From assembly GCF_004138295.1 (NCBI RefSeq), contig NZ_SCFM01000062.1, positions 1 to 35,589 of the forward strand: 35,589 bases of DNA. The letters run 5' to 3'. Shown piece by piece: positions 1-35,589 of the stretch. Each line of letters opens with the position of its first letter. The stretch's first letter is position 1. The position numbers and the translations under genes were made by a program. This stretch comes from Ectobacillus funiculus. GTDB lineage: Bacteria > Bacillota > Bacilli > Bacillales > Bacillaceae_G. A model generated the notes under the pieces. It did not search any database, was not told where the DNA came from, and saw only the letters and a program-made list of their open reading frames with translations.

Positions 1-39
1 TTGGGGGTTTCCCCCTGTGAGAGTAGGACGTCGCTAGGC
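1..39 (+). rRNA. rrf: 5S rRNA, 3' end only
   Basis: The first ~39 bases match the conserved 3' end of Bacillus 5S rRNA: a G-run/C-run hairpin, then GAGAGTAGGACGTCGC and the closing AGGC. Only the tail lies in the window; the rest of the rRNA operon is upstream. A factor-independent terminator follows at once, so this is the end of the operon. Confidence 0.9.
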
Positions 40-50
40 GAAATTTAAAT

Positions 51-80
51 CCCTTCTGTACATGCAGGAGGGGTTTTTTG
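51..80 (+). terminator. rRNA operon terminator
   Basis: CCCTTCTG pairs with CAGGAGGG across a short loop and is followed by six T. It lies 12 nt after the 5S end and ends the upstream rrn operon. Confidence 0.85.
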
Positions 81-177
81 TATTTTTTCCGTTGAGAGTA
101 AATAAAGTAGAAATGGGCTTTTATTTGTGACATTTTTCACATGAAGATACCTCCAAGTATGGCATAATGAGAGAAAG

Positions 178-220
178 GAATGATTCTTAGCTTGTATTTG
201 TGCTGTAAGGAGAATGATTC
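178..220. promoter_or_regulatory. Duplicated GAATGATTC palindrome
   Basis: The 9-bp palindrome GAATGATTC occurs at 178-186 and again at 212-220. The flanks extend the symmetry (CTTAGC after the first, GCTGTAAG before the second), so the whole 43-bp block is an imperfect inverted repeat. It ends 33 bp before the TTG start of the nitronate monooxygenase-like gene, where an operator or leader hairpin would act. The binding protein is unknown; the core recalls half of an AT-rich Fur-family box, but that is only a resemblance. Confidence 0.4.
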
Positions 221-253
221 ATTTGACATTATCCATGAAATGAGGTATTTCTG

Positions 254-1216
254 TTGAAGTTTCCACAACTACAAATTGAGCATATGATTCCAAGGGTTCC
301 CATCTTACAGGGAGGGATGGGAGTAGGGATATCCTTGAGCGGGCTTTCAGCTGCTGTCGCGAATGCGGGGGGGATTGGCATTATTTCAGGTACAGGGATT
401 TCTATTAAGGAAATGAGGACCCATATTCGCAGGGTGAGAGTGCTAACCAAAGGAAGGGGATATGTTGGGGTAAATGTGTTGTTTGCAATGAAGGATTTTG
501 CTGAGAAAATGAAGGCTGCTATAGAAGAAAGGGTAGATTTCATTATTTCTGGAGCGGGTATTTCAAGAGATATGTATGCCTGGGGGGAAAATGCTGGAGT
601 GCCGGTCATCTCAATCGTTTCTTCTGCAAAGCTAGCCAAGATTTCTGAAAGGTTAGGGGCAGCTGCTGTTGTGGTAGAGGGATGTGAAGCAGGTGGCCAT
701 ATCGGAACAGATAGACCTTTATTTGATATTCTTCCAGAGGTAGTGAGGGCTGTGAAAATTCCTGTGATTGCAGCTGGCGGTATTTTAACGGGTGAGGATC
801 TCGCAAAAGCGCTTAAGGTTGGAGCTTCTGGCGTACAAATAGGCACCCGTTTTGTAGCTAGCGAGGAATGCGATGCTCCTTTAGCGTTTAAGCAGAAATA
901 TGTGGATGCACAAGAACGTGATATAATGATGGTGAAAACAACAGTTGGGTTATATGGAAGAGCCATTAAAAATCAATTTACAGAACTGATTAGCAGCGTA
1001 GATAAGGTTAAAATTGCTAAGTGTCATGATTGTCTGAAGAATTGTTCGTATCGATTCTGCACATTGGATTCCTTATTGAGATCAGTTGGCGGAGATGTTG
1101 AGAATGGATTGGTTTTTGCAGGGGCAAGGGTACAGGATATTAAAGATATTTTGCCGGTGCAGCAAATTATTAATAATATCATGGAAGAATACAAGAAGGC
1201 AGTCGGGTTTAGTTAG
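254..1216 (+). CDS. Nitronate monooxygenase / NPD-family FMN enzyme
   Basis: 320 aa TIM-barrel flavoprotein of the 2-nitropropane dioxygenase/FabK-like family, predicted to bind FMN and oxidise nitronates or a related substrate in the cytoplasm. Visible features: the N-terminal PILQGGMGVGIS loop (about 16-27), GGIGIISG (39-46), the EGCEAGGH segment with the family histidine at 149, AAGGI (173-177) and GVQIGTRF (193-200) at the phosphate-binding end. The start is TTG at 254, with a modest GAGGT ribosome-binding site. Near the C-terminus four cysteines are spaced C-x2-C-x3-C-x4-C (257, 260, 264, 269), suggesting a metal or Fe-S site not needed by the basic fold. It is a single-gene unit between the rrn terminator and its own terminator. 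Family assignment is firm; the substrate is not. Confidence 0.85.
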   Translation: MKFPQLQIEHMIPRVPILQGGMGVGISLSGLSAAVANAGGIGIISGTGISIKEMRTHIRRVRVLTKGRGYVGVNVLFAMKDFAEKMKAAIEERVDFIISGAGISRDMYAWGENAGVPVISIVSSAKLAKISERLGAAAVVVEGCEAGGHIGTDRPLFDILPEVVRAVKIPVIAAGGILTGEDLAKALKVGASGVQIGTRFVASEECDAPLAFKQKYVDAQERDIMMVKTTVGLYGRAIKNQFTELISSVDKVKIAKCHDCLKNCSYRFCTLDSLLRSVGGDVENGLVFAGARVQDIKDILPVQQIINNIMEEYKKAVGFS

Positions 1217-1302
1217 AGATTATACATATGAAAAGCTTGTTATGTCAGCCTATAGGCAAACATAATACGAAGTGGTTGAGAAAAGTCAAAATATCATGTT
1301 TG

Positions 1303-1337
1303 AGCGAGTAGTTTGATATGAAACTGCTCGCTTTTTT
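1303..1337 (+). terminator. Terminator of NPD-family gene
   Basis: GAGCGAGTAGTTT pairs with AAACTGCTCGC over a GATATG loop, followed by TTTTTT. Repeat copy R1 begins 6 bp after the T-tract. Confidence 0.8.
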
Positions 1338-1343
1338 ACTTTA

Positions 1344-1477
1344 CACTGTAAGAACGTATAAATTCCCAGCTAGAAGTTCATTCAGCGCGGTGGGGAATTT
1401 CAGGAATAAAGTATAAGTACAACTACGCTTCTGTCTTCGCCCAATGGCAGGGCTTGCCAATCGGCGAGTTTTCTTTA
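1344..1477 (+). repeat. Structured intergenic repeat, copy R1
   Basis: Full-length ~134-bp copy of the dispersed family. It starts CACTGTAAGAA and ends GGCGAGTTTTCTTTA. Arms AAATTCCC and GGGGAATTT pair, where most other copies have AAATTTCC with GGAAATTT. The 3' part folds as TCGCC...GGCGA with an inner GGCA...TGCC, followed by TTTTC, like a terminator. It sits between the NPD-family gene and the M20 hydrolase gene. Confidence 0.85.
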
Positions 1478-1600
1478 TCAAATGTATGCAAGATATTCTT
1501 ACAAATAAGCAGGATTCTTCCATCCCCTGTGTAATAGTTTGTTATGACATAAAGCAGTATTAGCTCATCTCATCTATAGATTGGGAAAGGAGTGTTCGTG

Positions 1601-2833
1601 ATGCAACGGCAAAAGATATTAATTAACGGTGAGAGGTTAAGAAATCAATTGGAGCTGTTTGCAAATTATGGACGTACAGAAAATAACGGGGTAACGAGAT
1701 TATCGTTGTCACAGGAAGATCGTGCCGTCAGGGATTACTTTTGCGATTGTTGTAAGGAACTAGGCATGTCTATTGCAGTAGATGATATGGGTTGTATTTA
1801 TGCAACGTTAGAGGGGATAGAGCAGCAGCCTCCAATTCTGCTCGGATCGCATTTGGATACGGTGAAAAAGGGCGGCCGCTTTGATGGAGTATTAGGGGTT
1901 GCGGCTGGTTTAGAGGTTGTAAGAACGTTAGTTGAGAACAATATAAAGCCTCGTGTTCCGATTACGATTGTTAATTTTACGAACGAGGAAGGTGCTAGAT
2001 TCGAGCCTTCTATGATGGCATCGGGCGTGCTTTCAGGAAAATTTGAAAAATCGGTAATGCTGAAAAAAACGGATACTGCCGGGATTACGTTTGAGGAAGC
2101 CCTGCAAGCCACTGGGTATGCAGGCGAAGCGAAAAACCGCTTGAAAGAGGCTACAGCCTTTTTAGAACTACATATTGAGCAAGGGCCAATTTTGGAGACA
2201 GAAAATATTACAATTGGAGTTGTTGAATGTGTAGTCGGAATGGTGTGCTATGAAATTGAGGTGACCGGTGAGTCTAATCATGCAGGGACAACACCGATGG
2301 GGATGAGAAAGGATGCCCTATTTGCTACGAATAATCTGATTTCGGAAATCTGTCAACGATTAGGGGCGATCGATGATGAGTTAGTGTACACAATTGGCAG
2401 GGTGAACGTGTTCCCGAATATCCATACGGTTATTCCGAATAAAGTTGTATTTACCTTAGAGGCACGGCATAAAAATCCGGATATGATCAGCTCTGTTGAA
2501 GAAGTGATACAAGGGTTGCCGCAATCCATAGCGAAGGCGGATTGCGAAGTGAAGGCTGTCAAGCTATGGGATCGGGATACGGTTTGGTTTGATAAGGATA
2601 CTTGCAATGCGCTTGAGCAATCAGCAGAGTCTTTAGGATATTCTCATAAAAGAATGGTGAGCGGAGCAGGACATGATGCCCAATTTATTGCAAGCCTTGT
2701 GCCGACTGCGATGCTATTTGTTCCAAGCGTAAATGGAAAAAGCCATTGTGAGGAAGAATTGACAGCGTGGGAGGATTGTGAAAAGGGAGTTAACGTATTG
2801 CTGGATACAGTTTTAGCATTGTTAGCTAATTAG
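1601..2833 (+). CDS. M20 amidase, hydantoinase/carbamoylase family
   Basis: 410 aa Zn-dependent amidohydrolase of the N-carbamoyl-L-amino-acid hydrolase / allantoate amidohydrolase group (peptidase M20). Metal and catalytic residues are visible: GSHLDTV (H84, D86), GGRFDG (D95), TNEEGARF with E129-E130, HIEQG (H191), the lid-domain AGTTPMG segment, SGAGHDAQ (355-361), and the C-terminal SVNGKSHCEEE with H382. These hydrolyse N-carbamoyl or ureido bonds in hydantoin, purine or pyrimidine catabolism; which substrate cannot be read from sequence. ATG 1601 was chosen over an upstream in-frame GTG (1592) because AAAGGAG ends 8 nt before it. No purine or hydantoin genes lie nearby, so it may be a lone salvage enzyme. 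Confidence 0.87.
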   Translation: MQRQKILINGERLRNQLELFANYGRTENNGVTRLSLSQEDRAVRDYFCDCCKELGMSIAVDDMGCIYATLEGIEQQPPILLGSHLDTVKKGGRFDGVLGVAAGLEVVRTLVENNIKPRVPITIVNFTNEEGARFEPSMMASGVLSGKFEKSVMLKKTDTAGITFEEALQATGYAGEAKNRLKEATAFLELHIEQGPILETENITIGVVECVVGMVCYEIEVTGESNHAGTTPMGMRKDALFATNNLISEICQRLGAIDDELVYTIGRVNVFPNIHTVIPNKVVFTLEARHKNPDMISSVEEVIQGLPQSIAKADCEVKAVKLWDRDTVWFDKDTCNALEQSAESLGYSHKRMVSGAGHDAQFIASLVPTAMLFVPSVNGKSHCEEELTAWEDCEKGVNVLLDTVLALLAN

Positions 2834-2862
2834 GATGCTTAGAATCTAAAGGTGAAGCATAA

Positions 2863-2897
2863 AGGCAGCTGTGTATGTTGTAATTGGCTGCCTTTTT
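2863..2897 (+). terminator. Terminator of M20 gene
   Basis: AGGCAGC (2863-2869) pairs with GCTGCCT (2887-2893), followed by TTTT. An apparent upstream TTG start for the next gene falls inside this hairpin, which argues against that start. Confidence 0.75.
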
Positions 2898-2928
2898 CCT
2901 GTTAATAGAAGAAAAGGGGCAGTTACAT

Positions 2929-3357
2929 ATGGTAAGGATTAAAGAGTTACTTACGAAGCAGCAGTGGCTAGAGGCTTTTCCTGTCATGAAACAGTTACGC
3001 ACACACTTAGACGAAACAAGCTATGTAGAACTCATTCAGCAAGCGGTTGAGAATGGGGGATATAAGCTATTTGCCCTATTTGAGAAGGATACAATTGTGG
3101 CAACGGTAGGTTTTATGCCGATGATTACGTTATATAACGGTAAATTCATTTGGGTGTGTGATTTAGTGACAGATGACGAGCATCGCAGCAAAGGCTATGG
3201 TCAACAGCTATTGTCTTATGTGGAAAACTGGTCAAAAGATAATGGTTATAATATTGTGTCGCTGTCATCAGGTTTGCAGAGATTGGATGCACATCGATTT
3301 TATGAGGAAAGGCTAGAATATGATAAGGTGAGCTATGTATTTTTAAAGAAGATTTAG
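2929..3357 (+). CDS. GNAT-family N-acetyltransferase
   Basis: 142 aa acetyl-CoA-dependent acetyltransferase. The GNAT core is visible: beta strand FIWVCDLVTDDEHRSKGYGQ (about 82-101), containing the acetyl-CoA pyrophosphate loop in the form R-x-K-G-Y-G, then LLSYVENWSKDNG and the C-terminal LDAHRFYEERLEYDKVSYVF strand typical of this superfamily. Start ATG 2929 has AAGGGG 9 nt upstream; the longer frame from 2884 begins inside a terminator. The acceptor substrate is unknown. It is preceded by a terminator and separated from the following esterase by about 80 bp, so the two may or may not share a transcript. Confidence 0.8.
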   Translation: MVRIKELLTKQQWLEAFPVMKQLRTHLDETSYVELIQQAVENGGYKLFALFEKDTIVATVGFMPMITLYNGKFIWVCDLVTDDEHRSKGYGQQLLSYVENWSKDNGYNIVSLSSGLQRLDAHRFYEERLEYDKVSYVFLKKI

Positions 3358-3436
3358 GTGCAAATCAAAAAACTAGAAATGAGAAAAGGTTCAGCGGATA
3401 ATCGAACCTAATGATCGTTCTGAAGGGATGGTTACA

Positions 3437-4210
3437 GTGGCACTAATTCAATGTCAGTTTTATTCAGATGTTTTAAATCTAAGTACATCTATGACGGTTA
3501 TATTGCCACAGCAAACGACAACACAAATCGGAATGCAGAATACACTAACAGGTGATAAGTATCAGACATTATATCTGCTGCATGGTTTGAGTGATGATGA
3601 TACGATTTGGACGAGGAGGACATCGATTGAAAGATACGTTGCACCTCTTGGATTAGCCGTTGTCATGCCGCAAGTACATCATAGCTTTTATACAGATATG
3701 AAATACGGTAATAAGTATTGGACTTTCTTAACGGAAGAGCTCCCATCCATTTCTAGATCATTTTTTCCTTTATCCGATGCAAGAGAGGATAATTTTGTTG
3801 CCGGGCTTTCAATGGGGGGGTATGGAGCATTTAAATGGGCGTTGAACCGTCCTGAGCAAATCAGTGCTGCTGCTAGTTTATCAGGAGCATTAGATATCGT
3901 AAGCCTCATCAATCAAGCTGATCAAGAGGGACTTTTTCATCTGATTTACGGAAACGAAGATGTAGCTGGAACAGAACATGATTTATTTTCAATGATAGAA
4001 AAAACTAATAGAAATGAACAAAAGCCCATTTTGTATCAATGCTGTGGTACGGAGGACTTTTTATATGAGGATAATATTCGTTTTAAGGATCTATGTGAAA
4101 AAACGGAATATAACTTAACGACAGATTTTGGTTCTGGTGATCATGAGTGGGATTATTGGGATAAAACTATACAGGATGTATTAGCGTGGCTTCCGTTAAA
4201 GGGGAAATAA
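3437..4210 (+). CDS. Alpha/beta-hydrolase esterase (EstA / esterase D type)
   Basis: 257 aa serine esterase of the tributyrin esterase / S-formylglutathione hydrolase-like group. The catalytic triad can be placed: nucleophile S125 in GLSMGG, D207 in [11 protein letters not shown] and H236 in [10 protein letters not shown]. The oxyanion region is [13 protein letters not shown] (46-58). The N-terminus [13 protein letters not shown]...TSMTVILPQ is typical of cytoplasmic EstA-like enzymes, and no signal peptide is present. GTG 3437 was preferred over ATG 3428 because AAGGG directly abuts the ATG but is 9 nt from the GTG. It should hydrolyse short-chain acyl esters. Confidence 0.82.
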
Positions 4211-4327
4211 ACAGTAGCTAAAGACACAGTGAACAGTAGTCATATGTAACAGGAGCGTTGTAAATTAGGGCATTAAAGTGCTTGAGGATCCTGAAAGGCT
4301 AGCGTCGTTTGTGCACGGCTTTTTTCA

Positions 4328-4414
4328 CACTTTAAGAAACTTTAGGAATAAAGTATAAGGGCAACTAAGCCTCTATCTTCGCCTAACGGCTCGCTAATCG
4401 GCGAGTTTTCTTTA
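4328..4414 (+). repeat. Structured intergenic repeat, copy R2a (internal deletion)
   Basis: It begins CACTTTAAGAAA 2 bp after a T6 tract, then jumps from GAAA to the family's AACTTTAGGAATAAAGTATAAG, losing about 45 bp of the first hairpin. The 3' part (TTCGCCTAACGGCTCGCTAATCGGCGAGTT, read across 4379-4408) is intact. The outer pair ACTTTA/TAAAGT is kept even though the inner hairpin is missing. Confidence 0.75.
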
Positions 4415-4415
4415 T

Positions 4416-4512
4416 TTTAAGAAAGTATAAGTTTCTAGCTAGAAGTGAATTCGACGTATCAGGAAACTTTAGGAACAAAGTGTAGATGCAAATACGCCTT
4501 GCCTTCGTCAAT
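4416..4512 (+). repeat. Structured intergenic repeat, copy R2b (3' end degraded)
   Basis: It starts TTTAAGAAAGTATAAG directly after the 3' end of R2a. It retains the TTTCTAGCTAGAAG region, TTCGACGTA, AGGAACAAAGTGTAGATGCAA and ACGCCTTGCCTTCG, then diverges. R2a and R2b form a head-to-tail tandem, the only one in the window. Confidence 0.7.
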
Positions 4513-4692
4513 GTGAAAGGGAGAGTACTTCTTCTTTTTGCAAGGATGATGTACAATAGAACATGTTCTCGTGCTTCACATGATAACAAACAGATATGAT
4601 TGGGTATCCATAACGATAAAAATCATGTATTGTTAGATAAGATTATTCTTTATATATTTTTTGCATATATGATGCTTGAAAGGACTTTTTCT

Positions 4693-6267
4693 ATGACAAA
4701 TGAACAAAAACATGAACTGAATTCACGCAGAACCTTTGCGATTATTTCGCATCCGGATGCCGGGAAAACGACACTGACGGAGAAGTTGCTATTGCTTGGA
4801 GGAACAATTCGTTCAGCAGGGACGGTAAAAGCAAAAAAATCTGGAAAGTACGCAACCTCAGATTGGATGGAAATTGAGAAGCAAAGGGGAATTTCTGTTA
4901 CATCGAGTGTAATGCAATTTTTCTATCGCGATCATCACGTGAATATCGTTGATACACCGGGACACCAAGACTTTAGTGAAGATACGTATCGTACGTTAAC
5001 AGCGGTAGACAGCGCCGTAATGGTAATCGATGGAACGAAAGGGATCGAAGCACAGACGCTCAAGTTATTTAAAGTGTGCCGTATGCGAGGAATTCCGATT
5101 TTAACCTTTATTAATAAGCTCGACCGCGAAGGAAGAGAGCCGCTTGAGCTGCTGCAGGAAATTGAAGAGGTGCTTGGCATTGAATCGTATCCGGCGACAT
5201 GGCCGATTGGCATGGGGAAACGATTCCAAGGAACATACGACCGATTTGAAAAGAAAATTGAAGTATATCGTGGTAATGAGGAATCGGTATTTATTGATTT
5301 TGATGGTGAAAATGTTACAGAAGAGTTAACAAAATATATCGATCCTGCCGTAATCCCGTCCTTGATTGACGAACTGATGCTAATTGATGAAGCAGGGAAT
5401 GATTTCTCAATTGAAAAAGTGAAAAATGGGACATTAACGCCTGTATTTTTTGGAAGTGCCATCGCCAATTTTGGTGTGCAGTCGTTCTTTAACTCCTTTT
5501 TAAATTTAACATCTCCGCCGCAGTCGAGAATGTCTTCAAATGGTGAGATTCCCATTGATTATCCGCATTTTTCTGGATTTGTTTTCAAAATACAGGCGAA
5601 TATGAACCCGGCTCACCGCGACCGGATTGCATTCGTACGTGTCTGCTCTGGAAAATTCGAGCGCGGCATGACAGTTACCCTTCCTCGTACAGGCAGAAAA
5701 ATTAAATTAGGACAATCTCAGCAGTTTTTAGCCTCTGATCGGGAAACGGTAGAGGAAGCATACCCGGGTGATATTATCGGATTATATGATTCCGGTACGT
5801 ATCAAATTGGAGATACAATCATCGGAGGAGGAGCGATGTTTCAGTTTGAAGCATTGCCGAAGTTCCCACCAGAGCTGTTCCGGAAAGTAAGGGCAAAAAA
5901 TGCAATGAAGCATAAGCATTTTGATAAAGGGATGACACAGCTTGTCCAGGAGGGTGCAGTACAGCTTTACCGTACACCGTTCTTCGGAGACTACATTTTA
6001 GGAGCGGTCGGCGAACTGCAGTTTCAGGTATTCGAATACCGCATGAAGGCAGAGTATGGTGTGGATCTTGAATTCACATCGATGCAGCATAACAGTGCAA
6101 GGTGGATTTCAAAGGATGATGTGAAACAGATTAAAACGGATTCCCGTGCCATGCTTGTAGAGGATTTGGATGGCAATCCTGTTCTATTGTTTGAAAATGA
6201 TTTTGTGCTTCGGACGTTTACTGACAAATATCCTGATGTGAAGCTAAGCACAATTTTTGAAGGATAA
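4693..6267 (+). CDS. prfC: Peptide chain release factor 3 (RF3)
   Basis: 524 aa translational GTPase that recycles RF1/RF2 after termination. G1 motif HPDAGKTT (20-27), switch [10 protein letters not shown] and the NKLD G4 motif are present, with the RF3-specific [10 protein letters not shown] and KQRGISV segments and the domain II/III sequence ending KLSTIFEG. Length matches the family (about 525-530). ATG 4693 follows AAAGGA and gives the usual RF3 N-terminus [19 protein letters not shown]; the 31 extra upstream codons are not RF3-like. B. subtilis lacks RF3, so this marks a lineage that keeps it. It is monocistronic, between tandem repeats and a strong terminator. Confidence 0.95.
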
Positions 6268-6298
6268 TATAAGGAAATGCTTTAGAAAGTAATTGGGC

Positions 6299-6347
6299 AA
6301 GGCTTGTAGACAAAGGGGAGTTTCCCCTTATCTACAAGCCTTTTTTT
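6299..6347 (+). terminator. prfC terminator
   Basis: AAGGCTTGTAGA...GGGG pairs with CCCC...CTACAAGCCTT, a stem of about 18 bp, followed by seven T. Repeat copy R3 begins at the very next base. Confidence 0.9.
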
Positions 6348-6446
6348 ACTGTAGAAAAGTATAAATTTCAAGCTAGAAGTCGTTCGAGGTAGTCGGAAAT
6401 GATAAGTGTAATGTAACTACAACTACGCCTCTGTCCTCGCCCAAGA
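6348..6446 (+). repeat. Structured intergenic repeat, copy R3 (3' hairpin lost)
   Basis: ACTGTAGAAAAGTATAAAT abuts the last T of the prfC terminator. AAATTTC pairs with GAAAT further on, and CTACGCCTCTGTCCTCGCCC is recognisable, but the closing GGCGAG arm is missing. It lies between the convergent ends of prfC and the minus-strand oxidoreductase gene. Confidence 0.75.
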
Positions 6447-6476
6447 GCTCAGTCTTTTTGCCCTAAAATACAAGGG

Positions 6477-7502
6477 TTAGGCTTTTCTTCCTGTAACCTC
6501 AGCAATAATTTCGTAGGAGTGAAGACGCGCATTATGATCAAAGATTTGCGAGTTGATGATCATTTCATCTGCCTCAGTTCGATCTAAGAATCTTTGCAGC
6601 TTGTTTCTCACTGTCTCAGCGCTTCCGACGACTGAAGTCGCAAGCCGTTGCTGCAGGGCCGCTTTTTCATGTTCAGTGAGGAAGCTTTCCAAATTTTCTA
6701 CCGGTGGCGGCAGTTGACCAGGCTTGTTTCGCAGCAGATTTAAGAACATTTGCTGCATCGAGGTCGCTAGCAGCTGTGCTTCTTCATCTGTATCTGCCGC
6801 AACAACGTTTAGACCGACCATGGCGTATGGTTTGTCTAATGCGCTGGAAGGCCGGAAGTTGCGGCGGTATAAGTCAAGAGCCGGCAATGTATACTCTGGT
6901 GAGAAATGACTTGCGAAGGAAAACGGCAAACCGAGCTGCCCGGCTAGTTGTGCGCTAAATCCGCTTGAGCCTAGTAACCAGATAGGAATACTCAGACCTT
7001 CTCCTGGAATTGCCCGTACGTAGTTATCTCCAGAAAAGGCTTCTGGGTCAAAATAGGCGCGAAGCTCAGCTAGCTGTTCCGGAAAGTCTTCGCCGCCCAT
7101 TCTGTTTTCCTTGCGCAGAGCGCGGGCAGTTAGTTGATCGGTGCCAGGGGCGCGACCGAGACCAAGATCAATACGCCCTGGAAATAAAGATACTAATGTG
7201 CCAAATTGCTCTGCAATGACCAAAGGTGAATGATTTGGAAGCATAATTCCGCCAGACCCAACTCGGATCGTTGAAGTACCCGCTGCCACATGACCGATGA
7301 CAACAGATGTAGCAGAGCTGGCAATGCCGGGCATATTGTGATGTTCAGCAAGCCAATAGCGGTTATATCCCCATTTTTCAGCGTGGCGAGCAAGATCAAG
7401 CGTGTTTTGTAAAGAATCAGCCGCAGTTCCGCCGGCGATAATGGGTGAAAGATCCAGCACAGAAAATTGGATATCAGATAGTTGTTTTATATTCGCAGAC
7501 AT
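6477..7502 (-). CDS. LLM-class (luciferase-like) flavin-dependent oxidoreductase, copy 1
   Basis: 341 aa bacterial-luciferase-like monooxygenase, TIM barrel using reduced FMN. Hallmarks: FSVLDLSPI at the N-terminus, [37 protein letters not shown] and [16 protein letters not shown], then [18 protein letters not shown]. It belongs to the MsnO8/YhbW-like group. Start [10 protein letters not shown] (7502) was preferred over the longer frame because an AAGAAAG-like site sits ahead of it and the family homology begins here. It is transcribed alone, convergent with prfC. A paralogue at 12324-13355 shares the same blocks. The physiological substrate is unknown. Confidence 0.85.
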
Positions 7503-7773
7503 ATATTCAGCTTCTTTCTTTTTGGAATGGTAGTGAGTTAAGATGGAACGTTCTATATAACTGTTCCCAAAAATTATTGTATCAATTGTTTGCATCGGCT
7601 CAAAATATAATGCTTTGATCTTGACTGAGTGTATTAGAGGGAGAACACAAGCAGGTAGAATCTTGTTTTAGAAGAATACGAGTACAAGAATTATGTCCCT
7701 CGTGTCGAAATGCAGGTAAATCGGATGGTAAAATATAAAGATACTATATGTTTTGAGGGGAGAAGTGAAGGGG

Positions 7774-8307
7774 TTGAAAGTTGGTTTAGTTCGCCATTTT
7801 AAAGTGGTAAGAGGATATCCCCACACATTGGTTACATCCGCAGAACTTATGAAATGGGTGGGAGAATACGATGCATCCGATGTTGTAGAAAATGAAATTG
7901 ATTTATGTAATATAGAATGGAAAAGGTGCTTTTCAAGCGATTTGCCCAGAGCAGAAAAAACAGCTAGAAAAGCGTTTCAGGGTTCAATTGTTTATTTGCC
8001 GGAATTAAGAGAAATCACACTTTCTCCATTTGTTCGCTGGAATATTAGAATTCCTCTTTTTGTCCATTTGCTGTGTATTCGGGGAGCCTGGCTGTTGAAT
8101 CATCGATCGCAGCAGGAGGGTAAACAAGCTGTTTTCAATAGAATCAATGCGGCCCTAGATCAAATCCTTTTGCATGATGAGGATGTACTTATTGTTGGTC
8201 ATGGTGGCATTATGATGTTTATGAGACAGGAGCTGCTAAGAAGAGGATTTGCTGGACCGAAATTTAGAAGAGCAGAGAATGGGAAGCTATATGTATTTGA
8301 AAAATGA
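7774..8307 (+). CDS. Histidine phosphatase family protein
   Basis: 177 aa member of the phosphoglycerate-mutase-like histidine phosphatase superfamily. The phosphohistidine motif is VRHFK with H8 (RHF replaces the common RHG). SSDLPRAEKTA carries the second conserved arginine and IVGHGGIMMFM the second catalytic histidine. Start is uncertain: TTG 7774 gives MKVGLVRHF, the usual N-terminus, while GTG 7765 and TTG 7753 are also in frame near AGGGGAG. Substrate unknown; loss of the RHG glycine argues against a glycolytic mutase. It probably stands alone before pbpC. Confidence 0.78.
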   Translation: MKVGLVRHFKVVRGYPHTLVTSAELMKWVGEYDASDVVENEIDLCNIEWKRCFSSDLPRAEKTARKAFQGSIVYLPELREITLSPFVRWNIRIPLFVHLLCIRGAWLLNHRSQQEGKQAVFNRINAALDQILLHDEDVLIVGHGGIMMFMRQELLRRGFAGPKFRRAENGKLYVFEK

Positions 8308-8450
8308 TAAAACAGCTTTCACGAGTTATCTTACATATATATCAGCTTCTTAATTCAATTGAAGGCTTGTTTTTGCTTTATAAAAATCCTTTTCTACAGA
8401 GGGACAAAATATTTTAGTCCGTTGCAGCCTATACAAATTCTTTGTAATAT

Positions 8451-8480
8451 TTGTATATATTTGGGTTGCTTTTGTATAAT
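8451..8480 (+). promoter_or_regulatory. Likely sigma-A promoter of pbpC
   Basis: TTGTAT (8451-8456), an 18-bp spacer and TATAAT (8475-8480) lie 24 bp before the ATG, with a strong AAGGGGGG ribosome-binding site in between. Confidence 0.6.
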
Positions 8481-8503
8481 GAAAAGATATATAAGGGGGG
8501 ACA

Positions 8504-10501
8504 ATGATGAAACGAATCTATGGATTATGTATGTGTATCCTTCTTGCTGTGGTGGTAACCGCCTGCGGCAATGCTCCAAAGCCGGAGGAAACACTGGATG
8601 CATACATACAGGCATGGAATAAGCAGAAGTTTGCTGATATGTACGATATGCTGTCTGAGAGTTCTAAGAAGTCGATCGCAAAGGACGCATTCGTACAACG
8701 TTACCAAAAAATATATAGTGATATTGAAGTAGAGAATCTTCAAGTAAAGCTGCAAAAGGAGCAAGAAAACAAGAAGGATGAAAAGGATGCTGCTATGCGG
8801 CATTATGAATTAAAGATGGACACAATGGCAGGACCTATTTCCTTTCAAAATCCAATTAAGCTTGTAAAGGAAAAAAGTGGAGAGGAAGAGAAATGGAAGA
8901 TTGAGTGGGAGACAACACATATCTTTCCCGATATGAAAGCGGGGGATAAGGTTGGCATTGATACATATGAAGCAAAGCGCGGCGAAATTTTGGATCGAAG
9001 CGGAAATGGTCTTGCGATAAATGGAACTGTTCCACAAGCTGGAATTGTGCCAGAAAAGCTCGGTGCCGATGCAGAAGCAACGAAGGAGGCACTAGCTAAA
9101 CTGTTAGGTATTACGGTAGAAGAGATCAATCAAAAGCTTAGTGCAAAGTGGGTGAAGCCGAATTTGTTTGTACCGATTGGCTTTTTCCCAGAGGGTGCTA
9201 ATACGGATCCGGGATTGCCGGGTGTCGGCATAAAAAATGTTCCGATGCGGGTTTATCCACTAAAGGAGGCTGCTGCCCATATTACAGGCTATGTGCAGGA
9301 AATAACTGCAGAGCAATTGAAAACCCTTGCGGAAAAAGGCTACCGAGCAGGGGATGTTATTGGCAAGGCAGGGTTAGAGCAGGTATATGAGGATGAACTG
9401 CATGGCGAAAATGGTGCCCGTTTGTATATTATAGATGAAAACAACAAGGAGAAGGAAGAGCTTGCGAAAAAGGAAGCAGTTGATGGGAAAACCATCTCTG
9501 TTACGCTTGACAGCAGCTTGCAGCAAAGCATCTACACACAGCTAAACAGTGATGCTGGTACGGCGGCAGCTGTACACCCAAGCACAGGAGAGGTTCTTGC
9601 GCTTGTGAGCAGTCCTTCATATGACCCGAATGCCTTTGTTCGCGGCGTGAAGTCAGAGCAGTGGAATGCGTGGAATAATGATCCGAAAAAGCCGCTGCTG
9701 AATCGCTTCACAAAGGCATATACGCCAGGATCTGTATTTAAGCCGATCACGGCCATGATTGGTTTAAAAGCAGGGACACTTGATCCTGCTGAACAAAAGA
9801 AAATTTCTGGCTTGAAATGGGCAAAGGACGCTTCTTGGGGGAACTATTATGTAAAGCGTGTACATGAGGAGAGTTCAGTCAACTTGGAAAAAGCCTTCGT
9901 ATACTCCGATAATATTTACTTTGCACAGGAAGCATTGCAAATTGGCAAAGAAGCGTTTACTGAAGGTGCTAAGGCAGTTGGTCTTGGCGAAAAGCTGCCG
10001 CTAAAATATCCGTTTCAGGCATCACAGCTTGCAAATGGCGAAATAAAAGGTGATATTGAGCTTGCTGATACGGGTTATGGTCAAGGAGAGGTGCTGATGA
10101 CGCCGCTTCATGTCGCGCTTACATATGCACCGATTGTTAATAATGGTGCTATGCCAGCACCGGTGCTTGTAAAGGAGCAGGATCAACAAAAGGTGTGGAA
10201 GGAAAATGTCGTATCAGCTGAACAGGCTGAGCTATTGAAAAAGGCGTTGGTTGCTGTTGTAAATGATCCAGAAGGAACAGGCAAAAGTGCAAAGCTTGCA
10301 AATAAGCTTATAGCTGGGAAAACAGGAACAGCTGAACTCAAGCAGGGTAAGAATGAAACAGGTCAGGAAAATGGCTGGTTTACCGGATTTAATGCTGCAA
10401 ATCCAGATGTTATCATTGCGATGATGGTTGAGGATGTAAAGGAACGCGGCGGCAGCTCATATGTTGCAGAGAAGGTACGGAATGTATTAGCAGCACGTTA
10501 G
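8504..10501 (+). CDS. pbpC: Penicillin-binding protein 3-like transpeptidase, lipoprotein
   Basis: 665 aa class B PBP that cross-links peptidoglycan outside the membrane. The N-terminus is a lipoprotein signal with lipobox VVTAC (C21). Next come an NTF2-like MecA_N domain (about 25-140; ETLDAYIQAWNKQKF), the PBP dimerisation domain (about 150-310; RGEILDRSGNGLAINGT) and the transpeptidase domain (about 335-665). Catalytic motifs are S410-VFK in PGSVFKPI, S468-DN in YSDNIYFA and K606-TG in AGKTGTAE. The architecture matches B. subtilis PbpC (668 aa) and the intrinsically beta-lactam-tolerant MecA-like group. Two adjacent ATGs (8504, 8507) share one ribosome-binding site. It is monocistronic with its own promoter and terminator. 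Confidence 0.92.
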   Translation: MMKRIYGLCMCILLAVVVTACGNAPKPEETLDAYIQAWNKQKFADMYDMLSESSKKSIAKDAFVQRYQKIYSDIEVENLQVKLQKEQENKKDEKDAAMRHYELKMDTMAGPISFQNPIKLVKEKSGEEEKWKIEWETTHIFPDMKAGDKVGIDTYEAKRGEILDRSGNGLAINGTVPQAGIVPEKLGADAEATKEALAKLLGITVEEINQKLSAKWVKPNLFVPIGFFPEGANTDPGLPGVGIKNVPMRVYPLKEAAAHITGYVQEITAEQLKTLAEKGYRAGDVIGKAGLEQVYEDELHGENGARLYIIDENNKEKEELAKKEAVDGKTISVTLDSSLQQSIYTQLNSDAGTAAAVHPSTGEVLALVSSPSYDPNAFVRGVKSEQWNAWNNDPKKPLLNRFTKAYTPGSVFKPITAMIGLKAGTLDPAEQKKISGLKWAKDASWGNYYVKRVHEESSVNLEKAFVYSDNIYFAQEALQIGKEAFTEGAKAVGLGEKLPLKYPFQASQLANGEIKGDIELADTGYGQGEVLMTPLHVALTYAPIVNNGAMPAPVLVKEQDQQKVWKENVVSAEQAELLKKALVAVVNDPEGTGKSAKLANKLIAGKTGTAELKQGKNETGQENGWFTGFNAANPDVIIAMMVEDVKERGGSSYVAEKVRNVLAAR

Positions 10502-10517
10502 AAATATGTTAGCACAA

Positions 10518-10551
10518 TAAAAACGCTGGTTAGCAGATGCCAGCGTTTTTT
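10518..10551 (+). terminator. pbpC terminator
   Basis: AAAAACGCTGG pairs with CCAGCGTTTTT over a 10-nt loop, with a trailing T-run. Confidence 0.85.
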
Positions 10552-10602
10552 ATTTTGGATAGAATCCAACATTTTTGCCTTCCAAATAAAAACAAAGATT
10601 TT

Positions 10603-10654
10603 CTATGATATGATGATGGAATATAAAGTCATATCGTGATAGATTAAATATAAT
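10603..10654 (+). promoter_or_regulatory. Inverted repeat and -10 box before the HAD gene
   Basis: CTATGATATGA (10603-10613) is mirrored by TCATATC...GATAG (10629-10642) with a small bulge. A TATAAT box lies just after it at 10649-10654, but with no good -35. The repeat would cover the -35 area, as an operator might. Confidence 0.35.
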
Positions 10655-10683
10655 CAAATAGTTTAGTAAGGTGTGTGATCAAT

Positions 10684-11484
10684 ATGAGATGTGTATCGCT
10701 AGATTTAGACGGAACATTATTGAATTCCAATCACGAAATTACCCCAGCAAGCCAAGAAGCTATCAGACAATTGCAAGCAAACGGGGTAGATGTGATCTTA
10801 AATACAGGACGAGCGTATCAGGATGTAGTAAAGGTTCCCGGCGTTCAGGAGATGAACTGTCCAATTATTTGTGTAAATGGTTCTGTTTTATATTCGAAAA
10901 CAGGCAAGCTATTATATGAAGCAACGCTGCCGCTTTCTGTATATAAACGAACACTGTCTCTTTTAAGAGAGTTAAATGTAGGTGTTCTTGTCTATACAAA
11001 TCATGGGGGCTTTCCGTCTACATTGCCTCCGTTACATTCAAAAAGCAAAGAGGAGCTGGAGGGGCTGTTTCAAACGTACGATTATGATCAGGTGCTTAAG
11101 CTGGAAGATGTAAAAATCTATAAGCTTATTGCGCTTGTACATGCGGAGGAAGCAGAGCAAATTGCAGGAGTGAAAGAGGCATTAGCGGGCTATGATGACA
11201 TTTCTACTGCTTCTTCATTCCCGAATAACGTTGAAATTACGTCAACTGAAGCGCAAAAAGGAAAGGCGCTTAGAAGATATGAATTAATGCACAATCTCTT
11301 ATTTGACGAAATTTATGCATTCGGTGATGGCGGAAATGATATTTCCCAATTCGAAATCGCAACGCAATCAGTTGCAATGGCTAATGCGCCGGAAGAGGTA
11401 AAAGCAAAGGCGACGATTGTAACAAAAAGTAATGATGAAGATGGTGTATCATACGCGATTACAGATTTATTGAAATTAGTATAA
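10684..11484 (+). CDS. Cof-type HAD-IIB family phosphatase
   Basis: 266 aa haloacid-dehalogenase-superfamily phosphatase with a type IIB cap. Motif I DLDGTLL (nucleophile D7, acid D9), motif II threonine in NTGRAY, motif III lysine in the QKGKALRR region, and motif IV GDGGNDISQF are all present. The Cof/YwpJ/YkrA-like group dephosphorylates sugar phosphates, nucleotides or FMN/PLP; specificity cannot be called. Start is ATG 10684, with AAGGTG 10 nt upstream; the in-frame GTG at 10675 overlaps that site. It is monocistronic, bounded by terminators. Confidence 0.87.
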   Translation: MRCVSLDLDGTLLNSNHEITPASQEAIRQLQANGVDVILNTGRAYQDVVKVPGVQEMNCPIICVNGSVLYSKTGKLLYEATLPLSVYKRTLSLLRELNVGVLVYTNHGGFPSTLPPLHSKSKEELEGLFQTYDYDQVLKLEDVKIYKLIALVHAEEAEQIAGVKEALAGYDDISTASSFPNNVEITSTEAQKGKALRRYELMHNLLFDEIYAFGDGGNDISQFEIATQSVAMANAPEEVKAKATIVTKSNDEDGVSYAITDLLKLV

Positions 11485-11497
11485 GGTGAGGTTGTTT

Positions 11498-11525
11498 AGG
11501 GTCCTTGAAGCAAGGACCCTTTTTC
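11498..11525 (+). terminator. HAD gene terminator
   Basis: AGGGTCCTT pairs with AAGGACCCT over GAAGC, followed by TTTTC. Confidence 0.85.
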
Positions 11526-11600
11526 GTGTTTTCAGAATGTACAAGAGAAAGTTCAGGTGCATTTGCCTGCTCTTATTATTGTTTTTTTCCAGGAATCCAT

Positions 11601-11622
11601 ATATAAGAATGCATTCTTATAT
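11601..11622. promoter_or_regulatory. Perfect 22-bp palindrome, candidate operator
   Basis: The half-site ATATAAGAATG is followed directly by its exact reverse complement. It lies about 90 bp before the start of the sulfite-oxidase-like gene. Perfect symmetry with no loop and no T-tract suits a dimeric repressor site better than a terminator. The regulator is unknown. Confidence 0.5.
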
Positions 11623-11712
11623 GACAAGGGACATTTCTTGCGTCCTAATAGGCTGAGCATGTATGATAAAAGTCATTGGAATATCGTACCAATTTTAGAG
11701 AGGATGAATTCA

Positions 11713-12303
11713 ATGAAAAATAAGCTGCCTCCTGGTCAATTTGAGACAGAAAATTGGCCCATTTTGCATGTAGGAGATGTCTACGAATTTCAGGAAGAAA
11801 CATGGGATTTCCGGTTGTTCGGTGAGGTGAAGGAGGAAGTGACATTATCGTATGCTAGTATGATGAAACTGCCAAAAACCGTTTCAAGCATTAATATGCA
11901 CTGTGTGACAACGTGGTCGAAATTTGGCTCAATTTTTGAAGGAATCGCCTTTCGTGAATTAGTTAATCTTGTGGAACTAAATGAAGGTGTAGATTATGTA
12001 AAGATATACGGCTATTACAACGGAGACCGGTTTGCCTATTCAGCAAATTTACCGCTAGAAGCATTGCTTGAAGATGATGCGTTATTCGTCTATCGCTGGA
12101 AGGACGAACGGCATGATTGGGAGGACATCTCTCCAAAGCATGGTTATCCGCTTCGGTTCATCCCGCCAGAAGCCTTCTATTTATGGAAGGGAACGAAATG
12201 GGCTTCAGGCATTCAATTTATGAAGGGCGATGAAGCTGGATTTTGGGAAGAAATGGGCTATTCGATGACGGCAAATCCATTCAAGGAAGAACGTTATCGT
12301 TAG
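11713..12303 (+). CDS. Sulfite-oxidase-like molybdopterin oxidoreductase
   Basis: 196 aa protein with the molybdopterin-binding fold of the sulfite oxidase family (short YuiH/MsrP-like type without haem domain). The cofactor-ligating cysteine lies in MHCVTTWSKFG, after the VSSINMH stretch. PLRFIPPEAFYLWKGTKWASGI is the conserved C-terminal block. No signal peptide or Tat motif is visible, so it is probably cytoplasmic. Start ATG 11713 is 9 nt after AGAGG; ATG 11704 abuts that site, and the longer upstream frame runs through the palindrome. It is first of a likely three-gene operon. The electron acceptor and substrate are unknown. Confidence 0.85.
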   Translation: MKNKLPPGQFETENWPILHVGDVYEFQEETWDFRLFGEVKEEVTLSYASMMKLPKTVSSINMHCVTTWSKFGSIFEGIAFRELVNLVELNEGVDYVKIYGYYNGDRFAYSANLPLEALLEDDALFVYRWKDERHDWEDISPKHGYPLRFIPPEAFYLWKGTKWASGIQFMKGDEAGFWEEMGYSMTANPFKEERYR

Positions 12304-12323
12304 GCGAGAAAGGGGGGACCAAT

Positions 12324-13355
12324 ATGAAGCTTAGTATTTTGGATCAATCACCGCGCTCGGCTGGAAAAACCGAGCAGCAGGCCTTGCAGGAATCTATGAG
12401 GCTTGCGCAAGCAGGAGAAGAGCTGGGCTACACCCGCTACTGGATTGCTGAGCATCATGATATGTCAGGCCTTACATGTCCTGCACCAGAAGTGATGCTA
12501 GCATATATCGGGGCGCAAACGAGTAAGATTCGCATTGGCTCAGGGGCGATTTTATTGCCGCATTACAAGCCGTATAAGGTGGCCGAGGTATTTAATTTGC
12601 TTTCGATTTTATTTCCAAATCGTATTGACCTCGGGATTGGCCGGGCGCCGGGCGGACCAGCTGAAGCAACAATTGCGTTATCTGGAAATTTTCTAGAGCA
12701 GGTTCGGCAGCTGCCTGAAAAATTTAAAGAGCTGCTGCAATTTCTGTATCATGAATTTCCGGCTGAGCATATGTATGCGAATATTTCTCCGGCGCCGCTG
12801 CCAGCGGTTCCACCAGAGCCGTGGCTGCTTGGAACAAATGAAAAAAGCGCTATTCTAGCCGCAGAAACAGGTGTCGCGTACGTCTTTGGTCATTTTATGA
12901 GCGAGAAGGATGGCGCGCAGCTGATGAATACATACAAAAATACATTTACGGCAACTGCTAGACTGAAGCGGCCAAAGACCATTATTGCCGTAGCCGCTAT
13001 TTGTGCAGAAACGACAGAACAAGCAGAGGAGCTTGCGTTAAGTGGGGCTGCCTGGAGGCTGCAGCTCGCAAACGGAGAGGGAGGAAGCGGTATCCCGCCA
13101 ATCGAGGAGGCAAAGAAATATATAGGCAGCAAGCACCAGGACGTAATGGAGGGTGTACAGAAAAAGACAGTCATCGGCAATTCGCAGGAGGTAAAGCAGC
13201 AGCTTCTAGAGATACAAGCACGATACAAAGCGGATGAAATCATGATTGTCACGACGGTGCATAGCTTTGAAGATCGGATTGCATCGTATCGCCTCATCGC
13301 CAATGAAATATTAATGGAGGAGAATTGTTATGATTACAACAGTGATGTTAAATGA
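12324..13355 (+). CDS. LLM-class flavin-dependent oxidoreductase, copy 2
   Basis: 343 aa luciferase-like monooxygenase. It starts MKLSILDQSPRSAGKT after a strong AAGGGGGG site. Blocks LGYTRYWIAEHHDMSG, RIGSGAILLPHYKPYKVAEVF and FPNRIDLGIGRAPGGP parallel copy 1. The C-terminal half (IIAVAAICAETTEQAEEL, ADEIMIVTTVHSFEDRIASY) is typical of the MsnO8-like group. It starts 20 nt after the sulfite-oxidase-like gene. Its last 26 bases overlap the start of the DUF3219 gene, so these three genes are probably co-transcribed. Substrate unknown. Confidence 0.86.
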   Translation: MKLSILDQSPRSAGKTEQQALQESMRLAQAGEELGYTRYWIAEHHDMSGLTCPAPEVMLAYIGAQTSKIRIGSGAILLPHYKPYKVAEVFNLLSILFPNRIDLGIGRAPGGPAEATIALSGNFLEQVRQLPEKFKELLQFLYHEFPAEHMYANISPAPLPAVPPEPWLLGTNEKSAILAAETGVAYVFGHFMSEKDGAQLMNTYKNTFTATARLKRPKTIIAVAAICAETTEQAEELALSGAAWRLQLANGEGGSGIPPIEEAKKYIGSKHQDVMEGVQKKTVIGNSQEVKQQLLEIQARYKADEIMIVTTVHSFEDRIASYRLIANEILMEENCYDYNSDVK

Positions 13356-13632
13356 TACACCGATTACAGTTAGTGAATATAAGGAAGAAGAGGTTTCTGA
13401 CAAAAAGACAGGTAACCTGTTACATCAGATTTCGTTTGTTTTTCAGGTGAAGAGTGAGGACTATCATAAAATTACGACACTCTTGTACAAGAACGCCTTT
13501 GATGTAAAAGTCCCAGAGCGTAACTTGGAATTCCGAGCAACCATAGGTAATTATTCTACCTCATTTACAAATTTGTATAAGGAAAATCAGGTAGGTGAGT
13601 TTACACTGGAGCTAGTGGAATCGGTGCAGTGA
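13330..13632 (+). CDS. DUF3219 family protein (YkvR-like)
   Basis: 100 aa small soluble protein resembling B. subtilis YkvR: the block VPERNLEFRATIGNYSTSFT followed by NLYKENQVGEFTLEL is the conserved core. GGAGGAGA lies 7-10 nt before ATG 13330. The start is inside the 3' end of the upstream oxidoreductase gene in a different frame, a 26-bp overlap that suggests translational coupling. Function unknown; structured but with no catalytic motif. Confidence 0.75.
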   Translation: MITTVMLNDTPITVSEYKEEEVSDKKTGNLLHQISFVFQVKSEDYHKITTLLYKNAFDVKVPERNLEFRATIGNYSTSFTNLYKENQVGEFTLELVESVQ

Positions 13633-13665
13633 TATTGATAGCCATGCTTTGGAGGAAATTTGGCG

Positions 13666-13911
13666 ATGGAAAGCTTTGTGACTGCTCATAATTTGGGGTT
13701 TTTATCTGAATTGCTTGGACTCGAGAATAAGGGTGTGTACGATTATCAAATTTCAGCGCAGCATCAATATCAGCCCGTTGTGGAGAAGTTGAATCATGTA
13801 AAAAACAAAGCTGCAGGACCAGCCTGCAGCTTTGTTTTTTACATATGTTCCACTTTAAGAAAATATAAATTTCTAGCTGGATGGCCGATTCGACGTAGCG
13901 AGAAATTTTAG
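13666..13911 (+). pseudogene. Small ORF running through a terminator, probably broken
   Basis: ATG 13666 has a good GGAGG site and encodes MESFVTAHNLGFLSELLGLE and on to about VVEKLNHV. The frame then reads through a 17-bp perfect terminator stem and into repeat R4. Genes do not normally end that way, and an alternative stop (TGA or TAA) lies in other frames just before the hairpin, so a small indel has probably removed the original stop. The encoded ~45 residues are not recognised. It could be the tail of the DUF3219 operon. Confidence 0.35.
13801..13840 (+). terminator. Strong bidirectional terminator
   Basis: AAAAACAAAGCTGCAGG pairs perfectly with CCTGCAGCTTTGTTTTT over ACCAG (17 bp). It is the only terminator after the sulfite-oxidase-like/LLM/DUF3219 operon. 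Confidence 0.88.
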
Positions 13912-13978
13912 GAATAAAGTAAAGGACAACTATGCCTCTGCCTTCGCCCAAAAGCAGGCTCTCCAGTCGGCGAGTTTT
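13851..13978 (+). repeat. Structured intergenic repeat, copy R4
   Basis: It begins CACTTTAAGAAAATATAA 10 bp after a T6 tract. Arms AAATTTCT and AGAAATTT pair, a covariant of AAATTTCC/GGAAATTT in other copies. ACTTTA also pairs with TAAAGT. The 3' hairpin TCGCC...GGCGAGTTTT is intact. Confidence 0.82.
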
Positions 13979-14055
13979 AAACTATACGATGTGGCAGGAA
14001 ATGACAGTATAGGGAATACGAGAAATGAGGACATCCCCAGTCTTGGTGGCCATAC

Positions 14056-14247
14056 TTGTTAACTAATATTTTTTCTGGCTACTTATTCGCTTATCCGTTA
14101 ACAACTATTGCAGAAAAATTAGGCGTTTACAAAATGGTAAGAATGAAACGGAAGCAGCTGTTTCTTCTAAGTGTTGGTGTAGCAATGATTAACTACTTGT
14201 ACCAATTCTTTATTGTTGAATCTCTTAGGAACAGAAAATCTTATTGA
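14056..14247 (+). pseudogene. Remnant of a small membrane protein gene
   Basis: A 63-codon frame from a TTG without a ribosome-binding site encodes a hydrophobic stretch (NIFSGYLFAYPLTTIAEKLG; FLLSVGVAMINYLYQFFIVE) with a basic linker (MVRMKRKQ). It looks like two membrane spans of a larger protein. An upstream frame opened by ATG 14025 stops at 14064. Family not recognised; a decayed gene is likelier than a functional one. Confidence 0.3.
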
Positions 14248-14409
14248 ATGAACTTTTTACGTTAGGCGAGTAAGAAATAAGAGCAGCTAGCGCATTAACT
14301 CCCGTGTTATAGGGGAAAAACGAAGCATGTTACTATTAAGAAGTGATTGCTAAGGGAAACAGTAAGAGCGGGTAAATTTTCTGGATACCTTTGGAAAATA
14401 AACAAAAGA

Positions 14410-14444
14410 AAAACATCTGTCTGTTTAAACGATAGATGTTTTTT
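14410..14444. terminator. Orphan terminator-like hairpin
   Basis: AAAACATCT pairs with AGATGTTTTTTC over a 15-nt loop. T-runs exist on both strands, so it could act in either direction. No gene precedes it. Confidence 0.55.
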
Positions 14445-14532
14445 CTTTTTAGTCTCGTATTTCACTCGTACAAAATGATAGTTTGACAGAATCTGAAGCT
14501 TATGGCATTTTTCGTTTAGAAGACAAGAATCG

Positions 14533-14559
14533 CGCTAGGAGTCATTGTCTAGCTTTTTT
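14533..14559 (+). terminator. Second orphan terminator
   Basis: GCTAG pairs with CTAGC over 11 nt, followed by TTTTTT. It lies about 115 bp before the ycgR start and insulates it from upstream. Confidence 0.55.
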
Positions 14560-14675
14560 CGCAGGAGGAAGGTGTATCGACTCTATTTTTTTTAGTTGAT
14601 TAAGTATTCTACTTGTTGAAATAGAAAAATAGGAGTACAATGACAATCAGGTTTCGGAATAGCGAGGTGACTTCT

Positions 14676-15575
14676 ATGGAATTTTTACACATACCAAAAA
14701 CTTTTTTACAAATGAATACAATTTTTATTTCAATTTTAATTGAGGCACTTCCTTTTATTTTGATTGGGGTATTTGTCTCCGGAATTATTCAAATGTTTAT
14801 AACCGAGGATATGGTTGCACGTTTCATGCCAAAGAATCGAGTATTATCGATTTTGATGGCACTGATACTTGGTCTGTTATTTCCAGGTTGTGAATGCGGC
14901 ATTGTCCCCATTGTGCGCCGCTTGATTGGAAAAGGGGTTCCTGCTCATGCCGGAGTTGCTTTTATGCTAACAGGTCCGATTGTTAACCCTGTTGTGCTGT
15001 TTGCTACTTATGTAGCGTTCGGGAATAGCTGGAAGATGGTATGGCTTCGGGCAGGTACAGCATTTATTGTTGCGTTTATTGTTGCGCTTATCGTTTCTTT
15101 TTTATTTAAGGGTTCTATTCTGAAGAATGAAAGCCAGCACAGCCATAGTTCGATTGTGCAGAAGACATTCAAGCAAAAGCTTTGGGATGTTTGTGAGCAT
15201 GCGGTGCAGGAGTTCTTTTCTATGGGTAAATATTTAGTTATTGGCGCTTTAATTGCGGCCAGTGTGCAGACCTTTGTGAAAACATCTGTGCTTCTTTCCA
15301 TTGGACAAGGTCCGTTTGCATCCGCCGGGGTAATGATGGGGTTAGCCTTTATCTTATCGCTTTGTTCAGAAGCAGATGCATTTATTGCATCGTCGTTTCA
15401 AAGTACATTTGCGGTATCTTCGCTTGTTGCGTTCCTTGTATTTGGTCCAATGGTGGATATTAAGAACACGCTGATGATGCTCGGGTCATTTAAGACAAAG
15501 TTTGTTGTTGTATTGATTGCCTTGATTGCAGTGACAGTCTATCTGAGTTCAGTAGTGCTTCATTTTGTGGGGTGA
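14676..15575 (+). CDS. ycgR: Permease, DUF318/ArsP_1 family (YcgR-like)
   Basis: 299 aa integral membrane protein with about eight hydrophobic spans. The family signature LLFPGCECGIVPIVRRLI carries C72 and C74 in the first half, and LSLCSEADAFIASSF repeats the theme in the second half, as expected for an inverted-repeat permease. FMLTGPIVNPVVL is also conserved. Start ATG 14676 follows GAGGTGA; an upstream ATG at 14640 adds a basic non-conserved leader and has poor spacing. It overlaps the ribosome-binding site of ycgQ, so the pair should be co-translated. The family is linked to metal or metalloid export; the substrate here is unknown. Confidence 0.85.
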   Translation: MEFLHIPKTFLQMNTIFISILIEALPFILIGVFVSGIIQMFITEDMVARFMPKNRVLSILMALILGLLFPGCECGIVPIVRRLIGKGVPAHAGVAFMLTGPIVNPVVLFATYVAFGNSWKMVWLRAGTAFIVAFIVALIVSFLFKGSILKNESQHSHSSIVQKTFKQKLWDVCEHAVQEFFSMGKYLVIGALIAASVQTFVKTSVLLSIGQGPFASAGVMMGLAFILSLCSEADAFIASSFQSTFAVSSLVAFLVFGPMVDIKNTLMMLGSFKTKFVVVLIALIAVTVYLSSVVLHFVG

Positions 15576-15579
15576 GAAT

Positions 15580-16422
15580 ATGGCACGTGCCTATATATTA
15601 TTAGGATTTACTTTTTTGCTTATACAACTTCATATATCTGGAAATATTACAAAGTACATCAATATGAAATACGCCTATCTTTCTAAAAGTGCTGCTATAC
15701 TGCTTGCTTTGCTGACAGTGGTGCAGGTGATTGCCGTCTTTAAGAAGGAGTCGCATGATCATGCGCATTGCGAAGATCACTGCGGTCATCATCATGAGGA
15801 GGAAAAGGGCTGGAAGCGTCGCTTTTCTTTTGTTTTACTATGTTTTCCAATTTTTAGCGGTTTATTTCTTCCAATTGCTTCCCTTGATTCCGATATTGTA
15901 AAGACAAAAGGATTCCATTTTCCGGTCTCAGATCCTGGAAATAATGACCCTTTCATACAGCGGCAATTCCTAAAACCTGATACGAGCATTTATTACGGGA
16001 GCGAGGGGTATCGCGAGCTGATGGCAAAGGAGAAAAAGAAGTACGTGGGTCGTGATAAGATTGCTTTGACAGATACCGACTTCTTAAAAGGCATGGAAAC
16101 TATTTATAATAGTCCGGGTGAATTTGTCGACAAAACCTTGTCATTTAAAGGATTTATTTTCCGAGATGACAGTTCAGGGAAGGACCAATATTTCCTGTTC
16201 CGTTTTGGCATTATCCATTGTGTAGCTGATTCTGGTGTGTTTGGCATGCTTGTAAACAAGCCAAAGGATGCTGATTGGAGCAATGACCAGTGGATTACGA
16301 TAAAGGGGACGATTGAAACGCAGTACTATCAACCATTTCGTACGACAATTCCGGTACTCAATGTGACATCTTGGAAACAGGTTGCCACACCGAAGGATCA
16401 ATATGTGTACCGTGGAGCATAA
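15580..16422 (+). CDS. ycgQ: TIGR03943-type membrane protein (YcgQ-like)
   Basis: 280 aa. It has two N-terminal membrane helices (about 5-20 and 36-54), then a histidine/acid loop (59-75: HDHAHCEDHCGHHHEEE), a third helix (about 82-100) and a soluble C-terminal domain (GEFVDKTLSFKGFIFRDDS...FRFGIIHCVADSGVFGMLV). This is the standard partner of the DUF318 permease. The His-rich loop suggests zinc or a similar metal. GGGGTGAG ribosome-binding sequence overlaps the ycgR stop, with a 4-nt gap, so the complex is probably made as a unit. No Zur-type box was seen upstream of the pair. Confidence 0.85.
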   Translation: MARAYILLGFTFLLIQLHISGNITKYINMKYAYLSKSAAILLALLTVVQVIAVFKKESHDHAHCEDHCGHHHEEEKGWKRRFSFVLLCFPIFSGLFLPIASLDSDIVKTKGFHFPVSDPGNNDPFIQRQFLKPDTSIYYGSEGYRELMAKEKKKYVGRDKIALTDTDFLKGMETIYNSPGEFVDKTLSFKGFIFRDDSSGKDQYFLFRFGIIHCVADSGVFGMLVNKPKDADWSNDQWITIKGTIETQYYQPFRTTIPVLNVTSWKQVATPKDQYVYRGA

Positions 16423-16435
16423 TCAATCGATAGAG

Positions 16436-16475
16436 GGCTAACGCCAAAGGTACACGGGTACCTTTGGCGTTAGCC
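16436..16475. terminator. Perfect 18-bp hairpin after ycgQ, no T-tract
   Basis: GGCTAACGCCAAAGGTAC, the loop ACGG, then the exact complement. The stem is G+C-rich and strong, but TTGCTT follows instead of a T-run. It could stop transcription weakly, stabilise the mRNA end or bind a protein. Confidence 0.6.
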
Positions 16476-16604
16476 TTGCTTACATTTGATGACGTGGATT
16501 CTGTTTAATCTGCACAGAGTTCCTTCAACATATCCTGTTTTATACATGTTAGAAGTTTTCGTATTCTAACGGACATATACTAAGCAAATTTTAGCAGATT
16601 GATA

Positions 16605-16633
16605 TTGACGAGTGGGATTTTATGGAATAAAAT
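16605..16633 (+). promoter_or_regulatory. Sigma-A promoter of tetR
   Basis: TTGACG (16605-16610), a 17-bp spacer and TAAAAT (16628-16633). The predicted start point (~16640) falls inside the operator that follows. Confidence 0.7.
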
Positions 16634-16637
16634 AACT

Positions 16638-16654
16638 ATTGAACAGTGGTCAAT
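16638..16654. promoter_or_regulatory. TetR operator 1
   Basis: ATTGAACAGTGGTCAAT is a 17-bp near-palindrome: seven of eight base pairs are symmetrical about a central G. It sits on the transcription start of the tetR gene, 13 bp before its ATG, where binding would block initiation. It recurs with one base change before the next gene. Confidence 0.75.
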
Positions 16655-16666
16655 AAGGAGGTTCTC

Positions 16667-17236
16667 ATGTCCCCAAGAAAATCTGTACAACAAGAGCTAA
16701 CACGTGAAATGATTATGGATGCAGCAAGAGACCTGTTCGTCCAAAACGGATATGGACATGTATCGATGAGACAAATTGCCAAGGAACTCGGCTACAGCCA
16801 TGGTGCCATTTACTATCATTTTACAAACAAAGCAGAATTATTTTATGCCATGGTACAAGAGCATTTTCACATGCTGGATCATATATTAGCTAACATTATG
16901 GAGCAGGATTTGGAACAGCATGAAAAGCTGAGGCAGGTGCTGCTTGGCTTTATAGAGTTTGGTCTCACACATCAAAACCACTATGAGATTATGTTCCTTA
17001 TTAAGGATGAGGAGGTTAGAAACTTTATTAATGAAGGGCCAAATAAAAGCTATGAAGCATTTGCGAAAAGCGCATATATGTTATGTGACAAAAAGGCATC
17101 ACTTCAAGACATCTGGTCTGTGTTTCTATCCTTGCACGGCTTTGTTACTCACTATAGCCGTCATGTAGTTGGTTATGACGAGGTGAAGGATTTAGCTCGT
17201 TCGCATGTGAATTTTTTACTGAGATCGCTCATATAA
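16667..17236 (+). CDS. TetR/AcrR family transcriptional regulator
   Basis: 189 aa. The N-terminal helix-turn-helix is clear: MIMDAARDLFVQNGYGHVSM, then RQIAKELGYSHGAIYYHFTN, with the family tail KAELFYAMVQEHF. The C-terminal ligand domain is variable and not assignable to a known ligand. AAGGAGG precedes ATG 16667; a GTG at 16646 lies within the operator and is not the start. Matching 17-bp palindromes lie over its own promoter and before the downstream SDR-like gene, so it probably represses both itself and that gene. Confidence 0.88.
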   Translation: MSPRKSVQQELTREMIMDAARDLFVQNGYGHVSMRQIAKELGYSHGAIYYHFTNKAELFYAMVQEHFHMLDHILANIMEQDLEQHEKLRQVLLGFIEFGLTHQNHYEIMFLIKDEEVRNFINEGPNKSYEAFAKSAYMLCDKKASLQDIWSVFLSLHGFVTHYSRHVVGYDEVKDLARSHVNFLLRSLI

Positions 17237-17252
17237 TTTTTTTTAAAGTTTA

Positions 17253-17269
17253 ATTGAACAGCGGTCAAT
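17253..17269. promoter_or_regulatory. TetR operator 2
   Basis: ATTGAACAGCGGTCAAT matches operator 1 in 16 of 17 positions. It lies between a TATAAT box (17232-17237) and the ribosome-binding site of the SDR-like gene, placing that gene under the adjacent TetR. Confidence 0.75.
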
Positions 17270-17286
17270 TAAAAGGGGGAGTTAAG

Positions 17287-18222
17287 ATGAAAAAAGTGTT
17301 AGTATTAGGGGCTTCAGGAGGAATGGGATATTCAATTGTCAAGGAGCTGTGTGAAAGAGGAATTGCTGTCATAGCCTTTGCGCGTACAAAAGAGAAACTG
17401 GAGAAATTGTTTGGCGCAGAGCCCAATGTCACAATCATAACTGGTGATATTTTTCGGGTGGAAGACTTACAAGCTGCTGCTAGAGGAGTAGAGGTTATCT
17501 TTCAAGCAGCAAACATACCGTATGCTGACTGGGAAGGAAAACTAGCTGCCTTTATGACAAATATTGTCCATGCAGCGAAGGAACAGTCCGCGAAGCTTGT
17601 GATTGTAGATAATATCTATGCTTACGGACGGAGCCCTGGCAAGAAGGTAGATGAAGCGGCGCCGAAACAGCCTCATACGAAAAAAGGAAAGCTTCGGTTA
17701 CAGGTGGAAACAATAGTAAAGGAATCCAGTGTGCCGGCACTTATTGCTCATTTCCCTGACTTTTACGGCCCGAATGCTGAAAGCACCATCTTGAACTATA
17801 CCTTGCAAAGCATAGTACAAAACAAAAAGGCCAGCTTTGTCGGAAACCAAAAAATTGCAAGAGAATTCATTTTTACGCCAGACGGGGCAAAGGCTATTGT
17901 CAATCTGGCATTGCGCGAGGAAGCATACGGACAGAACTGGAATATTCCTGGGGCGGGCGTCATCACAGGAGAGGAAATTGTCCAAATGCTTCGAGGAATT
18001 ACGAAGTATGACAAACGAGTATCAACGATCACGAAAGGCATGATTCAATTTCTTGGCTTGTTCAATGCCAATATGCGCGAGGTTGTGGAGATGCTGTATT
18101 TAACGGAAGAGCCGGTTGTACTAAGTGGGGAGAAATATGAAAGAATCATTGGAAAGCTGCCGCGCACCTCTTATGAAGAGGGACTAAGACAGACGATTGC
18201 CTATATGAAGGCGCAGCAATAA
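17287..18222 (+). CDS. NAD(P)-dependent epimerase/atypical SDR
   Basis: 311 aa Rossmann-fold protein. The nucleotide loop is GASGGMG (8-14). VEVIFQAANIPY resembles the extended/atypical SDR strand, and the catalytic region appears as IVDNIYAYGR, with Tyr but no classical YxxxK spacing. HFPDFYGPNAESTILNY and WNIPGAGVITGEEIV are typical of NAD-dependent epimerase-like proteins. AAGGGGG precedes ATG 17287. It is 50 bp after tetR and carries the same operator, so it is the likely effector gene of that regulator. The true substrate, possibly the TetR ligand or a derivative of it, is unknown. Confidence 0.82.
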   Translation: MKKVLVLGASGGMGYSIVKELCERGIAVIAFARTKEKLEKLFGAEPNVTIITGDIFRVEDLQAAARGVEVIFQAANIPYADWEGKLAAFMTNIVHAAKEQSAKLVIVDNIYAYGRSPGKKVDEAAPKQPHTKKGKLRLQVETIVKESSVPALIAHFPDFYGPNAESTILNYTLQSIVQNKKASFVGNQKIAREFIFTPDGAKAIVNLALREEAYGQNWNIPGAGVITGEEIVQMLRGITKYDKRVSTITKGMIQFLGLFNANMREVVEMLYLTEEPVVLSGEKYERIIGKLPRTSYEEGLRQTIAYMKAQQ

Positions 18223-18244
18223 GCGCTCAGTCTGACAAAGGAGA

Positions 18245-18276
18245 GCAGGATGTTATCTTAAGTGGTAAGATCCTGC
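18245..18276. terminator. Hairpin after SDR-like gene
   Basis: GCAGGAT...TTA pairs with TAAGATCCTGC around CTTAAGTGG. Only scattered T follow (CTTTCTT), so terminator strength is uncertain. Confidence 0.5.
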
Positions 18277-18379
18277 ACGATCTTTCTTGGTCCATGAGAG
18301 TGTATTTTTCTCTTTTTGTGTTTATCTTAAGTAAGAAGCTGCAAACTTTTTACATATGCAAGGAAAGGAAGAGATATAC

Positions 18380-18778
18380 ATGAAAAAAACAGTACAGGTT
18401 GTTGGCGCGGTCATTTTTAATGAAACAGACGATATTCTATGTGCCTTGCGTTCCCCTGAAATGGATCTCCCTAATCTATGGGAATTTCCCGGCGGTAAGG
18501 TGGAGGAAGGCGAACAGCCAGAGGACACATTAAGCCGTGAAATCCAAGAAGAGCTAGGCTGCGCCATCGAGATTTTCGAAAGATATGCCGATATTATCCA
18601 TGAGTATCCAAATGTCATTGTAAATTTGATTACATACAAAGCTAAGATTATAGAAGGCACAGCGACTGCAAAAGAGCATGCGGAATTGCGATGGGTGCCG
18701 GCTAAGGAATTACTGCATTTGGAGTGGGCGCCAGCGGATATTCCGACGGTGCAACTGTTGACGGGGGATCGGGGGTAG
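18380..18778 (+). CDS. Nudix hydrolase, MutT-like
   Basis: 132 aa. The Nudix box GGKVEEGEQPEDTLSREIQE followed by ELG (38-60) is complete (G-x5-E-x7-R-E-U-x-E-E-x-G). The N-terminal VVGAVIFNETDDILCALRS and WEFPGGK are typical of (8-oxo-)dGTP diphosphatases, which cleanse oxidised nucleotides. Its length matches MutT. Start ATG 18380 follows AAAGGAAGA; the frame can be extended 8 codons upstream without support. It stands alone between two hairpins. Substrate assignment within Nudix is tentative. Confidence 0.85.
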   Translation: MKKTVQVVGAVIFNETDDILCALRSPEMDLPNLWEFPGGKVEEGEQPEDTLSREIQEELGCAIEIFERYADIIHEYPNVIVNLITYKAKIIEGTATAKEHAELRWVPAKELLHLEWAPADIPTVQLLTGDRG

Positions 18779-18845
18779 GGTTAGAGAGAAATAAGCGTTG
18801 TGTTTACATAGCGGATTATCCTTACAGAAAAGATGGTGGACAAAG

Positions 18846-18873
18846 AAAAAAGGCAGAGGTTTCTGCCTTTTTT
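18846..18873 (+). terminator. Nudix gene terminator
   Basis: AAAAAAGGCAGA pairs with CTGCCTTTTTT over GGTTT. It is bidirectional in form. Confidence 0.8.
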
Positions 18874-18954
18874 CTACCCAAGTCAATAGGATACGAATGA
18901 AACAATAAAAAAGATCTGTACTGAACGGTTTTTATTTTTACGAATCTCATAAAC

Positions 18955-19161
18955 TCATTCTTCATATTTCCTTTTTAAATACTCCAAAACGACTCTATCA
19001 AAAGCCACGATAGCTGCCCATCTACCTTCCCTAAATTGTAGTAAAGGCATGTCCGGAAATTGATTGGTATCGTAAATATGGTATCCCTTGCCTCTAATCC
19101 ATTGCAACTTTAAATGGTCATACTCTTTAATGTCTTGGATAGCCCATCCGATTTCATCCAT
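18955..19161 (-). CDS. Small hypothetical protein (68 aa)
   Basis: It starts MDEIGWAIQDIKEYDHLKLQ and ends FDRVVLEYLKRKYEE. On the minus strand AAGGGG stands about 10 nt before the ATG, so the gene is credible despite its size. The composition is that of a soluble, charged, aromatic-rich protein with no signal peptide, membrane span or known motif. Family not recognised. It diverges from the ABC-F leader. Confidence 0.6.
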   Translation of the reverse strand: MDEIGWAIQDIKEYDHLKLQWIRGKGYHIYDTNQFPDMPLLQFREGRWAAIVAFDRVVLEYLKRKYEE

Positions 19162-19301
19162 ATATTATCATCCCCTTAAAGTGGTTTGTTTAAAAGTATG
19201 CAAAGTATAAAGGGAACATAACTATTTTAAAAAAAGCATGTATTATTGATTTATTTTTTGGCGGATAATCAAGCTTGCACTCGAAATTTCCTACACATCC
19301 C

Positions 19302-19330
19302 TTGACAATTATCCATATACTACCTATGAT
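19302..19330 (+). promoter_or_regulatory. Strong sigma-A promoter of the ABC-F leader
   Basis: TTGACA (19302-19307), a 17-bp spacer and TATGAT (19325-19330). The predicted start near 19337 gives a leader of about 280 nt. Confidence 0.75.
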
Positions 19331-19358
19331 AAGGTTAAATCTAGGAATGGAGGTATCT

Positions 19359-19448
19359 TTGCCGATATGTATTTTGTACACTTTGCTCGCTAATACAAAG
19401 CTATACGAGACAAAGGCGCTGCCTAACGGTGGTATGTGTACAGAATAA
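19359..19448 (+). CDS. Leader peptide uORF of the ABC-F gene
   Basis: A 29-codon frame begins at TTG 19359, five nt after GGAGG (19349-19353). It reads MPICILYTLLANTKLYETKA and ends LPNGGMCTE. An alternative uORF of 8 codons begins at ATG 19367 (MYFVHFAR), farther from the ribosome-binding site. It lies between a consensus promoter and a terminator hairpin directly before an ABC-F gene, the layout used by antibiotic-inducible ribosome-protection genes, where stalling on the uORF lifts termination. GCTGCCT (19418-19424), inside the uORF, can pair with AGGCAGC of the terminator. Confidence 0.5.
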   Translation: MPICILYTLLANTKLYETKALPNGGMCTE

Positions 19449-19569
19449 CTATGCCCATTTTTAGAACGCGGCTTATACGGCAAAAATGCTTTCGTGATTG
19501 AATTCATGTTCTTTATTGAACTGTGTTCTTTTGCAACCCATTTTTGTGTTATTCATTTTTCGCATATCC

Positions 19570-19597
19570 ATCACAGGCAGCTGCCTGTGATTTTTTA
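19570..19597 (+). terminator. Leader terminator (attenuator) before the ABC-F gene
   Basis: ATCACAGGCAG is followed directly by its complement CTGCCTGTGAT and then a T-run. It ends about 24 nt before the coding start, so it must be bypassed for expression. Its 5' arm can alternatively pair with GCTGCCT at 19418-19424. Confidence 0.7.
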
Positions 19598-19620
19598 TTT
19601 GAAGAAAGCGGGGAATGCAT

Positions 19621-21438
19621 ATGCTGATTGTAAAGGCAGATGGAGTTGCAAAGGAATGGAACGGTAAGCAGATTTTTGCGAACGCGCATATTGAAATCTC
19701 ACAGGGCGAACATATTGCTCTGCTTGGGAGAAATGGTACAGGAAAAACAACATTCATCCAAGCTTTGCTTGGGAAAACGAGTATAGATCGCGGCAGCATC
19801 CAGCGCATGCTGCCGATTGAAGAATGGGGCTGCATGGAGCAGCATCTCCATGTTGGGGAAGAAACGACATTGTTGGAGTTCGTATACGCCGGGATGCCAG
19901 AGCTGTCTCGTATCAAGAACGAGATGAGCATATTGGAAAAACAACTTGGACAACAAGATGCGGATTTTGAGTCTTATAATAGGTTGTATGAGCAATATAT
20001 GAATTTGGACGGTTATACGTGGGAGGTACGCGTAGAGACCTATTTACAAAAGGTAAATCTAGCGGCGGATTTGTGGCACCATCCTTTTAACAGCTTAAGC
20101 GGCGGACAGAAAACGAGAGCACAGCTGGCGCGGCTGGCAGCATTGGAACCAAAGCTGCTTATTCTTGATGAGCCGACAAATCATCTTGATAGCGAGACAA
20201 TGGATTGGCTGGAGAACTGGATTAAGCATTATGCGGGTGCTGTTCTGATTGTGTCACATGATCGTTATTTTTTAGATCGCGTTGCTCATGCGATTTATGA
20301 ATTGGCTCCTGAAGGAACAAAGCGTTATAAAGGCGGTTATACCGCCTATCGCTCGCAAAAGGATGCTGAGGAAAGAGCGCTTGCCGCGCAGTATGAAAAG
20401 GAAGAGAGGGAGCGCCGCAAGCTGAAGGAGATTATCACGCAGTATCGAAACTGGTTTCAGCAAAGCCATAACGCAGCCAGTGAGCGGGATCCGTTTCAGA
20501 AAAAGAAGGCAACAAAGCATGTAACGCGTTTTAAAGCGAAAGAAAAATCGTTGGAGAAGCTGTTGGAGAATCGCACTGAGAAGCCGAAGGAGACGGCTCA
20601 GGTAAAGCTAAGCTTTCAGGAAAGCCGCTTTGAAGCAAACTCGCTAGTACGCGTAGAGGAGCTTTCATTCTCTTATGGAAAAGAGCCGCTATTTCAGCAG
20701 CTTTCGTTCTATGTTCAAAAGCAGGAGAGAATCGCTGTGATTGGACCAAATGGTGCAGGGAAAACAACGCTGCTTAAGCTGCTTGTCGGTGATTTGATGC
20801 CAGCTGCTGGCTCGGTTATTCATCATCCAGAGCTGAAAATCGGTTATTTTGCGCAGGAGCTAGGAAAGCTGGATGTGAATCAAACGATCTTAGAAAGCAT
20901 TTTAGCTATTCCAGACATGACACAAACGAATGCCCGTACACTGCTTGGCTGTTTCCTATTTCAGCGGGAGGATGTAGATAAGCGAATTGAAGAATTGAGC
21001 ATGGGAGAGCGCTGCCGGGTTGCTTTTGTGAAGCTGTATTTCTCGGGAGCAAATTTACTCGTACTTGATGAACCTACCAACTATCTTGATATTGAAACTC
21101 GTGAGGTGATTGAGCAGGCGTTAGAGAGCTATCCTGGAACATCGATTATTGTTTCGCATGATCGGTATTTGCTGCAAAAGCTCGCCACAAGAGTGTTATA
21201 CATCAATGGTGAGGAGACAAGAGTATTTCCGGGCACATATGAAGAATTTTGGAATACTAGGCTGGGGGTATCCTCTGAGCAAACGGATGCGATAAATCAA
21301 ATTCAAAAGCTGGAACTAGAGCTAGCGGTATTAGCGGTGCAGGAGGAGCCGGAAACAGAGGATATGCAAAAGGAGCTAATTGCACGTATGCGATTTCTCC
21401 ATGAAGAACTGGCACGTTTGAAGGAAGCCTTACAATAA
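19621..21438 (+). CDS. ABC-F family ATPase, possible ribosome protection protein
   Basis: 605 aa with two nucleotide-binding domains and no membrane segment. NBD1 has Walker A GRNGTGKTT (36-44), signature LSGGQKTRAQLA (about 158-169) and Walker B LLILDEPTNHLD. NBD2 has GPNGAGKTT (about 376-384), the weakened signature LSMGERCR and LLVLDEPTNYLD. The basic, coiled-coil linker between them (about 235-310; EERERRKLKEIITQYRNWFQ) is the P-site-tRNA-interacting motif that defines ABC-F proteins. A short coiled tail ends the protein. The attenuator-like leader suggests an antibiotic-resistance-type ABC-F rather than a housekeeping one. Start ATG 19621 has GGGGA 6 nt upstream; ATG 19615 abuts it. The drug class is unknown. 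Confidence 0.88.
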   Translation: MLIVKADGVAKEWNGKQIFANAHIEISQGEHIALLGRNGTGKTTFIQALLGKTSIDRGSIQRMLPIEEWGCMEQHLHVGEETTLLEFVYAGMPELSRIKNEMSILEKQLGQQDADFESYNRLYEQYMNLDGYTWEVRVETYLQKVNLAADLWHHPFNSLSGGQKTRAQLARLAALEPKLLILDEPTNHLDSETMDWLENWIKHYAGAVLIVSHDRYFLDRVAHAIYELAPEGTKRYKGGYTAYRSQKDAEERALAAQYEKEERERRKLKEIITQYRNWFQQSHNAASERDPFQKKKATKHVTRFKAKEKSLEKLLENRTEKPKETAQVKLSFQESRFEANSLVRVEELSFSYGKEPLFQQLSFYVQKQERIAVIGPNGAGKTTLLKLLVGDLMPAAGSVIHHPELKIGYFAQELGKLDVNQTILESILAIPDMTQTNARTLLGCFLFQREDVDKRIEELSMGERCRVAFVKLYFSGANLLVLDEPTNYLDIETREVIEQALESYPGTSIIVSHDRYLLQKLATRVLYINGEETRVFPGTYEEFWNTRLGVSSEQTDAINQIQKLELELAVLAVQEEPETEDMQKELIARMRFLHEELARLKEALQ

Positions 21439-21460
21439 TACAAAGTGGAGAAACAATCTC

Positions 21461-21493
21461 AGGTTCAAAAGCTTTTAGCTTTTGAACCTTTTT
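21461..21493. terminator. Shared convergent terminator
   Basis: AGGTTCAAAAGC pairs with GCTTTTGAACCT over TTTTA, followed by TTTT. It lies between the ABC-F gene and the convergent deacetylase gene. Confidence 0.85.
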
Positions 21494-21570
21494 GCGTATG
21501 GTATGCAAATTATTATTTTTTCTATGCCAAATCACCGTTGCAGCCTTTACTAGCGCAGCGAATTTTCTTG

Positions 21571-22305
21571 CTATTTATGAAGCGCCTCCGCAAACTGCTT
21601 AAGTGTCATATCATATGTAACAAAAATACGGGGCATGCGGTAAAGTTCATTAGGCTGTCCTGTTTCTTTGAACATACCCGGCTTTACCGTAACGGCAAAT
21701 TTGTAATAGTTCTTCGTTTCAGCTATGACCCTGTCATCGAAAAAGCCAAACGGATAAGCGAGGGCAATCACAGGTTTTCCAGTGATTGATTCGAGCTTTT
21801 CCTTCGATCCCTTCAGCTCGTATTCGGAGTTTGGCGTATTTCGTAAGTCCGGATGTGTAGCAGTATGTGATTGAATGGAAAACAGTTTGGAGTTTGACAT
21901 TTCTAAAAGCTCTGGTCCGGACAGCCGTTTTGGCTTGGTAATAAAGTCAGAAATGGCAAAAATCGTTCCTGCGGGCTGAAAAGTACCATCTTTTAGTTTT
22001 TGAAAGACAGAGAATGCATTCCATAAGTTTTTGTACCCGTCATCAAATGTAACGAAAATGGGTTTTTCCACCTTGTTTACCTCATCCCACCGTTCAAAGG
22101 TAAGAAGCGTATAGCCGTTGTCCTTTAAATACCGCATTTGCTGCTCAAAGCTTTTAGGTGAGACGTATAAATCTCTGATGCCGCTGCCTTTAAATTCATC
22201 AATAGAATGGTACATAAGAATTGGAACAGATTTTTGGGCAGCGGCTTGGGAGCTGAGTCCGAAGATACATGTGAATAATAGTAAGACAGCTATATATTTT
22301 TTCAT
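21571..22305 (-). CDS. Polysaccharide deacetylase, secreted
   Basis: 244 aa carbohydrate esterase family 4 (NodB) protein. The signal peptide covers about residues 1-23 (MKKYIAVLLLFTCIFGLSSQ, then AAA), so it acts outside the membrane. PILMYHSID (28-36), TFDDG (D88, D89) and the metal-binding SHTATH (H147, H151) with ALAYPFG complete the NodB motifs. ATG 22305 follows a strong AAAGGAGGG; a TTG one codon upstream is not needed. It resembles B. subtilis YxkH-type deacetylases. The target could be peptidoglycan, a wall polymer or an exopolysaccharide. Confidence 0.87.
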   Translation of the reverse strand: MKKYIAVLLLFTCIFGLSSQAAAQKSVPILMYHSIDEFKGSGIRDLYVSPKSFEQQMRYLKDNGYTLLTFERWDEVNKVEKPIFVTFDDGYKNLWNAFSVFQKLKDGTFQPAGTIFAISDFITKPKRLSGPELLEMSNSKLFSIQSHTATHPDLRNTPNSEYELKGSKEKLESITGKPVIALAYPFGFFDDRVIAETKNYYKFAVTVKPGMFKETGQPNELYRMPRIFVTYDMTLKQFAEALHK

Positions 22306-22396
22306 CAAATCCCTCCTTTTGCTTTAGTTTGCCATAATTGCGCCGGATACAATCGGGTGAGCAAAATCGAAAAATTAATTGTATAGCATGTGTTTC

Positions 22397-22431
22397 CTTA
22401 TGTTGACATATAGAACATAAGTTCGTATAAT
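22397..22431 (+). promoter_or_regulatory. Consensus promoter with overlapping inverted repeat
   Basis: TTGACA (22403-22408), a 17-bp spacer and TATAAT (22426-22431) match the sigma-A consensus exactly. CTTATGTT (22397-22404) and AACATAAG (22414-22421) form an inverted repeat over the -35 box and spacer. A perfect promoter covered by an operator suggests tight repression of the SRPBCC gene by an unseen regulator. Confidence 0.7.
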
Positions 22432-22461
22432 GGTGATAATCACAAATGAAGGGAGAATGGG

Positions 22462-22917
22462 ATGAAAAGCTGGACAGAAGAAATACCAATCAATGCGTCA
22501 ATTGAACATGTATTTTCGTATTTAGATGGTTCGTTAGAGCAGATGCAAAAGATTATGCCTCAGGTGATAGAGAATACTCCGGTGAAAGAAACAGCAGCGG
22601 TGGTAGGAAATGTGTACCTTCAGAAATATAAGGAAGGCGAAGAAATACAGGAGTACGAGGTGGAAACGCTTGAATATGTGAATACATCCACCCATAAGAC
22701 GTTAAAAGTTGGGTTTGTGCTTGCCAATATGTTTAATATTACAGCTACATATGAATTGGAAAAAATTGATGAAGACCATACATTGTTTAGATATATAGCT
22801 ACAAACCAAGCCTTGAACGAGAATGCGGAACGTTTTTTACAATTTGCAACAAATGAAGTGGTAGTTTCTTTTATCAACCGGGTGAAGTCTGTTGCTGAGT
22901 CCGAATATAACAGTTGA
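22462..22917 (+). CDS. SRPBCC (START/Bet v1-like) family protein
   Basis: 151 aa. MKSWTEEIPINASIEHVFSY is the first beta strand and helix of the SRPBCC fold; the central strands (YEVETLEYVNTSTHKTLKVG, ITATYELEKIDEDHTLFRYI) and the long C-terminal helix (ALNENAERFLQFATNEVVVS) follow. These bind hydrophobic ligands or act in stress responses, and no catalytic residues can be pointed out. A GAAGGGAG site precedes ATG 22462. The following VOC gene starts 45 bp later without a terminator, so the two are probably co-transcribed. Confidence 0.75.
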   Translation: MKSWTEEIPINASIEHVFSYLDGSLEQMQKIMPQVIENTPVKETAAVVGNVYLQKYKEGEEIQEYEVETLEYVNTSTHKTLKVGFVLANMFNITATYELEKIDEDHTLFRYIATNQALNENAERFLQFATNEVVVSFINRVKSVAESEYNS

Positions 22918-22962
22918 ATAATACATTTGTTAAAAAATAAAGAAATTAAAGGAGTGTTACAG

Positions 22963-23373
22963 ATGAAACATCAAGCAACCCCATATCTTACATTCGATGG
23001 CAATGCTAGGGAAGCACTGGAGTATTATAAAGAGGTGTTCCAGGGAGAAATCCTAAGTATCCAAACCTTTGGTGAAGCGGATTTTCCAACTCCTCCAGAA
23101 GCTGATGACAGAATCATGCATGCGCAGTTCAAAAAGGACGATCTATTCATTATGATGTCCGATGCATTTTTAGGTCAGTCAATTGAAACAGGAAATCGTA
23201 TTTCATTGGCGCTTGAATTGGAAAGTGAAGAAGAAATTCAAAAGATATATGACGCCTTTAGTCAGAGCGGTTCTGTTTTAATGGAGCTGCAGGATACGTT
23301 CTGGGGGGCAAAATATGCTAAAGTTAAAGACCGCTTTGATGTGATTTGGGATCTCAATTATACAAAAGCGTAA
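22963..23373 (+). CDS. VOC / PhnB-like glyoxalase-fold protein
   Basis: 136 aa. ATPYLTFDGNAREALEYYKE and VFQGEI at the N-terminus, the RIMHAQFKKDDLFIMMSDA strand block and the C-terminal DTFWGAKYAKVKDRFDVIWD match the PhnB-like branch of the vicinal-oxygen-chelate superfamily. This branch often lacks proven enzymatic activity. Start ATG 22963 follows AAAGGAG by 8 nt; the longer frame from TTG 22927 is unsupported. A terminator lies 16 bp downstream, closing the SRPBCC-VOC unit. Confidence 0.8.
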   Translation: MKHQATPYLTFDGNAREALEYYKEVFQGEILSIQTFGEADFPTPPEADDRIMHAQFKKDDLFIMMSDAFLGQSIETGNRISLALELESEEEIQKIYDAFSQSGSVLMELQDTFWGAKYAKVKDRFDVIWDLNYTKA

Positions 23374-23388
23374 GCATATATGAAAGGA

Positions 23389-23415
23389 AAAGCGGCGTAC
23401 AGCGTCGCTTTTTCT
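23389..23415 (+). terminator. Terminator of SRPBCC-VOC unit
   Basis: AAAGCGGCG pairs with CGTCGCTTT around a short loop (one mismatch), followed by TTTTTC. Confidence 0.7.
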
Positions 23416-23478
23416 ATACATGAGTTCTTTCTGATTGGGAAGTTTTGAGCAGTATTTTTTAGCAAAGAGAGGTTAACC

Positions 23479-24012
23479 ATGACAATTTACATTGCCTTTT
23501 TACGCGGAATTAATGTCGGAGGAAAGAAAATAATTAAGATGGAGAAACTGAAAGATATATTTAAGTCTCTCTACTTTCAAAATGTGAAAACGTATATTCA
23601 AAGTGGAAATGTCATTTTTGATTCAACAGAGGAGAGCGCTGATATTCTTTATAAAATTGAAACCGAATTGGAGAATGTTCTTGGCTACAAAGTCACTTCC
23701 ATCATTCGAACAGCTGATGAACTGGAAGAGATTATCAAGCAGAATCCTTTTAGTGCAAGCGAGGATGTTGAAAAACAGTACGTGACGTTTTTACATAGGG
23801 AACCAACTGTTGAAGCGGCAGATAGACTCATGTCGTACAAAAATGATGTTGATGATTTTTGTGTTACCCATCGTGAAGTTTTTTTGCTGTGTGGCAAAGG
23901 CTACGGGAAAACGAAATTTTCTAATCATTTTCTGGAAAGTAAATTGGATGTGTTGGCTACAACTCGTAACTGGAAAACAGTAAATAAAATTCTAAACATG
24001 ATCAGAAATTGA
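23479..24012 (+). CDS. DUF1697 family protein
   Basis: 177 aa. MTIYIAFLRGINVGGKKIIK, VKTYIQSGNVIFDS and the C-terminal ATTRNWKTVNKILNM are the signature blocks of DUF1697, a widespread cytoplasmic family of unknown function. FLLCGKGYGKTKFSNHFLES fits the middle-to-C-terminal core. GAGAGG precedes ATG 23479. It is flanked by a terminator upstream and by about 390 bp of non-coding DNA downstream. Confidence 0.82.
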   Translation: MTIYIAFLRGINVGGKKIIKMEKLKDIFKSLYFQNVKTYIQSGNVIFDSTEESADILYKIETELENVLGYKVTSIIRTADELEEIIKQNPFSASEDVEKQYVTFLHREPTVEAADRLMSYKNDVDDFCVTHREVFLLCGKGYGKTKFSNHFLESKLDVLATTRNWKTVNKILNMIRN

Positions 24013-24397
24013 TTATTAAGCCTTCGAGGAACATTTGAAAACCTACTGAGATAGGTAGATGACATAGGGTGTATTTGGAAGCAAGTATTATGTTTTTCAT
24101 AATAGCTAAACGAATACTATACATGATTGTACAATGATACAAACAATTGCGTCAGTAGCATATAAGAACGAATCACATTGCTCTCTTCGAACGGAGGGAC
24201 TTCCTGTTTTTTAGGTATATGACGGTTCTGGGTGCGGTCTTTTTTGTTTCGTATAACAACTCACATACCACGTTTGATAATTGGAATGAGAAAGATCATT
24301 GAGAATGATGGCTGTTTTAGGTATGCTGGTAAAGTTGGTAACAAATACATTATAACAAGATATTTAAAAATATAGATATTTGTTGTATACTGACTAA
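24013..24397. other. Intergenic region before the RNA cluster
   Basis: No gene or repeat copy was recognised. A short G/C stem (GACGGTT...GGTC) before TTTTTTG near 24220-24247 may be a weak terminator. The final 60 bp are very AT-rich, with TATACT at 24386-24391 as a possible -10 for the 6S-like RNA. Confidence 0.4.
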
Positions 24398-24640
24398 GCA
24401 GTGAACGAAATGCCTTGTAAATCACAAAGTTGTGATTCAAGTTCTTTTGTTCGCATATATAATCCTACCATGTTTGTGATACCATTTTGTTTTGAACCGT
24501 ACGATTAAAACGGGATGCCTACACTGTTGATGGATGCCATGCCTGCTTGTCAGGATCGCAGGAAATCAATCTGCGGAAACCCACCTGCGAGAGCGGGTTC
24601 CAAAGCAAAGTGGAAAACGGCATATGCGGGAATATGTTTT
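24398..24640 (+). ncRNA. ssrS: Probable 6S RNA
   Basis: About 230 nt with no credible reading frame. ATGCC (24410-24414) pairs with GGCAT (24619-24623) to close the molecule. The central part contains TTTTGAACCGTACG and ACGGGATGCCTAC, then stem-loops such as ATGCCTGC...GCAGG and CACCTGCGAGAGCGGGTTC. A long irregular hairpin with an open centre is the 6S RNA shape, which sequesters sigma-A RNA polymerase. A short hairpin CATAT...ATATG plus TTTTT follows. The call rests on resemblance to Bacillus 6S RNAs and on its place beside the SRP RNA gene. RNase P RNA and tmRNA were considered and do not fit. Ends are approximate. Confidence 0.5.
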
Positions 24641-24673
24641 TAAACGACATAGCGAATGAAGTAAAATATACAT

Positions 24674-24941
24674 ACCGTGATAGGCGGGGAGGCAGCGGTG
24701 CCCTGTAGCTCGCAATCCGCTCTAGCGAGGCTGAATCCCCTTCAGCGGTATGATGGATGTAAGGCTTGCCTTATATAAGCGGTGATGACCTTCGGAGTCC
24801 TCGCAACAGAAATCCATGAACTTGGTCAGGCCGGGAACGGAGCAGCCATAAGTGGAAGCTTCTGTGTGTCGCAGGGTAGCTACGAACGAGCTGGCTGTAT
24901 GAGTACCGCTTATGTCGTCATATCAATGAAGGGTTCACGGT
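24674..24941 (+). ncRNA. scr: Signal recognition particle RNA (scRNA, long Bacillus type)
   Basis: About 268 nt, close to the 271 nt of B. subtilis scRNA. The ends pair: ACCGTGA (24674-24680) with TCACGGT (24935-24941). The 5' Alu domain shows GGCGGGGAGGCAGCGGTGCC and CCGCTCTAGCGAGG. The Ffh-binding S domain shows CTTGGTCAGGCCGGGAACGG then AGCAGCC, with a GGAA tetraloop on a CCG/CGG stem, and the later CGCAGGGTAGC completes the internal loop. It targets nascent membrane and secreted proteins with Ffh. tRNA genes follow immediately. Confidence 0.93.
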
Positions 24942-24964
24942 GTTTATTTATTTTTATCTTGTAT

Positions 24965-25049
24965 GGAGGGGTAGCGAAGTGGCTAAACGCGGCGGACTGT
25001 AAATCCGCTCCCTCAGGGTTCGGCGGTTCGAATCCGTCCCCCTCCACCA
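24965..25049 (+). tRNA. tRNA-Tyr (GTA)
   Basis: Acceptor GGAGGGG pairs with CCCCTCC and CCA is encoded. It has a long variable arm as expected for Tyr. Anticodon GTA is at 24999-25001 within GACTGTAAATC. Confidence 0.95.
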
Positions 25050-25109
25050 TAGTATATTATGTGCTGATGAAGTGCATGAAGCATGTAGGCAATTGTGAAA
25101 TTTGCATTT

Positions 25110-25193
25110 GCGGGTGTGGCGGAATTGGCAGACGCACCAGACTTAGGATCTGGCGCCTTTGGCGTGGGGGTTCGAGTCCCTTCACCCGCACCA
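25110..25193 (+). tRNA. tRNA-Leu (TAG)
   Basis: Acceptor GCGGGTG pairs with CACCCGC and CCA is encoded. Anticodon TAG is at 25144-25146 between CCAGA and TCTGG. It has the long variable arm typical of Leu. Confidence 0.95.
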
Positions 25194-25225
25194 TTTATAA
25201 TGGAAACCTGAAACGTTATGTTTAT

Positions 25226-25300
25226 GGCGGTTGTGGCGAAGTGGTTAACGCATCAGATTGTGGCTCCGACACTCGTGGGTTCGATTCCCATCAATCGCCC
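25226..25300 (+). tRNA. tRNA-His (GTG)
   Basis: G-1 is encoded at 25226 and faces C73, the His identity pair. Acceptor GCGGTTG pairs with CAATCGC and CCA is not encoded. Anticodon GTG lies in GATTGTGGCTC. The anticodon stem TCAGA/TCCGA contains one A.C mismatch where most Bacillus copies have G-C. Confidence 0.88.
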
Positions 25301-25330
25301 TTGCTTATGATAACATTACTTGCATATAAT

Positions 25331-25401
<71 letters not shown>

Positions 25402-25407
25402 TTTTTG

Positions 25408-25537
25408 CACTGTAGGAAAGTATAAATTTCCAGCCAGAAGCCAATTTGACGCAGTCGGAAATTTTAAGAATACAGTATAAGTACAACTACGTCTATGTCC
25501 TTGCTTAACGGCTCACCAATCGGCGAGTTTTCTTTAT
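25408..25537 (+). repeat. Structured intergenic repeat, copy R5
   Basis: It starts CACTGTAGGAAAGTATAA one base after the T6 tract that follows tRNA-Cys. AAATTTCC pairs with GGAAATTT, and ACTGTA pairs with TACAGT further on. The 3' hairpin TTGCT...GGCGAGTTTTC uses wobble pairs. Confidence 0.85.
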
Positions 25538-25773
25538 TTTTTGAAGGCTAAAGGGGAAATAATTCACAGGAACCGATACTTAAAATTTGAGCAGATGTTA
25601 AAACACTATAAAAAAACGTTATTATGTACATAATAAAGAAACTGGGAATTAGACAATCAAAAGACTAGGCACTCCTTGTTTAGAGATTTTTCCTTAATAA
25701 TCCTGATGTTACAATGCGGAACATGCCTTTATAAATGTCCAAATCAAAAGTCTAATAACTTTATTCTAAGTAA
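25538..25773. other. AT-rich intergenic segment with perfect palindrome
   Basis: No gene was seen in this ~235 bp. It contains TTATTATGTACATAATAA (25619-25636), a perfect 18-bp palindrome with no loop. It marks the start of the AT-rich accessory patch that separates the tRNA cluster from its decayed tail. Confidence 0.5.
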
Positions 25774-26352
25774 TCACAAGGAAGCTGAAAAATACAGTTC
25801 ATTATAAAAGAAACATTTTTTAAATCTTTTTAGAACCTGGCATTGGAAATTTTCCATCGTAAAGTAATTTAGATACTCTTCTTCTCTCAAAATGTATTCA
25901 CCTTTGTCATTCGACCTCATGAACCAATTACTGATTGGAGACTTTTCGCACAAACAAGGTTCCATAATAACTATTTTACCATCTGGTTTTAAGACCCGTT
26001 TAAACTCTTTTACATAACCATGAACCATTTCTGGAGGGATATGGTGCAGTACAGCAATGATCAAAATAAAATCAAAACTATTGTTTTCTGAAGGAAGTTC
26101 ACTTCCTGTTAAAGTTTCAAATCGGTACTGGTTATACAAACGTTTCGCAAGTTCAACCCTGTATGAATCTGGATCAATACCAAAATAATGATCAGGTGTG
26201 CATAGGGTGCAATTTGCCCCGGTACCTGCTCCGAAATCCAACACTTTTTTATCCGATAAATTAAAATGTTGCTTAATATGATTTTGAATATATAACTTTG
26301 TAAGCCATTTAGGTCGAACCAATAAGTGATAAATTCTTGGTGATAATTGCAA
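25774..26352 (-). CDS. Class I SAM-dependent methyltransferase
   Basis: 192 aa. The AdoMet-binding glycine loop is VLDFGAGTGA (37-46), followed by the acidic GIDPDSYRVELAK, motif IV IAVLHHIPPEM and post-motif VLKPDGKIVIMEP, which indicate a UbiE/small-molecule-like Rossmann methyltransferase. The start is TTG 26352 with AGGTG 8-9 nt upstream on the minus strand. Codon usage is AT-richer than in neighbouring core genes. It is divergent from the metallophosphoesterase gene. The substrate cannot be inferred. Together with its neighbour it probably arrived by transfer into the tRNA locus. Confidence 0.82.
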   Translation of the reverse strand: MQLSPRIYHLLVRPKWLTKLYIQNHIKQHFNLSDKKVLDFGAGTGANCTLCTPDHYFGIDPDSYRVELAKRLYNQYRFETLTGSELPSENNSFDFILIIAVLHHIPPEMVHGYVKEFKRVLKPDGKIVIMEPCLCEKSPISNWFMRSNDKGEYILREEEYLNYFTMENFQCQVLKRFKKCFFYNELYFSASL

Positions 26353-26457
26353 TGTAACGCACCTGCTTTATTAAATTAATGAGTTCCTTTCTCTTGGAAG
26401 AACAGTTTTAGGTTAAGAAAGAAGCAGCCTTTTTATGCTTTTGAATTTACATCAAAG

Positions 26458-26483
26458 TTAATTAAATTATGGTAGTAATTAAC
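26458..26483. promoter_or_regulatory. Inverted repeat between divergent genes
   Basis: GTTAATTA (26458-26465) and TAATTAAC (26476-26483) are exact complements separated by 10 bp, in the 270-bp region that must hold both divergent promoters. A TATAAT lies at 26594-26599 for the rightward gene. It is a candidate operator only. Confidence 0.4.
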
Positions 26484-26622
26484 CTAGATTAAGTAAACAA
26501 TGCCCCTTTTTGTCATTTTCAGTAAATTTGCATAATAGTTACCTTTTTTCTTTTCCCCATTAATTCCCGCTAATAATTTCTTCTCAGGTTTTATATAATA
26601 ATACGATGTGAGGAGGGGAACA

Positions 26623-27483
26623 ATGAAATTATTTATTTTGATTCTTTTGTTTTTAGGTACTGTGCTCCTTTTCTATAGAGCATACAAAAATACTCATAGA
26701 GTTGCTTTAAATAGAGTCAATTTATCTAATATAGATTCTAATCAGCTTCGAGGACCTCATTTAAATGTTTTACAGATCTCAGATATGCATTTAGAAAATA
26801 TTTCTGTTTCTCCTGAACATCTTTACAACAAGCTAGCAGGAGAGAAAATTGATATAATTGCTTTAACGGGGGATTTTCTTGATAAAAAACGCAGTATTCC
26901 AAAGCTGATTCCTTATTTAAAAGTTTTTAACAGGTTAAATCCGTGTTATGGCATTTATGCTGTATTTGGAAACCATGATTACAGATTAAAACAAAAGGAT
27001 TTTGAAGTATTAAGAACTACACTGGAACAATATGGGTGTAAAACTCTTCAAAATGAAAATGATTCAATTGTTGTCGAAGGAAAGCTTATTCATATTATTG
27101 GTATAGACGATTTACATTCAAAAAGAAGCAACCTGCAAACATCATACTCAGGTTTAAAGGAAGGATACCATTTAGTTTTAACTCATGATCCTAATATTGT
27201 TCTCAACATGAAGGGGTGGCACTTCGATTATCTGCTTTCAGGTCATTTTCATGGCGGACAAATACACTGGCCTAAGCCGTATCATCTAGTAAAGCTGGGA
27301 AGGACCATGATGAAGATGAATATGATTAAAGGGCTGCATTACTTTGAGGATAAACCTTTTTATATAAGTGAAGGATTGGGACAAACATCAATAAATATCA
27401 GAGTTGGGAGTCGACCGGAAATAACAATTCATCAACTTTCTTTAAACAAAATTTGCGAGGAAGGAATTCAGACGGCTGTTTAG
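26623..27483 (+). CDS. Membrane-anchored metallophosphoesterase
   Basis: 286 aa. An N-terminal membrane anchor (MKLFILILLFLGTVLLFYRA) precedes a calcineurin-like phosphoesterase domain. The metal-ligand motifs appear in order: ISDMHLE (D-x-H), TGDFLDK (GD), FGNHDYR (GNHD), LTHDP and SGHFHGGQ (GHxH). This is the YkuE/LpxH-like group acting at the membrane on lipid-linked or nucleotide phosphodiesters; the substrate is unknown. A strong AGGAGGGG precedes ATG 26623. Like the divergent methyltransferase it is AT-rich, and it lies between intact and decayed tRNAs. Confidence 0.85.
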   Translation: MKLFILILLFLGTVLLFYRAYKNTHRVALNRVNLSNIDSNQLRGPHLNVLQISDMHLENISVSPEHLYNKLAGEKIDIIALTGDFLDKKRSIPKLIPYLKVFNRLNPCYGIYAVFGNHDYRLKQKDFEVLRTTLEQYGCKTLQNENDSIVVEGKLIHIIGIDDLHSKRSNLQTSYSGLKEGYHLVLTHDPNIVLNMKGWHFDYLLSGHFHGGQIHWPKPYHLVKLGRTMMKMNMIKGLHYFEDKPFYISEGLGQTSINIRVGSRPEITIHQLSLNKICEEGIQTAV

Positions 27484-27574
27484 CGTTAAAGTCTATAATC
27501 ATTTTTTTATGACTCTGCTGGAACTTGTTAGGCTTGTTCAACAGTCAACTTGTTTTTTTAAAAACTAATCATAT

Positions 27575-27639
27575 TCCGCAGAGTGGTAGAGCTATTAGCT
27601 GTTAACTGTCGGTCGTGGGGTCGAATTCCGTCAATAATA
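27575..27639 (+). pseudogene. Decayed tRNA-Asn (GTT)
   Basis: TCCGCAG, AGTGGTAGAGCTAT, GCTGTTAAC and GGTCGTGGGGTCGAAT follow the Bacillus tRNA-Asn order. About 7 nt of the 5' D-stem (expected TAGCTC) are missing, the anticodon stem is mispaired, and the 3' acceptor CTGCGGA is replaced by TCAATAA. It cannot form a cloverleaf. Confidence 0.7.
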
Positions 27640-27713
27640 CTGCTGTAGCGGACTTGGCAGACGTGCACGACTCAAAATCGTGTTCCTCTTGCGGTTCGAC
27701 CCCAACCAGCGGT
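27640..27713 (+). pseudogene. Decayed tRNA-Leu (CAA)
   Basis: GCGGACTTGGCAGACG and CACGACTCAAAATCGTG (anticodon CAA, 27673-27675) are clearly Leu. The long variable arm is shortened to a few bases, the T-stem pairs poorly and the acceptor is reduced to CTGCT/AGCGG. Leu (CAA) ends the large tRNA clusters of Bacillus, so this is probably the old tail of the Tyr-Leu-His-Cys cluster. Confidence 0.7.
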
Positions 27714-27745
27714 ATTATGGCATCGCTTGCTAATACGAGAAAATT

Positions 27746-27780
27746 AACGGTTCTTACATATTGTAAGAACCGTTTTTTTA
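27746..27780 (+). terminator. Surviving tRNA-cluster terminator
   Basis: AACGGTTCTTAC pairs perfectly with GTAAGAACCGTT over ATATT, followed by a T-run. It lies just after the decayed Leu tRNA. Confidence 0.88.
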
Positions 27781-27897
27781 TTATTTATTAATTTTTTGAA
27801 ATGACAAAGGAATGCTACTGTTTATCCAGAATGAATCATATTGATACAAACAGCAACAAACAGATAAACATATTTACATTTTCCGAGGTGAATAGCA

Positions 27898-27975
27898 ATG
27901 AGAAGCGAAAAGGAAATGTTTGATTTGATAGTAGGAATAGCTCAAATTGAACAATTTTGTCTGCTGTCTTTGTGA
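27898..27975 (+). pseudogene. Fragment resembling ANT(6) aminoglycoside adenylyltransferase start
   Basis: After a GAGGTG site, ATG 27898 encodes MRSEKEMFDLIVGIAQ. This closely resembles the N-terminus of AadK/AadE-type streptomycin 6-adenylyltransferases (MRxEKEMxDLI...). The frame then degenerates (IEQFCLLSL) and stops at 27973-27975. No nucleotidyltransferase motif follows, so at most the first ~16 codons survive. The identification rests on that short match. Confidence 0.45.
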
Positions 27976-28079
27976 GTAATGGCACAATAGCTGCCTTTTG
28001 TAGTATGGTAGCTTCCCCGCTTGTAAATGATGGTTTAGTGACTGAGATACTGTTTTCTATCGAGGTTTTTATCGGATGA
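27957..28079 (+). pseudogene. Hydrophobic remnant, probably of a membrane transporter
   Basis: In another frame a 40-residue stretch (LSAVFVSNGTIAAFCSMVAS and PLVNDGLVTEILFSIEVFIG) resembles part of a polytopic membrane protein. It overlaps the end of the ANT(6)-like fragment and has no start codon of its own. It is probably the C-terminal remnant left by a deletion that fused two gene fragments. Confidence 0.3.
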
Positions 28080-28090
28080 ATTATATAAGC

Positions 28091-28140
28091 AGAGGGCTGT
28101 TTCAAGGTTGCGAATCCTTGGGACAGCCCTCTCACTTTTT
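28091..28140 (+). terminator. Two-tier terminator hairpin
   Basis: AGAGGGCTGT pairs with ACAGCCCTCT and inside it CAAGG pairs with CCTTG, followed by CACTTTTT. It closes the decayed region. Confidence 0.8.
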
Positions 28141-28211
28141 AAAATTCATTCTTGAGTATAATCTAGCTCCGGTGCAAAAGATAAAAAACTCCTTGTGTAA
28201 CAGATAAAATA

Positions 28212-28233
28212 ATTAGCTTTACCGAAAGCTAGA
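28212..28233 (-). terminator. MFS gene terminator
   Basis: On the minus strand TAGCTTT pairs with AAAGCTA over CGGT, followed by ATTATTTT, 8 nt after the MFS stop codon. Confidence 0.65.
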
Positions 28234-28240
28234 TTCTTGC

Positions 28241-29434
28241 CTACGCTCCCTTTTGCAATGCGATTGTTTGCCGCATGGTACGCTGAATCACAAAAGCAGA
28301 TCCGAGCAGGAACACAAATAGTGTAATATATAATGCATCGTCTCCGCCAAGGTGGTACAAGGTTGTACCGAAGAGCGGACCGATGGCGGCACCGGTGAAG
28401 CGGACAAAGTTATAGACGCCCATTGCTGTTCCTTTTTCATTGAGGAACAAATTTACAAGCGAGGTCGACTGTGATGGCAAGCTTGTGCCGAGCAAAATGC
28501 CGTAGCCGAGCAGGAATATGATAAGCGCAGGGATCGTTAGAAGCTTCCAATGCAGGAATCCCCAAAAGAGGGCAACGACAAGTCCGATTCCATAAGAGGA
28601 GAGAACTAAAATAGAAGCGTGCGTCAAACGTGTCTGCAGGCGTCCGCCAAGCATTGTGCCAAGTACAATACCCGCGGTAAGCGGCATAAAGAAGAGACCT
28701 TTTACTGCGAGTGAAACGTGAAATAATTCATCTAATAGAGTAGGTAAGAATACGAGAAAAATGTAATAGCCGTAAAATTGCACAAAGGCAAGCAGCATGA
28801 CTGCAGAAGCGGCTCTATTTGAGATAATATTAAAAAAGGTTTGTATTGTAATTTTTTTGCTCACTGCATCCGGCGGCAATGTTTCAGGTAATATAGAACG
28901 GTTGTATAAATAAGCAAATAAGGCAGCAGCTGCTAAAAGGGCAAAGGCTGTATGCCAATCTGTATAGGCGGAAATAAAGCTGCCGATGACGGGACCAAGC
29001 ACTGGACCTAGGAAGACCATCGTTTGATAGATGCTCATCGCTTTACCGCGTTCATGGGGTGTATAGATATCGCCGATGACAGCTGCCGCTACGACTGAGC
29101 CAGTTGTGATGCCGAACGCCTGTATAGCTCTTCCGAAGAGGAATAAGTAGTAGTTCGATGACAGAAAGCAAATAAGTGAGCCGGTCATAAAAATAAGCAG
29201 ACCGGGCAGCAGCGTGGCTTTTCGTCCGCGTGTATCTGTTAGAGGCCCGACAAAAAATTGATTAGCGGCCAGAATAAACGTATAGAGGGAAATTGTAAGA
29301 TTGACCATAAATTGGTTCGCCGCATAAAAATGACCGACTTCCGGCAAGCTTGGTGTATAAATTGTTTGCGTGAATGGCCCTAAAAAGGCAGCAATGGATA
29401 AGCCAAGCAAGATCTTTTGATTCCGTGATTCCAT
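28241..29434 (-). CDS. MFS drug transporter (DHA1 / Bcr-CflA type)
   Basis: 397 aa with about 12 transmembrane helices. Motif A appears as VGPLTDTRGRKATLLPG between helices 2 and 3. The antiporter motif C region, typical of drug/H+ exporters, is MVFLGPVLGPVIGSFI in helix 5. FGITTGSVVAAAVIGDIYTP (helix 4 region) fits the DHA1 group. Start ATG 29434 follows GGAGATG at good spacing; the ATG 24 nt upstream has no ribosome-binding site. It probably expels small hydrophobic compounds or metabolites. It is monocistronic and no adjacent regulator was seen. Confidence 0.86.
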   Translation of the reverse strand: MESRNQKILLGLSIAAFLGPFTQTIYTPSLPEVGHFYAANQFMVNLTISLYTFILAANQFFVGPLTDTRGRKATLLPGLLIFMTGSLICFLSSNYYLFLFGRAIQAFGITTGSVVAAAVIGDIYTPHERGKAMSIYQTMVFLGPVLGPVIGSFISAYTDWHTAFALLAAAALFAYLYNRSILPETLPPDAVSKKITIQTFFNIISNRAASAVMLLAFVQFYGYYIFLVFLPTLLDELFHVSLAVKGLFFMPLTAGIVLGTMLGGRLQTRLTHASILVLSSYGIGLVVALFWGFLHWKLLTIPALIIFLLGYGILLGTSLPSQSTSLVNLFLNEKGTAMGVYNFVRFTGAAIGPLFGTTLYHLGGDDALYITLFVFLLGSAFVIQRTMRQTIALQKGA

Positions 29435-29458
29435 TTTCACATCTCCATTCTTTTCCAT

Positions 29459-29639
29459 ATCTAAAAGACAATAAATCTGTTGTTCATTATAACAAAGGAA
29501 TTGAGAAGATTCCTTTTAAATGCTTAACTTTATGAAATATATAATTTCTGCCTTTGTATAAAAGAGGCTTCCTTAAGATATACATTTCTATTCAAATCAT
29601 ACCTTGTGTGCCAGCTGCCATTCTATAAAGGTATTACAC
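29459..29639. other. Intergenic region upstream of the MFS gene
   Basis: About 180 bp, AT-rich. It should carry the minus-strand promoter of the MFS gene, but no clear box pair or repeat was found. Confidence 0.4.
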
Positions 29640-29672
29640 AAAAAATAGCCATACAGAACTTGTCTATACGGC
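29640..29672 (-). terminator. TatD-family gene terminator
   Basis: On the minus strand GCCGTATAGA pairs with TCTGTATGGC (two wobbles) over CAAGT, followed by TATTTTTTG. Confidence 0.75.
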
Positions 29673-29681
29673 ATGCATTTT

Positions 29682-30488
29682 CTAAATTGTTCGTTCATTC
29701 TCCTCGTTTCCGGCAGCGTTAAGTGCAGAAGGCTCAAACAAGGCTAGCATGTTTTGTTTACATTGCTTTTGAACAGCCATAATATCTTTTCCTTTTATTT
29801 CCGCTATTTTTTTTATAACATCCTCGATAAAAATGGGAGAAGTAGCTTTGTTTTGAAAGGGTCCGGAAAATGGCCATGGACCATCTGTTTCTGTTAATAA
29901 CTGCTTTAGCGGAACGTGGCGAATGAGATCCTGATCACGCTCCCGATAACAGGCCTCTGGTGTAACGGAAATATAATACCCGCTGTCTGTAATTTGTTTC
30001 ACAACAGACGGAGCTGCTTTGAGCCAATGGAAATGCGCCTTTAGAATATGGTGCCGAGTTAATAAGTCATAGGCAATTGGCGTATGAGAATGGACGGCAT
30101 GCAGGATAATCGGAAGGCTTTCCCTTTTGGAGATGCACATCATTTCATCAAGAAATGCAATATAATGTTCCAGAGAATCATGCTGCTGTTCGTGAAGTGT
30201 ATAATATGGCAGCCCTACCTCTCCAATCGCTGAAATAAGATGGCGTTCCCGGCGCAGTAAATGCTCCCATTCAGTGATATCGCGGGAAGAGGGGAGCGGC
30301 TGCTCTGGATGAAACCCAATTGCTGCAAAAATAAAGTCAGGATATCGCTGCTTAAGTGAAAGGGTTTCATAGCTGGATCGTAAGTCGGTCGATACGGCCG
30401 CTACTCCTTCAATGCCAGCTTGCTGCCACTGTTCTATCTGGCGGTCGATGTCTTTGTATTGGTTTAGATGGATATGGGCATCAAACAT
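29682..30488 (-). CDS. TatD family metal-dependent hydrolase
   Basis: 268 aa TIM-barrel amidohydrolase/DNase of the TatD superfamily. Metal ligands are recognisable: HIH at residues 5-7 (MFDAHIHLNQ), the bridging glutamate in AIGEVGLPYY, ILHAVHSHTP, HFHWLKAAP and the aspartate in TETDGPW. GEVGLPYY replaces the usual GExGLDYY, a one-residue departure at the conserved LD. GGAGG lies 7 nt before ATG 30488; a longer frame begins 11 codons upstream without support. TatD proteins have 3'-5' exonuclease or deoxyribonuclease activity; the role here is unspecific. Confidence 0.83.
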   Translation of the reverse strand: MFDAHIHLNQYKDIDRQIEQWQQAGIEGVAAVSTDLRSSYETLSLKQRYPDFIFAAIGFHPEQPLPSSRDITEWEHLLRRERHLISAIGEVGLPYYTLHEQQHDSLEHYIAFLDEMMCISKRESLPIILHAVHSHTPIAYDLLTRHHILKAHFHWLKAAPSVVKQITDSGYYISVTPEACYRERDQDLIRHVPLKQLLTETDGPWPFSGPFQNKATSPIFIEDVIKKIAEIKGKDIMAVQKQCKQNMLALFEPSALNAAGNEENERTI

Positions 30489-30526
30489 AGGTGAGCCTCC
30501 AGTATTTTTTAATGTATACATATAAT

Positions 30527-30571
30527 AACAAAGAGCGAAGTCTTCGTCATTTGAGGACTTTGCTCTTTGTT
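30527..30571. terminator. Terminator-like hairpin between divergent genes
   Basis: AACAAAGAGC...AGTC pairs with GACT...GCTCTTTGTT. It is oddly placed, since both flanking genes point away. Repeat R6 follows within 3 bp, repeating the hairpin-then-repeat arrangement seen elsewhere. Confidence 0.55.
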
Positions 30572-30573
30572 TA

Positions 30574-30690
30574 CCCTGTAAGCAAGTATAAACTTCCAGC
30601 TAGAAGCGAATTCGACGTAGCAGAAAATTTCAGGACTAAAGTGTAAGTGCAACTACGTTTTTATCCTCGCCAATCGGCGAGCTGTCTTTA
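30574..30690 (+). repeat. Structured intergenic repeat, copy R6 (compact 3' hairpin)
   Basis: It starts CCTGTAAGCAAGTATAAAC. The 3' hairpin is reduced to CTCGCC-AATC-GGCGAG, a perfect 6-bp stem lacking the inner GGCA/TGCC arm, and ends CTGTCTTTA. It is the only copy in a divergent intergenic region. Confidence 0.78.
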
Positions 30691-30808
30691 TCGTCTATAT
30701 ATATGTGCACAGTACGGCGGATTTCTAAGCAGTTATTTTGAATGTTCTCCCTTGCTCCAACATACAGATACATTAATTATGGTTTTACGTGTGAACGGAG
30801 GGAGAATA

Positions 30809-31420
30809 ATGGAGAAGGATTTTTTGAATATTTGGATGGAATTTGATGAAAAGCGCCGTAAGCGAGAGGAAGAACCAGCGATTCGGCAGGGAGAGGAGCT
30901 GGAGGAGCTCGTTCAGATGCGTGCATCTTATATTAATGACTTAATTCATGCTTTATCCAAAAATTATGAGGTTCTGCTAGCTATTACAAATGTTCTTGAG
31001 GATGCAAGGCGTTTCTGTACGGGCGAAAGTGAGATGTATCCGTTTATGGCCTACATGCAGGATTTAGTGGAACAAACCCCGAATTTTACATCGACCTTCT
31101 ATCCGCTTGTCAATCAGGCAAGGTCGCTGCTTATCCAAAAGGCGGATGTGACGCTTCTGCGCTGCGTCAAGCAGACAATGGATTTAGAAAAGGCGGCAAT
31201 TGAACTTGGTGATAGGGCTCTCCATTATATTGGTTTGTTTGAACAGCTTGTGCTTGAAGGAGATGATACAGTGATACTGGCATTTGTCGGGGATACATGT
31301 CGCTTGTATTTTGAGCTGAAGGATATGAACGAGACGCTGCTTCATCGCGCGAAACGGTATGAAGAATTAAATCGTATTTACATGACGAATAAGGTTATTG
31401 ATTATAATCGCCATCAGTAA
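30809..31420 (+). CDS. Hypothetical cytoplasmic protein, helical
   Basis: 203 aa, starting MEKDFLNIWMEFDEKRRKRE after a GGAGGGAG site 6-8 nt away. The protein is charged and appears almost wholly alpha-helical (LEELVQMRASYINDLIHALS, TLLRCVKQTMDLEKAAIELG), with no signal peptide, membrane span or catalytic motif. The longer frame upstream runs through repeat R6 and is rejected. Family not recognised; such helical proteins are often adaptors or regulators, but nothing here proves that. Ribosome-binding site and codon structure make the gene itself convincing. Confidence 0.7.
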   Translation: MEKDFLNIWMEFDEKRRKREEEPAIRQGEELEELVQMRASYINDLIHALSKNYEVLLAITNVLEDARRFCTGESEMYPFMAYMQDLVEQTPNFTSTFYPLVNQARSLLIQKADVTLLRCVKQTMDLEKAAIELGDRALHYIGLFEQLVLEGDDTVILAFVGDTCRLYFELKDMNETLLHRAKRYEELNRIYMTNKVIDYNRHQ

Positions 31421-31435
31421 GGGAATATAGTCTCA

Positions 31436-31463
31436 TTGTTTCTTGCGCTTTAGTATGTATAAT
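31436..31463 (+). promoter_or_regulatory. Promoter with long leader before csp
   Basis: TTGTTT (31436-31441), a 16-bp spacer and TATAAT (31458-31463). Transcription from about 31470 would give a ~230-nt leader to the cold-shock gene, or a separate small RNA. The leader contains the C-rich stretch CCTCCTCCTC (31532-31541), complementary to Shine-Dalgarno sequences. Confidence 0.5.
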
Positions 31464-31700
31464 GTTGCAGGAAACAGCTTGAGCATATACGAAAGAAACG
31501 GACAGGAAATGTACAGAGAACATAGAAGCCTCCTCCTCATTATTTCTTTTTAGTGAAGGGATTATGTATGAGGTGGAAAAGACTTAGAATTAATAAAAAA
31601 TATAGCCGCATAGGTTTAAAAAATTGTCTGTAGGTACATAATAAACATGCAAGGTTACATTGCAATTTTATGTATTTGGTACATGCTGGGAGGCAACAAA

Positions 31701-31901
31701 ATGGAACATGGTAAAGTAAAATGGTTTAACAGTGAAAAAGGCTTTGGATTTATCGAGCGTGAAGGCGGAGAGGATGTATTTGTTCATTTCTCTGCTATTC
31801 AAGGCGAAGGCTACAAGTCATTAGACGAAGGCCAAGAGGTTACTTTTGAAATTGAAAATGGCCAACGTGGTCCGCAAGCGACAAACGTACGTAAAGCATA
31901 A
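31701..31901 (+). CDS. Cold-shock protein (CspB/C/D type)
   Basis: 66 aa single OB-fold RNA chaperone that melts mRNA structure in the cold. RNP1 is KGFGFIE (13-19) and RNP2 is VFVHF (26-30), and [19 protein letters not shown] is near-identical to Bacillus Csp proteins. Start ATG 31701 follows GGGAGG; a longer frame from 31647 is part of the leader. Csp mRNAs usually have long structured 5' leaders, which fits the upstream promoter at 31436. It cannot be assigned to cspB, C or D from this sequence alone. Confidence 0.95.
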
Positions 31902-31915
31902 TGAATGAAGCCATA

Positions 31916-31947
31916 AACAGATCCGTATTAACCGGGTCTGTTTTTTA
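31916..31947 (+). terminator. csp terminator
   Basis: AACAGATCCG pairs with CGGGTCTGTT (one wobble) and is followed by a T-run. Repeat R7 starts 5 bp later. Confidence 0.85.
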
Positions 31948-31951
31948 TTTA

Positions 31952-32077
31952 CACTTTAAGGGCATAAATTTCTAGCCAGGAGACCATTCGACGTAGTGAG
32001 AATTTTTAGGAGTAAAGTATCAGTGCAACTACGCCTCTGTCTTCGCCAACGGCTCGCCAATTGACGAGTTTTCTTTG
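31952..32077 (+). repeat. Structured intergenic repeat, copy R7
   Basis: It starts CACTTTAAGGGCATAAATTTC. ACTTTA pairs with TAAAGT inside the element, and AAATTTCT pairs with AGAATTTTT. The 3' hairpin ends TTGACGAGTTTTCTTTG, one base pair weaker than the consensus. Confidence 0.82.
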
Positions 32078-32091
32078 TAATGAATGTACAT

Positions 32092-32122
32092 AAAAACCCT
32101 GCTCAAAAACAGAGCAGGGTTT
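32092..32122 (-). terminator. Terminator facing left
   Basis: AAACCCTGCTC pairs with GAGCAGGGTTT, with TTTT following on the minus strand. It has no clear gene to serve except the small minus-strand frame at 32216-32386, and it supports transcription from that side. Confidence 0.7.
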
Positions 32123-32215
32123 AGCTATGCTAGAAAGCAAAATGGTTTATTTCTAGTATAGGTTAATTTTGGAGGGGGCATACCTGTTGTTTCAGCTGTC
32201 ACTATACTGTTTCGT

Positions 32216-32386
32216 TTAAAACTGCGAGATACAAATACAGATGAAAAGGTACGAGCAGGTTGTTTTTCCTTTCCCCAGTAAGAAAGAAGCGTTTTGTATT
32301 TTCATAGATATGTAGTTGCAGGTTCCTGAAATAATTCCCAACAGTTCTCTGACAATTCTTGATTTTTCCCTGTTTTCGTGACTCAT
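32216..32386 (-). CDS. Small minus-strand ORF of doubtful status
   Basis: 56 aa beginning MSHENREKSRIVRELLGIIS, with a strong GGAGGGTGG site 7 nt before the ATG and a terminator downstream on the same strand. The C-terminus (TTCSYLFICICISQF) looks unlike a normal end. All three minus-strand frames are open across much of this interval: the +1 frame continues to 32125 (ARTFSSVFVSRSFKRN; TGMPPPKLTYTRNKPF) and the other ends ...NLLVPFHLYLYLAVLNETV. A single indel at the A5 run (32263-32267) would join the first two frames. Either a true small gene or a frameshifted one; family not recognised. Confidence 0.35.
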   Translation of the reverse strand: MSHENREKSRIVRELLGIISGTCNYISMKIQNASFLLGKGKTTCSYLFICICISQF

Positions 32387-32419
32387 ATCACATCCACCCT
32401 CCAATCTCTTTGCTATAGT

Positions 32420-32505
32420 AACGTTAGCAATGCCTGACTATAGGTACGACTGAGAGGAGTTACCCAGCTTTTTGCCGGATTGCTTAGGAGCAGTGTAGGG
32501 AATCT
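32420..32505 (+). promoter_or_regulatory. Diverged TPP-riboswitch-like leader of thiH
   Basis: Three conserved TPP-aptamer segments occur in the right order: CTGAGA (32449-32454), ACCC (32462-32465) and GTAGGGAA (32496-32503), 27 bp before the GTG of thiH. A CCT...AGG hairpin precedes CTGAGA as P3 would. The GGGTGC of P2 is not recognisable, and the P4/P5 strand (normally GATCTGG...CCAGCG) reads GCCGGATTGC...GCAGT. It is either a degenerate aptamer or a divergent functional one; no terminator lies between it and thiH. Confidence 0.4.
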
Positions 32506-32529
32506 TTTGTATGTTTAGGGGGAGAAACA

Positions 32530-33633
32530 GTGAGCTTTTATGAAAAATACAGTGAAGTCAAACATACTTCTTTTGAAACTCTTTTTTCAACCATTAGTCA
32601 TGAGGATGTACAGCATGCCATACATAAACCAACGTTAAATGAGTTTGATTTTTTAACATTATTGTCTCCTGCCGCAGAGGCTTTTGTAGAAGAGATGTCA
32701 CAGAAGGCGCAGCAAGTAACAAGAAAGTATTTTGGACATGTCATGCAGTTATTTGCTCCTTTGTATATTTCTGATTACTGCGTAAACCGCTGTGAATATT
32801 GTGGCTTTAGCGTGAATCATGATTTTCCGCGTAGAAGGCTGACATTATTAGAAATAGAGGAAGAGGGCAAGGCAATTGCTAAGATGGGTATTCAAAATCT
32901 GCTTCTCGTAACGGGAGAATCACGTCAGCATGTCTCTATCCCGTATTTAAAGGAATGTGTCAGTGTCCTGAAGAAATATTTTTCCACTATTGCAATTGAG
33001 GTTCAGCCTTTAAAGACGGAAGAGTATCAAGATCTCGTAGAATTCGGGGTAGACGGATTGACGGTTCATCAGGAGACCTACAATGAAGAAATCTATAAGC
33101 AGCTTCATGTCAAAGGACCAAAACGCAATTATGCCTACCGCTTGGATACACCGGAGAGAGGATGCTGTGCGGGAATGAGAACGGTTTATATTGGTGCGCT
33201 TTTAGGACTGGATGATTGGCGGAAGGAGGCATTTTTTACGGGCCTTCATGCTCAGTACCTACAGCAAATGTATTCTAAAACTGAAATTGGGATTGCGTTT
33301 CCGCGAATGCGCCCGCATCTTGGGGAGTTCCAGCCTGCAGTGGATGTCACGGATCAGAATTTAGTGCAAATTATACTTGCGACACGCTTATTCTTGCCAA
33401 AAGCAGGGATGACGCTTTCGACAAGGGAGAGACCTGCTTTTCGGGAGAAATTGATTCATTTCGGTATTACAAAAATGTCTGCGGCTTCCTCAACAGCTGT
33501 TGGCGGTTATGCTAACAAGCAGGAGAGTCATAGTCAATTTGAAATTTCTGATGAGCGAAGTGTGGATGAAGTGGTCACGATGCTGAAGAAGTATGGGTAT
33601 GTACCAATCTGTAGAGAAGCAACGGCTTTATAA
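32530..33633 (+). CDS. thiH: 2-iminoacetate synthase ThiH
   Basis: 367 aa radical-SAM tyrosine lyase that cleaves tyrosine to p-cresol and dehydroglycine for the thiazole ring of thiamine. The [4Fe-4S] cysteines are C84-x3-C88-x2-C91 in SDYCVNRCEYCGF. The family blocks YFGHVMQLFAPLYIS, LLVTGESRQH, VHQETYNEEIY and RMRPHLGEF confirm ThiH rather than BioB. The start is GTG 32530 with AGGGGGAG upstream. Most Bacillus species use the oxygen-dependent glycine oxidase ThiO instead, so ThiH suggests thiazole synthesis under low oxygen. It stands alone without thiG, thiS or thiF. Confidence 0.93.
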   Translation: MSFYEKYSEVKHTSFETLFSTISHEDVQHAIHKPTLNEFDFLTLLSPAAEAFVEEMSQKAQQVTRKYFGHVMQLFAPLYISDYCVNRCEYCGFSVNHDFPRRRLTLLEIEEEGKAIAKMGIQNLLLVTGESRQHVSIPYLKECVSVLKKYFSTIAIEVQPLKTEEYQDLVEFGVDGLTVHQETYNEEIYKQLHVKGPKRNYAYRLDTPERGCCAGMRTVYIGALLGLDDWRKEAFFTGLHAQYLQQMYSKTEIGIAFPRMRPHLGEFQPAVDVTDQNLVQIILATRLFLPKAGMTLSTRERPAFREKLIHFGITKMSAASSTAVGGYANKQESHSQFEISDERSVDEVVTMLKKYGYVPICREATAL

Positions 33634-33647
33634 AAGCAAAGAAGAAT

Positions 33648-33687
33648 AAAATATCCCGCGCTCGTATGAAAGAGCGCGGGATATTTT
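33648..33687. terminator. thiH terminator, 16-bp stem
   Basis: AAAATATCCCGCGCTC pairs perfectly with GAGCGCGGGATATTTT over GTATGAA. It is bidirectional in form. Confidence 0.88.
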
Positions 33688-33927
33688 GTGCAATTCTTCT
33701 GCAAAGCGGTAATACAAAAGCAAGAATGTTGCCAATACAAAAATAAAGTTCAGGAAAACAAAAATCATTTGATCCGTTTTGTTTTCTGCATCTTTACAGG
33801 AAACCCCTTCATTGTAGAAAGTGTATTTAGGAATATAGGAAATACACAAGGTGTAGCTTGAATGAAGTGATAAATCCAGATACGATATAGATAGATTGTA
33901 CATATAGTAGGGGAGTTGGTGAATGGT

Positions 33928-34971
33928 ATGGCAAAACAAAAGGGAAATTCGTCAAAATTCATCGGTACGCTGCTAGGAATTGGCGCGTTGGCACTAGGAA
34001 AGTTGAAATATGTTCTTGTTTTACTAAAAATATTTAAATTTTCTACACTGTTTAGTATGTTCCTTAGCATTGGGGCTTACGCAATTGTTTATGGGTGGAA
34101 GTTTGCGGTAGCGCTTGTTGCATTGCTTGCTATCCATGAAGGCGGGCATGGCGTGGCCGCAAGAATGAAAGGGATTCCGACAAGTCCAGCTTTATTTATT
34201 CCGTTTATGGGGGCTGTTGTTGGGCTCAAGGAGCAGCCGAAGGACGCGAAAACGGAGAGCTTTATCGGATATATGGGTCCGTTGTTTGGTTTATTTTCGG
34301 TTTTAATTGCCGGCGCGCTGTATCTACTGACGGAAAATCCATTTTGGGCACTTGTAATCACAATAGGCGGTTTGATTAATTTGTTTAATCTTATGCCTAT
34401 TTCACCACTTGATGGCGGGCGCATTCTTGCAGTTGTAAGTCCGCGTGTTTGGCTCATTGGATTAGTAGGTCTCATTTTCGCAGCGGTTTCTTTTGGAGGT
34501 GTGTTAGTTTGGATTATTATTCTGTTCGGCATCTTTACAATCTGGGGTCGCTTTAAGCAGGAACGCCGTATGAAAGAGCTAAGCACAAGAATCCACATAT
34601 ATGATACCTGGCGAGCGAAATTGGAGATGCAGGGCGGGTATGCAGCACTTGTGCATCGATTGAATGAATTGGAACATAGCTCTTCCTTATCAAAGACAGA
34701 AACTTGGGAGCGTGAGGTGCTGTCTCATATGCAATATTACACCGAGCTGCACACAACAGAAGAAGGCTGGGCACGAACGCTGGATGAGCTGGAGGCAGGA
34801 AAAGAAATTCAGCGCTGGCGGGATGAGATGGAACCGATTGTCCGTTACTATGAAGCATCGCCTGCAACAAAGTGGAAGGTGGTAATCGCTTATGTCTTGC
34901 TTGCGGCAGCACTTGGCGGCATGGCGGAGTGGGGACGGATTTTAATGGAAGCACATCAAATGGATCTATAA
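33928..34971 (+). CDS. Site-2 protease family (M50) membrane metalloprotease
   Basis: 347 aa. The zinc motif HEGGH is at 70-74 in AIHEGGHGVAARM. The third ligand lies in NLMPISPLDGGRIL, the S2P signature. About six hydrophobic segments surround these motifs, and a ~100-residue charged cytoplasmic tail with helical character precedes a last membrane helix (WKVVIAYVLLAAALGGMAEW). Such proteases cut transmembrane or membrane-proximal substrates. In-frame starts TTG 33916, GTG 33919 and ATG 33928 share one AGGGGAG site; ATG is preferred for its MAKQKG start, though its spacing is 12. The substrate is unknown, and no sigma or anti-sigma gene is adjacent. Confidence 0.85.
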   Translation: MAKQKGNSSKFIGTLLGIGALALGKLKYVLVLLKIFKFSTLFSMFLSIGAYAIVYGWKFAVALVALLAIHEGGHGVAARMKGIPTSPALFIPFMGAVVGLKEQPKDAKTESFIGYMGPLFGLFSVLIAGALYLLTENPFWALVITIGGLINLFNLMPISPLDGGRILAVVSPRVWLIGLVGLIFAAVSFGGVLVWIIILFGIFTIWGRFKQERRMKELSTRIHIYDTWRAKLEMQGGYAALVHRLNELEHSSSLSKTETWEREVLSHMQYYTELHTTEEGWARTLDELEAGKEIQRWRDEMEPIVRYYEASPATKWKVVIAYVLLAAALGGMAEWGRILMEAHQMDL

Positions 34972-34999
34972 ACAGGAACTATACATGTTCTAGATGAAG

Positions 35000-35057
35000 A
35001 GCACCTCTTTGCATTAGCAGCAGAATTTTGCTGCGAAAAAGCTGGGGTGTTTTTTCG
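35000..35057 (+). terminator. Branched terminator of the M50 gene
   Basis: An inner hairpin GCAGCA...TGCTGC lies within an outer pairing GCACC/GGTGT, followed by TTTTTTC. Repeat R8 starts 5 bp later. Confidence 0.6.
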
Positions 35058-35060
35058 TTG

Positions 35061-35194
35061 CACTGTAGGAAGGTATAAATTTCCGGATGGAAGTCCATTC
35101 GACGTAGTCGGAAATTTTAGAAATACAGTATAGATAGAACTACGCCTCTGTCTTCGCCCAAAGGCAGGGCTTGCTAATCGACGAGTTTTCTTTA
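35061..35194 (+). repeat. Structured intergenic repeat, copy R8
   Basis: Full-length copy starting CACTGTAGGAAGGTATAAAT. ACTGTA pairs with TACAGT, AAATTTCC with GGAAATTT, and the 3' hairpin TCGCC...GACGAG has an inner GGCA...TTGC. A second partial start (TAAGAAAGTATAAC, 35200-35213) follows. Confidence 0.85.
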
Positions 35195-35278
35195 CAAGAT
35201 AAGAAAGTATAACTTTTTGGGATGTCTAGCTCCCAAGGCTCAAAATGGCAGCGTAGGGCTGAACCTCCGCTTTTCTTA

Positions 35279-35302
35279 TGTACAGGTTTCTGTACAGGTT
35301 TC
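35279..35302 (+). repeat. 12-bp tandem direct repeat
   Basis: TGTACAGGTTTC occurs twice in a row about 130 bp before the rrn promoter region. It may be slippage or a protein-binding pair. Confidence 0.6.
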
Positions 35303-35404
35303 TGCAATATGCTTTATTTCTAAATATACGACAGGTGCCGCATATTGAAATAAGGGGCGGCAGGTAGTTATTCGTAGGAATGGCTTTAAGAACAAGTATT
35401 ATTC

Positions 35405-35589
35405 TTGCTCAGGAAATTTTTTTGATAATAATTGTTGCAAAGTATAAAAGAGATATGATATATTAATTTTCGTCGCTGATAGGTAATACGCACAGCGATA
35501 ACAAAAAATAAAAAAACATGTTTACAAAGTAGAACATGTTTGGTATATTAAGAAAGTCGCCTTTGAGCGACGGACAAGTTCTTTGAAAA
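35405..35589 (+). promoter_or_regulatory. Promoter and leader of the next rRNA operon
   Basis: TTGTTG (35432-35437) and TATGAT (35454-35459), or TTGCAA (35435-35440) and TATATT (35459-35464), give sigma-A-like promoters. The last bases, GACAAGTTCTTTGAAAA, match the boxA-like antitermination leader that precedes 16S rRNA in Bacillus. A small GTCGC/GCGAC hairpin stands just before it. The 16S gene should start shortly beyond the window. Confidence 0.7.

Follow-up and report, generated by a model that had tools for sequence, protein, structure and literature searches.

A short intergenic repeat of Ectobacillus funiculus often lies behind terminator-type hairpins and has the features of a non-autonomous mobile element

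The window, i.e. the whole stretch of 35,589 nt of E. funiculus DNA analysed here, carries many copies of one short intergenic repeat, all pointing in the same direction. What kind of element is it, and what sets its orientation? The nine copies listed in a preliminary description of the sequence were confirmed at their positions, each on the forward strand. The common ends ascribed to them were found in the intact copies, which are about 134 nt long, but other copies are decayed or internally deleted. R1 (1344..1477) is full-length and lies behind a terminator hairpin at 1302-1333 and TTTTACTTTA. R2 (4328..4414; 87 nt) has lost its 5' hairpin by an internal deletion and follows a hairpin at 4304-4319 and TTTTTTCA; R3 (4415..~4519), with a decayed 3' part, abuts the right end of R2 in a head-to-tail pair. 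R4 (6347..~6449), whose right end is decayed or replaced, lies behind a long hairpin, read by eye, and a T-run, both after prfC (RF3), and R5 (13851..13984), with an altered right end, has a strong hairpin upstream. R6 (25408..25536) follows a tRNA-Cys gene (25331-25401), with the T-arm as the hairpin and TCTTTTTTG as the T-run. R7 (30574..30690) was located behind a hairpin at ~30530-30570 and TTTA, with a TatD-like gene on the reverse strand to its left, R8 (31952..32077) behind a terminator hairpin at 31915-31943, and the full-length R9 (35061..35194) behind a weak hairpin with a T-run. The upstream hairpins of R1, R2, R5, R7 and R8 were found by a stem or terminator scan. The earlier remark that the copies point right regardless of how the flanking genes run is true as worded, but a forward-strand hairpin with a T-run precedes the copies, and the uniform orientation in the window goes with these co-oriented hairpins and with the direction of replication.

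An intact copy reads 5'-CAC...TTTTCTTTA-3' with CTTTA at the right end. In R1, the left-end hairpin (1360..1400, forward strand; stem AAATTCC / GGAATTT) was determined by folding and by pair counts in 56 copies, the near-invariant core, whose family consensus is AAGTATAAGTGCAACTACGCCTCTGTCTTCGCC, lies at 1409..1441 (forward strand), and the right end (1453..1477, forward strand) consists of the hairpin CTTGCCAATCGGCGAG followed by TTTTCTTTA. This right end is terminator-like and is itself a target for further copies. Both hairpins covary: 96.1% of cells were paired in the left one and 86.7% in the right one, and two-sided changes were seen at 5 of 7 and 3 of 6 pairs, respectively; RNAalifold by itself recovered the left hairpin only. 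The left hairpin stands ~17 nt from the 5' end, compared with 9 nt (TTTTCTTTA) between the right hairpin and the 3' end. The strongest conservation was detected in the internal core of ~33 nt, which end recognition by a Y1 enzyme does not account for. Short variants without the 5' hairpin still recur at several terminators. A pseudoknot that would join the 5' loop to the core (columns 32-57 and 88-107) was 76-89% pairable, with two-sided changes in just 4 and 0 cells, and is not claimed. No transposase gene is attached, and the three inverted pairs detected do not join copy ends. Rfam searches of the window and six element loci gave no element match at the gathering score and one chance match (E 0.53).

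The nine copies are not the sole ones. The profile search of an 824-kb sample of the host genome, the window included, resulted in 123 copies at 108 loci, and chance was excluded because the reversed 824-kb sequence gave 0 matches. Extrapolation from this sample resulted in approximately 810 copies per genome, corresponding to about 2% of it. A covariance model built from the family extended it to many relatives with a broad host range: the element was detected in 67 of 249 genomes at the order level and in 22 of 200 at the class level, the own genome being counted in both. The hosts named include other genera, over which the distribution is patchy. The sister genus carries the element in 12 of 13 genomes, and no element match was obtained in three genomes of the same genus. 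Phages gave no element match and viral contigs no exact match to the core. None of 107 loci falls within a called gene, the genes having been called with a codon-scored caller in place of a plain one, both of which miss genes. Recent moves are not proven, since the best partner at another place was at most 97.7% identical among the 77 copies compared. A literature search in which subscription papers were covered thinly yielded no description recognised as this element.

Occupied and empty orthologous sites were compared at four polymorphic sites of the sister genus with otherwise aligned flanks, which defined the element ends and revealed no target duplication at three of the four. At site 1, the element is absent from all 8 relatives according to a profile check, and the junction is continuous in 6 of the 8; the position of the right junction is uncertain by 3-4 nt. 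Sites 2, 3 and 4 have clean insertion points without target duplication, and their empty junctions are without the right-hand TTTA. The absence of target duplication at these three sites, together with the absence of terminal inverted repeats, led us to reject a DDE-type MITE.

A terminator-like upstream flank was determined for 47 of the 89 loci with an intact 5' end compared with 33 of 582 control positions; the terminator criterion was failed by the other 42 flanks. The upstream T count was 7.46 of 13 positions (control 4.26). A stem closed by a G-C pair was present upstream of 59 of 89 loci (control 455/1431), most commonly at a distance of 7-11 nt (33 of 59; control 87/455), and the relatives had a G-C-closed stem at 34 of 51 loci and the 7-11 nt distance at 25 of 34. 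This distance peak emerged only once the G-C closing pair was required: a looser scan, with stems allowed to enter the A/T tract, resulted in 59 of 89 loci (control 82/296) and a broad distribution of distances with no clear peak. The base preceding CAC is A in 55 of the 89 loci, G in 13, T in 13 and C in 8, and the left tetranucleotide is not strict (TTTA 37, TTTG 8, TTTT 6, CTTA 6, TTCA 5; n = 89). At the right end, A comes after CTTT in 74 of 78 copies, and T stands next in 34 of 78. An IS608-style guide, in which TAAAG by the right hairpin pairs with CTTTA, was dropped: many foreign copies agree with it, but the copies of the own genome, inspected by eye, do not. As far as the compared sequences tell, insertion favours the 3' side of terminator-type hairpins, after a T-run and a purine (consensus TTTA), and with a single orientation with respect to the hairpin.

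The random orientation that would have spoken against a directional repeat was not seen elsewhere in the sample: both strands are used, but the leading-strand sense prevails (89 of 107 loci), leading and lagging strands having been inferred from GC skew. Among gene ends facing gaps of at least 100 bp, the leading to lagging ratio was 68:4 for occupied and 222:78 for unoccupied ends (p = 5.6e-5), and 59:3 versus 220:76 (p = 1.5e-4) when the element length was subtracted from the gap. In convergent gaps, 16 of 20 copies are leading-sense. Gene direction alone discriminates little, as the upstream neighbour is co-oriented at 78 of 107 loci and the downstream one at 72 of 107 (upstream only 21, downstream only 15). 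Going by the skew, the over-used gene ends are those with the lagging-strand template as sense strand.

The use of the element's right end as a target results in head-to-tail arrays. Of the 8 two-copy loci, 6 carry two near-full copies joined end to end, with an identity of just 0.77-0.85 compared with 0.763 for random pairs. Higher values (0.886, 0.917, 0.932) were obtained for some adjacent pairs outside the sample. The arrays consist of copies that diverged separately, and some were subsequently amplified into identical units.

The search for a mobiliser gave just two Y1 matches in the own genome, broken or partial. Some kind of Y1 match was detected in 15 of 20 relatives and none in the element-bearing relatives G009, G010, G012, G014 and G015. 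With the element profiles, 70 loci were scanned: 44 Y1/TnpB loci of the own genome and 15 relatives, and 26 reverse transcriptase (RT) loci. Five of the 70 gave an element match, all among the 46 Y1, TnpB and own-genome RT loci. Three of them (L051, L212, L223) were examined in detail as candidate transposon ends and judged to be separate copies, and the matches at L183 and L217 were weak. No transposon with matching ends was found among the 70 loci, and no split copy encloses a gene.

The earlier interpretation as a non-autonomous element is upheld by the occupied and empty sites, the hundreds of copies and the patchy distribution. We consider it somewhat probable that the ~134-nt element is moved in trans, as hairpinned single-stranded DNA, by an HUH (Y1)-type transposase, and that it is a PATE-like miniature element. 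At the replication fork, its ends and its target would be read as hairpins in single-stranded DNA; donor and target alike would be cut 3' of hairpin-T-tract-TTTR by a trans-acting 'peel-and-paste' transposase of this type. Landing behind a terminator and bringing one along would make the element almost harmless and would account for its very high copy number. Tentatively, and with rather less confidence, the element may represent an undescribed class of Bacilli miniature elements, whose terminator would be target signal, right-end recognition site and cargo at once, and whose ~33-nt core would be read by a dedicated, not yet recognised enzyme. The signal of hairpin, ~9 nt and TTTR would then be a cleavage site in host terminators as well as in the element, so that the host genome would supply the left end; if this is true, the element could serve to find its enzyme.

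Site-specific recombination of an excised circular form at a short TTTA(T), as suggested for bcr elements, would be consistent with the left TTTA at 37 of 89 loci, with CTTTA at the right end of nearly all copies and with the head-to-tail arrays. It is unlikely, as 52 of the 89 left flanks are not TTTA and the right-hand TTTA was not seen in the empty junctions of sites 2-4; moreover, such recombination predicts neither a hairpin at a preferred distance nor the replication-strand bias.

The target choice matches that described for group IIC introns, as far as the account in PMC3240598 goes, and raises the possibility that the element is transcribed to its own terminator and that a group IIC intron-like RT, acting in trans, then reverse-transcribes it into sites behind terminator hairpins. 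The insertion point and the 3' end of the element both coincide with the expected end of a terminated transcript, and RT matches were obtained in 16 of the 23 genomes searched. The two in the own genome (561 and 605 aa) are, however, by their size presumably not IIC. Furthermore, Rfam gave no group II intron match in the window and the six element loci, the element-bearing relatives G009, G012, G013 and G019 gave no RT match, and none of the 24 RT loci of relatives carries the element. A 5' truncation bias is also absent, as 6 of 123 profile matches only start late and 19 of 123 only stop early. The RT was rejected as a visible partner, showing no consistent co-occurrence with the element, and the copying route is regarded as improbable. 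A repeat or functional RNA that is old and no longer mobile, retained for a second terminator or for its RNA structure and spread by duplication and recombination only, would fit the identity limit of 97.7% between places and the conservation of both hairpins and the core, but is very improbable given the site polymorphism between species with aligned flanks and clean insertion points, the separately diverged copies at the ends of older ones and the lack of matches in the three same-genus genomes.

Terminators stand behind very many genes, and an element that reads a hairpin, not a long sequence, therefore has many nearly neutral landing sites. The extrapolated copy number in the present host indicates how far such spread can go. 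The near-invariant core and the covariance model provide a search handle for the mobilising enzyme. The element may also serve to mark the direction of replication forks and to insert DNA behind terminators in a natural, orientation-specific manner. Among the double terminators and small-RNA candidates of Bacillaceae, some may prove to be mobile DNA.

The bcr1 element is a repeat of the B. cereus group, ~155 bp long and flanked by TTTAT, some copies of which interrupt genes. The present element was compared with the bcr repeats in the preliminary description. Size and high intergenic copy number do fit, and TTTA(T) at the ends fits in part; accounts of bcr1 are given in PMC6542083, PMC3446304 and PMC2267715. 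Identity is not supported: the hosts lie outside the B. cereus group, 0 of 107 loci are in called genes, and when 72,556 plasmid records were searched by blastn with the consensus and with the core, none of the B. cereus group matched, although bcr1 is reported in PMC6542083 on plasmids of that group too. Judged from descriptions of bcr1 and from the plasmid records, the two may or may not be akin. REPINs resemble the element in being miniature, hairpin-forming, numerous and clustered in tandem, and in the account of PMC3116915 their presumed movement in trans is ascribed to a Y1 enzyme (RAYT). In contrast, the element is not an inverted pair of short palindromes, no Y1 gene with matching ends was seen among the loci scanned, and five of its hosts are without a Y1 match.

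Group IIC introns insert behind intrinsic terminators recognised as single-stranded stem-loops (PMC3240598, citing Robart 2007, in the part that deals with target sites). The element shares with them the insertion behind terminators, enriched though not universal, the fixed orientation and the recognised hairpin. It differs in its 134-nt length, in having no group II ribozyme match and no RT in cis, and in bringing its own terminator as right end. PATEs are palindrome-associated transposable elements of Haloquadratum derived from IS200/IS605, and their hairpin is described as having a wider spacing on the 5' than on the 3' side (PMC3119063, as far as its account extends). Like them, the element has no terminal inverted repeats, is too short to encode a transposase and makes no target duplication; it has near-terminal palindromes with the longer spacing at the 5' side, the left one missing in its short variants, and many copies and site differences where an intact tnpA is absent. 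The lagging-strand template bias (68:4 versus 222:78) is shared as well, IS605 being described as transposing as single-stranded DNA with such a bias (PMC7290912). Unlike the case of PATEs, no IS605-type element with similar ends was found among the loci scanned, the core is conserved, and the target includes a terminator hairpin with a T-run and is not a short oligonucleotide alone, whereas the target choice of IS200/IS605, as far as PMC7290912 describes it, involves no target hairpin. The element is thus best read as PATE-like in anatomy and group IIC intron-like in target choice.

The preliminary description had claimed nine copies of a repeat in the window, R1 to R9, all pointing rightward between 1344 and 35194; their number, positions and direction were confirmed by sequence search. 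Full-length copies were about 134 nt long, starting with CAC and ending with TTTTCTTTA. R2 had lost its 5' hairpin through an internal deletion, R3 started at the right end of R2, and the right ends of R3, R4 and R5 were decayed or altered. An open frame of 257 aa with no Pfam match (30647-31420) begins within R7; its true start probably lies downstream, or the frame is spurious.

The anatomy of the element was determined from 56 copies: the 180 full-length matches were reduced to non-redundant representatives, of which all 44 foreign ones and 12 of the 49 from the own genome were used. Three parts were conspicuous: a left hairpin with 96.1% of cells paired and 65 cells changed on both sides, lying about 17 nt from the 5' end, the near-invariant core AAGTATAAGTGCAACTACGCCTCTGTCTTCGCC, and the right hairpin CTCGCC-AATC-GGCGAG, 9 nt from the 3' end (86.7%, 17 cells). 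A weaker outer helix joined the 5' end to the stretch preceding the core (79.3%, 12 cells). The covariation score of the whole set, in which two unsupported pseudoknot helices are counted and relatedness is uncorrected, was reached by none of 500 shuffles. Folded as a single strand, the Gottfriedia-type consensus was stabler than its shuffles, with z values of -3.1 as RNA and -4.3 as DNA. The left hairpin was missing in short variants of Neobacillus, Sporolactobacillus and others. Such forms of about 75 nt (loci L079, L082, L113, L128 (Neobacillus) and L076) mostly started with a GGCTAAT-like sequence, not CAC, stood behind different terminators, and seem to be a subfamily spread by itself. 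At 314086-314335 of own-genome contig C82, about 127 bases separated the 5' and 3' parts of one copy; these may represent a further small element inside the copy.

The own genome (5.45 Mb, 146 contigs) contained 968 first-look candidates, the 40 scored giving at least 79 matches; many matches formed head-to-tail arrays with a period of 134 nt. In an 824-kb sample (the whole of C82, 180 kb of contig C103 and the window) the profile detected 123 copies at 108 loci, 82 of the copies being full-length; the reversed sequence yielded no match. The count extrapolates to about 810 copies per genome. None of the 107 sample loci with two neighbours lay within a gene called by a home-made caller, which assigned 72-85% of the sequence as coding.

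With blastn, the element was found in 20 of 59 relatives, the own genome not counted, and in none of three same-genus genomes; 12 of the 13 genomes of the sister genus, judged to be Gottfriedia, matched. The covariance model detected it in 67/249 genomes of the order, spanning 40/105 genera (own genome counted), and in 22/200 genomes of the class (own genome and three others of its order counted). An exact scan of named genomes with an 18-nt core returned at least 60 stretches. Among the matches listed, hosts with profile support (only weak for one stretch, locus L090) included Gottfriedia, Neobacillus, Cytobacillus, Caldibacillus, Gracilibacillus, Evansella, Fictibacillus, Pseudalkalibacillus, Halalkalibacterium, Sporolactobacillus, Scopulibacillus and Texcoconibacillus. 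The plasmid record CP053689.1 (Arthrobacter citreus NEB 577; locus L072) carries the element at 35877-36003, and contig C2 of G015, a genome placed in the window's own family, carries it at identical coordinates; the Arthrobacter label looks wrong.

Occupied and empty sites were compared in the sister genus. At site 1, occupied in G015, the element was absent from all eight relatives, and the profile matched none of the 16 loci checked. The junction was continuous in six; the flanks of G007 lay on two contigs and G011 had a different sequence. On the right, the position of the junction is uncertain by 3-4 nt, since relatives have TTATT or TTTATT at that point. Site 2, also occupied in G015, was empty in G010, G013 and G007, reading TTTTTTTG directly followed by TGAGTTTTT when empty and TTTTTTTG-CAC...CTTTA-TGTGTTTTT when occupied. 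Site 3 held the element in G018 and a decayed copy in G007, and was empty in G015, G010 and G013. Site 4, occupied in G015, had no copy in G008 and G010, where the near flank was aligned by eye; in G011 and G013 the element was missing too, and the sequence to the right differed. No target duplication was seen at sites 2-4. At 16758-16991 of locus L135 lies a different multi-copy stretch of about 140-225 bases, with matches in the sister-genus genomes G007, G010, G013 and G018.

The upstream flanks of loci with an intact 5' end were T-rich and hairpinned. Terminator-like sequence (T at least 7/13, MFE at most -6) was present at 47/89 loci compared with 33/582 control positions behind genes; 42/89 flanks failed this criterion. 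A first scan found a stem at 59/89 loci (control 82/296) at broadly spread distances. When a G-C-closed stem was required, it was present at 59/89 loci (control 455/1431) and lay 7-11 nt from the insertion point in 33/59 cases, compared with 87/455 in the control; in relatives, this distance was found in 34/51 and 25/34. Downstream flanks read antisense had a stem in 19/78 and no distance peak. The neighbouring gene was co-oriented upstream at 78/107 loci and downstream at 72/107, only upstream at 21 and only downstream at 15. Neighbouring genes were thus less informative than the hairpin, and the orientation of the element is taken as set by the hairpin, not by the gene. R7 is preceded by a strong hairpin although its left gene is on the opposite strand, and R6 sits behind the T-arm and T-run of tRNA-Cys. 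Genes for 6S RNA, the large SRP RNA and four tRNAs (Tyr, Leu, His, Cys) are adjacent at 24459-25401, directly before R6.

At six of the eight two-copy loci of the sample, two near-full copies were joined end to end; their profile matches lay 2 or 3 nt apart, the spacing predicted by CTTTA directly followed by CAC. Identity between these neighbours was 0.77-0.85, similar to that of random pairs (mean of 398 pairs, 0.763), and the most plausible reading is that the copies inserted separately, one at the right end of an older one. Adjacent pairs from other contigs, chosen for resemblance to the consensus, were 0.886, 0.917 and 0.932 identical, and the inner units of longer arrays were identical, which points to local amplification there.

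With strand inferred from GC skew, 89/107 loci had leading-strand sense. Among gene 3' ends facing gaps of at least 100 bp, those with a co-oriented element were 68 leading and 4 lagging, compared with 222 and 78 without (p = 5.6e-5); subtracting element length from the gap gave 59:3 versus 220:76 (p = 1.5e-4). Leading sense was found in 16/20 convergent (p = 0.012) and 9/14 divergent gaps. The strand with leading sense serves as template for the lagging strand, and the bias therefore agrees with single-stranded DNA as the target; a similar bias could also arise by selection.

No mobilising enzyme was found in the own genome, searched for Y1 transposase, TnpB and reverse transcriptase (RT), or in relatives searched for Y1 and RT. 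The own genome had two Y1 matches, broken or partial, 13 TnpB-type matches and two group II RTs. Y1 matched in 15/20 relatives, five element carriers among the 20 having no match, and RT in 16/23 genomes, with no match in four carriers; carriers G009 and G012 had neither. Few element matches lay at transposase loci (5/46 in one set, 0/24 in a second). Three of the five, read in detail, were separate copies, not transposon ends, and no split copy enclosing a gene was found.

The element is assigned to no known family, since the tested ends lacked IS605-type similarity and the ribozyme domains of group IIC introns were looked for and not found; bcr1 is a possible relative. We lean slightly towards single-strand transposition mobilised in trans, by an enzyme putatively of Y1/HUH type. 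The element resembles PATE and REPIN in its miniature-element anatomy, and group IIC introns in its choice of target.
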